This document shows, in pieces, positions 1-64,000 of a stretch of DNA of 64,000 nt; positions within the stretch are counted from its first letter, which is position 1, and every line of letters starts with the position of its first letter. The notes below the pieces were generated by a model. The model searched no databases, was not told where the DNA came from, and saw only the letters and a program-made list of their open reading frames with translations. The stretch is from positions 806,001-870,000 of the forward strand of contig NZ_VKKY01000003.1 of NCBI RefSeq assembly GCF_008271695.1. The letters run 5' to 3'. The translations under genes and the position numbers were made by a program. This DNA is from Rufibacter hautae. Lineage in GTDB: Bacteria; Bacteroidota; Bacteroidia; Cytophagales; Hymenobacteraceae.

Positions 1-873
1 GTGCTGGCCCGCATGTTTGCCGAGCAGGGCGCCAAAATAGCCATCTGTTCCCGTACCCAGCACCAACTGGATGCCGCCCGCGAAGAACTGGAAGCCGGCG
101 GCGCCACCGTTCTCGCCTTTAACTGCGATGTGAGTGACCAGGGGCAGGTGAAAGCCATGATCCGGGAGATCACAGACCGGCTGGGACCGGTAGAGGTGCT
201 CATCAACAACGCCGGTATCATTGCCGCCGGGCCGCTGGAAGAAATGACCGTGGAAGACTTCAAAGCCGCCATGGACATCCACTACTACGGGTCGCTGTAT
301 ACCATGCTGGAGGTGATTCCGGAAATGAAAGCCCGAGGAGAGGGCCGCATCGTGAACATCGCCTCGGTGGGAGGGAAGGTGAGCGTGCCCCACCTGGTGC
401 CGTACAGCGGCAGCAAGTTCGCGCTGGTGGGCATGTCTGAGGGGTTCAGGTCTGAGCTCATCAAAGACGGCGTCTACGTCACCACCATCAACCCGGGCCT
501 GATGCGTACCGGCAGCGCCCGCAACGCCTTCGTCAAAGGCCAGAACGAGAAAGAGTACACCGCTTTCGCGCTCATGGACGCCAATCCTTTGATTTCCCTG
601 GCCGCCGACAAGGCCGCCCGCGATATCATCAATGCCTGCCGGTACGGTAAATCCGAAGTTACGCTGGGGCTCAACGCCAAATTCATCAGCATGCTGCACG
701 GGCTTTTCCCCGGCACCACCTCAGATCTCATGGGCTTGGTGAACATGTTCTTGCCAGGTCCGGGCGGCGTAGGGCAGGAGGCGGTGCGCGGCTACGAAAG
801 CGAGACCGAGCTTACCCAATCTCCCCTGAATGCGCCTAACCAGAAAGCGGCCCAGGAAAACAACGAGCTTTAA
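1..873 (+). CDS. SDR family oxidoreductase, 5' end cut by window edge
   Basis: Short-chain dehydrogenase/reductase with a Rossmann fold, probably acting on a hydroxyl or carbonyl group with NAD(P). The visible 290 residues contain the NNAG motif (69-72) and the catalytic triad Ser122, Tyr135 and Lys139 (YSGSK). The glycine-rich TGxxxGIG cofactor loop that should open the protein is missing because the window starts inside the gene; the GTG at base 1 is not a real start. The C-terminus is longer than in minimal SDRs and ends in a polar tail. Substrate cannot be read from sequence. The downstream cupin gene is separated by about 150 bases and may be independent. Confidence 0.85.
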   Translation: MLARMFAEQGAKIAICSRTQHQLDAAREELEAGGATVLAFNCDVSDQGQVKAMIREITDRLGPVEVLINNAGIIAAGPLEEMTVEDFKAAMDIHYYGSLYTMLEVIPEMKARGEGRIVNIASVGGKVSVPHLVPYSGSKFALVGMSEGFRSELIKDGVYVTTINPGLMRTGSARNAFVKGQNEKEYTAFALMDANPLISLAADKAARDIINACRYGKSEVTLGLNAKFISMLHGLFPGTTSDLMGLVNMFLPGPGGVGQEAVRGYESETELTQSPLNAPNQKAAQENNEL

Positions 874-1021
874 AAAAGCATTTCTGAAAAGGATAGCCCT
901 GCCAAGTTAGAGTTAAAGCTGTTGCGCCTGGCAGACATAATAGCTTGTTTTTCAGCTTTTCATAAGGAACAAGGCTGGATTTTTTCGTACACCTAAGCTT
1001 AACTAACCAAAAGATAAAACT

Positions 1022-1363
1022 ATGAGTGACACCACAGTGACCAAAATAGACGGCGCCCATTCGCCCAAGGGCGATGACGGGGAGAAATACCTGGCATCAG
1101 GCAAAACGGTCTCTATGCGCCTCTGGGAAAAAGAGCAGCCCAGCGACTCCAAACCCGAGGTGCGCCGCGAGTACGAAACCGTAGGCTACGTGATCTCCGG
1201 TCGTGCCGAGTTGCACACCGAGGGCCAGGTGGTTCTGCTGGAACCCGGCAACTCCTACGTAGTACCCAAAGGCGCCTCGCACACCTACAAAATCCTGGAG
1301 GAGTTCACGGCCGTAGAGGCTACCTCGCCCCCGGCGCAGGTAAAAGGCCGCGACGAAGGCTGA
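1022..1363 (+). CDS. Small cupin-domain protein
   Basis: 113-residue single-domain cupin. The conserved beta-barrel is visible from about residue 30 to 105: a YVISGRAEL strand, a GQVVLLEPGNSYVVPKGASHTY-like second motif split over 68-90, and a His in the ASHTY segment that usually binds metal. The first cupin motif lacks the usual His pair (ETVGYVISG), so metal binding may be weak or absent. Small cupins of this kind often bind small molecules or act as sensors; no specific role is evident. ATG start follows an A-rich leader without a Shine-Dalgarno sequence, normal for Bacteroidota. Confidence 0.75.
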   Translation: MSDTTVTKIDGAHSPKGDDGEKYLASGKTVSMRLWEKEQPSDSKPEVRREYETVGYVISGRAELHTEGQVVLLEPGNSYVVPKGASHTYKILEEFTAVEATSPPAQVKGRDEG

Positions 1364-1531
1364 TGACCCAGACCAGGGTGTCTTTGAAAAACAGGAGCCC
1401 TGGTCTGGGGATTTCGGGTGCTTTGGTTTCTGGTATGTCTTGGTTGATTTTAGCCTGTTTTTTGAGAAACATCAGACATGTGAAAAGGTTGGGTTTACGA
1501 TGGGAATGCGGCTTACACCTTAGTGTTAGCA

Positions 1532-1918
1532 ATGAATAGAGAGGAGCAGAACAATTTTCTAGAAAGCATAGGAAGGCTGGATTTTGAGCAGGCGCGCATC
1601 AAGCACGTGCTCTTCAAATCAAAGCTGAGGGCCTTGCTGTACGGGGCAGACATTGACACTGAGCCGGTGATCTCCACCACGGGCTGCTCGCTGGGCAAAT
1701 GGATTTACGAAGTGGCCATGCCCCGCATCGGGCATATGCCCGAGGTAAAGGACCTGGAAAAGGTGCACAATGAAATGCACGTGATTGCCCGCCGCCTTTG
1801 GCAACTCTACCAGCAGGGGCAACAAGACCAAGCCTTGAAAGAGCTCTCCCAGATTGATGATACCGCCCAGCGGCTTCTGCACCTGCTAGGGGAAATTGAG
1901 CGGAAAACCGTCACCTGA
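1532..1918 (+). CDS. Free-standing CZB (chemoreceptor zinc-binding) domain protein
   Basis: About 128 residues made of one CZB domain, a helical bundle that binds zinc through three His and one Cys. Counting from the ATG at 1532, the ligands are His25 (KHVLFK), Cys52 (GCSLGKW), His79 and His83 (VHNEMH). The GTG nine bases upstream is in frame but less likely as the start. CZB domains are normally the C-terminal part of chemoreceptors or diguanylate cyclases and sense zinc or hypochlorite; here no receptor or output domain is attached and no chemotaxis gene is nearby. It may work as a separate sensor or zinc buffer. Family assignment is firm, role is inference. Confidence 0.8.
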   Translation: MNREEQNNFLESIGRLDFEQARIKHVLFKSKLRALLYGADIDTEPVISTTGCSLGKWIYEVAMPRIGHMPEVKDLEKVHNEMHVIARRLWQLYQQGQQDQALKELSQIDDTAQRLLHLLGEIERKTVT

Positions 1919-2058
1919 TCTTCCTGGTCTGGCGCAGCGATAGGTTTTCCAAAACCAATGCAGAACCCCGATTGCAAGAACCTTTTGCCCCCGCTTTAGT
2001 ACAAGAAGGCAGGCCCGATGCAGAATGGGGCACCCATGTTTCACCTAAGCTTAAGAAG

Positions 2059-2313
2059 ATGCCAGATAAAGCAAATAACCCCGCCAATCAAGAGGAAAAC
2101 AACAACTCTGCGAACAGAATGGAGCAAGGAAAACAGTCAGAACACCAGCGCCAGGATATCAGTGACCATGACAGCTACCGACGGAATGTCACAGGGTATG
2201 ACGCCTCTAAGCAGGACGAGAACTTCTCTGGCACAGAGAAAGCTGGCGGTGGCAACACCATAGACGAGCGTGACACCAACGACGGCGATTCAAACCAGGA
2301 AAACAACTATTGA
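2059..2313 (+). CDS. Small, very hydrophilic unknown protein
   Basis: An 84-residue reading frame starting at an internal ATG (MPDKANNPANQ). It is rich in Asn, Gln, Asp and Ser, has almost no hydrophobic residues and no Cys or Trp, so it is probably disordered. No family recognised. The frame is followed nine bases later by a clear terminator, which supports it being a real transcribed gene. Similar short hydrophilic proteins are common in stress regulons of Bacteroidota, but that is only an analogy. A second frame overlapping 2018-2263 is judged a shadow. Confidence 0.5.
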   Translation: MPDKANNPANQEENNNSANRMEQGKQSEHQRQDISDHDSYRRNVTGYDASKQDENFSGTEKAGGGNTIDERDTNDGDSNQENNY

Positions 2314-2321
2314 TCTTCTAG

Positions 2322-2357
2322 AAAAAGCCCTTGAGGAATACGCTTAAGGGCTTTTTT
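2322..2357 (+). terminator. Rho-independent terminator
   Basis: Arms AAAAAGCCCTT (2322-2332) and AAGGGCTTTTT (2346-2356) pair perfectly and are followed by T residues. It ends the small hydrophilic gene. Confidence 0.8.
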
Positions 2358-2410
2358 GCGCACTGGAAGGAACTAAAAAAATATTTTCAGCACCCCTTTG
2401 CCCAAGGGGC

Positions 2411-2445
2411 GTTTAGCGGCCGTTTTTCTAAAATTGGCAGAGAAC
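2411..2445. repeat. Family A hairpin repeat
   Basis: GTTTAGCGGCC, then a TTTTT-CT-AAAA core, then GGCAGAGAAC. It is an imperfect copy of the dispersed T-rich/A-rich hairpin, located upstream of the M48 gene. Confidence 0.5.
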
Positions 2446-2523
2446 TTGCTATTAAGTGATTACGCAATGATTTGACAGCTTCTGCGTTGAATCAAATAGC
2501 CTGTTCTTCTGTTATAAAACTAC

Positions 2524-3468
2524 ATGGAAAAGCATATGAAAAAGGTTCTTTTATCAGTACTTACCGGTCTTTTTCTGACCGGTGCATCGGTGGCGACACC
2601 GGCTGTGGCTGAAGCGAAGGGAGGAGCTGCAACCGCATATGCAGCGCCTGCCGCGGTGGGGGCCAGAGATATTATCACCGAGATTATTGATGTGGTAGGG
2701 CTGAAGCCTCGGTTTGAGGTGCGCGCTGCCAACGTTCCTAACGCGGCTGCCGTGATCATGAACGGCAAGCGCTATATTCTCTACAATGAGAACTTCGTGA
2801 GCACGCTGAACAATGCGCTTAGAACTGACTGGGCTGGGGTGAGCATTCTGGCCCACGAGATTGGCCACCACCTGAACGGGCACACCCTTACACAAGGCGG
2901 CAGTAACAAGCAAGATGAATTGGAGGCCGATGAGTTCTCTGGGTTTGTGCTCCGGAAAATGGGTGCCTCGTTAAGCGAAGCCCAGGCCGCTATCAAAGCC
3001 TTAGCTGACGAAGAAGATAATTACACGCACCCGGGCAAAAGCTCCCGCCTTACTGCCATTAGCAGAGGCTGGCGGAACGCCCAGGAGCAGATCCTGGCTA
3101 GCGCTAAAGCCGGTACACCAAACCGCACGGTGGCTGGCGTAAGCCGTCCCATCATGTCTGAGTCAACTGTTGCCGCTAACACCACCAGCAGACGTCCTGC
3201 CACCACCTCCAGAAGAGGGTCTGAGCAGATCATGCGCCAGGTGAGACTGCAGAGCGCCCCCCAGGAACGTCTCTACGTGACCACCTCCTATAACCTGGTT
3301 CGGGAAACCGAAGATGGCCTGGAGGTGATTGGCAAGCTGCAGAAAACCAAAAGCAGCAAGTTCCCTTACGTACTGGAGAGCCGCTACTTCTCTTACCTGT
3401 TCGTAAGCACAGACGGATTGCTCCTGAATGAATCTGGCCAGCGGGTGGGGGTGCTCACCACTACCTAA
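2524..3468 (+). CDS. Secreted M48-type zinc metalloprotease
   Basis: 314 residues. A signal peptide (about 1-30, MKKVLLSVLTGLFLTG core) precedes a gluzincin protease domain. The zinc site HEIGH spans residues 111-115 and continues HLNGH. The third ligand is expected in ELEADEF (132-138), the arrangement of M48 peptidases. The C-terminal 130 residues have a Ser/Thr/Arg-rich linker and an unrecognised domain. The mature enzyme should act in the periplasm or outside, perhaps on misfolded envelope proteins. A second in-frame ATG four codons later (2536) is equally plausible as start. Flanked by a terminator and family A repeats on both sides, so it is probably monocistronic. Confidence 0.85.
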   Translation: MEKHMKKVLLSVLTGLFLTGASVATPAVAEAKGGAATAYAAPAAVGARDIITEIIDVVGLKPRFEVRAANVPNAAAVIMNGKRYILYNENFVSTLNNALRTDWAGVSILAHEIGHHLNGHTLTQGGSNKQDELEADEFSGFVLRKMGASLSEAQAAIKALADEEDNYTHPGKSSRLTAISRGWRNAQEQILASAKAGTPNRTVAGVSRPIMSESTVAANTTSRRPATTSRRGSEQIMRQVRLQSAPQERLYVTTSYNLVRETEDGLEVIGKLQKTKSSKFPYVLESRYFSYLFVSTDGLLLNESGQRVGVLTTT

Positions 3469-3491
3469 GCTGCCTCAACATATAAGCCTTG

Positions 3492-3527
3492 AAACGCTGC
3501 CTTCTTCCAAGAAGGCGGCGTTTTTGT
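3492..3527 (+). terminator. Rho-independent terminator of the M48 gene
   Basis: A 15-base stem, 3492-3506 with 3509-3523 and one G-T wobble, has a two-base loop and is followed by TTTTTG. Confidence 0.85.
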
Positions 3528-3561
3528 TTTCAGGTCGATTTCCTTAAACCAGGCCAAAATC
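3526..3561. repeat. Family A hairpin repeat
   Basis: GTTTTCAGGTC and GGCCAAAATC arms surround a GATTTCCTTAAACC centre. The copy starts on the T-tract of the preceding terminator. Confidence 0.45.
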
Positions 3562-3604
3562 AGCGCAAGGCCTTAGCGCAGGTGCAGGATTCCGAATTTT
3601 GCCG

Positions 3605-3613
3605 TACCTTTTG
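3605..3613 (+). promoter_or_regulatory. TAnnTTTG-like promoter box abutting a start codon
   Basis: TACCTTTTG, one T longer than the Bacteroidota -7 consensus, ends three bases before the ATG at 3617. The transcript would start at or beside the ATG. Confidence 0.5.
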
Positions 3614-3616
3614 GAC

Positions 3617-4546
3617 ATGAACTTCTCTAAGTCTCTACCAGCCCTTTTGATGGCTTCCTTCAGCGTATGTACGCTTAGTTTTACCTCCTGCGCCCAGGAC
3701 GTCATTCAGCAACCTGCCCACAGCCAGGCCCTGAAAGACGTACAGATCCTGGCCGCCGATTCTTTGGGTGGCAGGCTGCCCAATACGCCGGGTCACGCCA
3801 AAGCGCAGCAGTACCTGGTGCAGCGTTTCCAAAGCATCGGGTTGAAACCGGTGGGCACCCAGTATCAGCAGAACTTCAAGTTTACGCCACGCAACGCTTC
3901 GGCGGAGGTGCAGGGGGTGAACCTGGTGGGCATGATTCAGGGCAAATCAGACAAGGTGATTGTGATCTCGGCGCATTATGACCACGTGGGAACGCGCAAC
4001 GGAAAGGTCTTCAACGGCGCCGACGATGACGCCTCCGGCATTGGGGCCATTCTGGCCATTGCCTCGCACTTCCAGAGTCAGAAGCCGCAGCATACGCTCG
4101 TATTTGTGGCCTTTGATGCCGAGGAACAAGGCCTTCGGGGTTCCAAAGCCTTCGTGGCCAACCTGCCTTTCGCCAAAGAACGCATTCTGCTGGACGTGAA
4201 CCTGGACATGGTGAGCATCTCAGAAAAGAACGAGCTGTATGCCTCCGGGGCGTATCATTACCCATCCTTTAAGCCTTTGCTGGATAAAGTGAAGGTCCCC
4301 GAAGGACTGAACCTGCGCTTCGGCCATGACCGCCCGGAACAGGGCCATGATGACTGGACGCAACAGTCTGACCACGGCAGTTTCCACAATGCCAAAATCC
4401 CTTTTATCTACTTCGGGGTAGAGGACCATCCGCATTACCACCAAGAAACCGATGAGTTCAGAAACATTCACCAGGCCTTCTACCTGAAAGCGGTAGAAAC
4501 CATCCTGCGGGCTGTGCAGGTATTGGATAAAGAGTTGCCTAGCTAG
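3617..4546 (+). CDS. Secreted M28-family metallopeptidase
   Basis: 309 residues from the ATG at 3617; the frame extends six codons upstream to a TTG, but that stretch overlaps the promoter box. A signal peptide with TSCAQ suggests a secreted protein or lipoprotein. The M28 aminopeptidase domain shows the co-catalytic zinc ligands: SAHYDHVG, NGADDDASG, FDAEEQGLRGS, LDVNLDMVS, and a late DHPHYHQETDEF His motif. M28 enzymes remove N-terminal residues from peptides. This is the compact type without a PA domain, unlike the M28 protein at 11.5-13.2 kb. Ended by a strong terminator. Confidence 0.9.
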   Translation: MNFSKSLPALLMASFSVCTLSFTSCAQDVIQQPAHSQALKDVQILAADSLGGRLPNTPGHAKAQQYLVQRFQSIGLKPVGTQYQQNFKFTPRNASAEVQGVNLVGMIQGKSDKVIVISAHYDHVGTRNGKVFNGADDDASGIGAILAIASHFQSQKPQHTLVFVAFDAEEQGLRGSKAFVANLPFAKERILLDVNLDMVSISEKNELYASGAYHYPSFKPLLDKVKVPEGLNLRFGHDRPEQGHDDWTQQSDHGSFHNAKIPFIYFGVEDHPHYHQETDEFRNIHQAFYLKAVETILRAVQVLDKELPS

Positions 4547-4578
4547 AATTTAGCCATTCGTTATCAGGTTATATGCCT

Positions 4579-4627
4579 AAAAACCTTTTTGCCTCATTTC
4601 ATGAAAATGAGGCAAAAAGGTTTTTTT
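4579..4627. terminator. Strong bidirectional-type terminator
   Basis: A 21-base perfect stem, 4579-4599 with 4604-4624, has a CATG loop with A-runs on the left and T-runs on the right. Confidence 0.9.
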
Positions 4628-4798
4628 ATGGGCCACCTACTTTCTAGCTGTGCTTTCATTAAAGGGCTTTTTATGGCATAATATGTGCTAAACATGCCCA
4701 AAAACCTATATTTGTATTAATCCAAGAAGTAAAACCCTGTAAAATATAAACCGTTTAAGACCTAGTGCCTAAATTGATGTTTAACCAACAACGAAAGC

Positions 4799-5287
4799 AT
4801 GGTCAAAAACCAAACATATGGACTTCTACTTTTAATTCTTCTACCTTTTCTGAAAGAAATTTCAGGGTCAACTACGCCGGCTCCTGCCATGCCGGCCATA
4901 AATCACCCGGTAGTCATCAAGTCCCCGCCCAAGCTACCGGCCTCTGAGGATGCGGTGCACATCAATGTGGATGCCTCGGTCTACTTCCCAGAAGAAGCGC
5001 AGACCGATGAAGATCCCTTTGTCACCGCCGATGGCTCGCTTATCAATGAGCAGAATCCGCGGCAACACCGTTGGCTGGCCTTGTCCAGAAACCTGCTGTC
5101 GCGGTGGGGGGGCCAGATAGAATACGGCGATTCTGTGCGGGTAGAGGGTATCTCGCCCCAAATGGATGGCACCTATGTGGTGCGCGACGCCATGCACCGC
5201 CGCATCAAGAACCGCATAGATATCCTGGTTGGACCCAACGACAAAATCATGGGTTACTGGGAAGACGTAAAACTCATCAAATTATAG
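4799..5287 (+). CDS. Exported protein with a 3D (double-psi barrel) domain
   Basis: 162 residues. An N-terminal hydrophobic segment (7-20) serves as signal peptide, then a Pro-rich stretch to about 50. The C-terminal part (91-162) matches the 3D domain: RWLALSRNLL, a GDSVRVEGI strand, TYVVRDAMHRRIKNRIDILVG split at 125-145, and a final GYWEDVKLI strand. Of the three Asp residues that name the domain, two align (Asp130 and Asp141) while the first position appears as Ser96. In other bacteria 3D domains are found in peptidoglycan lytic transglycosylases and Rpf-like proteins. Here catalytic activity is doubtful. A frame starting at 4765 is a shadow. Confidence 0.65.
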   Translation: MVKNQTYGLLLLILLPFLKEISGSTTPAPAMPAINHPVVIKSPPKLPASEDAVHINVDASVYFPEEAQTDEDPFVTADGSLINEQNPRQHRWLALSRNLLSRWGGQIEYGDSVRVEGISPQMDGTYVVRDAMHRRIKNRIDILVGPNDKIMGYWEDVKLIKL

Positions 5288-5310
5288 AGAATACTAGTTT
5301 GTAGAACATG

Positions 5311-5348
5311 GAAGGCCCCGTCTTTTAGTAGGCGGGGCCTTCTTGTTT
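5311..5348 (+). terminator. Rho-independent terminator
   Basis: GAAGGCCCCGTC (5311-5322) pairs with GGCGGGGCCTTC (5331-5342), followed by TTGTTTT. Confidence 0.85.
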
Positions 5349-5522
5349 TAAGCTTTAGTCTACATTTTCAAGAGATTTATTTATCTGATAGTCAATACTC
5401 TATAAAATAGTTTGCTTGTGTTTTCACGCTTTCCGCTAGGGAGGAGAGCGTTTTTGGCACGGTTTTTCCATTTAGGCAGATACAAGCCCGGGACCGGTTG
5501 AAGATTTGAAAATACAAGCGAT

Positions 5523-6203
5523 ATGAAAAAGACATTACTAATAGCGGTGGTTCTGCTGGCAGGATTACTGAATAAAAGCTTCGCCCAGGATGGCGGCGGG
5601 GTGAGAGTAGGAATCAAAGGCGGTTACAGCGTAACCGGCTGGCAAGGCGAAACCGTGAAAAGCTTCGGGGAGATGCTGGAGTACACAGACGGCAACGTGC
5701 AGACCAGAATGCGGCAGGGTTTCCACGCCGGTGCTTACCTGAGCATCCCGCTGTCTAACGGGTTTGAGTTTGAACCCGGCGTGCAGTACTCCCAGAAAGG
5801 GATGGTGCTGGAAGGCAGAGTACCCGGTGATGCGGCCCAGTTTGCCAACGCCAAAGTTACCCTAACCAATAAAGCAGAATACATTGATGTGCCTTTGCTG
5901 GCCAAAGTGTACCTGGGCAGCGGTTTCAACCTGTTTGCCGGTCCGCAGGTGTCTTTCCTACTCTCCAACAAGGTAAACGTGAATGCCGGGGCTTTTGGGT
6001 TCTCTGCTTACAACAATGATTTTGAGTGGCAGAACAGCCAGCGCAAAGTGGACGTGGGCATGTCGGCGGGTGCTGGGTACCAGTTCCAGAACGGCTTGAA
6101 TGTGGGTGGTAGCTATGACATGGGCTTCACCACCATTGACGAAGGGGCAGATTACAAATCCTACAACCACGGGTTCAAAGCCTCGGTAGGATTCAGGTTC
6201 TAA
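5523..6203 (+). CDS. PorT-like outer-membrane beta-barrel protein
   Basis: 226 residues. A signal peptide ends at SFAQ (about residue 21). The rest shows alternating short amphipathic strands rich in Gly and aromatic residues (VRVGIKGGYSV, FHAGAYLSIP, FEFEPGVQYSQKGM, FNLFAGPQVSFLL) and a final Phe (SVGFRF), the usual signature recognised by the barrel-assembly machinery. This is the outer membrane beta-barrel_2 (PorT) type, about eight strands. The family is widespread in Bacteroidota and most members have no known substrate; true PorT belongs to the type IX secretion system, but nothing here supports that role. It is followed by a terminator shared with the convergent gene. Confidence 0.8.
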   Translation: MKKTLLIAVVLLAGLLNKSFAQDGGGVRVGIKGGYSVTGWQGETVKSFGEMLEYTDGNVQTRMRQGFHAGAYLSIPLSNGFEFEPGVQYSQKGMVLEGRVPGDAAQFANAKVTLTNKAEYIDVPLLAKVYLGSGFNLFAGPQVSFLLSNKVNVNAGAFGFSAYNNDFEWQNSQRKVDVGMSAGAGYQFQNGLNVGGSYDMGFTTIDEGADYKSYNHGFKASVGFRF

Positions 6204-6239
6204 AGATTTAAGTTATAGTGAATGTGTTATAGGATGAGG

Positions 6240-6271
6240 AAAAACGGCGGACATTGTCCGCCGTTTTTTTT
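6240..6271. terminator. Bidirectional terminator between convergent genes
   Basis: AAAAACGGCGGAC, ATT loop, GTCCGCCGTTTTT form a perfect 13-base stem that serves both strands. Confidence 0.9.
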
Positions 6272-6279
6272 GTGGTTGC

Positions 6280-6975
6280 TTAGCGTGACTGATTCGCCTT
6301 GCTGGTTTTGGCAGAAGTCTGCCCGTCTGATCCCAGTTTGCCTTTGGCAAGGTTGGTGACGGTGGCAATAAGGCGATCGGTAGGAATTCTTTTGGTGATA
6401 AGGCCGTATATAAGGGCGGCTCCGGCAGCACCGGCGGCCACGTACAAGGCGGTTCTCCAGGTTTGGTTAGGAGTGGAGGTCACAGCGGTGGCGGCGGTTA
6501 AGCCGGTTGGCGCTTCCTCTTCGTATCCGGCTGCTTCCCAAAGCTGGTGCAAATAAGAGAGCACATCGGTAGAGGCTTCGCGCTGGCGCAGGATGATGCC
6601 GCGTACCTCGGCGGGCAACTCATGGTCTAAGGCATCGCGGTAGGCTTTTTGGGCCCATTCTTCGCCGTAGATGCAGGAGCCCAAAATGGCTTCCTCGCTG
6701 CTGCCGGTGATGGTGGCTTTGAAATCCATCCATTGGCGATACAGTTTGCCTTTGGCTGTGGTATCACGCTCGGGGGTGCCGCCGTGTTGCTGGATTACTT
6801 GGTTCAGTTCATTGGCGAACGCCAGGCGCTGCTGTGAAAAACGGCGGTACGCGTCCTGGCGGAGCGTATCAGTGCTTTCCTTGGCGGCACGCTCGTAGCC
6901 TTCCAGGCCATCATGGACAAATTCGTTTAGTTCTGACAGAACCTCCACGACATTTTGTTTCTTGTTAGTTGACAT
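6280..6975 (-). CDS. DUF2383/PA2169-type four-helix bundle protein with C-terminal membrane segment
   Basis: 231 residues. Residues 5-150 are a ferritin-like helical domain of the PA2169 (DUF2383) family: NEFVHDGLEGYERAAKES, a QRLAFANELNQ helix, GSCIYGEEWAQKAYRDALDH, and a LRQREASTDVLSYLHQLW helix. A low-complexity linker leads to one hydrophobic helix (about 180-200, YVAAGAAGAALIYGL) and a basic Ser/Lys-rich tail. The family is stress-associated and its biochemical role is unknown; the added membrane anchor is the notable part. Tail suggests the domain lies in the cytoplasm or periplasm next to the membrane. Confidence 0.8.
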   Translation of the reverse strand: MSTNKKQNVVEVLSELNEFVHDGLEGYERAAKESTDTLRQDAYRRFSQQRLAFANELNQVIQQHGGTPERDTTAKGKLYRQWMDFKATITGSSEEAILGSCIYGEEWAQKAYRDALDHELPAEVRGIILRQREASTDVLSYLHQLWEAAGYEEEAPTGLTAATAVTSTPNQTWRTALYVAAGAAGAALIYGLITKRIPTDRLIATVTNLAKGKLGSDGQTSAKTSKANQSR

Positions 6976-7158
6976 ACGTTCGGTTATGGTTTATAACTTC
7001 CATGAACGTGAACTTCCGTGTCAGGTTTAAGAAAAATAAGACTAGTGCTATATTGTAGGAAACCTAGAAGCCTCTAATGCTTTGGAGGTATTTAGCCAAA
7101 ACAGGCGCAAAAACGCCTTACGCCAAGAAAACAGAAGGGAAGGCCGATCATCATCTGC

Positions 7159-8268
7159 TTACTCACAGGCCGCGAAGAACTGCAGCATGCCGGTGCGGCC
7201 GCTGGCCAGCAGTTTCTCTTTGTCCTTCTCAGAAAGGCGCTTCACCTTGGGCCCAAAGCCGGCGGTACTCACTGAGACGGTTCGGTCCCAGTCTGCGGGC
7301 GTGAGGGCATACCGGTTCAGGTTCTCCAGCACCATGCGGTAAAAGGCGTTCATGTAGGAGGGTAGGTCCACAATCTGGTGCGGCGCCAGCCCTTTGCGCT
7401 CCGCGTCATAGGCAATCTGGTCATCGTGGTCCAGCCTGATGCCCAACGTTTCGGGGTTGATGAAACGGTTTTCCTGGGGTCCAGCCAAGATCCGTCCGCC
7501 GGAAACATACCGCTGGTCATCAAACACCATGATAGGGAAGTTGGCCAGCAAGCCGCCGTCTACCATCACCGAGGTGCCCCCGTTTGGCAGCGGTTTGGGG
7601 TGCACGCCTCCCTTTGGGTCCATGAACACCGCCTGGAAGAACAAAGGCACGCTCATGGAGATTCTGACGGCGTCTTTCACGCGCATCTGGGGGTACGTCT
7701 CGTGGCTGAACACCTCCGCCCGCTGCTGCGACAGGTTGGTGCCGGTGATGTACAGGTCCCGGAAACCGTTTTTCCCCGCCAGGGCATGCAACTCCGCGAA
7801 AGTCAGATTGGGGTTCCCGGTTTTCTGGTCTATAAGCGAAGCCAGCCACTGCGTGAACTTCTCGCCCCGGTACCAGCCGTAATTCTTGGCCATGCGGTTG
7901 AACCCGCCCAGGAACAGGAAACGGCCATCGGTGAACTGCTGCAAAGGCGTGGCAAACGTGATCTCGGTGATTTCCTGCGGCCTGTAGCCCATGGCCAACA
8001 AGCAGGCCTGAATGGCGCCCGCCGAGGTGCCCGCCACGCGCTCAATGGGTTGCAGCAAGCCCCGTTTCTCCAGTTCCAGCAACGCGCCGCCGTACGCAAT
8101 ACCCCTGATGCCGCCGCCCTCCAGCGCCAGGTTCCGGTACACGGGTGTAGAGGTCATCTCCTGCGCCCGCAGTCCTGAGGGTAGCATAGATACCACGGCC
8201 AAAAAGCAAAAGCAGAGACAATGGTTTAAGGCTGATTTTTGGAAAATAGGGCTAAAAAGGGTGGTCAT
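7159..8268 (-). CDS. Exported patatin-like phospholipase
   Basis: 369 residues. The N-terminus has a hydrophobic stretch CLCFCFLAVVSMLP and a likely cleavage after LRAQ (about 36). The patatin domain follows: oxyanion loop GGGIRG (51-56), nucleophile elbow GTSAG with Ser82, and the catalytic Asp237 in VDGGLLANFP. These hydrolases release fatty acids from lipids. The gene starts one base after the stop of the upstream helical protein, so the two are translationally coupled. Codons 3-15 are formed by a family A repeat, so this part of the signal peptide may be a recent addition. Target lipid unknown. Confidence 0.9.
   Translation of the reverse strand: MTTLFSPIFQKSALNHCLCFCFLAVVSMLPSGLRAQEMTSTPVYRNLALEGGGIRGIAYGGALLELEKRGLLQPIERVAGTSAGAIQACLLAMGYRPQEITEITFATPLQQFTDGRFLFLGGFNRMAKNYGWYRGEKFTQWLASLIDQKTGNPNLTFAELHALAGKNGFRDLYITGTNLSQQRAEVFSHETYPQMRVKDAVRISMSVPLFFQAVFMDPKGGVHPKPLPNGGTSVMVDGGLLANFPIMVFDDQRYVSGGRILAGPQENRFINPETLGIRLDHDDQIAYDAERKGLAPHQIVDLPSYMNAFYRMVLENLNRYALTPADWDRTVSVSTAGFGPKVKRLSEKDKEKLLASGRTGMLQFFAACE
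8224..8260. repeat. Family A hairpin repeat inside a coding sequence
   Basis: GTTTAAGGCTGATTTTTGG, then AAAATAGGGCTAAAAA. It has the family A layout but lies within the first codons of the patatin gene and encodes FSPIFQKSAL. Confidence 0.65.
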
Positions 8269-8269
8269 A

Positions 8270-8821
8270 TTAGTCTACCTCAAATTGAACAGGCAAGTCA
8301 AACGACAATTGCCGGCGTTTGCTGCGGCCGTTCAGGTCGGTCAGGAAGGTATTGAGCTGGTCCTGGTACTCCAGGTGGTAATCCTGGTGCAGGTGCTTTT
8401 TAATGAGCGTCATGGTGCGCAATACCAGCCGGGCGGTGGCCACGTAGAAACCCTTGTAGATGCTATCAAACTGCCCGGTGAAGTTATCGAAGATCTGCCC
8501 CAGCAGGTACAGGTGGAGCTCTATCTCGCCTTTGCGGTCTTTGGTAATGCGCTGGTAACGGGCAATCTCCTGGTTGGCTTTCTTCAGGCCGCGGTTCAAG
8601 GCCTTGCTCAGAGACCTGCCGGAGACGGTGAACAGGATGTCATGGATGGTCTCGGTGCTGCGCTCGTAGAGGGTTTCCAGCGTGACATCGTCCAGCAGTT
8701 CAAAGGCCAGGGCATCGTACGCCTCGGCGTCTTTGCGCACCAGCCGCAGAATAAGGGCTTCCTTCTCTTTCTCACTTAATTTTTTCAACGCCTGCTTAAA
8801 GTCAGCGGAGGGTACGGGCAT
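8270..8821 (-). CDS. Unknown all-helical protein coupled to patatin
   Basis: 183 residues with no recognised family, no signal peptide and no membrane segment. The sequence is strongly charged and heptad-like (KQALKKLSEKEKEALILRL, LLDDVTLETLYERSTETIH, LKKANQEIARYQ), suggesting several long helices. Its stop codon and the patatin ATG are separated by one base, so the two are surely in one operon. A cytoplasmic helical protein joined to an exported lipase is an unusual pairing. A role in regulation or membrane association is a guess. Confidence 0.7.
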   Translation of the reverse strand: MPVPSADFKQALKKLSEKEKEALILRLVRKDAEAYDALAFELLDDVTLETLYERSTETIHDILFTVSGRSLSKALNRGLKKANQEIARYQRITKDRKGEIELHLYLLGQIFDNFTGQFDSIYKGFYVATARLVLRTMTLIKKHLHQDYHLEYQDQLNTFLTDLNGRSKRRQLSFDLPVQFEVD

Positions 8822-8896
8822 GCTCTGGTAATTAGAAATGAAGAATCGGGAATCTGGAACGGAGTTGCCTGGAACGTATGGCGCTCAATTCTTTAG

Positions 8897-8904
8897 CAAA
8901 AGTA
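8897..8904 (-). promoter_or_regulatory. TAnnTTTG promoter box
   Basis: TACTTTTG on the minus strand, inside a 17-base segment GCAAAAGTACGGCTTTG that recurs exactly at 35102-35118 upstream of the pseudouridine synthase gene. It lies about 75 bases ahead of the helical protein. Confidence 0.5.
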
Positions 8905-9074
8905 CGGCTTTGTTAGCAATTGCGCCACAAGGAGCTGATACTGTGTCTATCTTCTCTTTCCCATCCGATTATCCTGCAAAGGGAGGCCAGCAGTCCGGTA
9001 ATTTGGCACCTGGGTGGATGTGTCTCACCTTCCTTAAAAATCGTAATTTGGCCCGCAAATACCTTAATGAATCC

Positions 9075-10853
9075 ATGAACCACACAGATAGATTAGCCGG
9101 CATCCGGCAGCAGATGCAAGCGCAGGGCGTGAGTGCCTACATCATTCCATCGGCGGACCCGCACATCAGCGAATACGTGCCAGACCGTTACAAGTGCATC
9201 GCCTTTGCCTCGGGCTTCACCGGATCAGCGGGCACCTTGGTGATCACCCAGGATTTCGCCGGCCTCTGGACCGATGCCCGTTACTTTGAGCAGGCCCAGG
9301 AACAATTAGCCGGTTCTAGCTTTGAACTGGTGAAACTGCGAGTGCAGCACGCGCCGGAGTACATCCAGTGGCTGGCCGGCAAATTGCAGAGTGGCGAAAC
9401 GGTTGCTTTTGACGGCCGACTCATGTCCCTGACCCTGGCCCAACTTCTGGAGCAGCAATTAAAACGCCGCGGTATCCAGCTTGCCACCGACCGTGATTAC
9501 CTGGAGGCCGTCTGGGAGAACCGCCCGGCCCTGCCTACTGCTCCGGCCTTTTTGCTGGACGAGCAAATCACCGGGAAATCCTTGGAAGACAAACTACAGG
9601 AACTTCGCGGAGCTTTGCAGGAAGCTGGAACCGCGTATCACCTTATCTCTTCGCTGGATGACATTGCCTGGCTTTTCAACGTGCGCGGGAGCGATGTGAA
9701 ATGCAATCCGGTGGTGTTGAGCTTCGCGCTGATCAGCCAGAACCAAGCCGTGTTGTTTATAGACGAAACCAAACTGAGCCAGGAAGAGAAAGGCCGTCTG
9801 GCGCGCGCCGGCGTAACCCTCCAGCCCTATGAGGCAGTGGGGCAGGCCCTGAGCCAGTTACCCGCGGAGTCTTCCATTTTCCTGGACCCGAAACGCACCT
9901 GCCAAACCCTGTTTGAGCAATTGCCTGCCCAGATCAGCGTATTTCAGGAAACCAACCCTACCACCGTTTTCAAGGCGATCAAGAACCAGGCCGAGGTGGC
10001 GCACACCCGCACCACTATGGTGAAAGACGGCGTGGCCCTCACCCGGTTTTTTAAGTGGTTAGAGGAAAACATCACCAAAACAGAAATCACCGAGATCTCT
10101 GCCGCCGAGAAGTTGCGGGAGTTCCGGGCCGAGCAGGAAGGCTTCGTGGGCGAAAGCTTCGATACCATTGCGGGTTACCGCGAGCACGGCGCCTTGCCGC
10201 ACTACAAAGCCACCCCGGAAAGTAACGTAGTGCTGAAACCCGAGGGCTTGTTCCTGCTGGATTCCGGCGGACAATACCAGACCGGCACCACCGATATCAC
10301 CCGCGTGATCTCCCTGGGCAACCTCACTGAAGAAGAAAAAACGGACTACACGCTTGTCCTGAAAGGCACCATTGACGGCTCCACCGCCCGGTTCCCCAAA
10401 GGCACCCGCGGCTACCAGATTGATGCCATCACCCGCAAACCACTCTGGGACCACGCCCGCAATTACGGACACGGCACCGGCCACGGCGTAGGCTTTTTCC
10501 TGAACGTGCACGAAGGGCCGCACACCTTCAATCCCACGCCATTGCCCGTGGACATTGAACTGGGAATGATCACCTCGGTGGAGCCTGGCATCTACCGTCC
10601 CGGCCGTTATGGGATAAGAATCGAAAACCTGGTGCTCACCGTGCCGGATGAAACAAATGAGTTCGGGGAGTTCTACACCTTTGAGACGCTCACCCAGTTC
10701 CTGATTGACACGGCCCCCGTGAACAAAGGCCTGCTGGAGGCGCACCACATCCAATGGCTGAATACCTACAACCAGGGAGTAGTGGAGAAACTAGGGCCGC
10801 ATTTAACCCCGGAAGAATTAGCCTGGCTCACGGAAAAAGCGAAAGCGATTTAA
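9075..10853 (+). CDS. Aminopeptidase P (Xaa-Pro aminopeptidase, M24B)
   Basis: 592 residues from the ATG at 9075; the frame is open 79 codons further up, but that part is unrelated to the family. Two creatinase N-terminal domains (about 1-310) precede the pita-bread M24 domain. Metal ligands are visible: two Asp in LLDSGGQYQTGTTDITR, His in GHGTGHGVG, Glu in VEPGIY and Glu in GIRIENL. It removes N-terminal residues that precede proline, in the cytoplasm. The length fits the three-domain bacterial and eukaryotic form. A perfect terminator follows. Confidence 0.95.
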   Translation: MNHTDRLAGIRQQMQAQGVSAYIIPSADPHISEYVPDRYKCIAFASGFTGSAGTLVITQDFAGLWTDARYFEQAQEQLAGSSFELVKLRVQHAPEYIQWLAGKLQSGETVAFDGRLMSLTLAQLLEQQLKRRGIQLATDRDYLEAVWENRPALPTAPAFLLDEQITGKSLEDKLQELRGALQEAGTAYHLISSLDDIAWLFNVRGSDVKCNPVVLSFALISQNQAVLFIDETKLSQEEKGRLARAGVTLQPYEAVGQALSQLPAESSIFLDPKRTCQTLFEQLPAQISVFQETNPTTVFKAIKNQAEVAHTRTTMVKDGVALTRFFKWLEENITKTEITEISAAEKLREFRAEQEGFVGESFDTIAGYREHGALPHYKATPESNVVLKPEGLFLLDSGGQYQTGTTDITRVISLGNLTEEEKTDYTLVLKGTIDGSTARFPKGTRGYQIDAITRKPLWDHARNYGHGTGHGVGFFLNVHEGPHTFNPTPLPVDIELGMITSVEPGIYRPGRYGIRIENLVLTVPDETNEFGEFYTFETLTQFLIDTAPVNKGLLEAHHIQWLNTYNQGVVEKLGPHLTPEELAWLTEKAKAI

Positions 10854-10871
10854 TTTCAGCCTCTACAACAT

Positions 10872-10924
10872 AAACAACAAAGCGGCCTCCACTTGCATGA
10901 TAAGTGGAGGCCGCTTTGTTGTTT
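10872..10924. terminator. Bidirectional terminator, 23-base perfect stem
   Basis: 10872-10894 pairs without mismatch with 10902-10924 around a seven-base loop, with A-rich left and T-rich right ends. It separates convergent genes. Confidence 0.95.
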
Positions 10925-10989
10925 ATGGATTTAGGATAGCGTTTAGGGACTTCTTTTACAAAAATGGCCACAAAACAAAGGAGCCAAAC

Positions 10990-11403
10990 TCAGGCAATCA
11001 GGACCAACGTGCCTGCAATGATGAGCCCGGCGCCAATAGCGGTTTTCAGGGTCAGGGCCTCGCCCAGGAAAACGACGGAGAGCAGAATGGCGATGGCCAC
11101 GCTGGCTTTGTCTACCGGCGCTACCTGGGAGACCTTGCCCAATTGCAGCGCTTTGAAATAGAAAATCCAGGAAAGACCGGTGGCCACCCCAGACAATAGC
11201 AGGAAGGTCCAGTTGGTTTTGGAAAGATCTGTAACGGTGCCCAAGCTGCCTTTCACCAGTATAATAGACCAGGCCAATACCAGAATGACCACCGTCCTGA
11301 TGGCCGTAGCCAGGTCAGAGTCCACGCCTTTGATGCCCATTTTGGCGAAAACGGCGGTTAAGGCCGCAAAAACAGCCGAGAGAAGCGCATACATCCACCA
11401 CAT
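10990..11403 (-). CDS. Single-domain EamA (DMT superfamily) transporter
   Basis: 137 residues forming one EamA repeat: about five hydrophobic helices, including WMYALLSAVFAALTAVFAKMG and the closing AIGAGLIIAGTLVLIA (each split across helices). Conserved FYFKALQLGKVSQVAPVDK and FLGEALT patterns are typical. Full EamA proteins carry two such repeats; one-repeat forms are thought to work as dimers. Likely an inner-membrane exporter or importer of small metabolites; substrate unknown. Confidence 0.85.
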   Translation of the reverse strand: MWWMYALLSAVFAALTAVFAKMGIKGVDSDLATAIRTVVILVLAWSIILVKGSLGTVTDLSKTNWTFLLLSGVATGLSWIFYFKALQLGKVSQVAPVDKASVAIAILLSVVFLGEALTLKTAIGAGLIIAGTLVLIA

Positions 11404-11471
11404 ATTTACAGGAGTTTGTTCAGGTAGCTATACGGGAAGGCATGAGGTCTGAGGCGCGAGGGGCTAAATAA

Positions 11472-11501
11472 ACGAGGCCGCCCCAACTCAGGAGCAGCCT
11501 C
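11472..11501 (-). terminator. Probable terminator of the M28 gene
   Basis: On the minus strand CGAGGCTGCTCC and GGGGCGGCCTCG pair with two internal mismatches and are followed by TTTATTT. Confidence 0.65.
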
Positions 11502-11550
11502 GCCTTTGGTGATTTCCAGCTGATTTTGTGAAATCGGGCGCAAACAAGCC

Positions 11551-13248
11551 TTACTTATTCATGTACCCGTCCCGCACGGCCTTGAACTCAGAACCGGCTT
11601 TCCACTGCGGCCACTGGTTGGAGAAAGCCAGGCGCTTGCCCACTTGGTAGAGCAACTGCAGATCGGCGGTGGCGCCTTCCGTCTTGAAGGCGGCGTTCAC
11701 CTCGTCGTTGGGTTTGTGGTAGATGTTGGCCGTGAAGTTGTCCAGGAGCTTTTTGCCCTCGCCTTTGCCGAGTTGCAGGTGGTCGATGCCCATGCCGGTA
11801 AACAGTGCCGGAATACCCATCTTCGCGAAGTTGAAGTGGTCTGAGCGGTAATACAAACCTGCCTCTGGGTTAGGGTCACGGGCGATGTAGCGGCCCGCCT
11901 TTTGTGCCTCCTCTGACAGGAATTCCTCCAGTTCAGACTGCCCCATGCCAATGAGCACGATGTCTTTGGTGGTGCCGTAGGGGTTGAGCATGTCCATGTT
12001 GAGGTTGGCCACGGTTTTCTCTTTCGCGAAGGTGGGGTTCTCGGCGTAGAATTGGGAACCTAACAAGCCCTGCTCCTCAGCGGTAACGGAAAGAAACACC
12101 ACGGTTCGGTCTGGTTTCTGGCCTTGCGCCTGGAACGCCTTGGCTACGGCCAGCAACCCTGCGGTACCGCTGGCGTTATCGGCGGCGCCGTTGTAGATGC
12201 TGTCATTCTGCTCATTCTTCTTCCCGATGCCCAGGTGATCCCAATGCGCGGAGTACACGATGGCTTCCTCGGGGCGTTTGCTGCCGCTGATCTTCGCAAT
12301 GAAGTTGTAAGATTTGTCATACCGCACTTTGGCTTTGAGAGAAGTGCTCACGGTTAAGCCCAAAGCGTTGCCCTTGAACCCAGGTTTGGCGGCCCGCTGC
12401 AATTCCGTCCCGAAGTTCTTGCCTGCCGCGGCGAACAGCTTCTCGGCCACGGGTGTGGTGATCCAGCCTTCCATGGCGCAGCGGTATGCGTCCTTTCCTT
12501 TTGGATCAAGGTAGAATTTGGAGGTGTTCCAGTTGTTCTGCACCACCTTGAAGCCGTAGCCGGCCGGCTCAGTGGCGTGCACAATAAGGCAACCTTTGGC
12601 ACCCTGGCGGGCGGCTTCCTCCAGTTTGTAGGTCCAGCGGCCGTAGTACGTCATGGTGCGGCCTTTGAAGAACGTGGTGTCTGAAGAGTAGAACCCCGGA
12701 TCGCTCACCAGCACCACCACTACCTTGTCTTTCACGTTTAGCCCGGCGTAGTCATTCCACTTGTATTCCGGTGCCACAATCCCGAAGCCGGCAAACACCA
12801 ATTCGCTGTCTTTGATGGAGACATTCTCCTCGGGGCGTCTGGCCCAGATCACGTACTCTTCCAGCCCTTTCAAGGTCATGGACTTTTTGCCTTTCACGGT
12901 CATGGTCTGGGCAGGGGCGGAGGTGATTTCCACCATGGGTACTTCCTGCAGGTAGCTGGCACCGTTGCCGGGTTCCAGTCCCAGGGCTTTGGCCTGTGCT
13001 TCCAGGTACGCGAGGGTTTTCTTCTCGCCGGCGGTAAACGGCTTGCGGCCTTCCATGTTATCAGACGCCAGCGCAGTCACATAGGTGCGGTAGCTGTCTT
13101 CCGTGACTTGGGCTATGGCCTCATTGACGGCGATGGGTTCGTTTGTGATTACGGGAGGAGTATTGGTGGAGGGAGCGCTTGTGGTTTGGCAAGATGAGAG
13201 AAGACTCAAGCCAAGGGAAATTGCCAAGTAATGAAATCGGTTCAGCAT
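11551..13248 (-). CDS. M28 metallopeptidase lipoprotein with PA-type insert
   Basis: 565 residues. Lipobox LSSC places the acylated Cys at 20. A PA-like region (about 130-280) carries the lid domain of larger M28 peptidases. The catalytic part has YSAHWDHLGIG, NGAADNASGT, TAEEQGLLGSQ, LNMDML and a final FTGMGIDHLQLG with the last His ligand. It should trim peptides at the outer membrane or in the periplasm. Compared with the 309-residue M28 enzyme at 3.6 kb, this is the long form. It is downstream of the SIMPL gene on the same strand (125 bases). Confidence 0.92.
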   Translation of the reverse strand: MLNRFHYLAISLGLSLLSSCQTTSAPSTNTPPVITNEPIAVNEAIAQVTEDSYRTYVTALASDNMEGRKPFTAGEKKTLAYLEAQAKALGLEPGNGASYLQEVPMVEITSAPAQTMTVKGKKSMTLKGLEEYVIWARRPEENVSIKDSELVFAGFGIVAPEYKWNDYAGLNVKDKVVVVLVSDPGFYSSDTTFFKGRTMTYYGRWTYKLEEAARQGAKGCLIVHATEPAGYGFKVVQNNWNTSKFYLDPKGKDAYRCAMEGWITTPVAEKLFAAAGKNFGTELQRAAKPGFKGNALGLTVSTSLKAKVRYDKSYNFIAKISGSKRPEEAIVYSAHWDHLGIGKKNEQNDSIYNGAADNASGTAGLLAVAKAFQAQGQKPDRTVVFLSVTAEEQGLLGSQFYAENPTFAKEKTVANLNMDMLNPYGTTKDIVLIGMGQSELEEFLSEEAQKAGRYIARDPNPEAGLYYRSDHFNFAKMGIPALFTGMGIDHLQLGKGEGKKLLDNFTANIYHKPNDEVNAAFKTEGATADLQLLYQVGKRLAFSNQWPQWKAGSEFKAVRDGYMNK

Positions 13249-13373
13249 GGATATGCATTTTGGTTTGGGTAGTTAAAGACAATGGTTTCTTGCTCTTTTG
13301 ACTTTCTTAAATCTTTAATCAGGGACAGTCACCCATAGAAAGTTTGGGAGTCAGCGGATTCATTAGTCATCCA

Positions 13374-14075
13374 CTATTTTAACTCAAATACAACTTTCAC
13401 AGTTATGGACACAGAAACATTCTGCGATATGTCTACCAAAGAACCCTGCATGGGAGCCGATGCTGTTATGCCATTTCCTGCATAGTTACTGAAAGTAGGG
13501 TCTGATTCATCCGTCTCGGCTACCTTCACAATGCGTTTCACCTTTCTTTCTGCCGCAGATGCAATAATTTCTGCTTTCTCTTTTGCTGCAGCCACAGCTT
13601 TGGCTAGCACTTCTTTCTTCATGGCTTCCTCCTTAGAAGAAGAGAAACTGCTGTTAAAATTGTGAACTCCTGCCCTGATTAATTTTTCCTGGATGCTGGG
13701 GTAATCCTTGATGGCATCAATGGTAAAAGTGACTTCTTGCGTTCCTTCAAATACCAAAACCTCGTTTCCATTGGCTGGACCATAAACAGAGGGGCGTCTT
13801 ACTACTGAGAAAAGACTGTACTTTACTTTCTGAGAGGGCACGTGAAATTCGTTCAGTATCTTGAACACTTTTGCTTCTAACAATTTATGCTGTTCATACA
13901 CCTTGTCCAGACTGAAGGTATCTATGGTGGAAAGGTAGACATGAAAAGTAACCCGGTCTGCAGGGGTTTCCATGGAGGCTGCGCCAAGCACTACAATTCG
14001 GTTCTCCGGTGAAATAACTTGAGCTGTCACTGTTCCAGACAACAGGATGAATAGACAGAGGAAAATGAGCTTCAT
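13374..14075 (-). CDS. Exported SIMPL-domain (DUF541) protein
   Basis: 233 residues from the ATG at 14075; an upstream in-frame extension overlaps the promoter box and is not used here. Signal peptide to about TAQ (19). The SIMPL fold follows: VLGAASMETPADRVTFHVYL, an internal helix, SSSKEEAMKKEVLAKAVAAAKEKAE (two parts), and NVSVSITVKVVFEL at the end. Family members are periplasmic or outer-membrane-linked and form oligomeric channels or scaffolds; the function is mostly unknown. It is placed between two exported peptidase genes on the same strand. Confidence 0.82.
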   Translation of the reverse strand: MKLIFLCLFILLSGTVTAQVISPENRIVVLGAASMETPADRVTFHVYLSTIDTFSLDKVYEQHKLLEAKVFKILNEFHVPSQKVKYSLFSVVRRPSVYGPANGNEVLVFEGTQEVTFTIDAIKDYPSIQEKLIRAGVHNFNSSFSSSKEEAMKKEVLAKAVAAAKEKAEIIASAAERKVKRIVKVAETDESDPTFSNYAGNGITASAPMQGSLVDISQNVSVSITVKVVFELK

Positions 14076-14099
14076 CAGAAGGTGCGTGAAGTGGACTGT

Positions 14100-14107
14100 C
14101 AAAGATA
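14100..14107 (-). promoter_or_regulatory. TAnnTTTG promoter box for the SIMPL gene
   Basis: TATCTTTG on the minus strand, 24 bases ahead of the ATG at 14075. A TTTG lies 16 bases upstream of the box. Confidence 0.55.
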
Positions 14108-14128
14108 GAGATAGGAAGTAAAACAAAA

Positions 14129-14156
14129 AGGGAGCCGCTAGAAATAGCAACTCCCT
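14129..14156 (-). terminator. Terminator of the S9 peptidase gene
   Basis: AGGGAGTTGCTA, TTTC loop, TAGCGGCTCCCT on the minus strand, then TTTTTGTTTT. The stem has one internal mismatch pair. Confidence 0.8.
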
Positions 14157-14169
14157 CTGACTTCTTTCC

Positions 14170-14203
14170 TTTTGGGCTATTTTCTTAAAACTGCCTCTAA
14201 AAC
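14170..14203. repeat. Family A hairpin repeat
   Basis: TTTTGGGCTATTTT, CTT, AAAACTGCCTCTAAAAC. It lies between the S9 stop codon and its terminator. Confidence 0.55.
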
Positions 14204-14207
14204 ATCT

Positions 14208-16367
14208 TTACTTCAGATGCTCGTCAAAGTACTCGGTTACTTTCTTGTAGAGGTGCACGCGGTCTTTGCCGCCCACGTTGTGCGGGTGGCCAGGGTACAC
14301 GAAGTAATCCAGAAGCACGCCTTCGTCCACGGCTTTTTTGAGGAAGGATTGGCTGTGCTGCCATACCACCACATCGTCTATGGTGCCGTGGATCATGAGC
14401 AGTTTGCCTTTGAGGTTCTTCACCTGGTTGAGGAGGTTGGCCTGCTCGAAGCCTTGCGGGTTTTCCTGGGGCGTGTCCATGTAGCGCTCGGTGTACATGA
14501 CTTCGTAGAGGCGCCAGTCAATCACGGGGCCACCGGCTACGCCCACTTTGAAGACGCCGGGCTGCTTGAGTAGGAGGGAAGTGGTCATGAAACCGCCGTA
14601 GCTCCAGCCGTGCACGCCCAAGCGGTTGGCATCTACGTAGGGCAAGCTTTTAAGGTAAGCCACACCTTTCATCTGGTCGCTCACCTCGGGCACGCCCACC
14701 TGGCGGAAGATGGCTTGCTCAAAGGCGCGGCCTCTATCGGCGGAGCCGCGGTTGTCCAGGGTGAACACGATGTATCCTTTCTGGGCCATGAGCTGCATCC
14801 AGAGGTTGGCGCCGCCCAGCCAGCTGCTGTTGACCATCTGTGCGTGCGGGCCGCCATACACGTACACCACCACCGGATACTTTTTCTTCTCATCGAAGTT
14901 GGGCGGCGTGATCATGCGGCAGAACAGGTCCGTGGTGCCGTCCTCGGCCTTGATGGGGAAAAGTGTGGTCTCGCCCAGAGCGTAACCTTCCAGCGGGTTG
15001 GGAGCCACCAGCAGGGTTTTGGTGATTTTGCCGGCATCGGTGTCCAGGATACGGATGGTGCGCGGCGTGGCCGGGCTGCTGTAGTTGTCTATGAAGAACT
15101 GGCCGGTGGGGCTGAAGGAGATGTTGTGCACGCCGCTGCCTTGGGTCAATCTGCCGGTGCGGCCGGTGCTGAGCTCGGCGGCGTAGAAGTGACGTTCCAG
15201 CGGGCTCTCGGCGGTGGAGGTGTAGTACGCTTCGCGGCCATTTTTGTCAAAACCTACCAAATCCGTCACCACCCACTCACCTTTGGTCAATTGCCGAATA
15301 AGCTGGCCGTTGGTGCTGTACAGGTACAGGTGGTCAAAGCCGTCGCGCTCGCTTATCCAGACAAACTGATCGGGTTTGCCCGGCACGAAGTACAGGGGGT
15401 GTTCAGGCTCTACCCATTTGTCGTTTTTCTCCTCAAACAAGGTCTTCACGAAAGCGCCGGTGGCGGCATCGTACTGGTTCAGCCACATCTGGTTCTGGGC
15501 GCGGTTCACCACGGCCAGGTAAATGGATTTCTCGTCGGGGCTCCAGGTCAGGTTGGTGAGGTACTGCTCGGCGGGCTCGCCGGTTTTCAGGAAAACCGTC
15601 TTGCCCGAGGCCACGTTGTACACGCCCACCGTCACGTGGTGGCTTTTGCCGCCGGCCATGGGGTATTTGATGTTGTTCAGTTTGGCTGGCACCTCGCTCA
15701 CGTCTACCAGCGGGTAATCAGTGACCATGGTCTGGTCCATGCGGTAGAAAGCCAGGCTGTTGCCGCTGGGGCTCCAGAACGTGCCTTTCGTAATCCCGAA
15801 CTCGGAGCGGTGCGCCGCCTGGCCGTTCACAATGGCAGGGTTCGTTTCCTGGGTAATTTGCTTGTTCTCGGCCCCGGGCTGGGAAATAAATAGGTTCTGG
15901 GCTTTGGTGTAGGCCACGCGCTGGTGGTTAGGGGCAAAGTCAGCATTCTCGGCAGTAGCGTCCAGTTTGTAGAATACCTGGCCCGCTTTGGTCTGCGGGT
16001 TATAGCGGAGAACCGTGCCGTTCTGCTTTAAAACTACCTCGTTGGCGTTGAGCCATTCCAGGCCATTTACGTTAGAGACTTTCGCCACGCCAGCTTTCTC
16101 CAGGGCCACGTTGAGGTCCTGGAGGGAAAGAACCGGACGGGCGTTTTCCCGCACCGAGCCGCGCAGCAACTGGTCCATTTTGTCGCTTACATAACTGTAG
16201 TCATTGGTGCCGGGCACCCAGGTGAGTCGGCGCAGGTTGGCGGGCGTGAGGCTGGGGTTGAGGAAGGCATCTTCCATGGTCAGCAGCTTTTGCTGGGCCG
16301 TTGCCGTAAAAGAACCCAGGAGTGATAGCCATAGAAAAGCAATCCAGGCAAGGGGTTGTCTGTACAT
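14208..16367 (-). CDS. S9 prolyl oligopeptidase family, DPP-IV type
   Basis: 719 residues with signal peptide (to about TATAQ). The N-terminal two thirds is the eight-bladed beta-propeller of DPP-IV (YSYVSDKMDQLL, FWSPSGNSLAFYRMDQT). The alpha/beta hydrolase domain carries Ser in GWSYGGFMT, Asp in GTIDDVV and His in PGHPHNV. DPP-IV enzymes release Xaa-Pro dipeptides in the periplasm. An antisense frame of 427 codons is a codon-bias shadow. Followed by a family A copy and a terminator. Confidence 0.93.
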   Translation of the reverse strand: MYRQPLAWIAFLWLSLLGSFTATAQQKLLTMEDAFLNPSLTPANLRRLTWVPGTNDYSYVSDKMDQLLRGSVRENARPVLSLQDLNVALEKAGVAKVSNVNGLEWLNANEVVLKQNGTVLRYNPQTKAGQVFYKLDATAENADFAPNHQRVAYTKAQNLFISQPGAENKQITQETNPAIVNGQAAHRSEFGITKGTFWSPSGNSLAFYRMDQTMVTDYPLVDVSEVPAKLNNIKYPMAGGKSHHVTVGVYNVASGKTVFLKTGEPAEQYLTNLTWSPDEKSIYLAVVNRAQNQMWLNQYDAATGAFVKTLFEEKNDKWVEPEHPLYFVPGKPDQFVWISERDGFDHLYLYSTNGQLIRQLTKGEWVVTDLVGFDKNGREAYYTSTAESPLERHFYAAELSTGRTGRLTQGSGVHNISFSPTGQFFIDNYSSPATPRTIRILDTDAGKITKTLLVAPNPLEGYALGETTLFPIKAEDGTTDLFCRMITPPNFDEKKKYPVVVYVYGGPHAQMVNSSWLGGANLWMQLMAQKGYIVFTLDNRGSADRGRAFEQAIFRQVGVPEVSDQMKGVAYLKSLPYVDANRLGVHGWSYGGFMTTSLLLKQPGVFKVGVAGGPVIDWRLYEVMYTERYMDTPQENPQGFEQANLLNQVKNLKGKLLMIHGTIDDVVVWQHSQSFLKKAVDEGVLLDYFVYPGHPHNVGGKDRVHLYKKVTEYFDEHLK

Positions 16368-16555
16368 GTTGTTTTGAGGTTGAGATAAGAAAAACAGCCA
16401 CTAAACAGCCGTTTGTGCAACAGCTTTGGCAGACTGTTTTTCTATCAAAAATAAGGCTAAACTACCTTTTTTTCAGGAACAAGAGGCCATTTTATACTGT
16501 TTTACTTTTGCTGAGACCCAAGCAGGTAGAGCTTCCTAAACTCATGTTAATTGCT

Positions 16556-16563
16556 TAATTTTG
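16556..16563 (+). promoter_or_regulatory. Promoter box immediately before clpS
   Basis: TAATTTTG, a perfect TAnnTTTG, ends four bases before the clpS ATG at 16568, implying a leaderless transcript. A second box TACTTTTG lies at 16503-16510. Confidence 0.6.
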
Positions 16564-16567
16564 CGTT

Positions 16568-16849
16568 ATGGACATTCTAACTGAAATTCTGGAGCAGGAA
16601 GACGTGCTGTTGTTGGAGGAAACCACCGATGTGCGCGAGCTGGTGGTGTACAACGATGACGTGAATACGTTTGAACACGTGATCAATACGCTGGTGCAGG
16701 TCTGCCGCCACACACAGGAACAGGCCGAGCAGTGTACCATGCTGATTCACTACAAAGGGAAGTGTACCGTAAAATTGGGCACGTTCACGGAGTTAGAGAT
16801 CATGTGCACCGCCATCCATGACCGGGGTATCTCAGCGGATATCGTTTAA
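16568..16849 (+). CDS. clpS: ATP-dependent Clp protease adaptor ClpS
   Basis: 93 residues, full length. The ClpS fold is clear from LVVYNDDVNTFEHVI (26-40) through the EQAEQCTMLIHYKGK helix region to the final IHDRGISADIV. ClpS binds N-degron substrates and delivers them to ClpAP/ClpCP in the cytoplasm. recR follows after 15 bases on the same strand, so the two are probably cotranscribed. The promoter box sits right at the start codon. Confidence 0.95.
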   Translation: MDILTEILEQEDVLLLEETTDVRELVVYNDDVNTFEHVINTLVQVCRHTQEQAEQCTMLIHYKGKCTVKLGTFTELEIMCTAIHDRGISADIV

Positions 16850-16864
16850 CCCTGAACTAACTGG

Positions 16865-17473
16865 ATGAATTTCCCTTCTAAGCTGATTGAGAATGCGGTA
16901 GAAGAGTTGGCTAAATTACCTGGCGTAGGCAAGAAAACCGCCTTGCGCCTGGTGCTGCACCTACTCAAAGCCGAAACCGAAGATACAAAACAACTTTCTG
17001 AGGCGCTGGTACGCATGCGCACCGGCATCAGGTACTGCAAAACCTGCCACAACATCTCAGACGTGGAAGTGTGCAGCATCTGTTCCAATCCGCTCCGCGA
17101 CCGCGCCCTGCTGTGCGTGGTCAGCGACATGCGCGACGTGATTGCCATTGAGAACACGGCCCAGTTCAAAGGCGTGTACCATGTGCTGGGCGGCGTGATC
17201 TCTCCCCTGGAAGGCGTGGGCCCGTCAGACCTGCACATCCAATCCTTGGTGGAGCGCTTGCCTAGTTCCGGGGTGAAAGAGATCATCCTGGCCCTGAGCC
17301 CCACCATGGAAGGCGACACCACGGCGTTCTACCTCACCCGCAAACTGAAAGACTACCCGGCCCGCATTTCCAGCATCGCCAGGGGCGTACCGGTGGGCGG
17401 CGAGTTGGAGTACACCGATGAGATTACCCTGGGCCGCAGCATCCTGGACCGTACCGCCTACAGCCAGATCTAG
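16865..17473 (+). CDS. recR: Recombination mediator protein RecR
   Basis: 202 residues, the usual length. Helix-hairpin-helix LPGVGKKTA (18-26), zinc finger Cys58, Cys61, Cys70 and Cys73, then a Toprim domain (LCVVSDMRDV, then YHVLGGVISPLEGVGPSDL split at 120-138). RecR acts with RecO/RecF to load RecA at gapped DNA. The stop codon is directly followed by a family A repeat and then a terminator, closing the clpS-recR unit. Confidence 0.97.
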   Translation: MNFPSKLIENAVEELAKLPGVGKKTALRLVLHLLKAETEDTKQLSEALVRMRTGIRYCKTCHNISDVEVCSICSNPLRDRALLCVVSDMRDVIAIENTAQFKGVYHVLGGVISPLEGVGPSDLHIQSLVERLPSSGVKEIILALSPTMEGDTTAFYLTRKLKDYPARISSIARGVPVGGELEYTDEITLGRSILDRTAYSQI

Positions 17474-17509
17474 GTTTTAGGCTTATTTTAGAGAAAACAC
17501 GGCCTAAAC
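17474..17509. repeat. Family A hairpin repeat
   Basis: GTTTTAGGC, TTATTTT, AGAG, AAAACAC, GGCCTAAAC. It begins on the base after the recR stop codon. Confidence 0.7.
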
Positions 17510-17518
17510 AGCCCACAG

Positions 17519-17547
17519 AGCAGGAACATGTGTTCCTGCTTTTTTTA
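17519..17547 (+). terminator. Terminator of clpS-recR
   Basis: AGCAGGAACA, TG, TGTTCCTGCT, followed by seven T residues. Confidence 0.9.
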
Positions 17548-17617
17548 TGTTTGTAGAATTTTCTGAACTTACAGAGACATTACCCGGCCACATCCACTAC
17601 GACCCAACGTTCGCTGC

Positions 17618-19525
17618 TTGAAAGACCTCTCCGTTATCATTGTCAATTACAACGTCAGCTATTTCCTGGAGCAATGCCTGCTTTCCGTCAGGAAGGCGGT
17701 GCGGGGGCTGCAGGTAGAGGTGTTTGTGGTAGACAACAACTCCGTGGACGGATCGGTGGAGATGGTGCAGCGGCGCTTCCCCGAGGTCATTCTGCTGGCC
17801 AACAAAGAGAACCTGGGTTTTTCCAAGGCCAACAACCAGGCCATCCGGCAGGCGCAGGGCAAGTACGTGCTGCTCCTCAACCCAGACACGGTAGTGGAGG
17901 AGGACACCTTCTGCAAGTGTTTCCGGTTCATGGAACAAAATCCCAAAGCCGGGGCGCTGGGCGTGAAGATGATGGACGGCGCCGGCCTTTTCCTGCCCGA
18001 ATCCAAACGCGGTCTGCCCACGCCTTGGGTGGCTTTTTCCAAAGTATTCGGGCTGGCGGCTATGTTTCCCACCTCCTCGCTGTTCAACCGCTACCATCTG
18101 GGACACCTACACGCAGACCAGGTGCATAAAATAGACATCCTGGCCGGCGCTTTCATGTTCATGCGCGCCGAGGCCCTGGAGAAAGTAGGCCTCCTGGACG
18201 AGGACTTCTTCATGTACGGTGAGGACATTGACCTTTCTTACCGCATCAAGGAAGGTGGCTACGACGTGGTGTATTTCCCCGAGACCCGCATCATCCACTA
18301 CAAAGGCGAGAGCACCCGCAAAACCAGCGTGAACTACGTGTTCATGTTCTACCGGGCCATGATGGTCTTCGCGGAGAAGCATTTCAGCGGGCGGCAGGCC
18401 AGGCTGTACTCGTTCCTCATCCGATTGGCCATTTACCTGCGGGCCGCCATCGCTATTCTGTTCCGGGCTTTTCAGCGCGTAGCGCCTCTTTTGCTGGACG
18501 GGCTTTGCCTGGCCATTGGCGCTGTGGTAGGCGAGAAAGTAGTGCCTGATCCCTTGCCGTTGGGCATCACGCCCATGTGGGGCGCCTATCTGGCCGTCTG
18601 GCTGGGCAGTGCTTTCTTCAGCGGGGCCTATGATAAACCAGGACGGTTGTACCGGCTAGTTAGCGGGATGCTATGGGGCAGTATCCTGCTCATGGCGTTC
18701 TCCAGCATCGTGTCCATTGTGGGTGAAACAAACAAAAAACACCTGCTGGTGGCCGTGCTAATGGGTTTGGTGGGCATGACGCTCTGGCGCCTTATCTGGC
18801 ATTTCAGATCCTATGGGCACTGGAAGTTCGGGGAGCCCAAGGCCAAACGCATTGCGGTGGTGGGCAGCAGCCGGGAAGTGAAAAGGGCCTCGGTACTGCT
18901 GCGGCAGGCCGGCGCCCAAAAACCTCTGACGCAGCTGGAGCCGCAGCACACCCTGGCAGACCTCAGGCAAATCAAAGAGGTGATCGAGATCTATAAGATA
19001 AACGAGCTCATTTTCTGCGGGAAGGACCTGGCCGTTTCCCAGATCATAGAGTGGATGGTGCAGATCCATAACAGCGCTGTGGAATTCAAGATCCTGCCCG
19101 AGAACAGTACCTACATCATCGGGTCCTCGTCTAAAAACGCCCGCGGCGACTATTACGCCCTGCACATTGAGGTGAACCTGCTAAACCCGTACCACCGGCG
19201 GAACAAAGTGGTGCTCAACTCGCTGGTGAGCGCGGTGCTGCTGGCGCTGTCACCGGTGCTTATCTGGCGCATCAAAGGAAAAAGGCAGTTTTTGAAAAAT
19301 TGCCTCGGAAACCTGGTGGGGCTTTACCAGTGGGTGGGGCTCAAGGCCACCGCCACGCCGGAGTCAAAACCTGCCATCCTCTCGCCGGTAGACAAAGTCT
19401 CTAACCGGCGCATCAGTCCGGCGGCGGTCCGGCAGATGGAGGTGATCTACGCCAAGGACTATACGCCTTATACTGACTTGGTTATCCTGGCCAGGAATCT
19501 CTCTAACCTGGGAAGATCGGTTTAG
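17618..19525 (+). CDS. GT2 glycosyltransferase fused to a polyprenyl-sugar-transferase-like membrane half
   Basis: 635 residues with a TTG start; no ATG or GTG is in frame near the family's usual MKDLSVIIVNYN beginning. Residues 1-250 are a rhamnosyltransferase-like GT2 domain: VVDNNSVDGS, ENLGFSKANNQ, LNPDT (88-91) in place of DxD, and GEDIDLSYRI (201-210). Residues 265-395 hold about four membrane helices with SGAYDKPGRLYR. Residues 410-545 are a Rossmann-like domain (RIAVVGSSRE), and a last helix spans about 550-570. The second half resembles the N-terminal part of WbaP/WcaJ-type transferases but lacks their catalytic core. Probable role in surface polysaccharide synthesis at the inner membrane. 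Confidence 0.8.
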   Translation: MKDLSVIIVNYNVSYFLEQCLLSVRKAVRGLQVEVFVVDNNSVDGSVEMVQRRFPEVILLANKENLGFSKANNQAIRQAQGKYVLLLNPDTVVEEDTFCKCFRFMEQNPKAGALGVKMMDGAGLFLPESKRGLPTPWVAFSKVFGLAAMFPTSSLFNRYHLGHLHADQVHKIDILAGAFMFMRAEALEKVGLLDEDFFMYGEDIDLSYRIKEGGYDVVYFPETRIIHYKGESTRKTSVNYVFMFYRAMMVFAEKHFSGRQARLYSFLIRLAIYLRAAIAILFRAFQRVAPLLLDGLCLAIGAVVGEKVVPDPLPLGITPMWGAYLAVWLGSAFFSGAYDKPGRLYRLVSGMLWGSILLMAFSSIVSIVGETNKKHLLVAVLMGLVGMTLWRLIWHFRSYGHWKFGEPKAKRIAVVGSSREVKRASVLLRQAGAQKPLTQLEPQHTLADLRQIKEVIEIYKINELIFCGKDLAVSQIIEWMVQIHNSAVEFKILPENSTYIIGSSSKNARGDYYALHIEVNLLNPYHRRNKVVLNSLVSAVLLALSPVLIWRIKGKRQFLKNCLGNLVGLYQWVGLKATATPESKPAILSPVDKVSNRRISPAAVRQMEVIYAKDYTPYTDLVILARNLSNLGRSV

Positions 19526-19725
19526 GAAAACAGAACCCTTTGCCTTTTAAACAGTACAAGAGGCAGTGGCTGGCGGTATTCTCGCCCCAGGATACTTTCT
19601 CAGCCTGAAGCGCGTTTTAAAGAGATACATACGCCTGTTTCTTCCTTATTTCCAGTAAATGGCCCCTAAACCGTGAAAGATTAATTAAATATTCACGAAT
19701 AAGCTATAAAAACAGCAAAAGGTCC

Positions 19726-19733
19726 TATTTTTG
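19726..19733 (+). promoter_or_regulatory. TAnnTTTG promoter box for the aminotransferase
   Basis: TATTTTTG, exact match, 13 bases before the ATG at 19747. No TTG at the -33 position. Confidence 0.5.
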
Positions 19734-19746
19734 ATCCCACACCTTT

Positions 19747-20970
19747 ATGTCTTCACAAGAGATGCTTACTACCGAACAAAAAGTATTATCAGACCGCATT
19801 ACCTCACTTGCCGAATCACAGACGATTGCCATGGCCAAAAAGGCCCGCGAACTGGCAGCCAAAGGCGTGGACGTAATCAACCTGAGCTTTGGGGAACCCG
19901 ATTTCCAGACCCCTCAGTACATTAAAGACGCTGCCAAGAAAGCCATTGACGATGGCTATACCTTCTATACGCCCGTAGCCGGCTACCCAGACCTGCGCAA
20001 GGCCATTGTGGAGAAGCTGCGCCGCGACAACGGCCTGGAATATGGCCCAGAGAACATTGTGGTTTCCACGGGTGCCAAGCAGTCCATCGCCAATGCGGTG
20101 ATGTGTTTGGTGAACCCCGGCGACGAGGTGATCATCATCTCTCCGTACTGGGTGAGCTACGAGGAAGTGGTGAAGCTGGCCGAGGGGATTCCCGTGCCGG
20201 TAAGAGGCGCCCTGGAAAACGACTACAAAATCACCGCCCAGCAGCTGGAAGACGCCATTACGGCCAATACCAAGCTGGTGATGTATTCTTCGCCCTGCAA
20301 TCCAACCGGTTCTGTGTTCACCAAAGAAGAGCTGGCTTCGTTTGCCGCTATTCTGGAGAAACACCCGCAGGTGCACGTCATCGCCGATGAAATTTATGAG
20401 TACATCAACTTCACCGGTGAGCACTACAGCCTGGCCCGGTTTGAGACTATCAAAGACCGCGTGATCACCGTGAACGGCTTCTCCAAAGGCTACGCCATGA
20501 CCGGCTGGCGCGTGGGCTACATAGCCGCTCACAAAGACATAGCCGATGCCTGCGACAAAATGCAGAGCCAGATCACCAGCGGAACCTGCTCCATTGCCCA
20601 GAAAGCGGCCCAAGGCGCGCTGGAAGGCGGAAGATCCTCTGCCGAGGAAATGAGCGCCTCTTACCTGCGTCGCCGCGACTTGGTGCTGGGGCTCATGAAC
20701 GACATCCCTGGCTTTAAGACCTATGTGCCGCAGGGCGCTTTCTACATCTTCCCAGATGTGAGCGCTTTCTTCGGGAAATCTGCCGGCGACATCAAAATTG
20801 AGAACGCGAACGACCTGGCCATGTACCTGCTCAACGATGCCCACGTTTCCCTGGTGGAAGGTGGCGCTTTCGGGGCACCCGAGTGTATCCGTTTCTCTTT
20901 CGCCGCCTCAGACGCCAAATTGATTGAGGCCCTGGAGCGGATTAAGGCTAGTTTGGCGAAACTGAGCTAA
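19747..20970 (+). CDS. Aspartate-type aminotransferase (class I, PLP)
   Basis: 407 residues. Fold-type I aminotransferase with the PLP lysine at 247 (NGFSKGYAMTGWRVGY), ADEIYEYI (213-220) whose Asp binds the pyridine nitrogen, and SPCNPTG (182-188). The sequence belongs to the Ib subgroup (thermophilic-type AspC), which transfers the amino group between aspartate and 2-oxoglutarate and sometimes acts on prephenate. Cytoplasmic amino-acid metabolism. A second ATG lies five codons in, but the first follows the promoter box well. A long antisense frame is a shadow. Confidence 0.92.
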   Translation: MSSQEMLTTEQKVLSDRITSLAESQTIAMAKKARELAAKGVDVINLSFGEPDFQTPQYIKDAAKKAIDDGYTFYTPVAGYPDLRKAIVEKLRRDNGLEYGPENIVVSTGAKQSIANAVMCLVNPGDEVIIISPYWVSYEEVVKLAEGIPVPVRGALENDYKITAQQLEDAITANTKLVMYSSPCNPTGSVFTKEELASFAAILEKHPQVHVIADEIYEYINFTGEHYSLARFETIKDRVITVNGFSKGYAMTGWRVGYIAAHKDIADACDKMQSQITSGTCSIAQKAAQGALEGGRSSAEEMSASYLRRRDLVLGLMNDIPGFKTYVPQGAFYIFPDVSAFFGKSAGDIKIENANDLAMYLLNDAHVSLVEGGAFGAPECIRFSFAASDAKLIEALERIKASLAKLS

Positions 20971-20993
20971 AAACGAGTCTCGCATTTTCTTCT

Positions 20994-21001
20994 TACCTTT
21001 G
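20994..21001 (+). promoter_or_regulatory. TAnnTTTG promoter box ahead of the heptose kinase
   Basis: TACCTTTG, exact match, followed within six bases by a hairpin. If used, the mRNA leader would be about 70 bases and contain that hairpin. Confidence 0.5.
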
Positions 21002-21006
21002 CCCAG

Positions 21007-21055
21007 ACATTGGATAACGCGCCTACAGCTAAGGTGGGTTATCCAATGTTTTGTT
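21007..21055 (+). terminator. Hairpin with T-rich tail; terminator or leader attenuator
   Basis: ACATTGGATAAC (21007-21018) pairs with GTTATCCAATGT (21038-21049), then TTGTTT. It probably ends the aminotransferase mRNA, but a promoter box sits just upstream of it. Confidence 0.65.
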
Positions 21056-21077
21056 TCAACCCTATTTACATTTCTGA

Positions 21078-22109
21078 ATGTCCATTCAGCGCACCGTATC
21101 CTCCCTTTTTGACCGTTTCAGCCAACTGCGGGTGTTAGTGGTAGGGGATGTGATGATTGACGCCTACCTCTGGGGAAAATCGTCCCGCCTGTCGCCCGAG
21201 GCGCCGGTTCCCATCGTGAACAGAACCAAGATAGAACAGCGCCTGGGCGGTGCCGCTAACGTGGCTTTGAACGTGCAGAGCCTGGGCGCCACGCCGCTGC
21301 TGTGCTCGGTGGTAGGCGATGACCCCGAAGGCGCCGACCTGATCCGCTTGCTGCGCGAGCAAGGCCAAACCGACGAGGGCATCATCCTGAGTTCTGAGCG
21401 GCCCACCACCGTGAAACAGCGCATCATCTCCGGCGGACAGCAGTTGCTGAGAATTGATTCAGAAGTAGAGATGGACCTCACCGCCACCGAGCGCCAAGCC
21501 CTGGTGCAACGGTTCCAAGGCCTGCTGGAGAATGCCCACGTGGTCATCTTCGAGGACTATGACAAAGGCGTGCTGAGTGCCGAGGTAATTGACGAGCTGC
21601 TCACGCTGGCCAAACAAGCCGGGGTGCCCACGGTGATTGACCCCAAGAAGAAGAACTTTTTGTCCTACAAAGGCAGCACGCTGTTCAAGCCCAACCTGAA
21701 AGAACTCAAAGAAGGCCTGAAAGTGGATTTCGCGGATGCGAACCTGGAGGCCTTTGAAGCGGCCGTAAACCAGTTGCAGAAAAAGCTGGACCTGGAGAAT
21801 GTGCTGGTCACCCTCTCAGAACGCGGGGTCTTCTGCCAATCGGTGACCAATGGCAAAACCTACCTGGATGCCCATATCCGCTCCATTTCTGATGTGTCCG
21901 GCGCCGGCGATACGGTGGTAAGCATTGCCGCATTGAGCCTAGCCGCCGGCCTGCCGCTGCCTGCCTTGGCTGAACTGGCCAATCTAGGCGGAGGCTTGGT
22001 CTGCGAACACGTAGGCGTAGTACCCATCAACCGCGAACAGCTGAAATCAGAGGCCCAGAAGTCTCAAGTCCTGCAAAAGGTGCTGGCTGGTTTTGAAGTG
22101 ACTACTTAA
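21078..22109 (+). CDS. rfaE1: D-glycero-beta-D-manno-heptose-7-phosphate kinase (PfkB family)
   Basis: 343 residues, matching the kinase half of HldE/RfaE. PfkB features: VVGDVMIDAYLWGKSSRLSP split at 21-40, RLGGAANVALN (55-65) for sugar binding, and the anion hole GAGD at 275-278 with catalytic Asp278. It phosphorylates heptose-7-phosphate at C1 for ADP-heptose and LPS inner core synthesis. The cytidylyltransferase-like half of HldE is absent, so a separate rfaE2 gene should exist elsewhere. Fits with the glycosyltransferase 1.5 kb upstream. Confidence 0.88.
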   Translation: MSIQRTVSSLFDRFSQLRVLVVGDVMIDAYLWGKSSRLSPEAPVPIVNRTKIEQRLGGAANVALNVQSLGATPLLCSVVGDDPEGADLIRLLREQGQTDEGIILSSERPTTVKQRIISGGQQLLRIDSEVEMDLTATERQALVQRFQGLLENAHVVIFEDYDKGVLSAEVIDELLTLAKQAGVPTVIDPKKKNFLSYKGSTLFKPNLKELKEGLKVDFADANLEAFEAAVNQLQKKLDLENVLVTLSERGVFCQSVTNGKTYLDAHIRSISDVSGAGDTVVSIAALSLAAGLPLPALAELANLGGGLVCEHVGVVPINREQLKSEAQKSQVLQKVLAGFEVTT

Positions 22110-22118
22110 CGAGTTTTG

Positions 22119-22154
22119 ATTTAAGGTCTGTTTTCGAAAAATCAGCTTTGAAAT
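22119..22154. repeat. Family A hairpin repeat
   Basis: ATTTAAGGTCTGTTTT, CG, AAAAATCAGCTTTGAAAT. It starts nine bases after the heptose kinase stop codon. Confidence 0.6.
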
Positions 22155-22201
22155 AAAAGGCTAACTTGGTTTATTCTTTTGAAGCGAAGCAGCTTTTAAA
22201 A

Positions 22202-22277
22202 TGCTGCTGGTGCAGCAGGCAAGTTGCAAACTTGCCATCATAGTAACCACAAGTTACGCTAGCGCTAAACTTGCGGT
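22202..22277. repeat. Cluster of three short palindromes (family B)
   Basis: TGCTGC-TGGT-GCAGCA, then GGCAAGTT-GCA-AACTTGCC (22218-22236), then ACCACAAGTT with AACTTGCGGT around a GCTAGC centre (22246-22277). Each could form a hairpin or cruciform. Confidence 0.75.
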
Positions 22278-22342
22278 ATGGTATAGGGAATTGAACAGAT
22301 AATTAGAGTTTAGCCCCCACCCATTTTACTCACCTTTTACAT

Positions 22343-22409
22343 GGTTCAAGTTTTCAACTTGGACCCAACATGAACTGAAGTTTGCAACTTCAGTGAGGCG
22401 AAAGCCTCA
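22343..22409. repeat. Three-palindrome module (family B), copy 1
   Basis: GGTTCAAGTT-TTC-AACTTGGACC, ACTGAAGTT-TGC-AACTTCAGT and TGAGGC-GAAA-GCCTCA in a row. The whole module recurs inverted at 39465-39531 with only a few differences. Confidence 0.85.
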
Positions 22410-22450
22410 GAAACGACATGCGCGGTTTAAAAACTACTACTCCAAAATAG

Positions 22451-22491
22451 AAACGGCCTCCTGCTCATCTGAACAGGAGGCCGTTTTTATT
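22451..22491. terminator. Bidirectional terminator by hemE
   Basis: AAACGGCCTCCTG (22451-22463) pairs with CAGGAGGCCGTTT (22474-22486), followed by T-rich sequence. On the minus strand it lies just after hemE. Confidence 0.85.
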
Positions 22492-22520
22492 TCTTTTTTT
22501 AAAAAAGGGGTAGAAATTAC

Positions 22521-23552
22521 TTATCGGTGGCTGTACTCTTTCACCGTTTGGATAAAGCATTTTACCTTCTCGGGATCGGTGTCTGGGTATACGCCGTGGC
22601 CTAGGTTGGCGATGTGGCGGTTCGGGCCGAAGGTTTCCAGCATCTTAATGGTTTCGCGCTTCACGCCGGCAAAGTCATTGTAGAGGGCGCAAGGATCCAG
22701 GTTGCCTTGCAGGGTTTTGTTCGGTCCCACGGCAGCACGGGCATTGTTCACGTCCATGTTCCAATCCAGGCCAATTACCTGGCAGTCCAACTGGGAGAAA
22801 TCCGCGAGGGAGAAGAAGGCGCCTTTCGCGAACACCGTTACCGGAACCCCTTGAATGGCCTGGCAGATCTCCGCGATGTAGCGGTACGAGAATTCCTTGT
22901 AATGCGCCGGAGGCAGAATGCCCGCCCAGGAATCAAATACCTGCATCAGGTTGGCGCCGGCCTCTACCTGAGCCTTGAGGTACGCAATGGTGGTATCGGT
23001 AATCTTGCGGAGCAATTTGTGCGATAGCTCTGGCGCCTCGTAGAGCATCTTGCGGGCCTTAGAGAACGTTTTAGAGCCGCTGCCTTCCACCATGTACGCG
23101 AAAATAGTCCAGGGAGCACCCGCAAACCCGATGAGCGGCACGCGGCCGTTCAGTTCGCGCTTGGTCACTTTGATGGCCTCCAGCACGTAGTTCAGGTGCT
23201 CGTAAGGGTCGGCTACGCGCACATTTTCAATATCAGCGGCGGTTTTAATGGTATTGGGGAAAATAGGCCCGCGCTTCTCAATCATCTCGTAGGTGCAGCC
23301 CATAGCCTCGGGCACCACCAGAATGTCAGAGAAGATGATGGCGGCATCCACGTCCAGCAGATCCACCGGCTGAATAGTCACCTCGGCGGCCAATTCAGGG
23401 GTTTCCACCAGTTCCTTGAAACCGGAGAGGCGTTCGCGCACAGCGCGGTATTCGGGTAAAATACGCCCAGCCTGACGCATGAGCCATACGGGAGTTCTTT
23501 CAGTAGGCTGCCCCATGGCGGCACGCAGGAGCAAGTCGTTCTTTAATTGCAT
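22521..23552 (-). CDS. hemE: Uroporphyrinogen decarboxylase
   Basis: 343 residues from the ATG at 23552; an in-frame ATG six codons earlier overlaps the promoter box. HemE hallmarks are RQAGR (26-30), [22 protein letters not shown], and the C-terminal [11 protein letters not shown]. The enzyme decarboxylates uroporphyrinogen III to coproporphyrinogen III in heme synthesis, in the cytoplasm. No other heme gene is adjacent. The promoter box ends four bases before the start codon. Confidence 0.96.
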
Positions 23553-23556
23553 GCCG

Positions 23557-23564
23557 CAAAGATA
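23557..23564 (-). promoter_or_regulatory. Promoter box abutting the hemE start
   Basis: TATCTTTG on the minus strand, then CGGC and the ATG. A leaderless hemE mRNA is expected. Confidence 0.6.
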
Positions 23565-23575
23565 AGGCAAAACAA

Positions 23576-23603
23576 TGAGTCCTGAGTTCTGAGTTCTGAG
23601 TCT
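23576..23603. repeat. Heptanucleotide array (TGAGTYC) x4
   Basis: Four contiguous 7-base units TGAGTCC, TGAGTTC, TGAGTTC, TGAGTCT, 12 bases upstream of the hemE promoter box. The same unit recurs at 54065. Confidence 0.85.
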
Positions 23604-23644
23604 TGCGTCAGAAAAATGGGACGTGTAGGTTTCTGGCGATGGCT

Positions 23645-23680
23645 GTTTGGAAGCTGATTTTGGGAAAGCAGGCCCAAAAC
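23645..23680. repeat. Family A hairpin repeat
   Basis: GTTTGGAAGCTGATTTTGG and GAAAGCAGGCCCAAAAC, between hemE and marC. Confidence 0.65.
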
Positions 23681-23705
23681 AACAAGTGCCTTTTTATAAA
23701 ACGTG

Positions 23706-24323
23706 CTATTTAAAAAGCGCCAGCAGAGCGGTAACAATGAAACTCACACCCAAAGACAGTACAATAAAGCCCATAATTTTGGTGAGGGCAGCCAGGCCGG
23801 CTTTGCCCAAGAAGATCATAAGGCGGGGCGAGAAGAGCAGGATGATGTAGCTCACCATCCCCAGCAGTATGATGCCCACTACGGTGAGGCACATGTCCAG
23901 AAATGTGAGTGACTTGGTGAAAAGGCTGATGACCACGGCAATGGACCCCGGGCCTGAGAGTAAGGGCATGGCCAGCGGGGTGAAGGAAATGTCTTCTTTC
24001 TCCACACCTTCGGCTACCACGTCTTTGGAGATCTTCTTGCCTTCTTCGGCTTTAGGGTTGAGCAGGTCCAGGCCCGCCCGCATGATCATGATACCACCCG
24101 CAATGCGCAGATCATGAATCCTGAGGCCAAAAAAATCCAGCACGGCCTGCCCGGCCAGGAAGAACACCGTCAGGATCATGATCATATACACACAGGCCCT
24201 GAAGGCCTGCTGGTTCCGGCGGGTGGGGGAGTCGTCGTGGGTGAGCGTGAGGAACACCGGCATGGCGCTAAACGGATTCACCACCGAGAACAAAGCCGAG
24301 AAAGTTGCGAGTAAAATTTCCAT
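23706..24323 (-). CDS. MarC family integral membrane protein
   Basis: 205 residues from the ATG at 24323; a TTG nine bases upstream is less likely. Six membrane helices are visible, with the family motifs LFSVVNPFSAMPVFL near the start, GGIMIMRAGLDLL in the middle, and FTPLAMPLLSGPGSIAVVI (split at 125-145). MarC (UPF0056) proteins sit in the inner membrane; despite the name they do not clearly confer antibiotic resistance and their transport role is unresolved. The gene lies downstream of the receiver-like gene on the same strand. Confidence 0.9.
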   Translation of the reverse strand: MEILLATFSALFSVVNPFSAMPVFLTLTHDDSPTRRNQQAFRACVYMIMILTVFFLAGQAVLDFFGLRIHDLRIAGGIMIMRAGLDLLNPKAEEGKKISKDVVAEGVEKEDISFTPLAMPLLSGPGSIAVVISLFTKSLTFLDMCLTVVGIILLGMVSYIILLFSPRLMIFLGKAGLAALTKIMGFIVLSLGVSFIVTALLALFK

Positions 24324-24412
24324 TGCGCCCAATAATACGCAAAATCAGGAAATTACCTACTACAGCCAAATTGCAGGCAGGAGCGCCAGGCCCCTGCCGC
24401 AAAAGGCACTCT

Positions 24413-24877
24413 TTAGGCAAAAAGCCGCTGCCAGATGCCGGTTTGTTTGGATTTGGCCGGGGAGGAAAGGCGTTTCTGCTGCGCCAACTGCAGGCGCAGG
24501 ATGGCTTTCACCAATGAGGCGTGCGCCTGCCCATCTCGGCCCAAAACGCCAATAACACCTGGTTGCCAATAGTCAAGGATTTTCTGGCCGTCTATAGATG
24601 AGGTAAGCACAAAAAGGTGCGTGCGGTCCAGGTGGGCCGTCAGGGATTTCAGCAAGCGGGTGTCAGGCTCATAGCCTAATGCGGCTTTGCCCCCCAGCAC
24701 AATGATTTCGCGGGTAGAGTTGCGTCCAATGCCAAACTGGGTTTCAAACACCTCATAACTGAGGGCCTGTACCTCTACGCGTTGGGCGTATAAATTTTGC
24801 TTATTCAAAGCTTGGACGAGTGCACCAGCCAACGTCTGGTCATCTTCCAGGAGTAATAACCTGTAGGAAGTATTCAT
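24413..24877 (-). CDS. Receiver-like protein lacking the phospho-acceptor
   Basis: 154 residues. The start RLLLLEDDQTLAGALVQAL is that of a response-regulator receiver, with acidic pair Asp12/Asp13. The strand that should end in the phospho-Asp reads EIIVLGG (58-63), with Gly in its place. The switch Thr92 is kept (VLTSS), but the invariant Lys position reads VLGRDG. A C-terminal basic tail (KRLSSPAKSKQT) has no output domain. I infer a pseudo-receiver that binds partners without phosphorylation. No kinase is next to it. Confidence 0.6.
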   Translation of the reverse strand: MNTSYRLLLLEDDQTLAGALVQALNKQNLYAQRVEVQALSYEVFETQFGIGRNSTREIIVLGGKAALGYEPDTRLLKSLTAHLDRTHLFVLTSSIDGQKILDYWQPGVIGVLGRDGQAHASLVKAILRLQLAQQKRLSSPAKSKQTGIWQRLFA

Positions 24878-25181
24878 GATTGGGTTTAGATAATTCTATT
24901 TTAATCTAAGCAAATGGGGTTTTGCTCATTTTAAATATTATATAATGATAATTTTTGAACGGTATCTTCTACTTTCTTTCAAAGATATTCTTTTTTCCAG
25001 AAATTTTTATGCTGTACTCACCTTATAGATTAAATAAAGATATCCTGAAAGAAAATATTCCTCTGGCTGCCTTAAAACTTGTAGCTTAACCGCATAAGCC
25101 TGAGATTTGGGTTTCCGGTAGATGGCCTGACTGTCTGCTAGAAACCCATATTCCTTTTACTTGTGACTTTCCGGTTTTAAG
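24878..25181. other. AT-rich divergent intergenic region
   Basis: 304 bases between divergent genes, clearly richer in A and T than its surroundings (24940-25060 is mostly A/T). No TAnnTTTG box is exact; TACTTGTG lies ahead of purK. No riboswitch-like fold is recognised. It probably contains promoters and regulatory sites for both genes. Confidence 0.55.
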
Positions 25182-26309
25182 ATGAACAATGTTAGATTAG
25201 GTATTCTGGGCGGCGGGCAACTGGGCCGTATGCTGCTGCAGGCCGGTTTGGATTTCAACCTCTACACCCTGGTGCTGGACCCAGACGAATACGCGCCATG
25301 CCGCCATCTCTGCGAGGAGTTTGTGCACGGTGATTTCAAGGACTACGAGACGGTGTATGCCTTCGGGAAGCGCTGCACGCACGTAACCATAGAAATTGAG
25401 CACGTGAACGTAGATGCTCTTTTTGCTTTGGAGAAGGAAGGTGTGCAGGTGTATCCCAAGCCTGCCTCGCTTAGAACCATCCAGGACAAAGGCCTGCAGA
25501 AAGAATTTTTCAAACAGAACAGCATTCCTACCTCAGATTTCAGGTTGCTACAGGATGCCGCTGAACTAGAGACGAACCTTGATTTTCTGCCTGCTTTTCA
25601 GAAACTGCGCCGAGGCGGCTATGACGGCAACGGGGTCACGCGCCTTTCCTCAGAGAACGATCTGGCCAAAGCTTTCCAGGCCCCCACTGTGCTGGAGAAA
25701 CTGGTGGAGTTTGAGACCGAGATATCGGTGATCTGTGCCCGTAACGTGCAGGGCGAGGTGAAGGCCTTCCCGGTGGTGGAGCAAGTCATGCACCCAGAGC
25801 ACAACTTGGTGGATTACCTGTTGGCGCCGGCCCAGATTGCGTACAAACTGCAGCGCATGGCCATTGAAATCGCTACCCACGTGACCACTGCGCTGGACAT
25901 AGTGGGACTTTTGGCGGTGGAGATGTTTGTGACCCGCGATGGGCAGATTCTGGTGAACGAGGTAGCCCCGCGTCCGCACAACAGCGGCCATCATACCATG
26001 AAAGCCAACGCCACCTCGCAGTTTGAACAGCACCTGCGCGCCATCCTGGGTTTACCTTTGGGCGACACCGAGCCACACTGCCCGGCGGTGCTGGTGAATC
26101 TGCTAGGCGAAGCGGGCTATTCGGGCGAGGCCGTTTACCAAGGGCTTGATGAAACATTGCAGGAACCCGGCGTGCATATTCACCTGTACGGGAAGAAGTT
26201 TACCCGGCCTTTCCGGAAAATGGGCCATTTAACGGTGCTGGCCCCTACCATTGCAGAAGTAAAACAGAAAGCAGATACCCTTAAAAACCGACTAAAGATT
26301 ATTGCATGA
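25182..26309 (+). CDS. purK: N5-carboxyaminoimidazole ribonucleotide synthase
   Basis: 375 residues. ATP-grasp enzyme: [12 protein letters not shown] (8-19) preATP domain, [12 protein letters not shown] in the ATP loop, and [16 protein letters not shown] near the metal site. PurK uses ATP and bicarbonate to carboxylate AIR to N5-CAIR in purine synthesis. Its stop overlaps the purE start by four bases (ATGA), so the two enzymes of the step are translationally coupled. Confidence 0.97.
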
Positions 26310-26833
26310 GCCAAACTCCTGATAAAAACACGCCGCTGGTAGGTATTATCATGGGCAGCCAGTCAGACCTGAAGGTCATGTCTGGCGCCGCCGATATCCT
26401 GGAACAATTGAACATTCCCTTTGAAGTAACCATCGTATCGGCGCACCGCACGCCGCACCGCATGCTGGAGTACGCCGAGGGGGCCCGCAAGAGAGGCCTC
26501 AAAACCATTATCGCCGGGGCTGGCGGAGCCGCCCATTTGCCGGGGATGGTGGCGGCCCTCACCACGTTGCCCGTAATTGGCGTGCCGGTGAAGTCCAGCA
26601 ACTCCATTGACGGCTGGGACTCTATCCTTTCTATCCTGCAAATGCCTTCCGGGGTGCCCGTGGCTACCGTGGCTCTGAACGGCGCTACCAACGCCGGTTT
26701 GCTGGCCGCTCAGATTTTGGGCAGCACCAATGCCGTGGTGGCCGATGCCCTGGAGAAACACCGTACCGTGCAGCATGACAAAGTGATGCGCTCCGTGGAG
26801 CAACTGCGCCGCGGCGACATAGAAATGGATTAG
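26306..26833 (+). CDS. purE: N5-carboxyaminoimidazole ribonucleotide mutase
   Basis: 175 residues, class I PurE. GSQSD (17-21) binds phosphate, SAHRTP (45-50) contains the catalytic His47, and [11 protein letters not shown] and [14 protein letters not shown] follow. It converts N5-CAIR to CAIR, directly after PurK. The GNAT gene begins four bases after its stop. Confidence 0.97.
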
Positions 26834-26836
26834 TCC

Positions 26837-27370
26837 TTGCTCACGCTGAAAGCCATATCAACCACTGCCACGCCCGGGTTCTCCCAGGCGTGGCAGTGGT
26901 ATGAAGAGGCCTTCCCACCGGAAGAGCGGCGCACCCTGGAGCAGCAGACCCAGCTTTTCACAGATTCGGCCTACCGGTTTCTTGCCATCATGGACCAAGA
27001 GGAATTCGCTGGGTTCTTTGGGATTTGGCAGTTATCAGGATTCACTTTTCTGGAGCATTTTGCCGTGGTGCCCTCACATAGGGGGAAAGGAACAGGCTCA
27101 AAAGCTTTGGCGATTTTACTCGAAACCATTCCGCCGCCTGTGTTACTGGAAGTAGAGCCTCCACACTCTGAAATCGCCCAGCGCCGCATCCGATTCTATG
27201 AGCGGTTGGGCTTCCTTCTGAATGATTTTGAGTACCGGCAACCGCCGTACGTTGCCGGAATGCATTGGGTGCCTTTATTGCTCATGTCGTATCCCTCTGC
27301 CTTGGACCCTTCTGAACTTGAAAAGGTGAAAGGACAGCTGTACAATTTCGTCTACCAGCAGGCCGTTTAG
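26837..27370 (+). CDS. GNAT family N-acetyltransferase
   Basis: 177 residues with a TTG start four bases after purE; no in-frame ATG exists before the conserved core, so a non-ATG start coupled to purE is likely. The acetyl-CoA loop is seen as VPSHRGKGTGSKAL (about 79-92, the R/QxxGxG/A motif), preceded by FTFLEHFAVV and followed by RFYERLGF. It transfers an acetyl group to an amine; substrate unknown. Its stop codon lies inside a family A repeat. Confidence 0.82.
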   Translation: MLTLKAISTTATPGFSQAWQWYEEAFPPEERRTLEQQTQLFTDSAYRFLAIMDQEEFAGFFGIWQLSGFTFLEHFAVVPSHRGKGTGSKALAILLETIPPPVLLEVEPPHSEIAQRRIRFYERLGFLLNDFEYRQPPYVAGMHWVPLLLMSYPSALDPSELEKVKGQLYNFVYQQAV

Positions 27371-27401
27371 AGGGTCGTTTCTGAAAAAGAGGCTTAAATT
27401 G
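27365..27401. repeat. Family A hairpin repeat over a stop codon
   Basis: GTTTAGAGGGTCGTTT, CTG, AAAAAGAGGCTTAAATTG. The TAG of the GNAT gene (27368-27370) is part of the left arm. Confidence 0.55.
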
Positions 27402-27431
27402 TTTTTCCTGCTTTTTGCCGGTGAGAGGTTT

Positions 27432-27779
27432 CTAGGCCCTAAATCTCCACTCCAAGATATAGCAATACACCATGACCAGGGCGCAGATCGTGAGTCCCAG
27501 TGATTCCCGAGCTTCCTCAATGGCGGGAGAGCGGCTCATGTCAAAAAAGATGCCCTGGTACACCGGCGGCCAAAGCAGGAAAGCGGCAATGGCATACCCC
27601 AGAAAAGCCAACGCATACACCCACCTGAACAGCTTTCGCTTGTACGCCAGAAAGCAAAGTACCGCCGCCGACAGATAAACCGGAACCCAAATAACCGGAT
27701 CAGGGTCGTTCAACTGCAAAAAGGCAAACAGAACGAACATCAGCATAAACATAAGCAGAAGCAATACCCGAAATTTCAT
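27432..27779 (-). CDS. TMEM220-family small membrane protein
   Basis: 115 residues with four hydrophobic segments (about 4-22, 30-46, 50-68, 92-108). The family signature LQLNDPDPVIWVPVYL follows the first helix. TMEM220 proteins occur in bacteria and animals and have no established function. Start ATG matches the first helix; no signal cleavage expected. It converges on the purK-purE-GNAT unit. Confidence 0.8.
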   Translation of the reverse strand: MKFRVLLLLMFMLMFVLFAFLQLNDPDPVIWVPVYLSAAVLCFLAYKRKLFRWVYALAFLGYAIAAFLLWPPVYQGIFFDMSRSPAIEEARESLGLTICALVMVYCYILEWRFRA

Positions 27780-27904
27780 AGGAGTTTAAGAATAGCTTTT
27801 TTCTATATTCTTCGCTAATGTAAAATTTTCTAAACAAGGTGCAATAGCAACTGTTTTACTTACTTAAAAGTATCATACGTAGAACTCTTTCCTGTTGCAT
27901 GCCT

Positions 27905-29365
27905 ATGAAAATACTTATCCGCTTTATCATAGTTTCTTTTGCGCCGCTGCTGTTATCCGGATGCTATAAAATCAAGGGTCATTATGGTGGCCCCAAGAGC
28001 TTTGAACCGCAGACCCGCGCCCTGCAACCCACCGATGTGGCCTTGCCCGCCGGATACACCATTGAACCAGTGAACTCGGGCTTGAACTATCCCACCGGCA
28101 TCACCTTTGACGAGCAGGGCACGCCCTACATCACCGAGGCCGGGTACGCCTATGGCGAGATCTGGCTCCCTCCCAAACTACTGCGCCTCAACCCCGATGG
28201 AACCTCCACCCAGGTAGCTGTCGGCGACAAAAATGGTCCCTGGACTGGCGCCGCTTACCACGATGGCTTTTTCTATGTCTCTGAGGGCGGGGAACTGGAA
28301 GGTGGCCGTATCCTCAAGATTTCCAAAGCCGGGCAGATCACGCGCCTGGTAGAGAACCTGCCCAGCATGGGCGATCACCATACCGATGCCCCGGTCATCG
28401 GTCAGGACGGGTACCTGTACTTCGGGCAGGGGACGGCCACCAACTCTGCCATTGTGGGCACCGATAACTACCATTATGGCTGGCTCAAACGCAACCCCAC
28501 GTTCCATGACATCCCCTGCCAAGATATCGTCCTGACGGGCCAGAACTTCACTACCTACAACCCCTTGACCGAGGATGACAAGGACGAAGTCACCACGGGC
28601 GCTTACCTGCCCTTCGGGACCCCCAGCACGCCTAACCAGACCGTCAAAGGGACTATTCCTTGTTCTGGGGCGGTCTTTAGGGTCTCTCTGCAGGGCGGAC
28701 CTTTGGAGTTGGTGGCTTGGGGATTACGGAACCCGTACGGACTGGCCTTCGCACAGAACGGCCAACTCTACGTCACCGACAACGGCTACGATACCCGCGG
28801 CAGCAGGCCCGGTTACGGCGCTGGCGATGTGCTCTGGGCCGTGCAGCCGGGCAAGTGGTACGGCTGGCCAGATTTCGCGAACGGTCAGCCCATGGCCTCG
28901 GATGACTACAAGACCCCACATGATGATCCTAAATTCCTGCTGGCCAAGCACCCGGGCACGCCGCCAAAACCGGCTGCCATCCTGGGGGTGCATTCCTCTT
29001 CCAATGGCCTGGACTTCTCCCGCAACGCCGGCTTCGGCCACGTGGGGGAGGCGTTTATTGCCCAGTTTGGTGATATGACCCCAGAAGTAGGCCACACCTA
29101 CGGGCCGGTGGGTTTCAAGGTGGTGCGCGTGAATCCCGCAAACGGCGTGGTGGAGGATTTCGCCACCAATAAAACCAAGATCAACGGACCCGCCTCCATC
29201 CTGAAGAACGGGGGGCTGGAAAGACCCATCGCCGTGAAGTTCAACCCCGCCGGAACCGCGCTCTATGTGGTAGATTTCGGGATTATGCCGATGACCGAGC
29301 AAGGACCCGCCCCCAAGCAGAAGACCGGGGTGGTTTGGAGAATCACTAAAACCGGAGCCAGATGA
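27905..29365 (+). CDS. PQQ-dependent sugar dehydrogenase-like lipoprotein
   Basis: 486 residues from the ATG at 27905 (another in-frame ATG lies two codons before). Lipobox LLSGC anchors it in a membrane. The rest is a six-bladed propeller of the glucose/sorbosone dehydrogenase family: YPTGITFDEQGTPYITEAG, GDHHTDAPVIGQDGYLYFGQ (each split), GLRNPYGLAFAQNGQLYVTDNG, and YVVDFGIM at the end. The family oxidises sugars or alcohols using PQQ in the periplasm. The next gene overlaps by four bases and encodes a cytochrome c, the natural electron acceptor. Confidence 0.85.
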   Translation: MKILIRFIIVSFAPLLLSGCYKIKGHYGGPKSFEPQTRALQPTDVALPAGYTIEPVNSGLNYPTGITFDEQGTPYITEAGYAYGEIWLPPKLLRLNPDGTSTQVAVGDKNGPWTGAAYHDGFFYVSEGGELEGGRILKISKAGQITRLVENLPSMGDHHTDAPVIGQDGYLYFGQGTATNSAIVGTDNYHYGWLKRNPTFHDIPCQDIVLTGQNFTTYNPLTEDDKDEVTTGAYLPFGTPSTPNQTVKGTIPCSGAVFRVSLQGGPLELVAWGLRNPYGLAFAQNGQLYVTDNGYDTRGSRPGYGAGDVLWAVQPGKWYGWPDFANGQPMASDDYKTPHDDPKFLLAKHPGTPPKPAAILGVHSSSNGLDFSRNAGFGHVGEAFIAQFGDMTPEVGHTYGPVGFKVVRVNPANGVVEDFATNKTKINGPASILKNGGLERPIAVKFNPAGTALYVVDFGIMPMTEQGPAPKQKTGVVWRITKTGAR

Positions 29366-29763
29366 AAAAGCTATTCAATACATACAACCTTAGGTGGATG
29401 CTGTTAATGGTTCTGCCGATGCTTTTGCTCTACAGTTGCGGTACGGCCCGGCGCAGTGAGCCCATCCTGGGTCCTTTGGCCCTGCAAACGCAGCAACTGG
29501 AGAACGGCCGCGTGGTCTTCATGCAGAACTGCCAGCGTTGTCACCCCTTGGGAGAAGCTGGATTAGGCCCGTCACTGAATAACATTCCGTTGCCGGGCGT
29601 TGCCCTGCGGTTCAGGGTCCGCAGCAAAGCTTTTTTCCTGGGAATCGGGCGGATGCCTTCCTTCAAGAAGCACGAAATCTCCCGCGAGCAGATGGATGAA
29701 CTGGTGGTCTACATGAAAGCCCTCAGAAGACATAAAACCAATGATGCGGTAGCTTCCCAATAG
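29362..29763 (+). CDS. Lipoprotein cytochrome c
   Basis: 133 residues. Signal peptide with lipobox LLLYSC (Cys26). One heme site CQRCH at 57-61 and a probable axial Met98 in GRMPSF. It is a class I cytochrome c domain of about 80 residues, outside the inner membrane. The ATG overlaps the stop of the sugar dehydrogenase, so the pair is made together and probably forms a two-step electron route from sugar to a terminal acceptor. A strong terminator follows. Confidence 0.92.
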   Translation: MKKLFNTYNLRWMLLMVLPMLLLYSCGTARRSEPILGPLALQTQQLENGRVVFMQNCQRCHPLGEAGLGPSLNNIPLPGVALRFRVRSKAFFLGIGRMPSFKKHEISREQMDELVVYMKALRRHKTNDAVASQ

Positions 29764-29785
29764 TTTCTCTTTTATACCCGTTTTC

Positions 29786-29828
29786 AAAAAGCACGTGAAA
29801 AGGACAATACCCATTTCACGTGCTTTTT
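29786..29828. terminator. Terminator of the dehydrogenase-cytochrome pair
   Basis: AAAAAGCACGTGAAA (29786-29800) and TTTCACGTGCTTTTT (29814-29828) pair perfectly. Confidence 0.9.
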
Positions 29829-29841
29829 ACATAGTAAAAAG

Positions 29842-30414
29842 ATGAACTTCAATGCCCAGCATATCTACCTCATCCGGCATGCCCGCCCCTTGATCAGCCG
29901 GAAAGGCTTCTTCAGTAAGGCGCAGGCCCAGCAATACATCACGGATTATAACCAGGCGGAAGTGGAGAAGATCATCCAGCGAAGCGAGCACTTGCCACTG
30001 GACCGGATAAAGCGGGTATTCTGCAGTACCTTGCCCCGCGCCAAAGCCACTGCGCTCATGTTGTTTGGGCCCGAGGTGGAACTGATAGAAGACGCTACTT
30101 TCAAGGAGTTCGAGAGCCGGATCTGGGGCCTGCCGTTGGGTAAGTTTCCTTTGAAATGGTGGCAGGTGACCTCCCGTATCCTGTGGCTGTTGGGTTTGAA
30201 CCAGAAAGATATTGAAAGCTTCAAACAGGCCAAAATGCGGGCTGCCCAGGCCGCGGATCATCTGGTACGGGAAGCAGAATCTAATGGGATAGCCGTTCTA
30301 GTAGCCCATGGTTTCCTGAATGAATTCATCAAAAGAGCCCTGAAGAAGCGAGGCTGGAAAGTCTCTCTGGACGGAGGCCGAGGCTACGTAGGCGTGACGC
30401 GGTTGGAAAAATAA
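29842..30414 (+). CDS. Histidine phosphatase family protein
   Basis: 190 residues. RHG-type start YLIRHARP contains the phosphorylated His (His13); the distal His is in VLVAHGFLNEF (about 155). Fold of the phosphoglycerate mutase/SixA superfamily, with a WLLGLNQKD hydrophobic patch in the middle. Cytoplasmic, no signal peptide. It dephosphorylates small molecules or proteins; substrate unknown. It differs from the exported histidine phosphatase at 43.2 kb. Confidence 0.85.
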   Translation: MNFNAQHIYLIRHARPLISRKGFFSKAQAQQYITDYNQAEVEKIIQRSEHLPLDRIKRVFCSTLPRAKATALMLFGPEVELIEDATFKEFESRIWGLPLGKFPLKWWQVTSRILWLLGLNQKDIESFKQAKMRAAQAADHLVREAESNGIAVLVAHGFLNEFIKRALKKRGWKVSLDGGRGYVGVTRLEK

Positions 30415-30564
30415 TCGAACCGTATTATAGTCGATTCAAGGAAATCAGCTTAAAAACGAAATAAAACAATAGCTAGAATCCGGAACGGAATACGTTAGGC
30501 GGCTTTTATTTTGCAGCTGTGCATAAAAGTCACTTTCCTCTCCAAAAGTAAATCAGTTCTCTTC

Positions 30565-31185
30565 TTAAAAAGGAAAAGCTCTCTTAGGCTTCGGGGTCTT
30601 CTTTACCGATGATGCTTTGTAGCCGCCTTCAAACAACTGCCCAAAATTGATCTTCAGTTTCTCAGGAAAGTCGTCTAAACAGCTGCAGTTGGTATGAGCC
30701 AAGGCCCTCAAGGTTAGTTCGGCGCAGGCGTAGGAATCTGCGGCTGCCCGGTGGTGCTTGAATTGGATGCCGTGGCGGTTGCAGAGTGATTTCAAATCAT
30801 ACTGCGGCAGGCCTTGCCAGACCTGTTTGGAGAACTGCACGCTGCAGGCGTAGTTCAGTTCCGGAAAAGGCAAGCCGTAGGTGTTCAATGTGGCCCTGAG
30901 CACGCTCATGTCAAAGCTGGCGTTATGGGCAATAATCAGTTGGTTCTGGAGCATGGGCCGAAGTTCCTGCCACACCTGGTCAAAAGTGGGGCTGTGCTGT
31001 ACATCCTTCGGCTTGATGCCATGGATGGCGATGTTCCAGCTGTTGAAGTACGGATAAGAATTCGGTTTGATGAGCCAAGCCAGCGTATCTGCGATCTGCC
31101 CGTTCCGCACAAACGTTAAGCCAATCTCACAGGGGCTATCGCGCTCTGCAGTGGCCGTTTCAAAATCCAGGGTAATAAAATCCAT
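30565..31185 (-). CDS. DEDDh 3'-5' exonuclease (DnaQ-like)
   Basis: 206 residues. ExoI motif FITLDFETAT (Asp/Glu at 7 and 9), ExoII IIAHNASFDMSVLRA, ExoIII HHRAAADSYA with the general-base His. This is the DNA polymerase III epsilon-like domain used for proofreading or DNA/RNA trimming. The tail after 175 is Lys/Pro-rich without a known domain. It is not the epsilon subunit itself by context; no polymerase gene is near. Promoter box TACCTTTG lies about 30 bases upstream. Confidence 0.85.
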   Translation of the reverse strand: MDFITLDFETATAERDSPCEIGLTFVRNGQIADTLAWLIKPNSYPYFNSWNIAIHGIKPKDVQHSPTFDQVWQELRPMLQNQLIIAHNASFDMSVLRATLNTYGLPFPELNYACSVQFSKQVWQGLPQYDLKSLCNRHGIQFKHHRAAADSYACAELTLRALAHTNCSCLDDFPEKLKINFGQLFEGGYKASSVKKTPKPKRAFPF

Positions 31186-31214
31186 GAGGGTACTCCTTTA
31201 AGCTCCAGAAGGCA

Positions 31215-31222
31215 CAAAGGTA
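31215..31222 (-). promoter_or_regulatory. TAnnTTTG promoter box for the exonuclease
   Basis: TACCTTTG on the minus strand with CAAAGCTTCG just upstream, 29 bases before the ATG at 31185. Confidence 0.5.
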
Positions 31223-31309
31223 CGAAGCTTTGCAAGCATTGCCTCCTGTATGAGGTTGGAGGAAAGAAATACAGGCCGAAAAAGCTAATCATGCCTACCT
31301 GCTTATAAA

Positions 31310-31347
31310 TGCAGAAAGGAAGAAGCCAAAGCCTCTTCCTTTCTGCA
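31310..31347. terminator. Hairpin after the Lys-rich gene
   Basis: TGCAGAAAGGAAGA (31310-31323) and TCTTCCTTTCTGCA (31334-31347) form a 14-base perfect stem. The T-tract on the minus side is weak (TTTATAAG), so termination is likely but not certain. Confidence 0.6.
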
Positions 31348-31373
31348 GGATTACGTGTAACCGTTATTAAAAA

Positions 31374-31907
31374 TTACCGACGGGGGAACAGGATGTCTAG
31401 AATGTCACGAGTGACGGTGCCAGGCCGGCGTCTATCCTCTTCTCTCCAATCATATTCTGCATCATAGGCCCGGTCACCGTGTAAAATGAAGGCGCCGGGT
31501 TCCAGTCTTACGCCATACAGATTACGGCAATCGGTGGGCGGGGGCTGATGTCCCGGAGGTCGGTTAGGGTACCAGATGCGGCATTCGCCGGGCGGCGGGT
31601 AATGTCCTTTGGGCACGCCACGGAGTTCCCTAGGGCCTGCCGTTCCCCTAGGGGGTAAAATCACCCGGCCAATAATGTCGCCTAAGGTTCCATTCCCCTG
31701 GGGCCTGGTTCTGTCATCCCGGTCTTCGCGCCACTCCTGGTCTTTGTAGTCCTTGTCTTTCTTATCCTTGTGTTCTTTGTACTCTTTCTCTTTGTACTCC
31801 TTGCCCTCTTTGTGCTTTTTATCCTTCTCTTGGGCAGAGGCCGCCGGCGAGGCAAGAAGGGCAAGAACGCCTACAAACAGGAAGGCGATGAAGTTGGCTT
31901 TTAGCAT
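31374..31907 (-). CDS. Exported Lys/Glu-rich protein with a Pro/Cys motif
   Basis: 177 residues. Signal peptide to PAASAQ (about 26). Next comes a charged tract of repeating K-E-Y-K-E and K-D-K units (about 27-60), probably an extended helix. The second half has YPPPGECRIWYPNRPPGHQP, then PPTDCR, a motif seen in small secreted proteins of several phyla, with two Cys that could form a disulfide. It ends DILDILFPRR. No family function known. A role at the cell surface is a guess. Confidence 0.65.
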   Translation of the reverse strand: MLKANFIAFLFVGVLALLASPAASAQEKDKKHKEGKEYKEKEYKEHKDKKDKDYKDQEWREDRDDRTRPQGNGTLGDIIGRVILPPRGTAGPRELRGVPKGHYPPPGECRIWYPNRPPGHQPPPTDCRNLYGVRLEPGAFILHGDRAYDAEYDWREEDRRRPGTVTRDILDILFPRR

Positions 31908-32047
31908 AGGGCAGGGTTTAATGGGTGAAAAGATACTACGTAGATTTTAGGCAAAGTTCATACCACACTTGAAAAGGGCCACTTCTCAGAAGTACTTTAT
32001 ACCTTCTCTTTAGGGTAGATACGCCCTGTAACTGGCTGTAATACAAA

Positions 32048-32083
32048 CAAAAAAGCCCTACCGCAAAGCGATAGGGCTTTTTC
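32048..32083 (-). terminator. dnaK terminator
   Basis: AAAAAGCCCTA and TAGGGCTTTTTT pair around an 11-base loop, T-rich on the minus strand directly after dnaK. Confidence 0.85.
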
Positions 32084-32101
32084 AACTAAACCTAATTATT
32101 G

Positions 32102-34042
32102 TTACTTAACTTCTTCGTAGTCTACGTCGGTTACGTTATCTGCGCTGGCAGACTGCGTGGCACCGCCTTGTCCGTCAGAACCTGGCTGTTGTGCTCCACC
32201 GAAACCTCCGTCAGCACCTGGCTGTCCGGCTCCGCCAGTGGCGGCGTACATCTCCTGAGAGGCCGCCTGCCAGGCATTGTTGATGCTTTCCATGGCGCTG
32301 TCAATCGCGGTCAGGTCTTTCGACTCATGCGCTTTCTTCAGATCAGCCAGGGCACCCTCGATGGCAGTTCTGTTTCCGGCAGAAAGTTTCTCGCCGTACT
32401 CTTTCAATTGCTTCTCAGTCTGGAAGATCATAGAGTCAGCCTGGTTCACTTTCTCTACTTGCTCTTTGGCAATACGGTCAGCCTCGGCGTTGGCCTCAGC
32501 CTCTTTGCGCATGCGCTCGATTTCCTGCTCAGACAGACCAGAAGAAGCCTCGATTCTGATTTTCTGCTCTTTACCAGTTCCTTTGTCTTTGGCAGACACG
32601 TGCAGAATACCGTTGGCGTCAATATCAAAGGTTACTTCGATTTGAGGAACGCCGCGTGGTGCTGGTGGAATGTCTGACAAGTGGAAACGACCGATGGTGC
32701 GGTTGTCGCGGGCCATTGGGCGCTCACCCTGCAACACGTGGATTTCCACGCTTGGCTGGTTGTCAGAAGCAGTTGAGAAGGTCTCGGACTTCTTGGTTGG
32801 GATAGTAGTGTTAGACTCAATCAATTTGGTCATCACACCACCCATGGTCTCGATACCCAATGAAAGCGGCGTTACGTCAAGCAACAACACGTCTTTCACC
32901 TCACCGGTCAATACACCACCCTGGATAGCGGCGCCAATCGCTACTACCTCATCTGGGTTCACACCCTTAGATGGCTTCTTACCGAAGAATTTCTCTACTT
33001 CCTCCTGGATTCTTGGGATACGGGTAGAACCACCCACCAAGATTACTTCGTCAATGTCAGATGGCTGCAAGCCAGCGTCTTGTAACGCCTTGCGAACCGG
33101 CTCCATAGAACGACGTACCAGGTCATCGGCTAACTGCTCAAATTTAGCACGAGACAGTCTGCGCACCAAGTGCTTAGGACCAGTCTGCGTAGCCGTGATG
33201 TAGGGCAGGTTGATTTCGGTTTCAGAAGAAGAGGAAAGCTCGATTTTTGCTTTCTCAGCCGCTTCTTTCAAACGCTGCAGCGCCATTGGATCTGTGCGCA
33301 GGTCCATGTTCTCTTCGGCTCTGAACTCATCGGCTAACCAAGCAATGATTACTTGGTCGAAGTCGTCACCACCCAGGTGGGTATCACCGTTGGTAGATAA
33401 TACTTCAAACACACCGTCGCCCAGTTCCAGGACAGAGATATCGAAGGTACCACCACCTAAGTCGTATACCGCGATTTTCTGATCGGCGTGTTTTTTATCC
33501 AGGCCATACGCCAACGCAGCGGCAGTAGGCTCGTTGATGATACGTTTTACATCCAAACCGGCAATCTGTCCGGCTTCTTTCGTCGCCTGACGTTGTGCGT
33601 CGTTGAAGTAAGCAGGAACTGTGATCACTGCCTCGGTTACAGTTGTACCCAGGTAGTCTTCAGCAGTTTGCTTCATTTTTTGCAAAACCATGGCAGAAAT
33701 CTCCTGCGGCGTGAACTGGCGGTCGCCAATTTGCACACGCACGGTGTTGTTGCTGCCAGACTGCACGTTGTAAGAAACGTGGCTGGTTTCGTCTTTTACT
33801 TCTGAGAAGCCGCGACCCATGAAACGCTTGATGGACGCGATGGTATTTTGTGGGTTAGTGATAGCTTGACGCTTGGCAGGATCACCTACTTTACGCTCAC
33901 CGTTCCCGTTGTCCAGGAATGCCACGATGGACGGAGTAGTCCGGCGGCCTTCGCTGTTCGGAATCACCACTGGTTCGTTACCCTCCATTACCGCAACGCA
34001 AGAGTTGGTAGTTCCTAAGTCAATGCCTATGATTTTTCCCAT
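32102..34042 (-). CDS. dnaK: Chaperone protein DnaK (Hsp70)
   Basis: 646 residues, full length. N-terminal ATPase starts [16 protein letters not shown], with [15 protein letters not shown] and [11 protein letters not shown]; the substrate-binding domain starts near [17 protein letters not shown]; the helical lid and Gly/Gln-rich tail end in [10 protein letters not shown], close to the usual EEVD-like end. Folds proteins with DnaJ and GrpE in the cytoplasm. Neither dnaJ nor grpE is beside it. No CIRCE element is visible upstream; a short palindrome at 34138 might be regulatory. Confidence 0.98.
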
Positions 34043-34137
34043 TGTCTATAGTTTTATTTTAGTAGTTCCTGATTTCCTTATTAACTCGTTTGGTCTCTTA
34101 TTAACAAGACATGTGCCAAGGCCATAATTCTGCCTTT

Positions 34138-34153
34138 TTGTGACACAATGTCA
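34138..34153. promoter_or_regulatory. Overlapping palindromes upstream of dnaK
   Basis: TTGTGACACAA (34138-34148) and TGACA-CAA-TGTCA (34141-34153) overlap, about 100 bases before the dnaK start. Possible operator; no matching regulator is known to me. Confidence 0.25.
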
Positions 34154-34217
34154 TTTGTGCCAAAAGACAATAAAAAAGCTATACGAAGTTTCGGCAGAAG
34201 GTGACAGGCCAAGCGGC

Positions 34218-34254
34218 GCTTTTGGCTTGTTTTTCAGAGAAGGAGGCCAAAACG
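34218..34254. repeat. Family A hairpin repeat
   Basis: GCTTTTGGCTTGTTTTTC and GAAGGAGGCCAAAACG arms. Confidence 0.6.
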
Positions 34255-34258
34255 TGGC

Positions 34259-34277
34259 GGCGTTACATCGTAATGCC
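34259..34277. repeat. Family B palindrome
   Basis: GGCGTTAC-ATC-GTAATGCC, one G-T wobble, followed by GAGCTAC. Confidence 0.65.
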
Positions 34278-34396
34278 GTGGAGCTACGCAGCGATTCCGG
34301 CGCCTTCCAGGAGAATCACCTTTGCCAAGGGAATCTGACTATTTCCCCGGAAGAACAGCCTTCTAGGGGTTAGAGGGGATTGGTTCTTGGACACAC

Positions 34397-34420
34397 GGCG
34401 TTACAGGGTAACGCCGCTAC
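34397..34420. repeat. Family B palindrome with GCTAC tail
   Basis: GGCGTTAC-AGG-GTAACGCC followed by GCTAC. The 57838 copy has GACGTTAC-GGT-GTAACGTC plus GCTAC: both arms changed together. Confidence 0.75.
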
Positions 34421-34422
34421 GG

Positions 34423-34466
34423 ATCTGTTCTGAGCCTGTTTTCTGTAAAACAAGCTCAGAACAGAT
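34423..34466. repeat. Family A hairpin, extended near-perfect copy
   Basis: ATCTGTTCTGAGC, C, TGTTTT, CTGT, AAAACA, A, GCTCAGAACAGAT. A 19-base-pair stem just after the pseudouridine synthase stop on the minus strand; it may also act as its terminator. Confidence 0.75.
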
Positions 34467-34467
34467 A

Positions 34468-35079
34468 TTACTTTTTCTTATTCTTATAAGGTCTTACAAA
34501 CGTATTCACCGGCTTAGCCAACCCTTTCAGAAGCTTTACTTCCTCAAAGGTCAACGTCCGGTACTCACCCGGCTGCAAATCCCCTAACTGCAACGGCCCG
34601 ATGGCCACCCGTACCAACCGGAGCGTTGGATATCCCACGGCCGCGGTCATTTTGCGCACCTGCCGGTTCATACCCTGGCTGATTTTAATCTCAACCCAGG
34701 TAGTGGGAATATTGGCCCGGAACCGGATGGGCTTGGAACGCTCCCAGAAGGTAACGTCTTCCAGTAGTTTAGCCTTGGCGGGCGAAGTTTTCTTCCCTTG
34801 GAGGAGCACGCCTTTTTCCAATTGGTCCAGCGCCTCATCGGTAGGCACGCCTTCCACCTGCACCCAGTAGGTTTTCTCTACTTTGAATTTGGGATCTGAG
34901 AGGCGGTGCTGCAGTTGCTTGTCATCGGTGAGCAGCACCAAGCCTTCGCTGTCATAGTCCAGCCGCCCTACGGGGTACACGTTGGGTACCGTCACATAGT
35001 CTTTTAGGGTGGCGCGGTTGTTCTCATCGGTGAACTGGGTGAGAACTTCAAAGGGCTTGTTGAGGAGAAGGTACTGCAA
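34468..35079 (-). CDS. RsuA/RluE-family rRNA pseudouridine synthase
   Basis: 203 residues. The catalytic Asp lies in VGRLDYDSEGLVLLT; LLLNKPFEVLTQF opens the fold and SQGMNRQVRKM is the family's KxNQxRRM-like motif. It lacks the N-terminal S4 domain, as RluE does. Converts uridine to pseudouridine in 23S rRNA or related RNA, cytoplasmic. The C-terminus ends in a basic tail (PYKNKKK). Promoter box 24 bases upstream. Confidence 0.88.
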   Translation of the reverse strand: MQYLLLNKPFEVLTQFTDENNRATLKDYVTVPNVYPVGRLDYDSEGLVLLTDDKQLQHRLSDPKFKVEKTYWVQVEGVPTDEALDQLEKGVLLQGKKTSPAKAKLLEDVTFWERSKPIRFRANIPTTWVEIKISQGMNRQVRKMTAAVGYPTLRLVRVAIGPLQLGDLQPGEYRTLTFEEVKLLKGLAKPVNTFVRPYKNKKK

Positions 35080-35102
35080 AACGGTAGCGGTTGTATGTCA
35101 GG

Positions 35103-35110
35103 CAAAAGTA
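35103..35110 (-). promoter_or_regulatory. TAnnTTTG promoter box for the pseudouridine synthase
   Basis: TACTTTTG on the minus strand in the shared 17-base segment also seen at 8896-8912. Confidence 0.55.
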
Positions 35111-35123
35111 CGGCTTTGATTCT

Positions 35124-35158
35124 GTTTAGGGCGTGTTTTTCTCAGATCAGGCCTAAAC
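35124..35158. repeat. Family A hairpin repeat
   Basis: GTTTAGGGCGTGTTTTTC, TCAG, ATCAGGCCTAAAC. Confidence 0.65.
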
Positions 35159-35238
35159 TGCCGTTACCTGTGATAAAGGAAACCGGAAGTCATTTTCCCT
35201 TTCATGTTTTCTTAACAACGGCAAAAAAGACGTAAAAT

Positions 35239-35276
35239 CGATTTGGAGCCAATTCTTGAAAAACAGGCCAAAATCG
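35239..35276. repeat. Family A hairpin repeat
   Basis: CGATTTGGAGCCAATTC, TT, GAAAAACAGGCCAAAATCG, only 80 bases from the previous copy. Confidence 0.65.
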
Positions 35277-35397
35277 CCTTTGCTACTTACCTTGAAAGAA
35301 TCCGTATAGGGAATTGGGAAAAGAAAGATCCCGGCGGCTTTGTGGCGTTCTCGCACGGCAAGGCCTTATACTATACACTGTACCAAAACCTGAAACT

Positions 35398-35616
35398 ATG
35401 AAAAAGTGCCTGATCCTTTGCGCCGCCATCCCTATGTTCTTCTTGGCGAGCTGTAATTCCACCACCAAGCCCAAAGAGGGTGATGTTGAACCCACTGCCA
35501 CCGAGGAAAGAGACCCCACCGTGAGGGCGCAGGACTTTGAAACCGGGGCCGCCGATAACCGCGCCGACACCATTGCGCCTGCAGTTGATTCAAGCGGGAC
35601 TACCACCGGACAATAA
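35398..35616 (+). CDS. Small acidic lipoprotein
   Basis: 72 residues from the ATG at 35398; an upstream in-frame extension is not needed. Lipobox FLASC puts the acylated Cys at 19. The rest is short, acidic and Thr/Ala/Glu/Asp-rich with no recognised domain. Membrane-anchored, function unknown. Between two family A repeats upstream and a perfect terminator downstream. Confidence 0.7.
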   Translation: MKKCLILCAAIPMFFLASCNSTTKPKEGDVEPTATEERDPTVRAQDFETGAADNRADTIAPAVDSSGTTTGQ

Positions 35617-35621
35617 TGAAT

Positions 35622-35661
35622 AAAACAAAAAGGCTGCTTTGGAAAGCAGCCTTTTTGTTTT
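35622..35661. terminator. Bidirectional terminator, 19-base perfect stem
   Basis: 35622-35640 pairs with 35643-35661 around a GG loop; A-rich left, T-rich right. Serves both converging genes. Confidence 0.95.
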
Positions 35662-35681
35662 AAGATGAGGTAATTCCAATT

Positions 35682-37769
35682 TTATAAACTGCCGTAGAAA
35701 CGCCGCAGCGCCCACTCAGCACACGCTAAACCTAGTAATAGGAAGTAAAACCAGGGTTGTTCCAGCAGGTCTTTTTCTTCCTCGTGGCTGCGCAGAATGG
35801 TTTTGAAGTTGGCTTTGATCAGGTCTTGCTCCAGTTGGGCAAGTTGAGCAGGATAGTACAGGCGAGTCTCCGACCGCTCCGCGATCTGGCTCAGCAAACT
35901 ATGGTCGGCCACGGCCAGGAGCGACTCCAGGTTCTGTTCCTGCACCACAAACTCGCCGGCGTCTGTGTAGTTCTGGTTTTCTACCCTCGCAGACGCGGTG
36001 TAGCGGTACACACCCACGGGTAGGTTGCCCAAGCGCAGCCCTTCGCCGCCCTGCTCATGCCTAAAACGATGCCGGGTCTGTTTGCCACCCTCGTGGGTGA
36101 GCGTGAGTGAGATGTCCTGCCCGAAGATTTCCTCCTGCACCGCATTGAACACATCGGCCTGGAGCGTCACACCTTCCGATGCCTCAAACTCGTCTTTGAC
36201 CGGGTACACGTGCAGGCGCTTCTGGTTCCGGCGGTTGGCCAGCAGCTGTACCAGGTGCGTCATGAGCTCGTCGTAGATCTGGGAAGAACCGTGGTCCACA
36301 GACTCGGTGAGGCGCCATTGCCAACTGCCATCGGTGAGAAGCACCGCGGATGGGGTAGGAGCGGCGGGTTTGTAGACCAGAAGCGGTTTGGTGGTTCTTA
36401 CGGCGCCTACCTGTTGCTGCAGGATGACCTCGGCGGCCGGCGCAATCCGCCAATCACCGAAGGTGACAGGTGTGGGCGGCCAGGCTTTGATACGGGACTG
36501 GGCAGTGGGTTCGGCGGAGAACCGCTGGAAAGCGGCATTGAGCAAGGGCTGCACCTCGTCAAACTGCGGCGACGGCCGGTTGATCTGCACGCCAGCCTGA
36601 AGGGAGTTGAACGCGTTGAAATCGGTCTGGGCGCCCAGGATGTAGAACGTGGGCACACGGGCGGTCCTTAATCGGCGGAGCCAATCTGTACCCACCCCAG
36701 TGGCATTAGGGATCTGGTGGAGGATGGCCGCATCATAAGGCGTCTTAAACGAGGGGTTCTGGAAAGGCCCCAGTACTACCTCCACATCCAGCAATTGGTT
36801 TGTGCGCAATGCGCTTCGCAGGGCTTTGATATCGGGGTGGGGGGCAGCAGCGGCCACCAGCACCTTCAGTTTGCCTTTGATCACCTCCAGGTACGCGTGC
36901 CGGCTGTTGTTGATGTTCGTGAACTCGCCGGTGAGGGGCTGCACCTGCACCTGAAAGTGCTTTTTACCCGGCTGGGCGGCGGTCACCTGGAACGAGGTCT
37001 GTACCGTGCCGCCGCGGGGCAGGGAAACCGTTTTACGCTGCACGGTTTTCCCGTTTTCCTGCAGCAGGACCGTGGCAGTGGTGCCGTTGAAGCCGTTATG
37101 CCGCACGCGCGCCACCACTGGGAAAGATGTGCCTGTGTAGTTGATTTTGTTGTATTGCACTTCCTCCAGCACCACATCGCGCTTGGCCACGGTATCGCCT
37201 AAGGCCAGGGGGTAAATGGGCGCATTGTATAGCTGGAAAGTAGGAGTGGGACCTTGGTTATGAATGCCGTCAGAGATGAGCACGGTGGCTGCCAGGTTCT
37301 GGTTCCGAAGGGCCCGGTCGCCTTTTTCCACCAGGGCGTGCAGGTTGGTCACCGGCGCTTTGAGCGGGGTTTGGGCAAAAGAATTAACCACCGTATCACC
37401 TTCCTGCATGGACTGTTTTACTACTTCCAGCCCACTTTTCTGCAGCCTATCGGCTAGGGCATCCAAGCCCTGCAGGGTGCGGCCCAACTCGGCCTTGGAG
37501 GTGAACAGTCCCACCGATTGGGAGTTGTCCAGTGCCAGCACCACTTTGGGTTTTACTTCCTCCTGCCTGATGCGGCGGGTATACGGCTCCAGCAGCAGAA
37601 AACACACCAGCGCCACCAGCAGCGCCCGCAGCGAAGCCAGGAGCAAGCGCAAGCCCATGGGCCAGGGACCGCCCCGGCGGTACATGAACCAGGAAACACC
37701 TAGCCCTGCCGCCAGGCAAAGCAATGCATACCAAGGAGAATAAGCAGTGTGAATTTGGAGTGATTGCAC
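35682..37769 (-). CDS. VWA-domain membrane protein
   Basis: 695 residues with a GTG start (no ATG in frame near the N-terminal helices). Two N-terminal helices (about 13-30 and 40-60) precede a von Willebrand A domain with MIDAS start LALDNSQSVG (Asp81, DxSxS form) and TVLISDGIHNQG. A long beta-rich extracytoplasmic region follows, including a glutamine-amidotransferase-like stretch (about 300-390, VLVAAAAPHPDIKAL). One C-terminal helix (WFYFLLLGLACAEWAL). Such proteins are common beside MoxR/BatA aerotolerance genes, but none are here. Role unknown. Confidence 0.75.
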   Translation of the reverse strand: MQSLQIHTAYSPWYALLCLAAGLGVSWFMYRRGGPWPMGLRLLLASLRALLVALVCFLLLEPYTRRIRQEEVKPKVVLALDNSQSVGLFTSKAELGRTLQGLDALADRLQKSGLEVVKQSMQEGDTVVNSFAQTPLKAPVTNLHALVEKGDRALRNQNLAATVLISDGIHNQGPTPTFQLYNAPIYPLALGDTVAKRDVVLEEVQYNKINYTGTSFPVVARVRHNGFNGTTATVLLQENGKTVQRKTVSLPRGGTVQTSFQVTAAQPGKKHFQVQVQPLTGEFTNINNSRHAYLEVIKGKLKVLVAAAAPHPDIKALRSALRTNQLLDVEVVLGPFQNPSFKTPYDAAILHQIPNATGVGTDWLRRLRTARVPTFYILGAQTDFNAFNSLQAGVQINRPSPQFDEVQPLLNAAFQRFSAEPTAQSRIKAWPPTPVTFGDWRIAPAAEVILQQQVGAVRTTKPLLVYKPAAPTPSAVLLTDGSWQWRLTESVDHGSSQIYDELMTHLVQLLANRRNQKRLHVYPVKDEFEASEGVTLQADVFNAVQEEIFGQDISLTLTHEGGKQTRHRFRHEQGGEGLRLGNLPVGVYRYTASARVENQNYTDAGEFVVQEQNLESLLAVADHSLLSQIAERSETRLYYPAQLAQLEQDLIKANFKTILRSHEEEKDLLEQPWFYFLLLGLACAEWALRRFYGSL

Positions 37770-37880
37770 AAACGGTGAGTTAGGTCACAGGATCAAGGAG
37801 CAAGATAAAACATGTTCAACAGAAGACATACATCTTTTCTTCTGAACTGCCCAGAAGTCTAAGTTATTGCCTGTAACGGG

Positions 37881-37917
37881 GTTTAAGGCTCGTTTTTCTG
37901 AAAACAGGCGAAAAATT
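37881..37917. repeat. Family A hairpin repeat
   Basis: GTTTAAGGCTCGTTTTTC, TG, AAAACAGGCGAAAAATT. Confidence 0.65.
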
Positions 37918-38075
37918 ATAACGAGTTACCATAGGGGTAAGCCTGCCGTTGCTTTCTCTATACCTGATTGTTGCCTGATTGTTGTGCCTTCTCACTTGTT
38001 ACATAAACCGTCTTCTGGTGAATGTTGGTGCTTTGTTCGGCTTGCAGGTCTGTAGTTCTAAGCGTGCTGCTAAAA

Positions 38076-38216
38076 GGAACCCACCCCTACCCCTCCGAGG
38101 AGGGGAATCTTCATTGTCGCCGTTATTGGTGTTTCGCTCTCGTAGTTTGCCGTTGTTGGTGTTCTCACTAACAACCAGATTAGCGTTGGAAACATAGAAG
38201 GGCAACCACAAGGGAT
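38076..38216. repeat. Inverted repeat flanking fabG (family C), arm 1
   Basis: Begins GGAACCCACCCCTACCCC and the following CTCCGAGGAGGGGAATCT, ends GGGCAACCACAAGGGAT. The reverse complement of both ends is found at 39303-39421. The interior is diverged and contains a 30-base internal duplication (GCCGTTRTTGGTGTT twice). Confidence 0.8.
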
Positions 38217-38228
38217 GATCATACAAAA

Positions 38229-38262
38229 AAAGCCGATGTAGGTCTGCACCCACATCGGCTTT
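38229..38262 (-). terminator. fabG terminator
   Basis: AAAGCCGATGT and ACATCGGCTTT pair; a T-run follows on the minus strand. Confidence 0.85.
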
Positions 38263-38275
38263 GAAATGATATCAG

Positions 38276-38303
38276 CAATTGACAATTAGCAATTAGCAAT
38301 CAA
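38276..38303. repeat. Heptanucleotide array (CAATTAG) x4
   Basis: Units CAATTGA, CAATTAG, CAATTAG, CAATCAA end one base before the fabG stop codon. Different unit, same 7-base period as at 23576 and 54065. Confidence 0.8.
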
Positions 38304-38304
38304 A

Positions 38305-39051
38305 TTAGGTCAGCATGCCGCCGTCTACCTGCAGGGTTTGGCCGGTTACGTAGGCAGACAGGTCAGAGGCCAGGAACACGGCCGCGTTGGCCACATCCTC
38401 GGGGGCACCGCCGCGTTTCAGCGGAATGGCCTTGCGCCACTCGGCTACCACGTTGGCATCCAGTTCGTCGGTCATATCGGTTTCAATGAAGCCCGGCGCG
38501 ATGGCGTTGCTGCGGATGTTACGGGAACCTAACTCTAAGGCCACTGATTTGGTGAACCCGATGATACCCGCTTTGGAAGCGGCGTAGTTGGCCTGTCCGG
38601 CGTTGCCTTTGATACCCACCACCGAGGTCATGTTGATGATGGAACCGCTTTTGGCGCGCATCATGTGCTTGGTGGCCGCTTTGGTCAGGTTGAAGACCGA
38701 TTTGAGGTTGGTGTTGATCACCGCATCCCACTGGTCTTCGCTCATGCGCATAAGCAAACCGTCTTTGGTGATACCGGCGTTGTTCACCAACACGTCCAGT
38801 TTCCCGAAGTCCTTCACCACAGCTTCCACCAGTTGCTCGGCCTGGGTAAAGTCAGAGGCATCTGAGCGGTAGCCCTTGGCCTGGATGCCGTACTCGGCTA
38901 ATTCCTGCTCCAGGGCCTGTCCCTTCTCCACGCTGGAGAGATAGGTAAACGCCACATTGGCACCCATTTCGGCATATTTTTTTGCAATGGCCCGGCCTAT
39001 GCCCTTAGAGGCGCCGGTCACTAAGGCAATTTTTCCTTCCAGTAATTTCAT
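38305..39051 (-). CDS. fabG: 3-oxoacyl-[acyl-carrier-protein] reductase
   Basis: 248 residues, the family length. TGASKGIGRAIA (12-23) binds NADPH, NNAGITKDGLLMRM is the FabG-specific NNAG loop, followed by Ser in NMTSVVG and YAASKAG with the catalytic Tyr and Lys. Ends LQVDGGM. It reduces 3-oxoacyl-ACP in fatty-acid elongation, cytoplasm. No other fab gene is next to it, and the gene sits inside an inverted repeat pair. Confidence 0.95.
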   Translation of the reverse strand: MKLLEGKIALVTGASKGIGRAIAKKYAEMGANVAFTYLSSVEKGQALEQELAEYGIQAKGYRSDASDFTQAEQLVEAVVKDFGKLDVLVNNAGITKDGLLMRMSEDQWDAVINTNLKSVFNLTKAATKHMMRAKSGSIINMTSVVGIKGNAGQANYAASKAGIIGFTKSVALELGSRNIRSNAIAPGFIETDMTDELDANVVAEWRKAIPLKRGGAPEDVANAAVFLASDLSAYVTGQTLQVDGGMLT

Positions 39052-39168
39052 AGTGCTTCTTTAAAGGGCCGTCCCCAAAAAGGAGAAGGTCCCCGGTTCT
39101 CAGCACCAAATATACTAATTGCCGACGGGAGCCAAAGGAACACCCCAAGGTTTTCAGCGCCAATTGCC

Positions 39169-39204
39169 GTTTATGACCTGATTTTATGAAAAGGGAGGTA
39201 AAAC
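39169..39204. repeat. Family A hairpin repeat
   Basis: GTTTATGACCTGATTTT, ATG, AAAAGGGAGGTAAAAC. Confidence 0.65.
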
Positions 39205-39302
39205 GAAGGAAAGGGAAAATGATCAGGCGGATTAAGCCAAAGGCAGATTGTCCCCCTTTGAAGGCCTAGGATGACCACTCGCGCAGAAATTTTGTAGGGG
39301 CA

Positions 39303-39421
39303 ATCCCTTGTGGTTGCCCTAGCGCCGGCTACCGCAATACAGGTCGTTGGTGATAACACCAACAACGGCGACTGCGGCAAAAGTGCAGATTCCCCTCCTC
39401 GGAGGGGTAGGGGTGGGTTCC
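39303..39421. repeat. Inverted repeat flanking fabG (family C), arm 2
   Basis: ATCCCTTGTGGTTGCCC at one end, GGGGTAGGGGTGGGTTCC at the other; reverse complement of the ends of 38076-38216. Confidence 0.8.
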
Positions 39422-39464
39422 TTCTGGTGGGAAGCTTACTTCTACAGCATCAGCAAAGCCGGTC

Positions 39465-39531
39465 TGAGGCTGACGCCTCACTGAAGTTGCAAACTTCAGT
39501 TCATTGTAGGTCCAAGTTGAAAACTTGAACC
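39465..39531. repeat. Three-palindrome module (family B), copy 2 (inverted)
   Basis: TGAGGC-TGAC-GCCTCA, ACTGAAGTT-GCA-AACTTCAGT, GGTCCAAGTT-GAA-AACTTGAACC. Reverse complement of 22343-22409 except for a few bases in the loop and spacer. Confidence 0.85.
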
Positions 39532-39657
39532 AGAGAGATTACAGCCATAAACATCGCAAAATAAATAGACCTTACCTTCCAAGGCAATGGAATGCATGCC
39601 CAGCAAAGACTTGGGATAGCAAACTAGCTTGCCATTTGAGAGTAGACCTGAAGAAAC

Positions 39658-40389
39658 TTACTTGCAGAAGCGATTGAGGAGGTTGCCGGCTTCGGGGGAG
39701 CCTAGTTCAAAGGCTCTTTGCCAGTCTGAGCAGGCGGCGCGGCGGTTTTTCTGGGTGTGTTTGAGAACGCCTCGGTTATAGAAGGCCTGCACCATGTTTG
39801 CGTCCAGGGAAATGGCTTTGTCATAGTCTTCCAGGGCCAGGTTGTACTGTTTCTGGCGCATCCGCACGTTGGCCCGGTTAAGGTAGGCCACGGCGTAATC
39901 TCCCTGCAAGAGAATGGCCTGGCTGAAATCCTGCACCGCGCCTTTGGTGTCTTTGAGCCGGGCCCGGTTTAAGCCGCGGTTGTTATAGGCTTTGGCGTAG
40001 TTGGGCTGGTGCGTGATGGCTTGGTTGTAGTCTTCAATGGCTTGTTTGTACTGGCCCCGGTTCTGCCTGATGTCGCCCCGGAACTTGAAAGACTCGGCAT
40101 CAGTGGGCACCAGCAGAATGGCCTGGGAGAAGTCGGCGAGGGCGCCGTCAAAATCATCCATCTCGTATTTGGCCACACCGCGCAAGCGGTACAGGCTCCC
40201 GTCATCGGGCTTCTTGGCGATGGCGGCATCGTATTCCCGCACGGCCCCAATGTAATCGTCTTTGCTGGCGCGTTCCAGCCCCTCGCGGTAATGGGTTTTG
40301 GCGGTTTTGCAGCTGCTTGCGGCCAACACTAGCAAGAGGCAGAACAGGTAAATACGGGTAAATGGGCGGGCAGAAAGGGTCAGTTGCAT
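39658..40389 (-). CDS. Tetratricopeptide-repeat lipoprotein
   Basis: 243 residues. Lipobox LAASSC (Cys27), then about six TPR units, each with the W/Y-x-x-x-G-x-x-Y/F pattern, for example YRLRGVAKYEMDDFDGALAD and YNNRGLNRARLKDTKGAVQD. TPR stacks bind proteins; an outer-membrane or periplasmic scaffold is likely. It ends in CSDWQRAFELGSPEAGNLL, a common last-repeat form. No partner is obvious nearby. Confidence 0.88.
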   Translation of the reverse strand: MQLTLSARPFTRIYLFCLLLVLAASSCKTAKTHYREGLERASKDDYIGAVREYDAAIAKKPDDGSLYRLRGVAKYEMDDFDGALADFSQAILLVPTDAESFKFRGDIRQNRGQYKQAIEDYNQAITHQPNYAKAYNNRGLNRARLKDTKGAVQDFSQAILLQGDYAVAYLNRANVRMRQKQYNLALEDYDKAISLDANMVQAFYNRGVLKHTQKNRRAACSDWQRAFELGSPEAGNLLNRFCK

Positions 40390-40797
40390 AGTGTTGTGTT
40401 ACTCCTGCTACATACTGATTTTTGCGAATATAGTTTTAGCTAAATATTCCTGAAGATGATCTAAAACAGGAAAGTAGGAAGCACGTGGGTTGTCACCTTA
40501 AAACTCAGATAATTGTATTTTCTTGCATTCGCCTGGAAATGAGCTGGCAAAGCCTAAAGAAGAAGATATAGGCTTTTGAGTCTTGGAGAGGTAGCCATGG
40601 TTTTAACCCATTTTGGAGAAAATGGCCTATAAATCAAGTGAGCGGGTAATCCATTGTCCAGCCCAATCCAGGTCTAATGGCAAGGGCCTAGTGCGCAAAG
40701 TAGCATGAAACATATAGGAGCCGAATCAGTTATAGGAAAGTTTTTCCTGCGTTGAGGTATTAATTCAGTAGTTTTCCATTGCAGTAACCCGCACTTC
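40390..40797. other. Intergenic stretch without a gene
   Basis: 408 bases between divergent genes. Apart from one family A hairpin I see no gene, terminator or exact promoter box. Confidence 0.6.
40600..40635. repeat. Family A hairpin repeat
   Basis: GTTTTAACCCATTTT, GGAG, AAAATGGCCTATAAATC. Confidence 0.6.
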
Positions 40798-42999
40798 ATG
40801 TCCATTACAGACCAATTACCAGATTTCCTAAGCAAATCCTCTACGGCAGTTATCTTTAACGCTGCTCAACGGCAAGTAAGAAAAAGATTGATGAGTGGGG
40901 TGCCCTTAGCGGAAGTGATGGACACGCTCCTTCTCACCCTTGAAAAAGCCTACCCAGCTATTTTTTCTTCGGTTTTACTGTTGAAAGATGACAAACTTCA
41001 ACACCTAAGCGCCCCCGGTTTACCTGACACCTATCTAAAAGCGATTGATGGAACCCAGATTGGGCCTTCGGCGGGGTCTTGCGGTACGGCGGCGTTTACC
41101 AGGGAGCGGGTCATTGTGGAGAGCATTGCCACCGACCTTAAGTGGGCAAACTATCAGCAAGCCTTGGACCATGGGTTTAAGGCCTGTTGGTCGCAGCCTA
41201 TTCTGTCTGCGCAGGATGAAAAGGTGTTGGGGACCTTCGCCATTTACTATAAAACCGAAAGGGCTCCCTCTGAAGAAGAAGTCCAGCTCTTAGAGATGGC
41301 CGCTGATCTGGCAGGTACAGCCATAGAGTGGGGGATGGTTCTGAAAGACTGCCACCATCTGGAGGAAGAGCTGAAAGAATCTAACGCAGCCCTCCAGGCC
41401 TTGAACACCGAGCTGGAGAACAGAATCCAGGCTCGCGCCGAGGAACTGGAAAAGCAGAACTATCTCACCAAAACCATCACCGACAATGCTACCGGTGCCC
41501 TCTTCATGATGGACGCCACCGGATATTGTACCTTCATGAACCCCGCGGCCGTGGAAATGGTGGGCTATACCTTTGACGAAATCAGGGCCCAACAGCTGCA
41601 TTACATGATTCACCACCATCGGCCAGATGGTTCGCACTATCCTTTGGAGGAGTGTCCGTTAGACAGGGCCCTGCCCCAAAACTTTGACGTGCGGGCGCAT
41701 GAAGACGTGTTCTTCCGGAAAGACGGGACTTCTTTTCCGGTTTCCTGCGCCGCTAGCCCCATTTTTGACGAAAACGGTATCCCTATTTCTACCGTGATTG
41801 AGGTGCGCGACATTACCGAAGAGAAAAGAAACCGCCAGGAGCTGCTTGGTACGGTTTCGCAAATGCAAACCCTGCTTTCGGCCATGCCTCAAATCGCTTT
41901 TACCGCCACGGTAGAGGGAGAGCTGGACTATGTAAACGGGCATTGGCAGACATACACCGGGCTGCCCCAAACAGATGTACTGGGCGAGCAATGGATTGGA
42001 GCCTTGCACCCCGAAGACAAAGAAAGGGCCGCCGCCACCTGGGGAAATTCCATTCAAACCGGCCAGGATTACGAGATTGAGTTCAGGGTAAGGCATTGGG
42101 GCGGGAATTACCGCTGGTACCTGGCCAGGGCCATTCCGCTGAAAAACGAGAAAGGAGAGGTGCTGAAGTGGTTCGGGACCGCGACGGATATTCATGAGCA
42201 GAAACTGCTGATTGAACGGTTGGCAACGGCCCAGGAGGAGCTGCAGAAAATGAACGCCGAGCTCACCCAGAAAAACACGGATCTGGAACGTACTAACGCT
42301 GACCTGGATAACTTTGTCTACACCGCCTCGCATGACCTCAAATCCCCTATCGCTAATCTGCAAGGGTTGGTGAAAGCCCTACAGGAAGAGTTACACGACC
42401 TGGGTGCCCAGACCGAACCGGTAGAACCTTTGCTGGTCATGATTGAAAAAGCGATCATCAGGTTTAAGAACACCATTGATGAGCTCACCGAGATCTCTAA
42501 AATTCAAAAACAGGTAGAAACCGGCCAGGAAGTGGTCTACCTGGAGGAGTTGGTAGAGGAGTTCAAAGTAATCAACGCAGAACTGATTTTTACCAGTAAG
42601 GCCACAATCAACACCCAGGTAACGGCGGCACCCGCTATTCGTTTTTCCAAAAAGAACCTCCGGAGCGTGTTGTACAACCTCATCAGCAACAGCATCAAGT
42701 ACCATCATCCAGACCGTAAACCGGTGGTAAAAATATCCACGGCTACCCTTGGGGATGGCGGAATTATGCTACGTATTGAAGACAACGGGTTAGGCATAGA
42801 AGAACACCACTTAAGCCAGATCTTCGGCATGTTCAAACGGGTGCATCAGCACGTGGAAGGATCAGGCGTGGGCTTGTACATTGTGAAGCGCATTGTAGAA
42901 AATGCCGGCGGCGAGATTTCGGTCCAAAGCAAAGTGGGGGAGGGGACCAGCTTTGAAATAAAACTGCCCAGCGTTGCCCCTGGTGAGATTCCGGGCTAA
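40798..42999 (+). CDS. GAF-PAS-PAS sensor histidine kinase
   Basis: 733 residues, no membrane segment. GAF domain (about 25-180, with GSCGTAAFTRERVIV), a coiled coil (about 185-220), PAS 1 (225-345), PAS 2 with PAC (355-470), a second coiled coil, then HisKA with the phospho-His at 512 (TASHDLKSPIANLQ) and a HATPase domain with N-box NLISNSIKYHHP, G1 IEDNGLGI and G2 GSGVGLYIVKRIV. Soluble kinase responding to light, redox or small molecules. No response regulator is adjacent, so its partner is elsewhere. Confidence 0.93.
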   Translation: MSITDQLPDFLSKSSTAVIFNAAQRQVRKRLMSGVPLAEVMDTLLLTLEKAYPAIFSSVLLLKDDKLQHLSAPGLPDTYLKAIDGTQIGPSAGSCGTAAFTRERVIVESIATDLKWANYQQALDHGFKACWSQPILSAQDEKVLGTFAIYYKTERAPSEEEVQLLEMAADLAGTAIEWGMVLKDCHHLEEELKESNAALQALNTELENRIQARAEELEKQNYLTKTITDNATGALFMMDATGYCTFMNPAAVEMVGYTFDEIRAQQLHYMIHHHRPDGSHYPLEECPLDRALPQNFDVRAHEDVFFRKDGTSFPVSCAASPIFDENGIPISTVIEVRDITEEKRNRQELLGTVSQMQTLLSAMPQIAFTATVEGELDYVNGHWQTYTGLPQTDVLGEQWIGALHPEDKERAAATWGNSIQTGQDYEIEFRVRHWGGNYRWYLARAIPLKNEKGEVLKWFGTATDIHEQKLLIERLATAQEELQKMNAELTQKNTDLERTNADLDNFVYTASHDLKSPIANLQGLVKALQEELHDLGAQTEPVEPLLVMIEKAIIRFKNTIDELTEISKIQKQVETGQEVVYLEELVEEFKVINAELIFTSKATINTQVTAAPAIRFSKKNLRSVLYNLISNSIKYHHPDRKPVVKISTATLGDGGIMLRIEDNGLGIEEHHLSQIFGMFKRVHQHVEGSGVGLYIVKRIVENAGGEISVQSKVGEGTSFEIKLPSVAPGEIPG

Positions 43000-43025
43000 A
43001 AAGCCAGAGTAAATAATTCTAAATC

Positions 43026-43071
43026 AGGCGATGTTGCGGTTAGGGCTTGTGCTGACGCAACATCGCCTTTT
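43026..43071 (+). terminator. Histidine-kinase terminator
   Basis: AGGCGATGTTGCG (43026-43038) pairs with CGCAACATCGCCT (43056-43068), followed by TTTT. Confidence 0.85.
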
Positions 43072-43101
43072 GCTGTAGATAGGTTTGTGCTGATAACTTG
43101 T

Positions 43102-43109
43102 TACATTTG
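43102..43109 (+). promoter_or_regulatory. TAnnTTTG promoter box
   Basis: TACATTTG, exact match, with TTTG 14 bases upstream. It would give a leader of about 60 bases for the exported phosphatase. Confidence 0.4.
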
Positions 43110-43172
43110 GTAAAGCTTCTCTTAAGAAAGCATCTGAACTTAGAATCAGCTTATTCCCACTATATCAGGCAA

Positions 43173-43787
43173 ATGAAAATTTCTCAAATGAAATCTGGCA
43201 ACCCCTTTCTCTTTCTGCTGTTTACCTGTGTTCTGAGCATGGGTGTCTTGTTCAGCGCCTCGGCGCAGAATGGCCCCGGTAAAAGGAAAGCAGGGGCCGC
43301 GGCCAAGGTTAAAGCCTCTGAGACGGTCGTGTACCTGGTGCGCCACGCCGAGAAAGCGGCCTCCAACGGCAATATGACCGATGACCCCGATTTGTCAGAA
43401 GCAGGCCAGAAACGGGCCGAGGTCTTGAAAACCAAGTTTGCCGCTGCGCCGGTAGCCGCGCTTTTCGCTACTAAATACAAGCGCACGCAGCAAACCCTGC
43501 AACCCCTGGCCACAACCCTGCAGCAGACAGTCCAGATCTATGACGCCCGCGATTTTACCAGTCTGGTAGAGAAAATAAAGAAGGAGTACGCTGGCAAAAC
43601 CGTGGTGGTAGCCGGGCATTCCAACACCGTGCTGTCGTTACTGGAAGCCTTGGGCGGCAAGAAACCCTTCACTGAGATTGCCGATTACCAATATGATTAC
43701 CTCTTCAAAGTGACCCTGCGCGAAGGGAAAGAGACCCAGGTAGACGTGCAGCAGTACGGCCAAGCTTCCACGGCCACAGCCAACTAG
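43173..43787 (+). CDS. Exported histidine phosphatase family protein
   Basis: 204 residues from the ATG at 43173; the frame is open further up but the added part is not signal-like. A hydrophobic core FLFLLFTCVLSMGVLF and FSASAQ cleavage indicate export. The phosphatase domain has VYLVRHAEK with the phospho-His, KYKRTQQTL, and VVVAGHSNTVLSLL with the second His. It is a SixA/PGM-like fold acting outside the cytoplasm, on phosphorylated small molecules. A small membrane-protein gene follows after 47 bases. Confidence 0.85.
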   Translation: MKISQMKSGNPFLFLLFTCVLSMGVLFSASAQNGPGKRKAGAAAKVKASETVVYLVRHAEKAASNGNMTDDPDLSEAGQKRAEVLKTKFAAAPVAALFATKYKRTQQTLQPLATTLQQTVQIYDARDFTSLVEKIKKEYAGKTVVVAGHSNTVLSLLEALGGKKPFTEIADYQYDYLFKVTLREGKETQVDVQQYGQASTATAN

Positions 43788-43834
43788 TAGATGAGCAAAA
43801 AACATCAGTTCAGGATTAACTAAAACTTCCACCC

Positions 43835-44050
43835 ATGGGCCTGTTGATTTTTATAGGGTGTACGATCCTGGTCATCTATCTGATGAAAAAGATAGGTGAT
43901 TCGCGCCAATCAGACGCCTCCCGCATGGGGTTCATCAGCGCGCCAGACGATTTTGTGAGTGGCTCTGCCTTTGATTCCGATAGCTCAGACTGCAGCGGGG
44001 ATGGCGGCGATTGCGGAGCCGATGGAGGCGACTGCGGCGGCGGAGATTAA
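43835..44050 (+). CDS. Tiny membrane protein with Cys/Gly/Asp-rich tail
   Basis: 71 residues. One hydrophobic helix (2-17, GLLIFIGCTILVIYLM), a basic patch, then an acidic tail that ends in three units of D-C-x-G/D repeated with a 7-residue period (DCSGDGGDCGADGGDCGGGD). Four Cys including one in the helix could bind metal or form disulfides. No family recognised. It is a real candidate because the frame is compact, starts with ATG and lies behind the phosphatase with no terminator between. Confidence 0.55.
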   Translation: MGLLIFIGCTILVIYLMKKIGDSRQSDASRMGFISAPDDFVSGSAFDSDSSDCSGDGGDCGADGGDCGGGD

Positions 44051-44130
44051 CGGCCAACTCTTAAAACCTTAACGAAATAGTATCCGCTTTACCTGTTCTT
44101 CGAGTAAACCCAAGGATGCTCACTTCTGCC

Positions 44131-44181
44131 GAATTCCCGTTTAGGAGCCATTTTTAAAAAATTGTCCCTAAACGGGAATTC
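44131..44181. repeat. Family A hairpin, extended copy
   Basis: GAATTCCCGTTTAGG pairs with CCTAAACGGGAATTC, with an ATTTTT-AAAAAAT-type centre. A 51-base near-perfect palindrome between the small membrane protein and the MFS stop; probably also a terminator. Confidence 0.8.
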
Positions 44182-44185
44182 GTTT

Positions 44186-45403
44186 TTAAGGCTTGGCCAC
44201 GCTAGGTGCCGGGGAATTTACATGGCGCATGAACAACAAATGCAGCAGCAAAGCCAACCCGGAGAAGACCAGGCCTACCGCCACTACGCCGTTCCATTTC
44301 CAGAGATGCCAGGCCTGGCTCGCGATGAACGTGCCCGAGGCGCCTCCCGCAAAATAGGTCACCATATACACCGTGTTCAGGCGGTTGCGGGCCTCGGGGA
44401 TGAGGGAGAAGATGAAGGTCTGGTTAGAGATGTGGGTGGCCTGCACACCCAAGTCTAGCAGTATCACGCCAATCACCAGGCCTACAATACTACTCCCAGA
44501 GAACCCGAAGACAACGTAGGAAAGCAAGATGAGCGCGATGGTCACCGTAGTCACGGTATACGCATTTCCTTTGTCGTTGAGGCGACCCATGTAAGAGGCA
44601 CCCAAGGCCCCGGCGGCACCCACCAATCCGAATAATCCAGCGGCATCACTGCCCATATTGAAAGGCGGCTCCTGCAGCAGAAACACCAGCGTGGTCCAGA
44701 ACGCCCCGAAAGTAGCATAGCATAAAGCCCCGCGCAAGGAAACGAGCCGCAGCATGGGTTGCTCTTTGATCAGGTGAATCAGCGACTTCATCAGGTTTTT
44801 GTAGTTGCCCTTGAAATCGGGGTGTACCTCGGGTAACAGGAAATACAGGGCTGCCCAGAGCGCCGCCATCATGCCGGCCGCAATGTAAAACATGGCCCGC
44901 CAGCCCAGATGCGCGCCCACAAAGCCGCTCACCGTGCGCGACAAGAGAATGCCAATCAACAAACCGCTCATTACAAAGCCCACCGTGCGGCCCCGGGCCT
45001 CGGGTTTGGCCAGGTGCGCCGCCATGGGCACCAACAACTGCGGAATAACCGAGGTAGCCCCGATCAAGAAACTAGCCACCATCAACGACTGGATGTTCAC
45101 CGCCACCGCCGCCAGCAGCAAGGCAATGATAATGGCTGCGAAATCAATCATGATCAATCGCTTGCGGCGCAGCATATCGCCCAGCGGTATGATAAAAAGC
45201 ATGCCCACGGCGTACCCGATCTGGGTGAGCATGGCCAGACTTCCCGCCGAGGCCTCTGATACCCCAAACGTCACCGCGATTTTGCCCAGCAGCGGCTGGT
45301 TGTAATACAGATTGGCCACCACCATGCCCGTGGCGATGGTCATGACCCAAAGGTTGAGTTTGGTAAGTTCTGGGTGCGCGGGGGAGGAAGCAGGTGTGGT
45401 CAT
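44186..45403 (-). CDS. MFS transporter (drug or sugar efflux type)
   Basis: 405 residues from the ATG at 45403; an upstream in-frame TTG overlaps the promoter box. Twelve membrane helices; the helix 2-3 loop reads GDMLRRKRLIMID, the MFS motif A. The ATGMVVANLYYNQPLLGKIA start is typical of a bacterial subgroup annotated as arabinose-efflux-like. Inner-membrane exporter, substrate unknown. Promoter box ends three bases before the start codon. Confidence 0.92.
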   Translation of the reverse strand: MTTPASSPAHPELTKLNLWVMTIATGMVVANLYYNQPLLGKIAVTFGVSEASAGSLAMLTQIGYAVGMLFIIPLGDMLRRKRLIMIDFAAIIIALLLAAVAVNIQSLMVASFLIGATSVIPQLLVPMAAHLAKPEARGRTVGFVMSGLLIGILLSRTVSGFVGAHLGWRAMFYIAAGMMAALWAALYFLLPEVHPDFKGNYKNLMKSLIHLIKEQPMLRLVSLRGALCYATFGAFWTTLVFLLQEPPFNMGSDAAGLFGLVGAAGALGASYMGRLNDKGNAYTVTTVTIALILLSYVVFGFSGSSIVGLVIGVILLDLGVQATHISNQTFIFSLIPEARNRLNTVYMVTYFAGGASGTFIASQAWHLWKWNGVVAVGLVFSGLALLLHLLFMRHVNSPAPSVAKP

Positions 45404-45406
45404 AAG

Positions 45407-45414
45407 CAAAGATA
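45407..45414 (-). promoter_or_regulatory. Promoter box abutting the MFS start
   Basis: TATCTTTG, then CTT, then ATG on the minus strand; near-identical to the hemE arrangement. Confidence 0.6.
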
Positions 45415-45581
45415 GAAGCCGCCAGAAGTCCAGCAGAGGTTTTCTGAAGCGGCAATTCAGGTGCGAGTATACGGTTCTTCTGTTTGTTTGGCTACTGCAA
45501 AGCTCATTCTTTCGCTATCCTTCAAGGAATCACGAGAGGGAAGGCGAAGGCATCATGCAGGAACGAGGTAATAGTAGGTAG

Positions 45582-45619
45582 GCGTTTCAGAGCCGATTTT
45601 TCAAAAACAGGCGGAAAGC
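45582..45619. repeat. Family A hairpin repeat
   Basis: GCGTTTCAGAGCCGATTTTTC, AAAAACAGGCGGAAAGC. Confidence 0.6.
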
Positions 45620-45769
45620 AGACTTCCAACTTGACCGAAACTACTCCTGTTTTAACCAGGAATATGGGGAATTGCCGGCGTTGGTACCGGGCAAAAGGCC
45701 GTTGGTGTAGAAGTTTTCAGGGCGTGGAGCGGATGGGATATGTTTGATCATTCCTTAACCAAACGCCTC

Positions 45770-48196
45770 ATGAAAACCTCTACTTTCGCCAAAACCCTCG
45801 GAGTATTACTGCTTAGTTTCACCGCTTTCACCGGCCAGGCCCAGGTAAATCCCGGCCAGATAAGCGGCACCGTGAAAGACAGCCTGCACCAACAAGTGCT
45901 GTCGTATGCCACCATACAGTTGAAGAAATACGCAGACGCCGCCTTCGTAGAAGCAGTCATCACCGATGACAAAGGTGGATTTCAGCTAACGAACCTGCCG
46001 CAGGGACTATATTTCCTGACCGCCGATTACCTGGGGTACAAGAAAGTGAAAGTAGATTCGCTGCAAGTGGGAGCCGCCGAGATCCTAAAACCGATCGCCT
46101 TGTTCCTGCCCACAGATGCCAAGCTACTGAAAGCCGTAACCGTGACCGGCTACAAACCCTTCATTGAGCAGCAAGCCGATAAGCTGGTGTTAAACGTGGC
46201 CGAGAGTCCGTTAGCGGCCGGAGGACCGACTGATGAGGTAATCTCACGGGCGCCGGGGGTAGTGGAGCAGAACGGTGGTTTCCAGGTGCGGGGCAGAAAC
46301 GCGCTGGTGTTGATTGACAGCAAGAACACCAACCTGAGCGGCGAAGACCTGAAGAATTTCCTAAGCTCGATGCCCACCAATGGGGTTTCTAAAGTGGAGG
46401 TGATCGCCAATCCGTCGGCGAAGTACGATGCAGCGGGCGGCGCGGTCATCAACATCATCACGGCCAAAAACAAGAACTACGGCACCAACGGCACGTTGAC
46501 GCTGGGCACCGGCGCCGGGCAGAAAGCCCGCTACAACGGAGGCCTCAGCCTGAACCACCGCACTGCCAAACTAAATGTCTACGGCAGCCTGGATCGTCAG
46601 CACAGCCAATCATTCACCACGCTCACCTCAGACCGCCTCCTGAACCAGGAAAGCCGCATCCAGGAGCGCACCCACGAAGTAAGAACCCAAGATAACAATT
46701 CGTTCAAAGCAGGTCTGGACTATGACTTCAGCAAAAAAGCCTCTGGCGGAATTCTGGTGCGGGGCATGCTGAACCAGCGCCGCCGCGTTGGTACTACCGT
46801 TTCTCAGTTGTCTCAGAACGGAATGCCCGGCGACCTTTCCACCGTGGACATAGAAGGTAAAAGCCAGGTGGTGAGCCCCTCAGTGAACGTGTTCTACAAA
46901 ACGCTGCTGGATTCTGCGGGAACCGAACTGCGCCTGGGCGCCGATTATTTCAGCTACGGGAAAGACTGGCAGAACCAGTTTGCTACCCGGTACTACCACG
47001 GAGGGGGAGAAGAGCACCAGCCGGCCTCATTCCTGCGCGATGATTCTCCGGCCAGCAACGCCATCCAGACCATAACGGCAGACCTGGTGCATCCCCTGAA
47101 AAAAGGGTCCTTGGAAGCCGGCCTAAAATCCACGTTCACCAAAACCGACAACGATATTTTCTGGGAAGGACGCTCCGCTACAGGTGACTGGTCTGTGGAT
47201 GCCGGCAAGACCAACCACTTCGTGTACCGCGAGAACATCAACGCCGCCTACGCTTCCTACAGCACCACTGTCCAGAAAGTGAGCTTGCAACTAGGCTTGA
47301 GGGCTGAGCAGACCACCACCAAAGGCACTTCTCTCACCTTGGGGCAGGAAAAAAAGAGAGACTATTTCAACCTCTTCCCCAGCGTGTCTGGCCAGTACGC
47401 GGTGTCAGCGAAGCAGCAGGTGGGTGTGTCTTACCGCAAGAAGATAGACCGCTTCCGGTTCGATATCGTGAACCCCTTTGTGACCTACCTCAGCCAGTAT
47501 TCGTACGCCCAGGGCAACCCGAACGTGCAGCCGTCCATCTCGCACAATTTTGAAGTATCGCACACCTTGAACAACTCCCTTTTTACTTCTTTGAGCTACG
47601 GCCGGCATCTGAATGTGTTGTCTGAGGTGGTGCGGCCACTGGAAGGAACCGAGGCCGTGGTAAGCTCCTTCGCCAATTTCAACAGCGCCGACCAGTGGAG
47701 CGGCACCATCACCCACGTGAAAGGCTTTTACTCGGGCAAATGGAACTCCAGCAACACGGTAGGGTTTCTGTACGCTCAGGTATTTGCCAACGGTGCGGCC
47801 CAATTCAAGGATTCCCGCGGCACGTTCATGCTCTCCAGCAGCAACACCTTGCAACTGGGCAAAGGCTTCAAAGCCGAGATCTTCGCTTCGTACATGTCGC
47901 CCATGACATTTGGGGCCTATGCCTTTAAGGCGCAGTACAGCGGCAATGTGGGCCTCTCCAAAAGCGTGCTAGACAACCAGGGCACCCTCACCCTCAACGT
48001 GACCGATGTGTTCAACACCCGCACCACCCGCTATGAAACTGAGTCGTTTGGGGTGCGGGGCGTGAGCGAAAACAAGATGGAGAGCCGCCTGGTGCGCCTT
48101 AACTTCTCTTACCGTTTCGGGAACAAAAACGTGAAAGGAAGCAAAAACCGCAAAACCGGCAACGAGGAGGAGAAATTCAGAATGGAAAGCAACTAG
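45770..48196 (+). CDS. Outer-membrane beta-barrel receptor with CarboxypepD_reg domain
   Basis: 808 residues from the ATG at 45770 (frame opens ten codons earlier). Signal peptide to FTGQAQ, then a carboxypeptidase-regulatory-like Ig domain (about 25-110, GQISGTVKDSLHQQVLSYAT), a plug-like part with VRGRNALVLIDSK and NPSAKYDAAGGAVINIIT, and a C-terminal barrel of the Outer_memb_beta-barrel_3 family. TonB-dependent-like proteins of this type import unknown nutrients without a SusD partner; none is present. The C-terminus has a basic charged tail rather than a final aromatic. Confidence 0.9.
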   Translation: MKTSTFAKTLGVLLLSFTAFTGQAQVNPGQISGTVKDSLHQQVLSYATIQLKKYADAAFVEAVITDDKGGFQLTNLPQGLYFLTADYLGYKKVKVDSLQVGAAEILKPIALFLPTDAKLLKAVTVTGYKPFIEQQADKLVLNVAESPLAAGGPTDEVISRAPGVVEQNGGFQVRGRNALVLIDSKNTNLSGEDLKNFLSSMPTNGVSKVEVIANPSAKYDAAGGAVINIITAKNKNYGTNGTLTLGTGAGQKARYNGGLSLNHRTAKLNVYGSLDRQHSQSFTTLTSDRLLNQESRIQERTHEVRTQDNNSFKAGLDYDFSKKASGGILVRGMLNQRRRVGTTVSQLSQNGMPGDLSTVDIEGKSQVVSPSVNVFYKTLLDSAGTELRLGADYFSYGKDWQNQFATRYYHGGGEEHQPASFLRDDSPASNAIQTITADLVHPLKKGSLEAGLKSTFTKTDNDIFWEGRSATGDWSVDAGKTNHFVYRENINAAYASYSTTVQKVSLQLGLRAEQTTTKGTSLTLGQEKKRDYFNLFPSVSGQYAVSAKQQVGVSYRKKIDRFRFDIVNPFVTYLSQYSYAQGNPNVQPSISHNFEVSHTLNNSLFTSLSYGRHLNVLSEVVRPLEGTEAVVSSFANFNSADQWSGTITHVKGFYSGKWNSSNTVGFLYAQVFANGAAQFKDSRGTFMLSSSNTLQLGKGFKAEIFASYMSPMTFGAYAFKAQYSGNVGLSKSVLDNQGTLTLNVTDVFNTRTTRYETESFGVRGVSENKMESRLVRLNFSYRFGNKNVKGSKNRKTGNEEEKFRMESN

Positions 48197-48222
48197 AAAC
48201 CTAGGGCGAATGAAAGAATCCT

Positions 48223-48262
48223 CTGTTTCGGGGCCATTTTCGCCAAAACGGCCCTGAAACAG
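48223..48262. repeat. Family A hairpin repeat
   Basis: CTGTTTCGGGGCCATTTT, CGCC, AAAACGGCCCTGAAACAG. The outer arms GTTTC/GAAAC differ from the GTTTT/AAAAC of other copies but still pair. Confidence 0.8.
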
Positions 48263-48388
48263 GAATAGATCAAAGGTCTCTTCTAGGTGCCGCATCAGAT
48301 TTCAAAGGGTTAGAAAAATTGTCCCCGCAAACCCTGTAGAACCAAGTAGAAAACTTACATTCGGCTTTTATCTCCCTATATACTAACT

Positions 48389-49861
48389 ATGAGAAATGCC
48401 TTCGGTCTTTTGTTGTTGCTGCTTTCCTTTACGGCCTGCCGGGTGCAGACTGCCTCTCCAACTGGGTTGGAGGAAACGAAAGGAAAAGATCCGGTGCAAG
48501 GAATGATTGACAAACAAGCCGCCTGGCTTCTGAGCCATCCGGAGATTCATTCGGCTGCTATTGGGGTGTACAAAGACGGCAAAACCAGCCTCTTCTACTA
48601 TGGGGAGCTTGACCCCGGAAAAGGGAATAAACCTTCTGATTCCACCATTTATGAGATCGCCTCCATCTCCAAAACCTTTACGGGCACTCTCGTGGCCAAT
48701 GCCCTGCTGGAGGGGAAACTGACCCTGGAAGATGACATCAGAAAATACCTGACGGAAGAATACCCTAATCTCATGTTTGAAGGCAAACCCATCCAGATCA
48801 AGCATTTGCTTACCCATTCCAGCGGCTTGCCCCGCGCCTTGCCCTTGGACGATCACATCTGGCAGAACCCGGGAGACAGCCTGGCTTTCAAGCTGCATGC
48901 CTTAGCCAAAGACTATTCCAAAGAGCGGTTTGTGAAAGATCTGCACCTCGTCAAACTCAAGACTGCGCCGGGAAGTGGGTATACCTACTCCAATGTGAAC
49001 CCTAACTTAGTGGCGCTCCTGTTGGAGAACATCTACGGGAAACCGTTTGAAGAACTGTTAGCGCAAACCATCTTTCAAAAGGCGAGGCTGCAAACCACTA
49101 AAATGCAGTTGAGCCAGGCAGAGCAGAAAAGGTTAGCAAATGGTTACAATGAAAAAGGAGTGCTCATGCCGCACATGGAGAGTCCGCTCTGGGGGGCTGA
49201 CGGCGGTCTGAAATCTACCCTGCCCGATTTGATGAAGTACATGGCGTTTCAATTAGACAAAACCAACGCCATGGCCCAAAAATCACAGGAACTGGTGGCC
49301 GGGACTTCCCACGGGTATTTCTGGACCATAAGGGGAGAGAAAGACGCTAAAGCGGTATCCGGTCATGGAGGGGCGTTTGGGACTCAGACCTGGTTTTCGT
49401 TCTATCCGCAGCTCAATAGCGGCATCGTGGTCATCACCAATGAATCAGGTCCCAACACGGCCAGCATTATCTCGGGCATGGTGCCTTGGAACTCCCTGTA
49501 CATAGATTTACTGCAGAAACTGAAGCAGGAAGGCCGGGAGAAGACCATTGCCTTTTACAACCACCTTAAAGCCACTCAGGCCAAAGACTACCATTTTGAG
49601 TCCGCTGAGGCGGAGTTGAATCAACTGGGCTACCATCTGCTGGAATCAAAACGCGTGGAGGATGCCATTGCCATCTTTGAATTGAACACCCGCGAATTTC
49701 CCACCTCTGCCAACGCTTTTGACAGTTTAGGTGAAGCGTATCTGGCCAACGGGAACAATGAGCTGGGTTTGAAAAGCTACAAGCAGGCCTTAGCATTAGA
49801 TCCCAGCAGTGATAACGCCAAAAAGATGATTCAGAAACTAGACCCCAGCTCTAAAAAATGA
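48389..49861 (+). CDS. Beta-lactamase-type serine hydrolase with TPR tail
   Basis: 490 residues. Lipobox SFTAC (Cys17). Class C/PBP-like domain: SISK with nucleophile Ser92 and Lys95, YSN at 200-202, and GHGGAFG as the third motif. Residues about 410-485 form two TPR units (LLESKRVEDAIAIFELN, LGEAYLANGNNELGLKSYKQ). Likely a D-aminopeptidase or esterase-like enzyme in the periplasm; classical beta-lactam resistance is not implied. The LytS gene begins 150 bases downstream. Confidence 0.88.
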   Translation: MRNAFGLLLLLLSFTACRVQTASPTGLEETKGKDPVQGMIDKQAAWLLSHPEIHSAAIGVYKDGKTSLFYYGELDPGKGNKPSDSTIYEIASISKTFTGTLVANALLEGKLTLEDDIRKYLTEEYPNLMFEGKPIQIKHLLTHSSGLPRALPLDDHIWQNPGDSLAFKLHALAKDYSKERFVKDLHLVKLKTAPGSGYTYSNVNPNLVALLLENIYGKPFEELLAQTIFQKARLQTTKMQLSQAEQKRLANGYNEKGVLMPHMESPLWGADGGLKSTLPDLMKYMAFQLDKTNAMAQKSQELVAGTSHGYFWTIRGEKDAKAVSGHGGAFGTQTWFSFYPQLNSGIVVITNESGPNTASIISGMVPWNSLYIDLLQKLKQEGREKTIAFYNHLKATQAKDYHFESAEAELNQLGYHLLESKRVEDAIAIFELNTREFPTSANAFDSLGEAYLANGNNELGLKSYKQALALDPSSDNAKKMIQKLDPSSKK

Positions 49862-50009
49862 TGGAAGGATGCCCCTCAAAAGTAAGGCACATAACCCCCT
49901 GAACAGAATGCCAAGTCCAGATTTTCGTTTCTCTGGATTTGGCGATACTTTTAGCAACAGGCAAACCGGCTCCGCGCGGTGGCTTTCTTCCCTAAACCAA
50001 TCCTTGAAA

Positions 50010-51137
50010 ATGGCGCTCTGGCAGTTCCTTAAAAAATACCGGGTCATTCTGGCGCACTTGGGCGTGTGGGTAGGATTTCTGTGCATGTGGGCCATCACAT
50101 CGGGGTCCTTTCACCTGAACTCACTGGGTTTGCTCCGGATGTGCGTCATATTTCTGCCAGCTGCTTTTGCATTTTATGGCAGCAATTTCCTGCTCTTCCG
50201 GTATCTGCCGGGGCAGCAATACTTGAAGTTGGTTATCACCGAAGCGATCTTCCTGTTGGCCTGTTTTGTGGTGCTGGTGTTCACCATTCAGGTGTGGCGG
50301 CCCATGGCGTTCCGGCAGGACGTGGTGTGGCCCACCTTACAGACGTTCACCTCTTGGGCATACTGGCGCGATGCGTTGTGGCTGTACGTTTTGCTCTCGG
50401 CGCTGTCACTGGGGTACTATTACTTACGGCAGACCGGCAAGAAAACGCGGGAACTGAAACTGACGATGCAGCAGAAACTGGAAGCTGAAAAAGGCAAACT
50501 GGAGGCCGAGTACGCGTTTCTGCGGGCGCAGATCAATCCGCATTTCCTGCACAACACGCTCAATTTTTTTTACGCCAAATCCCTGGGGCACTCAGACGAA
50601 CTCTCGGACGGGATTCTCACCCTCTGCGACATTATGCGCTACTCTCTGGAAAGCGACGAGGACCAGAACGGCACCGTGCTGCTCACCAAAGAAGTAGAGC
50701 ACCTGCGCAACGTCATCAAAATCAACCAGCTCCGGTTCAGCCATCGCCTGCAGATCGATTTCCAGCTGCGGGGAGAGTTGCACGGTCTCCGGATTATTCC
50801 GCTGGTATTGATCACGATGGTGGAAAACGCGTTCAAGCACGGCGAACTCACCAATGCCGCGCATCCGCTGCGGTTTACGTTGGAAGTCAGTCCGCAGAAT
50901 CAGCTCACGTTCACAGTAGTCAACAAGAAGAGAACCGGCCCCAAGGAAACTTCGCACGGTATTGGGCTGGACAATACCCGGAAGCGCCTGGCGGCCGCTT
51001 ACCCGAACCGGCATCTGCTGGAGGTGCAGGACGAGGAGGAGTTCTACACTATTTCCCTTCAAATTCAATTGCCGCAGGTTGCCCAGCCATCTGCCAACGT
51101 TCACTTATCGGCCATTCCGGCTTCCTTTTCAAACTAG
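50010..51137 (+). CDS. LytS-type sensor histidine kinase
   Basis: 375 residues from the ATG at 50010; the frame opens 47 codons earlier in sequence that does not look like a signal. Four membrane helices (about 15-140), a coiled coil, then the His_kinase domain with AQINPHFLHNTLN (phospho-His178) and an HATPase part ending LDNTRKRLAAAYP. It senses a membrane or extracellular signal and phosphorylates the LytTR regulator encoded nine bases after its stop. Confidence 0.93.
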   Translation: MALWQFLKKYRVILAHLGVWVGFLCMWAITSGSFHLNSLGLLRMCVIFLPAAFAFYGSNFLLFRYLPGQQYLKLVITEAIFLLACFVVLVFTIQVWRPMAFRQDVVWPTLQTFTSWAYWRDALWLYVLLSALSLGYYYLRQTGKKTRELKLTMQQKLEAEKGKLEAEYAFLRAQINPHFLHNTLNFFYAKSLGHSDELSDGILTLCDIMRYSLESDEDQNGTVLLTKEVEHLRNVIKINQLRFSHRLQIDFQLRGELHGLRIIPLVLITMVENAFKHGELTNAAHPLRFTLEVSPQNQLTFTVVNKKRTGPKETSHGIGLDNTRKRLAAAYPNRHLLEVQDEEEFYTISLQIQLPQVAQPSANVHLSAIPASFSN

Positions 51138-51146
51138 CCCATTTCT

Positions 51147-51872
51147 ATGAACTGTCTCATTGTGGACGATGAAGAACACGCCCAGGAGGTGATCAAACAC
51201 CACCTGAAACAGGTACCCGCGCTGCAACTGGTGGGCGCTACTGCCAATCCGCTGGAGGCGCTGCAGATCATCAACTCGCAACCCGTGGACCTGGTGTTTC
51301 TGGACATCCAGATGCCGGAGCTCTCGGGGCTGGACATGGTGCGCGCTATCAACGGCCGGTGCAAAGTGATCATGACCACCGCTTACTCAGAGTTCGCCGC
51401 CGAAGGCTTTGACCTGGAAGTAGTGGATTACCTTCTGAAGCCCATCTCGCTACCCCGTTTCCTGCGGGCTGTGCAACGCGCCATGCCCGTAGAAACCTCG
51501 GCTCAACAAGTGCCCAATCCTTTGGTCGAGCCGCTGGAGAACGACTACATTTTTGTAAAAACGGAGCTGAAAGGCAAAATGCTCAAGATCAACCTCCCGG
51601 ACATTGATTACGTGGAGGGCATGAAAAACTATGTGGCCATTCATCACAACGGGCATCGCACCCTGGCGCTCCTGAACATGAAAGCGCTGGAGGAACGGCT
51701 GCCCGCCAAACAGTTCATGCGCGTGCACAAGTCCTTCATCATTGCCCTGAACAAGATCACCGCCATTGAGGGCAACCAGATCCAGCTCAAGAACATCAAG
51801 GCAGACATCGCCCTGGGCGATACGTACCGCAGTGCCTTCCATGAGATCATGCGCAAGAAACTGATGCAGTAG
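51147..51872 (+). CDS. LytTR-family response regulator
   Basis: 241 residues. Receiver with VDDEE, phospho-Asp53 (FLDIQMP), Thr (MTTAYSE) and Lys (LLKPISL); LytTR DNA-binding domain from about 135 (YIFVKTELKGKMLKIN, FMRVHKSFIIALNKI). Phosphorylated by the LytS-type kinase just upstream, it should activate target promoters, in many Bacteroidota those of cell-surface or antibiotic-response genes. No target site is evident here. Confidence 0.95.
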   Translation: MNCLIVDDEEHAQEVIKHHLKQVPALQLVGATANPLEALQIINSQPVDLVFLDIQMPELSGLDMVRAINGRCKVIMTTAYSEFAAEGFDLEVVDYLLKPISLPRFLRAVQRAMPVETSAQQVPNPLVEPLENDYIFVKTELKGKMLKINLPDIDYVEGMKNYVAIHHNGHRTLALLNMKALEERLPAKQFMRVHKSFIIALNKITAIEGNQIQLKNIKADIALGDTYRSAFHEIMRKKLMQ

Positions 51873-51881
51873 CGTTGCGCC

Positions 51882-51924
51882 AGTTTCCGTTTTCAAGACC
51901 GTTTTAGAAAATAGGCCTGAAACT
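51882..51924. repeat. Family A hairpin repeat
   Basis: AGTTTCCGTTTTCAAGACCG, TTTTAGAAAA, TAGGCCTGAAACT. Confidence 0.55.
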
Positions 51925-52022
51925 AGCTTTTAAGATGGGTACGTCTATTGAGGTCCTTCGTGAGGATAAAGATTAGTTGGGCTGTTCCTGCCTATCGGTG
52001 GATGTAGCCATGAAATACTCTC

Positions 52023-53027
52023 TCATGATGCTTTCTCCCAATACCTCTCGGTGATTTGCCGAATGAGCTGGACACGGGCCTTTAGCCTGGGGTTTTGCAG
52101 AAGCGGAAGGAAGTGGTCATGTGTGGCGTAAAAGCCTAAATAAAATACCCAGAAACCTAAAGCCAAGTAGGGCATGGCAGCTAACTCTTCCTCTGAAAGC
52201 GGACGAACCGCTCGATAACCAGAGAGAAATATCTGAAACGCGTGATCGGCAGATTCCTGTTTCATTTTCCCGTAGTGCACGTCAAGGCAGAGGTGTTGCC
52301 AGAAGACCATTACATCGTTCACCAACCAGCCCCGTCCCAGAAAATCGAAATCAAACAGCGTGAGTTTCTCGTCGCCGTCAAAGTGGAAGTTCTTCGGGAA
52401 GAAATCATAGTGGCAGTAGCCAAAGGAAAAGGCGCTGGTGTTGAACTGCGCCAGGCGCGCCCGGGCTATGGCCGCCGCTTCCTGCAGCCAGGCATACTCT
52501 TCTGGGTCTTCCAAGAAAAAGTCTTTGATGGCTTGTAGGGGCTGGGTAAGCGTGGTTTCCACATCCAGTAGCCATCGTGCCTCGTTCAGCGGCACCAAGG
52601 AAGAAACACTATGAAACTTAGCCATTTCCTGCCCCAGGAGGTGCAACTGTTTTTCGGTCAGCAGCGGAACCATCCGGCCGGGCGCATAGCTGAACAGCAC
52701 GGCGCATCGGTTTCCCTCGGCGGCAGACAGCGTCTGAATCGTTTGGCCTTGTTTATCTGAAATCGGGTAAGAAACAGAGACCTCCGCATTTTTCAAGGCT
52801 AAAAGTAGGTCAATTTCGGCCTTTACTTGCGTGTAGTTCCTGTGTGACGCGCGGTACACCCGCAGTATGTATGGGGAACTTGGCGCGACGATGAGGTAAG
52901 TGTCTCCCACGCCTCTGGTCAGAAACTTTCCTTGCACCGGGCCAAGGTTGTACTGCTCTGAGACAAACGAGGCGAGCGCATCGGCTTGTAAGGTAGAATA
53001 GGAGGTAGGAAACACGGGAACCATCAT
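52023..53027 (-). CDS. APH-type phosphotransferase
   Basis: 334 residues. Aminoglycoside phosphotransferase/homoserine kinase fold: FLTRGVGDTYLI near the ATP loop, YILRVYRA with the Lys position taken by Arg, and the catalytic HYDFFPKN motif (general base Asp) followed by LFDFDFLGRGW as the metal-binding Asp. The substrate could be a small alcohol or sugar such as homoserine or an aminoglycoside; resistance cannot be inferred. The ATP-binding Lys is not obvious. Two ATG codons at the start are in frame. Confidence 0.78.
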   Translation of the reverse strand: MMVPVFPTSYSTLQADALASFVSEQYNLGPVQGKFLTRGVGDTYLIVAPSSPYILRVYRASHRNYTQVKAEIDLLLALKNAEVSVSYPISDKQGQTIQTLSAAEGNRCAVLFSYAPGRMVPLLTEKQLHLLGQEMAKFHSVSSLVPLNEARWLLDVETTLTQPLQAIKDFFLEDPEEYAWLQEAAAIARARLAQFNTSAFSFGYCHYDFFPKNFHFDGDEKLTLFDFDFLGRGWLVNDVMVFWQHLCLDVHYGKMKQESADHAFQIFLSGYRAVRPLSEEELAAMPYLALGFWVFYLGFYATHDHFLPLLQNPRLKARVQLIRQITERYWEKAS

Positions 53028-53053
53028 GGGGTAAGGTTAGGAATTAATACGGA

Positions 53054-53086
53054 ATTTGCCTGGCAGGTTTTCTAAACAGGCGAAAT
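53054..53086. repeat. Family A hairpin repeat
   Basis: ATTTGCCTGGCAGGTTTTCT, AAACAGGCGAAAT. Short copy. Confidence 0.5.
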
Positions 53087-53171
53087 GGGGCCATCCAGGA
53101 AGCTGGAGTTCAACCCTTTGCTTTTGGTATCGTTTCAAAATGGGTGTTACAGTTCCAACCATTTAGAAACT

Positions 53172-54068
53172 ATGAATTCAAACCAAGATCCAACCCAGCA
53201 GCAAGACCCTCAGGAGAAGTTTGACAAACCGCCCTTCAGCGAGTCCACGCAGAGTGAACCGGGCGAAGAATCAGAGATGGACATAAAGCCGGACCACGGC
53301 GAGGAATCTTACAAGGGCTCGGGAAAACTGACCGGCCGCAAAGCCATCATCACCGGGGGCGACTCGGGGATTGGGAAAGCGGCGGCCATCGCGTTTGCGC
53401 GGGAAGGGGCCGATGTGCTCATTTCGTACCTCAACGAGGAAGAAGACGCCCGCGACACCGCCAAATGGATTGAGCAGGCGGGCCGCAAAGCGGTGCTGGT
53501 GCCCGGCGACATCACCGACGAGGCCCACTGCAAGGCCATTGTGCAGCGCGCCGTAGACGAGTTCGGGCAGATTGACATTCTGGTGAACAACGCCGCGTTC
53601 CAGATGGCGCGGGAGTCTATGCAGGACATCTCCAGCGAGGAGTTTGACAAAACGTTCAAGACCAATGTGTACGCCATGTTCTACCTGTGCAAAGCCGCCG
53701 AGCCGCACATGAAGCCGGGCGCCACCATCATCAACACCACCTCGGTGAATGCCTACAAGCCCTCGCCCATGCTGTTGCCGTACGCCGCCACCAAAGGCGC
53801 CATCCAGAACTTCACCGCCAACCTGGGCCAGATCCTTGCCGACAAAGGCATCCGGGTGAACTGCGTGGCCCCTGGCCCCATCTGGACGCCGCTCATCCCT
53901 GCCACCATGCCCAAAGAGAATGTAAAAACCTTCGGGAAAGATACGCCGCTGAAACGCCCCGGCCAACCCGTGGAGCTATCGGCGATCTACGTGCTGCTGG
54001 CCTCGGAAGACTCCAGCTACATGACCGGTTCCACCGTGCAGGTCACCGGCGGTACTCCTACGATTTAG
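53172..54068 (+). CDS. Stress-type SDR oxidoreductase with acidic N-terminal extension
   Basis: 298 residues from the ATG at 53172. An N-terminal polar extension of about 50 residues (QDPTQQQDPQEKFDKPPFSE) precedes the SDR core: TGGDSGIGKAA, NNAA with a missing final Gly, Ser in NTTSVNAY, and YAATK with catalytic Tyr/Lys. The layout matches YhdF/YhxD-type glucose-dehydrogenase-like stress proteins of Bacillus. Cytoplasmic, NAD(P)-dependent, substrate unknown. The stop codon is the first bases of a heptanucleotide array. Confidence 0.88.
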   Translation: MNSNQDPTQQQDPQEKFDKPPFSESTQSEPGEESEMDIKPDHGEESYKGSGKLTGRKAIITGGDSGIGKAAAIAFAREGADVLISYLNEEEDARDTAKWIEQAGRKAVLVPGDITDEAHCKAIVQRAVDEFGQIDILVNNAAFQMARESMQDISSEEFDKTFKTNVYAMFYLCKAAEPHMKPGATIINTTSVNAYKPSPMLLPYAATKGAIQNFTANLGQILADKGIRVNCVAPGPIWTPLIPATMPKENVKTFGKDTPLKRPGQPVELSAIYVLLASEDSSYMTGSTVQVTGGTPTI

Positions 54069-54099
54069 TCCTGAGTCCTGAGTCCGGAGTTCTGAGTCA
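54065..54099. repeat. Heptanucleotide array (TGAGTYC) x5
   Basis: TTAGTCC, TGAGTCC, TGAGTCC, GGAGTTC, TGAGTCA. It includes the stop codon of the SDR gene and uses the same 7-base unit as 23576-23603. Confidence 0.85.
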
Positions 54100-54102
54100 T
54101 AG

Positions 54103-54148
54103 AAACCGAATCGGGCCTGTTTTTTGAAAAACAGGCCCGATTCGGTTT
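54103..54148. repeat. Family A hairpin, perfect 22-base-pair copy
   Basis: 54103-54124 pairs without mismatch with 54127-54148 around a TG loop. The core is GGGCCTGTTTTT / AAAAACAGGCCC. Followed by TA-rich sequence, it can terminate transcription of the SDR gene and is the clearest member of the family. Confidence 0.9.
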
Positions 54149-54194
54149 TATATCCGTTGCTGACTTTAAGGCTTAGGATCAAAGCAGACTCCCG

Positions 54195-55376
54195 TTAAGA
54201 AATGGTCACTCGCTTGCCGTTGTTGCGGGCCGATTCATAGATGGCCATCAGGATTTTCACGTCGCGCAGGCCCATTTCGCCCGAGATTGGTAACTTTTGT
54301 TTGTTCTTGAAGCTGAGTGCCTGGGCATCCATTTGCAGCGCCTGTTCATAGACCTGCGGGTAATTCATTTTGCCTTTGCTGGTTTCTCCTTGCAGGCCTG
54401 AATATGAATACGCAGGGCTTAAACGCCACCACCCGTTCGCGGCTTTGCCAGCCAGTAAACCCTGGCCCTCGGCGTAACTGGAGCTGCAGTCGGCAATGAC
54501 ACCGTCGGCAAACTCCATCTGCCAGTCAATGGATTGCTCCACCTCGGCAAAATGGGTTTTGTGGGTCACTTCCCCGAACTTGGCGGTCACGGCCACCGGG
54601 GTTTGGCCCAGCGTGTAGCAGGCCCCTTGCACGCAGTAAACGCCCATGTCCATCAGCGGTCCGCCGCCAGCCAGTTTCTTGTCCAGGCGCCAGACGTTGG
54701 GGTTTGACCCCGTAATGTTGAAACCGTTTCTGGCTTCAATGCTTTGGACCTTGCCAAACACCTGCTTCTGCCCCAGTTCCATCACACGTTTGTTGTGCGG
54801 CTCAAAGTGCAACCGATACCCGATAGTCAGCTGCACATTGTTTTCCCGGCAGGCGTCCAGCATGCGCTGGGCATCGGCCACGCTGGTAGCCATGGGTTTC
54901 TCGCAGATGACGTGTTTTCTGGCTTTGGCCGCCCTGATGGTGTACTCGGCGTGCAGGCCGTTGGGCAACACAATGTACACCGCGTCAATATCGGGGTTGT
55001 TGGCAATCTGGTCGAAGTTCTCGTAGCTGTAGACGTTCTTGTCGGGGATGTTGTACTCAGACTTCCAGCGGTCTATCTTGGAAGGCGTGCCGGTGACAAT
55101 GCCCGCCAGGTAGCAGTGCTGGGTTTCCTTCAGGGCCGGGGCCAACTGATGCTCGGCGTAGCCGCCCAGCCCCACCAGCGCAATGCCCAGTTTCTTGGTG
55201 TTGCCTTGGTTTTCGGCGGCTGGCTGGCTTTCCTGCTCAGCGCCGGAAGTACCACCCGATTGGCAAGAACCGAACGAGAAGAAAGGAAAGCCGAAGGCAG
55301 TGGAGCCAAGGACCAGGGAAAAGCCTTTCAAGAAACTTCTTCGGTTGGGGAGAAAGCGTTGCGGATTTTTCTTCAT
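54195..55376 (-). CDS. Tat-exported Gfo/Idh/MocA oxidoreductase (lipoprotein)
   Basis: 393 residues from the ATG at 55376. Twin-arginine signal NRRSFLKG (11-18) followed by a hydrophobic core and FGSC (Cys38), so it is a Tat-targeted lipoprotein. The domain has IALVGLGGYAEHQLAP as NAD-binding loop, EKPMATS as the family signature and a C-terminal alpha/beta domain. Such enzymes are glucose-fructose-oxidoreductase-like and carry bound NADP outside the cytoplasm. Beside an alpha-galactosidase on the same strand, so it may act on released sugars. Confidence 0.88.
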   Translation of the reverse strand: MKKNPQRFLPNRRSFLKGFSLVLGSTAFGFPFFSFGSCQSGGTSGAEQESQPAAENQGNTKKLGIALVGLGGYAEHQLAPALKETQHCYLAGIVTGTPSKIDRWKSEYNIPDKNVYSYENFDQIANNPDIDAVYIVLPNGLHAEYTIRAAKARKHVICEKPMATSVADAQRMLDACRENNVQLTIGYRLHFEPHNKRVMELGQKQVFGKVQSIEARNGFNITGSNPNVWRLDKKLAGGGPLMDMGVYCVQGACYTLGQTPVAVTAKFGEVTHKTHFAEVEQSIDWQMEFADGVIADCSSSYAEGQGLLAGKAANGWWRLSPAYSYSGLQGETSKGKMNYPQVYEQALQMDAQALSFKNKQKLPISGEMGLRDVKILMAIYESARNNGKRVTIS

Positions 55377-55569
55377 AGCGGATATTGGCTGGTGGATGAA
55401 GGTTATATGCGTTTGGGTGAGAATAAGTTGCAAAGCTTCCTGAGTAGAGCTTTCCTCTATGTTTGTCCACCTGAAAGGATTTTGTGGGCAAGCCAGAAAG
55501 ACGCTGCTTCAACGCTAGCATAGCTTGCCCATATAGTCGTTCCAAGATGACGTAGTTGGCGAGACTGCC

Positions 55570-57717
55570 TTACTCCGCGGTGATTACATAAATATGGCTG
55601 GTAAGGGCAGCGGCATCCGGAGAGATGGGCAAGCCTACTTTCATGAGGTAATCACCGGAGAACGTTTTTCCGTTGGCCGCGAAGTTGGATTTGGTGCCCG
55701 GGAACAGGTTGATTTCCTGGATGGAGTACTTCTTCTGCGGGTCCAGGCCTTGCAACGTCACGGGGAACATGGTCTCGTTGAAACGTGTGTGCAGGTTGTA
55801 GGAATACAGCACGGCTTTGTCTTTGGCCGGTGCCACGTACATAACGGCCGCCCGGTTGCCCTCATAGGGCGAGAGCAGGCGGTAATGGTCGCCTTTCCAG
55901 ATGACCTCGCTCAGGCGTTTGTAGTTTTTCACCGCCTGTTGGCTGAAGGCCAGTTCGTCTTTCGTCCACTTGTCAATCTCCTGGTCGAAGCCCAGTTTGC
56001 CCATCATGGCCACATCGGTACGGAATTTCAGCGACTGCTTGCCCCAGGAAGTCACGTGGCTGGAAAGCGCGATGGACGGGAAGAAATACGAGTAGCCCCA
56101 CTGGATGAAGACGCGCTCCACGCCATCGGTGTTGTCGCTGGGCCAGAACGAGGTGAAGTAGGGCAGGGCGCCATAATCGGTGCGGCCGCCGCCGCCGGAG
56201 CAGAGCATGATGGGCAAATGCGGGTGCTTTTTGCGCAAACGGTCCAGGATTTTGTACAGGCTGCGGGTGTACTCAATGTACAGGTGCGATTGGTTTTCCT
56301 TCAGGTACGGCGAGTAGGCGTTGGTCATCATGCGGTTGTTGTCCCACTTGATATAGGCGATGTTGGGGTGCTTGGTGAGCAGCTTGTCCACCACATCAAA
56401 GACAAAGTCCTGCACTTTGGGGTTGACCAGGTCCAGAATGAGCTGGTTGCGGTACAGGTGCTCCTCGCGGTTGGGCAGCTTCAGGATCCAGTCAGGGTGC
56501 TTCTCGTAGAGCTCGCTTTTGGGGTTCACCATCTCGGGCTCCAGCCAAATCCCGAATTTCACGCCTTTGCTCTCGGCTTCTTTGATGAGGTGCCCGATGC
56601 CGTTGGGAAGTTTCGCTTTGTTTTCCTGCCAATCGCCTAAGCCGGCGCCGTCGCTGTTGCGGGGGTATTTGTTTGCGAACCAGCCATCGTCCAAGAGAAA
56701 CAAGTCTACGCCCAGGGTGGCGGCATCTTCAAACAAACCGGCCAGTTTCACCTCGTTGAAGTCAAAGTAGGTGGCCTCCCAATTGTTGAGCAGCGTGTAG
56801 CGCGACTCATTCCCGTCCAGGATGCCGTAGTTGCGGCCCCAGCGGTGGAAGTTGCGGCTGGCGGTGCCTTTGCCCTGGGTGCTGTAGGTGAAAATGAACG
56901 CGGGGGTGGTGAAGGTCTGGTTTCTGGGCAGTTTGTACTCAGAGGCGTACGGGTTCATGCCGGCCACCACGCGCAAAGACTGTTTCTCGTCCATGTCAAA
57001 CGCAAAGCGGAAGTTTCCGGTCCAAGCCAGCGTACCGGCCAGTACCTCGCCGGTGGTTTCATCGGCTAGTTTGTTTTTGGACAGGAAGAACACCGGCGTC
57101 TGGTACATGTTAGCCCGGCTGCCTAGTTTGCTGTCCAGCACCTTGGTACCGTTGGTGAGTTTGCTTTCCTCCATGCGCATCTCCTCGGCCCAGTCGCCGT
57201 GGAACTGGGTGAGGTAGTACTGCGGCGCATCGAAGTGCAGCATGGCCGAGGCGTACTGCGTCAAGATTACCGGTTTCTTTTCCTGGTGTTTGATCTCGGT
57301 CCACGTTTTGATGACGTCTTCCTGAAAATAGGCCGAAAAGTGCAGCGTCACCTCCACGGGGTATTTGGGGTCTTTGAGCGTGATGTGCGCGGTGGTGACG
57401 TTGTCCTGTTTCTCGGTGCGGCTGGAGGCATACCGTAAATCCAGCGACGGGTTGCCGTCATTGTGCTGCACCCTGATGGCGGGTTCAAACAGGTTGTCGG
57501 TGCCAGCGGGCACATAAGCCTCGTGCTCAGGTTGCAGTTTGGTGTACTCAGTGGCGTCGGTCAGTTTGGGCCCCAGGTAGCTCTGGTACAACTTCTGATT
57601 CGCGCCCACAGACAAAACCAAGTGCACGTTCTTCGTCTCAATCACGAATTCGTTTTTGGTCTGGGCCTGGGCTACGGCGGTTAGGGAAACTAAAAGGATA
57701 AGGAGGAATCGCTTCAT
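55570..57717 (-). CDS. Exported GH36 alpha-galactosidase
   Basis: 715 residues from the ATG at 57717. Signal peptide to AVAQAQ. GH36 catalytic barrel: LFLLDDGWFANKYPRNSDGAGL (split), GIWLEPEMVNP, YIKWDNNRMM with the nucleophile Asp, and CSGGGGRTDYG then SFWPSDNTDGVERV with the acid/base Asp. It removes alpha-1,6-linked galactose from raffinose-family or galactomannan oligosaccharides in the periplasm or outside. The oxidoreductase gene lies 193 bases downstream on the same strand. A long antisense frame is a shadow. Confidence 0.92.
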   Translation of the reverse strand: MKRFLLILLVSLTAVAQAQTKNEFVIETKNVHLVLSVGANQKLYQSYLGPKLTDATEYTKLQPEHEAYVPAGTDNLFEPAIRVQHNDGNPSLDLRYASSRTEKQDNVTTAHITLKDPKYPVEVTLHFSAYFQEDVIKTWTEIKHQEKKPVILTQYASAMLHFDAPQYYLTQFHGDWAEEMRMEESKLTNGTKVLDSKLGSRANMYQTPVFFLSKNKLADETTGEVLAGTLAWTGNFRFAFDMDEKQSLRVVAGMNPYASEYKLPRNQTFTTPAFIFTYSTQGKGTASRNFHRWGRNYGILDGNESRYTLLNNWEATYFDFNEVKLAGLFEDAATLGVDLFLLDDGWFANKYPRNSDGAGLGDWQENKAKLPNGIGHLIKEAESKGVKFGIWLEPEMVNPKSELYEKHPDWILKLPNREEHLYRNQLILDLVNPKVQDFVFDVVDKLLTKHPNIAYIKWDNNRMMTNAYSPYLKENQSHLYIEYTRSLYKILDRLRKKHPHLPIMLCSGGGGRTDYGALPYFTSFWPSDNTDGVERVFIQWGYSYFFPSIALSSHVTSWGKQSLKFRTDVAMMGKLGFDQEIDKWTKDELAFSQQAVKNYKRLSEVIWKGDHYRLLSPYEGNRAAVMYVAPAKDKAVLYSYNLHTRFNETMFPVTLQGLDPQKKYSIQEINLFPGTKSNFAANGKTFSGDYLMKVGLPISPDAAALTSHIYVITAE

Positions 57718-57837
57718 GGGTTGTGTGGCTGGCAATGAAGAGAGCAATATACATTTTCTTGGCGTATGCCGGTAGCGCCTGGTAAGAAGGTGGGCAACCC
57801 TTTCGTTTATGTCGTTGCTGTCACATGGAATGAGTAC

Positions 57838-57896
57838 GACGTTACGGTGTAACGTCGCTACAGGGCAAATATGTAGCGTCGTTGCACTGCAACGAC
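57838..57896. repeat. Double family B palindrome in inverted arrangement
   Basis: GACGTTAC-GGT-GTAACGTC plus GCTAC, an 11-base spacer, GTAGC plus GTCGTTGC-ACT-GCAACGAC. Two hairpins face each other through GCTAC/GTAGC. Confidence 0.8.
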
Positions 57897-58065
57897 GTCA
57901 TCCGGCAGGATGAAAGGGCGCTGCCTTCCCCAACCAAAGCCCGCCCGGGGCAAAAGCACCTGTCACCCGCGGGATTTCTAAACCTTGGCCTTTAACAACC
58001 AGATTCTTCTTGAATGGCCAATTTCAGAACCCATCTGGAGAAACTCCTGCCGGAAACAGGAAAGC

Positions 58066-58100
58066 GTTTTGGGGTTGTTTTAGCAGAAACAAGCCAGAAA
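58066..58100. repeat. Family A hairpin repeat, weak copy
   Basis: GTTTTGGGGTTGTTTT, AGCA, GAAACAAGCCAGAAA. Confidence 0.4.
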
Positions 58101-58119
58101 GGGCTTCTCGGTGATAAAC

Positions 58120-58150
58120 TTGGCAAAAGACCATTTATGATGTAGCTTTG
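58120..58150 (+). promoter_or_regulatory. Complete Bacteroidota promoter for lpdA
   Basis: TTG at 58120-58122 (-33) and TAGCTTTG at 58143-58150 (-7), 20 bases apart. Start codon ATG at 58178, so the leader is short. Confidence 0.65.
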
Positions 58151-58177
58151 CCAGTACATAACCTTACATCCAGACAC

Positions 58178-59572
58178 ATGGCATCAAAATATGATTTGAT
58201 AGTGGTGGGTAGCGGCCCCGGTGGTTACGTAGCCGCCATCCGCGCATCACAATTGGGTATGAAAGTGGGCGTGGTAGAGAAAGCTGAGTTGGGCGGTATC
58301 TGCCTTAACTGGGGCTGTATCCCTACCAAAGCCCTCCTGAAAAGCGCACAAGTATTTGAGTACATCCAGCATGCCAAAGACTACGGGATCAACGTAGCCG
58401 ATGCCAGTGCTGATTTCGGGGCGGTGGTTGCCCGCAGCCGGGGCGTGGCCCAGGGCATGAGCAAAGGCATCCAGTTCCTGTTCCGCAAAAACAAGATTGA
58501 CCATATCGCCGGTTACGGCAAACTGAAAGGCCAGGGCCAACTAGAAGTGACGTCTGCTGACGGCAAAGCCGAGATTTACGAAGCCGCCCATATCATCCTG
58601 GCCACGGGTGCCCGCTCGCGCGAACTGCCGAACCTGCCTATTGACGGCAAAAAGATCATCGGGTACCGCCAGGCCATGGTGCTGGAGCAGCAGCCCAAGC
58701 GCATGGTGGTGGTGGGTTCCGGCGCCATCGGGATTGAGTTCGCCTATTTCTACAACGCCATGGGTACCGAGGTGACCGTGGTAGAGTACCTGCCGAATAT
58801 TGTGCCGGTAGAAGACGAAGAGGTGTCCAAGACCCTGGAGAAATCGTTCAAGAAAGCCGGCGTGAACATCATGACCAACTCTGAGGTGTTGTCAGTAGAC
58901 ACATCGGGCGAAGGTTGCGTTGTGAAAATCAAAACCGCCAAAGGCGAAGAAACCATTGAGGCCGACATCGTGCTGTCTGCGGTGGGTATCCAAACCAACC
59001 TGGAGAACCTGGGTCTGGAAGAGCTGGGCGTGGCCGTTGAACGCGGCCGCGTAGTAACCGATGATTTCTACCGTACCAACGTACCGGGCGTGTACGCCAT
59101 TGGTGACATCGTGAAAGGCCCTGCTTTGGCGCACGTTGCCTCTGCTGAGGGAATCATCTGCGTGGAAGCCATCACCGGCCACAACCCAGAGCCGTTGGAT
59201 TACAAAAACATCCCGGGCTGTACATACTGCATCCCGGAGATCGCCTCTGTGGGGTACACCGAGAAAGAGTGCCGTGAACTGGGCCGTGAGATTAAGGTGG
59301 GTAAATTCCCGTTCTCAGCCTCCGGTAAAGCCAGCGCCAGCGGTGCCAAAGACGGTTTCGTGAAAGTGATCTTTGACGCGAAGTACGGCGAGTTCCTGGG
59401 CGCGCACATGATTGGCGCCGGAGTAACCGATATGATTGCCGAGATTGTGGTTGCCCGTAAACTGGAAACCACTGGCCACGAGATCATCAAGTCTGTGCAC
59501 CCGCACCCTACCATGTCTGAGGCCGTGATGGAAGCCGCCGCAGCCGCCTACGGTGAGGTGATCCACTTGTAA
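58178..59572 (+). CDS. lpdA: Dihydrolipoyl dehydrogenase
   Basis: 464 residues from the ATG at 58178; a TTG ten codons upstream is not used. FAD loop GSGPGG (11-16), redox disulfide Cys42-Cys47 in GGICLNWGCIPTKALL, NAD loop VVGSGAIGIEFA, and the C-terminal HPHPTMSEAVMEA with the catalytic His. E3 component shared by pyruvate and 2-oxoglutarate dehydrogenase complexes. No E1 or E2 gene is near. Strong terminator follows. Confidence 0.97.
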   Translation: MASKYDLIVVGSGPGGYVAAIRASQLGMKVGVVEKAELGGICLNWGCIPTKALLKSAQVFEYIQHAKDYGINVADASADFGAVVARSRGVAQGMSKGIQFLFRKNKIDHIAGYGKLKGQGQLEVTSADGKAEIYEAAHIILATGARSRELPNLPIDGKKIIGYRQAMVLEQQPKRMVVVGSGAIGIEFAYFYNAMGTEVTVVEYLPNIVPVEDEEVSKTLEKSFKKAGVNIMTNSEVLSVDTSGEGCVVKIKTAKGEETIEADIVLSAVGIQTNLENLGLEELGVAVERGRVVTDDFYRTNVPGVYAIGDIVKGPALAHVASAEGIICVEAITGHNPEPLDYKNIPGCTYCIPEIASVGYTEKECRELGREIKVGKFPFSASGKASASGAKDGFVKVIFDAKYGEFLGAHMIGAGVTDMIAEIVVARKLETTGHEIIKSVHPHPTMSEAVMEAAAAAYGEVIHL

Positions 59573-59592
59573 GAATTTTCACATCAGCATTG

Positions 59593-59627
59593 AAAAGGCC
59601 TGGGCTCTGCCCGGGCCTTTTTGTTTT
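59593..59627 (+). terminator. lpdA terminator
   Basis: AAAAGGCCTGGGC, TCT, GCCCGGGCCTTTT with one T-G wobble, then TTGTTTTT. Confidence 0.9.
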
Positions 59628-59658
59628 TAGGCCTTTTTTAAAAAAACCAGCTTAAAAC
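59623..59658. repeat. Family A hairpin repeat
   Basis: GTTTTTAGGCCTTTTTT, AAAAAAACCAGCTTAAAAC, directly on the T-tract of the lpdA terminator. Confidence 0.6.
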
Positions 59659-59819
59659 AGAAGTCCATTTCGGCTGTTCTAAGAAAATATAGCGGAGACT
59701 TTAAACCTTTGGGCATCAAAAGGCTCCAATTAGCCCCGGTTCCTTGACACTTATGTGTTTTGGGGCCGTTTTTATCAAAAGAGAATCATTCCAGTACGCG
59801 TACTTTAAAAATCCCCCGC

Positions 59820-62285
59820 ATGAAACATCTCCTCCGGCTCTCTATTATCTGTATCCTTTTGTTTGGCTATACCGCTGCCCAGGGTCAGGGCAAGATCACG
59901 GGCAAGCTGCAGGATGCCACCACCAAACAGCCGGTAGGGTATGCCACGGCCGCGCTCCTCTCTGGCCGCGATTCTGCCATTGTGAGCAGCGCCCTGGTAG
60001 ACGGGGATGGCACTTTCACGGTGGCCCCGGTGGCGGCCGGTAGGTACCACCTGAAGGTTTCCTTTGTGGGGTATGCTACCCGCGTGGTGCCCAACATTGA
60101 GGTAAGCGCCGCCGCGCCCTCGGTGGATCTGGGGGTGATTGCCATGCGGTCGGCGAGTACGCAGTTGAAGGCCGTGGAAGTGGTGGGCCAGCGCGCGCAG
60201 GTAGAATACGGTCTGGACCGGCGGGTGTATAACGTGGGGCAGGATCTGTCTACCGTGGGCGGCACGGCGGTAGATGTGATGCAGAACGTGCCCTCCGTCA
60301 CTGTTGACCAAGAAGGAACCGTGAGCATGCGCGGCACCTCCAACATTACCATATTGATTGACGGCAAGCCCTCAGCGCTGAGTGGGCTGGGGCTGGACCA
60401 GATTCCGGCTAGCACCATTGACCGGGTAGAGGTGATTACCAATCCGTCGTCTAAATACGATCCCAGCGGCACGGGCGGCGTTTTAAACATCATTTTAAAA
60501 AAAGAGAAGCAAAGAGGCTTGAACGGAGTGGCTTCAGTAAACGCCGGCATGGGTAACCGCTACAACACCTCACTCAACCTCAACTACCGCTTCGGCAAGC
60601 TGAACCTGTTCACCAACTATGATTTCCGGCAAGATTACCGAAAAGGCACCGGAAGCGTTTTCCGGACAAATTATAGGCGAGAAGAATCTAAACCGGATTC
60701 TACTTCATATCTGGAGCAGGAGTCGGAAAACGAAAACCGGCGGGGAAACCACAACGTCCGCTTCGGGGCAGATTACCAGCTCACTGATAAGCAAAGTATC
60801 ACGGGTTCGGTGCTGTATAGGTACGGCTATCGTGAAAATGACGGGAACACTTTTTACCGGTTTTTAGAGGAAAACCGGTCGCTCAACAGCACCTCTAACA
60901 GAGCCACCACCGGTGATGAAACCAGCCGCCTTTTTGAGTACACGCTTGGCTACCGCATGACCTTTGACAAACCCGGCCGCGAGTTAACCGCCGATGCCGT
61001 GTTCAACCAGGAAGAGGAGCGTGGGCAGGATGATTTCAGGCAATTGTTTTACAACGCAGAGGGCCGTGAAACGCCAGCCAGAAACGATCTTCAGAAAAAC
61101 CAAGGTCTGGAAAAAGAGCGGGAGTTCTCATTGCAGGTAGATTATGTGCATCCGTTCAGCGAAAAAGGGAAATGGGAGGCCGGTTACCGCAGCACCTTTG
61201 AGCGCAGCGACGAAGATGTGCAAGCCACCGAGTTTAACAGAATCTCCAGACGCTATGAAAACAGCATAGGCCGTACTAACCACTTTGTATATGATGAATG
61301 GGTGCACGCGGTGTACGGAAACTACGGCGATGCCATTGGCAAATTCAGTTACCAGTTGGGCTCACGGCTGGAGCAAACCAACATTGTCACAGACCAGATT
61401 ACCCAGGGCAAGCGCAACAACATTGAGTACCTGAACCTGTTTCCCAGCCTTTTCCTGACCTACGAGTTCTCCCAGGAGCAGAAAGTGCAGACCAGTTACA
61501 GTCGCCGCATTGACCGTCCGTGGACGGGCCAGTTGAACCCGTTCCGGGATGTTTCTGATGCCCTGAATGTACGGGAGGGAAACCCGAACCTTCGGCCTGA
61601 GTTCACGGATTCGTATGAGGTAAACTACCTGCACTTCTGGAAAGAAACCACCGCCACGGTAGGCGTTTTCTACCGCCGAATGACCGATGTGGTACAAAGC
61701 ATCCGCAATCAGTTTACCACCGAAAACGGGGAAAATGCCACGCTGTCTACCTTCCAAAACATCGCCTCAGGCGAATCTTACGGGTTGGAGTTAACCGGAA
61801 CCGCCAACCTGTTCAAATGGTGGAGCCTCAACGCTAACGTCTCCGGTTTCAATTACAAGATAGACGCCACTGAGCAGGGCCTGGCCTCCAACAGCCGCCT
61901 CAGCTGGACCAGCCGTCTTAATTCCAACTTCACCTTGCCGTACAAAACCGAAGTGCAGCTTTCCATGAATTACCGGTCGCCCACAGTAACAGTGCAGGGG
62001 GAGCGTTCTTCGTTCTTCACCACCAGCCTGAGTGCCCGCAAAGAAGTATTTGGCGGAAAGGGTAATATCATCTTGCGGGTGCAGGATGTATTCAACACCA
62101 TGCGGTTTAACTCGTACACGTTTTCAGAAGGACAGTTTGAGGAAACCAGCCGTTACAAGCCTCAAAGTCAAATTGTGTTTGTTGGTTTCAGCTACCGTTT
62201 CGGGAATGTGTCGCAGAAAAAGGAGCGGGGCGAGAACGAAGGCGAATTGCCAAATGGTCCAGAGCGGGAAGTGGAAGGAAACTAA
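59820..62285 (+). CDS. Outer-membrane beta-barrel receptor with CarboxypepD_reg domain
   Basis: 821 residues from the ATG at 59820 (frame opens 20 codons earlier). Signal peptide to AAQGQ, then a carboxypeptidase-regulatory Ig domain (GKITGKLQDATTKQPVGYAT, about 25-105), a plug-like segment (VDVMQNVPSVTVDQEGTVSM, ILIDGKPSALSG), and a long barrel of the Outer_memb_beta-barrel_3 family. Related in layout to the receptor at 45.8 kb but clearly diverged. Imports an unknown nutrient; no SusD gene is adjacent. The C-terminus is polar. Confidence 0.9.
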   Translation: MKHLLRLSIICILLFGYTAAQGQGKITGKLQDATTKQPVGYATAALLSGRDSAIVSSALVDGDGTFTVAPVAAGRYHLKVSFVGYATRVVPNIEVSAAAPSVDLGVIAMRSASTQLKAVEVVGQRAQVEYGLDRRVYNVGQDLSTVGGTAVDVMQNVPSVTVDQEGTVSMRGTSNITILIDGKPSALSGLGLDQIPASTIDRVEVITNPSSKYDPSGTGGVLNIILKKEKQRGLNGVASVNAGMGNRYNTSLNLNYRFGKLNLFTNYDFRQDYRKGTGSVFRTNYRREESKPDSTSYLEQESENENRRGNHNVRFGADYQLTDKQSITGSVLYRYGYRENDGNTFYRFLEENRSLNSTSNRATTGDETSRLFEYTLGYRMTFDKPGRELTADAVFNQEEERGQDDFRQLFYNAEGRETPARNDLQKNQGLEKEREFSLQVDYVHPFSEKGKWEAGYRSTFERSDEDVQATEFNRISRRYENSIGRTNHFVYDEWVHAVYGNYGDAIGKFSYQLGSRLEQTNIVTDQITQGKRNNIEYLNLFPSLFLTYEFSQEQKVQTSYSRRIDRPWTGQLNPFRDVSDALNVREGNPNLRPEFTDSYEVNYLHFWKETTATVGVFYRRMTDVVQSIRNQFTTENGENATLSTFQNIASGESYGLELTGTANLFKWWSLNANVSGFNYKIDATEQGLASNSRLSWTSRLNSNFTLPYKTEVQLSMNYRSPTVTVQGERSSFFTTSLSARKEVFGGKGNIILRVQDVFNTMRFNSYTFSEGQFEETSRYKPQSQIVFVGFSYRFGNVSQKKERGENEGELPNGPEREVEGN

Positions 62286-62318
62286 GGGTAGACAGAGCGG
62301 CGCTTTGGTTGCTTCTGC

Positions 62319-62354
62319 GTTTCAAGGACCGTTTTATGAAAACGGGCTTGAAAC
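62319..62354. repeat. Family A hairpin repeat
   Basis: GTTTCAAGGACCGTTTT, ATG, AAAACGGGCTTGAAAC. Outer and inner arms both pair, with changes in both arms relative to other copies. Confidence 0.8.
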
Positions 62355-62400
62355 CACCAATCCTGAAATTTTCAGGCTTACAACGTAGGTTAATTCATGA

Positions 62401-62438
62401 AAAAAAGAGGGCATCTCAGGTGAGAGCCCTCTTTTTTT
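62401..62438. terminator. Terminator between convergent genes
   Basis: AAAAAAGAGGGC, a TCTCA-GG-TGAGA inner hairpin, GCCCTCTTTTTT. Confidence 0.85.
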
Positions 62439-62457
62439 GACTTAAAAATAAAGGGAA

Positions 62458-62760
62458 TTAGTCATTATTCTTCTTGGCGTACTGGTCGTAGCGCTTAGGG
62501 TCTTTCTTCCGGTCTTTCTTTCTCCCGATGGCCCCACCAGCTACGGTACCGGCCGCAGCCCCGATGATGGCTCCTTTCGTACCGCCAACAATGGCTCCGG
62601 CAGTGGCACCACCGGCTCCGCCAATCACCGCGCCTTTGGCTTTTTTACTCCAGCCTCTCTTTTGTTTTTTAACCTCCTGGGCTTGTGCCTCGTGCGTCAC
62701 GCTGCCGCCTAATACAAACACAGAGCACAGCATGACCAATGATATCTTCAGATTTTTCAT
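62458..62760 (-). CDS. Exported glycine-zipper protein
   Basis: 100 residues. Signal peptide to EAQAQ. Residues 40-85 are a glycine zipper with repeating GGxxGxxxG (AVIGGAGGATAGAIVGG and TKGAIIGAAAGTVAGGAIG), the YMGG/Gly-zipper type that packs in membranes or forms oligomers. Flanking parts are strongly basic (RKKDRKKDPKRYDQYAKK). Probably outer-membrane or periplasm-associated; role unknown. ATG start fits. Confidence 0.75.
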   Translation of the reverse strand: MKNLKISLVMLCSVFVLGGSVTHEAQAQEVKKQKRGWSKKAKGAVIGGAGGATAGAIVGGTKGAIIGAAAGTVAGGAIGRKKDRKKDPKRYDQYAKKNND

Positions 62761-62965
62761 AATCTTATTTCGGTTGATCTATTTGCATTTAACGGTGCTG
62801 GCAGATGTGTGTTATGGTTCTAAAAAAGAATGTAATAGGACTTAAGAAAGGAGGGGTTTGCGTGGTGTAGCTGATTTGCCAGGATCAAACCTTCAAAATC
62901 CAGTGCTTTAAATTGAACAGTGGCAGTTGAAAGGTAGTGACATTCAAACTACGATTAGCCAAAAG

Positions 62966-63012
62966 AAACGAGCCGAAATCAACCCCTGAAAGGCTGTTTT
63001 CGGCTCGTTTTA
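62966..63012 (-). terminator. Terminator of the ammonium transporter gene
   Basis: AAACGAGCCGAAA (62966-62978) pairs with TTTCGGCTCGTTT (62998-63010). Confidence 0.8.
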
Positions 63013-63035
63013 TCAAATCTTGCTTAAAAACAGAA

Positions 63036-64000
63036 TTACATTTTCTCGTCGTGCTGCGAAAGGTCAAGACCCAGTTGCTCTTCCTCGCTGGAAACCCGCA
63101 GCGGCGAAATTAGGTCGGTTAGCTTCAGTAGAAGCCAGGAGCCGGCAAACGCAAAGATAGATACACCTACCAGCGCACCCAACTGGGCCAGAAACAACTT
63201 GGTTTCCCCGAAGAGCAGCCCTTGGTCAGCAATAGCAGGATTCACGCCTTTGCTGGCGAATACGCCCGTCAGCAGCATACCTACCATTCCGCCCACGCCG
63301 TGGCAAGGGAAAACATCCAGAGTATCATCCACGCTGGTGCGAGTCCGGAAGTCCACCAAGAGGTTACTGATCACGGCGGAGATCACGCCAATGGCGATGG
63401 AATGCGGCAACGTCACAAACCCAGCGGCCGGGGTAATAGCGACCAAGCCTACCACGGCGCCAATACAGGTACCCATGGCAGAAGGCTTGCGCCCTTTCAC
63501 GCCGTCAAAGAAAATCCAGGCCAGGGCGGCAGCGGCTGAGGCTGTCATGGTAGTGGCCAGGGCTGTGGCAGCCAAAGAATTGGCGCCCATGGCTGAGCCG
63601 GCGTTGAACCCGAACCAGCCAAACCACAGTAAACCGGTGCCCAGCAGCACAAACGTGATCATGGCCGGCGAGTGCGTAGGCTCATGTCTTCTTTTCAGGA
63701 AAAGCGCCGAGGCCAAAGCCGCCCAACCCGCCGACATATGCACCACGGTTCCGCCCGCAAAGTCCAGAACGCCTAGTTTGAACAGAATTCCCTGTGGGTG
63801 CCAGGTGGCGTGAGCCAAAGGTGCATAGATAAAGACAAAGAAGAGCAGGATGAAAACCGTGTAAGACGTAAACCTGATCCGCTCGGCGAAAGCCCCTGTG
63901 ATCAGGGCCGGCGTGATAATGGCAAATTTCAACTGGAACATGGCAAAAAGGGCCAGCGGAATGGTGGGCGCCAGTTCCCATGGAGCGCCGTCCAGCACGT
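63036..64000 (-). CDS. amtB: Ammonium transporter, 5' end cut by window edge
   Basis: About 320 residues visible; the N-terminal part lies beyond the window. Amt channel with the twin histidines: first in TVVHMSAGWAAL, second in FPCHGVGGMVGM. Eight or more membrane helices are present, including GLLWFGWFGFNAGSA and the closing FAFAGSWLLLKLTDLI. The C-terminal tail LGLDLSQHDEKM is the cytoplasmic segment that couples trimer subunits. It carries ammonium into the cell; usually paired with glnK, which would lie outside. Confidence 0.93.
   Translation of the reverse strand, partial: VLDGAPWELAPTIPLALFAMFQLKFAIITPALITGAFAERIRFTSYTVFILLFFVFIYAPLAHATWHPQGILFKLGVLDFAGGTVVHMSAGWAALASALFLKRRHEPTHSPAMITFVLLGTGLLWFGWFGFNAGSAMGANSLAATALATTMTASAAAALAWIFFDGVKGRKPSAMGTCIGAVVGLVAITPAAGFVTLPHSIAIGVISAVISNLLVDFRTRTSVDDTLDVFPCHGVGGMVGMLLTGVFASKGVNPAIADQGLLFGETKLFLAQLGALVGVSIFAFAGSWLLLKLTDLISPLRVSSEEEQLGLDLSQHDEKM

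What the first reader, a model, noticed from the sequence alone, without database searches (positions are those of the whole stretch)
2411..62354. A family of about two dozen degenerate hairpins sits at gene boundaries
Seen: intergenic copies share a layout of outer T-rich arm, GGCC-like block, TTTT, 2-4 base loop, AAAA, GGCC-like block, A-rich arm (about 35-50 bases). Examples: 17474-17509, 48223-48262, 54103-54148, 62319-62354, 44131-44181, 34423-34466. Arms differ between copies, yet pairs are kept (GTTTC/GAAAC, GTTTT/AAAAC, GTTTAGG/CCTAAAC), so structure is under selection. Most lie near stop codons or between genes. Inference: a REP-like or RNA-structure element. I know of no description of it.
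Basis: partly seen in the sequence, partly recalled or inferred. Interest (0 to 1): 0.8.

Follow-up and report, generated by a model that had tools for sequence, protein, structure and literature searches.

The report
Genus-wide palindromic DNA mark in Rufibacter
A loose 36-letter mirror-image DNA motif, repeated about three thousand times along the chromosome of one bacterial genus and not found in the relatives searched, has its key letters preserved even inside genes, which suggests that an unknown protein reads it.

Summary
The family is real and larger than reported: 46 sites of 15 bits or more in the window against 1 in the reversed window; about 3,160 extrapolated to the genome. It is not mainly a hairpin. 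It is a 36-bp two-fold symmetric DNA motif with four T/A tracts roughly in helical phase. For most copies arm pairing barely exceeds what column composition gives. About 10% are near-perfect inverted repeats, many forming the tip of terminator-like stems. Copies are only slightly more alike than independent columns predict. Sites persist at orthologous places while flanks diverge, and core letters are kept at third codon positions inside genes (67 of 72 against 69% expected, z 4.5). All 16 held genomes of the genus (Rufibacter/Sabulibacter) have it; 104 genomes of five sister genera stay near background. Species differ in 'dialect' at the same loci. Low-GC islands are poor in it. Best reading: a chromosome-wide site for an unidentified DNA-binding protein, architectural role favoured, DNA-uptake or self signal as main rival. 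REP/RAYT and RNA-structure readings fit poorly.

The parts
1446..1481 (.). 36-bp palindromic site, weak, tandem gap
   Evidence: 16.6 bits
2411..2446 (.). 36-bp site, tandem gap 2313..2656
   Evidence: 24.7 bits; similar sites in L028, L029, L041
3526..3561 (.). 36-bp site, tandem gap, directly after a terminator-like hairpin 3491-3524
   Evidence: 33.1 bits; stem
4584..4619 (.). 36-bp site inside a long hairpin 4579-4625, tandem gap
   Evidence: 23.7 bits; stem
4669..4704 (.). weak 36-bp site, tandem gap
   Evidence: 16.0 bits; aligned G051 sequence below threshold
7079..7114 (.). 36-bp site, tandem gap
   Evidence: 22.3 bits
8223..8258 (.). 36-bp site, tandem gap
   Evidence: 34.6 bits
10046..10081 (.). 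36-bp site inside coding sequence (M24 peptidase gene)
   Evidence: 21.6 bits; 17.9-21.6 bits in L028, L029, L041
10941..10976 (.). 36-bp site, convergent gap, next to hairpin 10869-10927
   Evidence: 31.0 bits; hairpin
11328..11363 (.). weak 36-bp site in coding sequence
   Evidence: 16.7 bits
11511..11546 (.). 36-bp site, tandem gap
   Evidence: 24.5 bits
14168..14203 (.). 36-bp site, tandem gap
   Evidence: 29.1 bits
15229..15264 (.). 36-bp site in coding sequence (DPP IV-like gene)
   Evidence: 18.6 bits
16371..16406 (.). 36-bp site, divergent gap as called
   Evidence: 25.7 bits
17474..17509 (.). 36-bp site directly after a stop codon, before hairpin 17517-17542
   Evidence: 34.6 bits; similar sites in L028, L029, L041
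19277..19312 (.). weak 36-bp site in coding sequence
   Evidence: 16.4 bits
19637..19672 (.). 36-bp site, tandem gap
   Evidence: 22.0 bits
20939..20974 (.). 36-bp site overlapping a gene end
   Evidence: 24.9 bits
22119..22154 (.). 36-bp site, convergent gap
   Evidence: 32.0 bits
22483..22518 (.). 36-bp site, same convergent gap, overlapping the end of hairpin 22445-22492
   Evidence: 21.3 bits; hairpin
23645..23680 (.). 36-bp site, tandem gap
   Evidence: 34.0 bits
26198..26233 (.). weak 36-bp site in coding sequence
   Evidence: 15.6 bits
27365..27400 (.). 36-bp site overlapping a gene end, tandem gap
   Evidence: 28.4 bits
29053..29088 (.). weak 36-bp site in coding sequence
   Evidence: 16.4 bits
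30311..30346 (.). weak 36-bp site in coding sequence
   Evidence: 17.5 bits
30422..30457 (.). 36-bp site, convergent gap
   Evidence: 26.2 bits
34218..34253 (.). 36-bp site, tandem gap
   Evidence: 28.2 bits
34427..34462 (.). near-perfect inverted-repeat copy (reader example 34423-34466)
   Evidence: 29.8 bits, 15 of 16 pairs; no aligned site in G051
35124..35159 (.). 36-bp site, tandem gap
   Evidence: 27.2 bits
35240..35275 (.). 36-bp site, same gap
   Evidence: 31.1 bits
37881..37916 (.). 36-bp site, tandem gap; inside the reference copy of repeat family D1
   Evidence: 37.7 bits
39169..39204 (.). 36-bp site, tandem gap
   Evidence: 32.4 bits
40599..40634 (.). 36-bp site, divergent gap
   Evidence: 29.0 bits
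44139..44174 (.). site in long inverted repeat 44130-44182, convergent gap (reader example; the palindrome itself is in a 35-bp register)
   Evidence: 27.5 bits; stem
45584..45619 (.). 36-bp site, divergent gap
   Evidence: 34.0 bits
48225..48260 (.). 36-bp site with good pairing, tandem gap (reader example)
   Evidence: 36.7 bits, 14 of 16 pairs
51889..51924 (.). 36-bp site, convergent gap
   Evidence: 22.5 bits
52740..52775 (.). 36-bp site in called coding sequence
   Evidence: 23.0 bits
54108..54143 (.). perfect inverted-repeat copy with compensated outer letters, convergent gap (reader example)
   Evidence: 28.3 bits, 16 of 16 pairs
57305..57340 (.). 36-bp site in coding sequence
   Evidence: 24.6 bits
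58066..58101 (.). 36-bp site, divergent gap
   Evidence: 31.9 bits
59623..59658 (.). 36-bp site starting just after hairpin 59593-59621, tandem gap
   Evidence: 37.0 bits; hairpin
59757..59792 (.). 36-bp site, same tandem gap
   Evidence: 22.7 bits
60480..60515 (.). 36-bp site in coding sequence
   Evidence: 21.8 bits
62319..62354 (.). 36-bp site, convergent gap (reader example)
   Evidence: 33.0 bits
62996..63031 (.). 36-bp site, tandem gap
   Evidence: 26.7 bits

Best explanation
A DNA-level recognition site, about 3,000 per genome, read by an unidentified dimeric or tetrameric DNA-binding protein of this genus. Shown here: a two-fold symmetric 36-bp motif; four (Y)GTTT(T) boxes in -> -> <- <- order with T/A tracts at positions 2-5, 13-16, 21-24 and 32-35; letters conserved rather than pairing; sites kept at orthologous places and at third codon positions; found in one genus of those searched. 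Inferred: a protein holds the four boxes on one face of bent DNA and so marks or ties down the chromosome roughly every 1.6-2.4 kb, above all between convergent genes, as an architectural or insulating site (supercoil or loop boundary). A minority of sites has been co-opted as the upper part of terminator hairpins. The confidence given is for the architectural role; for 'DNA-level site read by a protein', whatever the role, I would say about 0.85.
For: Matrix built without pairing: 284 sites against 6 and 6 in controls. G000-G051: 112 of 128 sites in alignable gaps have an aligned partner; over the 54 gap-free ones identity is 93% at the ten core T/A columns, 72% at other motif columns, 70% in flanks. 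Third codon positions in core columns of 25 coding sites (first two bases unchanged): 67 of 72 kept against 69.1% codon-matched, z 4.5; other motif columns 129 of 182 against 71.5%, z -0.2. Coding sequence holds 61 sites against a mean of 5.4 (largest 8) in ten synonymous shuffles. Occupancy of 100-500 bp gaps in G000 alone (18 bits): convergent 40 of 43, tandem 106 of 174, divergent 22 of 48; empty convergent gaps 3 against 15.5 (sd 2.2) if sites were spread by length; convergent against divergent p 1e-6. In G017: 18 of 22, 66 of 101, 13 of 33, with 103 sites in 97 occupied gaps. In G000 tandem gaps with a site lie farther from the next site than those without (medians 1126 and 857 bp, p 0.006). 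The four tracts add to 3.27 of 4 at 10.5 bp per turn. Little asymmetry relative to transcription (one column, position 11, reaches chi-square 9.2). Genus-restricted in the samples searched.
Against: No protein was identified. HU looks alike inside and outside the genus, and no extra PF00216 or PF18291 paralogue marks the 6 genus genomes searched (G017 has a weak second PF00216 match, as several outgroup genomes do); other DNA-binding families were not tested. The motif carries far more information than needed to find the sites (27.9 bits against 10.7 in G000; 44.6 against 11.2 in G017), which fits molecular drive at least as well. 22 of 48 divergent gaps in G000 carry sites. Genes of 6-7 kb can lack sites. 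A higher interior density in genes over 3 kb, seen when G000, G051 and G017 are pooled (0.15 against 0.066 per kb), is absent in G000 alone (0.097 against 0.089, p 0.82), so I do not count it. The interspecies alignment may pull motif letters together, which the coding test avoids. Gap classes rest on a home-made gene caller with imperfect starts.
Confidence: 0.4

Rival explanations
1. A DNA uptake signal or other self-recognition mark kept by molecular drive: a receptor prefers DNA carrying the motif, so copies accumulate wherever the core genome tolerates them, as is proposed for DUS/USS in Neisseriaceae and Pasteurellaceae.
For: Excess information over need; dialects within the genus at the same loci; placement in the order convergent > tandem > divergent > coding; low-GC DNA poor in sites (0.54 per 5 kb at GC 0.30-0.40 against 3.44 at 0.53-0.56), including the 20-kb pieces of a defence island (0, 1 and 4 sites, where 32 of 38 pieces have 7-17); co-option into terminators. 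Permissive placement in the core genome, high conservation and absence from recently acquired genes are described for DUS in PMC2397512 (abstract and passages seen); dialects and terminator pairs in PMC3630211 (passages seen). ComEC (PF03772) is present in 19 of 19 family genomes tested, 4 of them of this genus; Riemerella anatipestifer, also Bacteroidota, is transformable using ComEC, DprA, ComF, RecA and proteins of unknown function (PMC8459023, passages seen).
Against: PF00437 (type IV pilus/secretion ATPase) is above cut-off in 0 of 6 genus genomes tested. DUS/USS are short and not two-fold symmetric (recalled; the USS 9-mers are quoted in PMC3630211). Convergent gaps are almost always occupied and G017 has about one site per occupied gap. 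The small contig C6 is rich in sites (3 of 20+ bits in 7.5 kb). I know of no competence in Rufibacter (not searched for separately).
Confidence: 0.33
2. An old REP-like mobile hairpin family that spread in the genus ancestor and decayed.
For: Copy number, 3'-end and convergent bias as reported for REPs (PMC3733652, passages); a near-palindromic consensus, tightest in G017; about 10% near-perfect hairpins; some excess of pairwise similarity: in G000, 9 of 230 copies have a neighbour at 31 or more of 36 letters against 0, 2 and 4 in three shuffles; mean best identity 31.2 against 30.0 in G060, 30.0 against 29.3 in G012, 32.0 against 31.6 in G017; in G017 40 flanking letters also show a slight excess (20.5 against 19.9).
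Against: Decay is not uniform: core columns are conserved while variable ones evolve like flanks. In G017, 156 of 168 sites score 30 bits or more, with almost no decayed tail; G000 has a broader range. Orthologous sites differ in dialect between species. PF01797 does not track the motif. No GTAG/CGTC tag in the flank profile. Of the 16 G000 sites without an aligned partner, read by eye, none is a clean insertion of one copy; the last (gap 226) is gapped on both sides and cannot be read.
Confidence: 0.12
3. An RNA hairpin or a transcription terminator class.
For: Of 116 stop-to-site distances between -10 and 60 nt, 42 are 3-14 nt. Near-perfect copies are almost confined to tandem and convergent gaps (24 of 181 against 1 of 85 in divergent gaps and coding sequence, p 0.001), and many continue into longer stems with T tracts (by eye).
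Against: No general covariation; copies in coding sequence and divergent gaps; of 80 occupied convergent gaps of 60-500 bp, 40 have a terminator-like hairpin separate from the site, 35 an overlapping one, 5 none (permissive detector, G000 and G051 pooled); no U tract or clear strand polarity in the motif.
Confidence: 0.07

Closest known systems
DNA uptake sequences (DUS, Neisseriaceae) and uptake signal sequences (USS, Pasteurellaceae)
   Same: Thousands of sites, permissive placement in the core genome, high conservation, absence from recently acquired genes, dialects among relatives, inverted copies in terminators (PMC2397512 abstract and passages, PMC3630211 passages).
   Different: 36-bp two-fold symmetric motif with four phased tracts instead of a short asymmetric core; no pilus ATPase above cut-off in the 6 genus genomes tested; uptake function untested.
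REP / GTAG- and CGTC-tagged palindromic repeats and RAYT
   Same: 20-40 bp palindromic, mostly between convergent and unidirectional genes (PMC3733652, abstract and passages).
   Different: No tag, no RAYT association, no conserved pairing for most copies, letters maintained in place.
HIP1, highly iterated palindrome of cyanobacteria
   Same: Very abundant palindromic motif, function unsettled (PMC4390886, start of abstract in a listing only).
   Different: HIP1 is an 8-mer linked to methyltransferases; this is a long degenerate site.
Phased A-tracts linked to nucleoid proteins
   Same: T/A tracts in helical phase, proposed role in nucleoid compaction (PMC3940949, abstract seen).
   Different: There a diffuse genome-wide periodicity; here one defined motif of fixed length and symmetry.

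Membership tests
REP/RAYT repeats | Stem pairing kept across copies | tested here: not met
   Bulk copies pair little more than column shuffles; about 10% exception
REP/RAYT repeats | RAYT (Y1_Tnp, PF01797) gene tracks the repeat | tested here: not met
   Found in 32 of 37 genomes, all six genera; none in genus member G017
REP/RAYT repeats | GTAG or CGTC tag at one end (most REPs) | tested here: not met
   Profile of 20 nt on each side of 284 sites shows only weak S-Y before the first G; definition from PMC3733652
REP/RAYT repeats | Intergenic, convergent/tandem bias | tested here: met
   G000: 40 of 43, 106 of 174, 22 of 48 gaps occupied
DUS/USS uptake signals | Thousands of dispersed sites in the genome | tested here: met
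DUS/USS uptake signals | Absent from recently acquired DNA | tested here: met
   Fixed 20-kb pieces of the defence island hold 0, 1 and 4 sites; low-GC windows poor; but contig C6 is not poor
DUS/USS uptake signals | Uptake through a type IV pilus-type machine | tested here: not met
   PF00437 above cut-off in 0 of 6 genus genomes; other uptake routes possible
DUS/USS uptake signals | Raises DNA uptake | not testable with these tools
   needs transformation assays
Intrinsic terminator | Stem followed by U tract at the site itself | tested here: not met
   Seen only for a minority
HU/IHF-family binding site | Cognate HU/IHF paralogue restricted to the genus | tested here: not met
   6 of 16 genus genomes searched
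Rfam families | Match at gathering score | tested here: not met
   0 in the window

The most novel reading that the evidence does not exclude
The first chromosome-wide identity signal known in Bacteroidota: a long palindromic site read by a new kind of DNA-binding protein, kept by uptake or recombination bias or by chromosome packaging, and evolving dialects across a genus at thousands of fixed loci.
Probability: 0.4. Interest if true: 0.9.

Novelty: new variant of a known kind. Interest (0 to 1): 0.72.

Why it matters
Few genome-wide motifs are known that are maintained rather than simply copied (DUS, USS, HIP1, Chi-like sites; the last recalled), and what keeps them is debated. Here is one with 28-45 bits per site, in-phase tracts, a sharp phylogenetic boundary in the samples searched and dialects at orthologous loci, in a phylum for which my paper searches listed none. 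It makes 'selection or drive?' testable in one genus, and its reader may be a new nucleoid or uptake protein.

Tried and rejected
RNA structure: tested by column shuffles, all-against-all column pairs and species comparison; rejected for the bulk. RAYT. HU/IHF: (a first script, extracted no HU protein; two of 30 HU translations, L134 and L137, came out wrong). Type IV pilus. An early reading that the three gap classes are alike at matched length (small numbers) was withdrawn. A claim that long genes hold more interior sites was withdrawn because it is not seen in G000 alone; I lowered the architectural reading from 0.42 to 0.40 for that. AT-richness as the cause: rejected, since low-GC windows hold fewer sites and backwards controls are low. 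Half-site scores correlate weakly and positively (r 0.13, p 0.09 in G017; r 0.12, p 0.005 in G000), so there is no sign of compensation between halves. Viral contigs: 1 contig with a match to a strict form, not followed. Papers: the nine searches listed no description of this motif; only open-licence full texts are searched.

Limits: genes were called with a simple codon-score caller with imperfect starts. The matrix was trained on part of the data it scanned. One search pools G000 with G051, whose 400 kb is largely orthologous to one of the two G000 stretches, so its 419 gaps are not independent; one search gives G000 alone. The 54-kb island (2 sites of 15+ bits against 180 in the 275 kb before it) had its borders taken from site deserts, so the fixed 20-kb pieces and the GC windows are the fair measure. 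The terminator detector is permissive (25 of 80 divergent gaps also gave a hit). G060 shows a recurrent variant with a shorter right arm (by eye) that the fixed-length matrix undercounts.

Full report
What is there. The window is G000:C3:806001-870000 of a 5.84-Mb genome. Named relatives place it in Rufibacter: Rufibacter sp. SYSU D00344 is 94% identical at one window protein, and genome G051 shares that record's contig length of 1383058. Every quoted example contains one copy of a 36-bp motif. Built without any use of pairing, the motif reads GTTTtnrGscyGwTTTy-nn-rAAAwCrgsCynaAAAC, with T or A at 85-98% in positions 3-4, 14-16, 21-23 and 33-34 and looser letters elsewhere.

Chance. In 464 kb there are 284 sites of 12 bits or more against 6 in a shuffled and 6 in the reversed sequence. 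In 764 kb there are 418 sites of 15 bits or more against 4 reversed, which extrapolates to about 3,160 per genome. A ten-letter skeleton pattern has 2,290 matches in the genome against 73 for the pattern read backwards (overlapping registers are counted).

Mostly not a hairpin, and at most weakly a copied repeat. In G000, 9 of 230 copies have a neighbour at 31 or more of 36 letters against 0, 2 and 4 in three column shuffles. In G060, G012 and G017 there is a small excess in mean best identity (31.2 against 30.0, 30.0 against 29.3, 32.0 against 31.6), partly because some copies are better palindromes than columns predict. Pairing: per-pair z values run from -1.7 to 3.4, with 7 of 21 at 2 or more, all in the outer arm or flanks. 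25 of 230 copies have 16 or more of 20 pairs against 2.3 expected. In G017, 20 of 164 copies have 15 or 16 of 16 pairs against 8 expected. The near-perfect copies of G000 are 17 of 135 tandem, 7 of 46 convergent, 1 of 33 divergent and 0 of 52 coding sites; in many the stem continues outward into a terminator-like stem with a T tract (by eye).

Where the sites lie. Of 285 hits in 464 kb, 138 lie in 205 tandem gaps, 46 in 42 convergent gaps, 35 in 42 divergent gaps and 65 in called coding sequence. In G000 alone, over gaps of 100-500 bp, a site of 18 bits or more occurs in 40 of 43 convergent, 106 of 174 tandem and 22 of 48 divergent gaps; pooled with G051, 66 of 69, 162 of 274 and 30 of 76. Terminator-like hairpins coexist: of 80 occupied convergent gaps of 60-500 bp, 40 have a separate one, 35 an overlapping one and 5 none. 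Coding sequence holds 61 sites against a mean of 5.4 in ten synonymous shuffles.

Maintenance. G000 against G051 (212 reciprocal best hits, median 94.7% identity): in 163 orthologous gaps of 40 bp or more, both have a site in 102, neither in 53, only G000 in 7, only G051 in 1. Of 128 G000 sites in alignable gaps 112 have an aligned G051 site; 11 G051 sites have no G000 partner. In 54 gap-free alignments the core columns are 93% identical, the other motif columns 72% and the flanks 70%; in the 20 chosen for diverged flanks the figures are 85%, 58% and 52%. In 25 coding sites of 22 genes, third codon positions in core columns are kept in 67 of 72 cases against 69.1% codon-matched expectation; in 3 of the 25 the site as a whole is lost or not alignable in G051. 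G000 against G017 (123 reciprocal best hits, median 79%): of 60 comparable gaps, both have a site in 34, neither in 16, only G000 in 8, only G017 in 2; in the gaps printed (45 of 60) the two sites often lie at nearly the same distance from the gap start.

Dialects and information. G017 sites follow a much tighter consensus, GTTTTTGGCCTGTTTTCT per half, with 44.6 bits, although they occupy largely the same gaps as the looser G000 sites (27.9 bits over 40 positions). About 11 bits would suffice to find sites at this density in either genome. In G017, 156 of 168 sites score 30 bits or more; G000 shows a broader range. G060 and G012 also have tighter consensuses than G000 (46 and 34 sites).

Distribution. 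All 16 held genomes of the genus have 1,071-3,344 skeleton matches (backward control 41-100). The 104 sampled genomes of five other genera stay near their controls; the largest departures are in genus g4 (222 against 145, 200 against 138) and one g5 genome (14 against 3). In a phylum sample a stricter pattern gives 633 in this genome (control 1) and 0-4 in the 295 others. Of 76 loci from Pontibacter, Pedobacter and others, 2 have one site of 20 bits or more, against 7-15 per locus in the four Rufibacter/Sabulibacter loci. Low-GC 5-kb windows hold 0.54 sites against 3.44 at GC 0.53-0.56. The 20-kb pieces of a stretch with type I restriction, Piwi-domain, OLD-like, resolvase and integrase genes hold 0, 1 and 4 sites of 15+ bits, where 32 of 38 pieces hold 7-17. 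Contigs C4 and C5 are poor (4 sites of 12+ bits each in 66.6 and 40 kb), but the 7.5-kb contig C6 has 4, and C7 (5.3 kb, nearly half N) none.

Mechanism. Symmetry, fixed length, in-phase tracts, conservation by letter and conservation inside genes point to a protein that reads duplex DNA; this is inference from sequence. The choice between an architectural role and an uptake or self signal is open. For the first: near-obligate occupancy of convergent gaps, about one site per occupied gap in G017, and wider spacing around occupied tandem gaps. For the second: excess information, dialects, permissive placement, scarcity in islands. ComEC is present, the pilus ATPase was not found in 6 genus genomes, and transformation by ComEC, DprA, ComF, RecA and proteins without known counterparts is reported in another member of the phylum (PMC8459023, passages seen). 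I give 0.40 to the architectural role, 0.33 to the uptake or self signal, 0.12 to a decayed REP-like family and 0.07 to RNA or terminator function.

Noticed in passing
window 57836-57898; also 34408-34421: A second, different repeat (GTAACGTCGCTACA-type, with GTAG/CGTC-like letters) that looks more like a true REP; one orthologous G051 gap carries such a stretch where G000 has none. Its count in the window is only weakly above shuffles (7 against 2.9).
   Followed up: partly
G000:C3:921302-975267 (L148-L151): Low-GC defence island: type I restriction genes (HsdR, specificity subunit), Piwi-domain protein, OLD-like ATPase, resolvase, integrase; nearly free of the motif.
   Followed up: partly
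G024:C1:218564-218595: One skeleton match in a genome of another genus (g4) reads like a true copy of the G017 dialect (listing).
   Followed up: no
window 23578-23616 and 54067-54105: Direct repeat of about 39 bp made of AGTCCTGAGT-like units, 79% identical (D15).
   Followed up: no
G060 stretches, e.g. L183:13419, L184:4251, L186:8091: Recurrent variant of the motif with a shorter right arm.
   Followed up: no
L220:1275-1310 (IMGVR_UViG_2839759663_000002): The only viral contig returned for a strict form of the motif, with one site.
   Followed up: no
window 35682-37769, minus strand: 695-aa open frame without any Pfam match at E 0.001.
   Followed up: no
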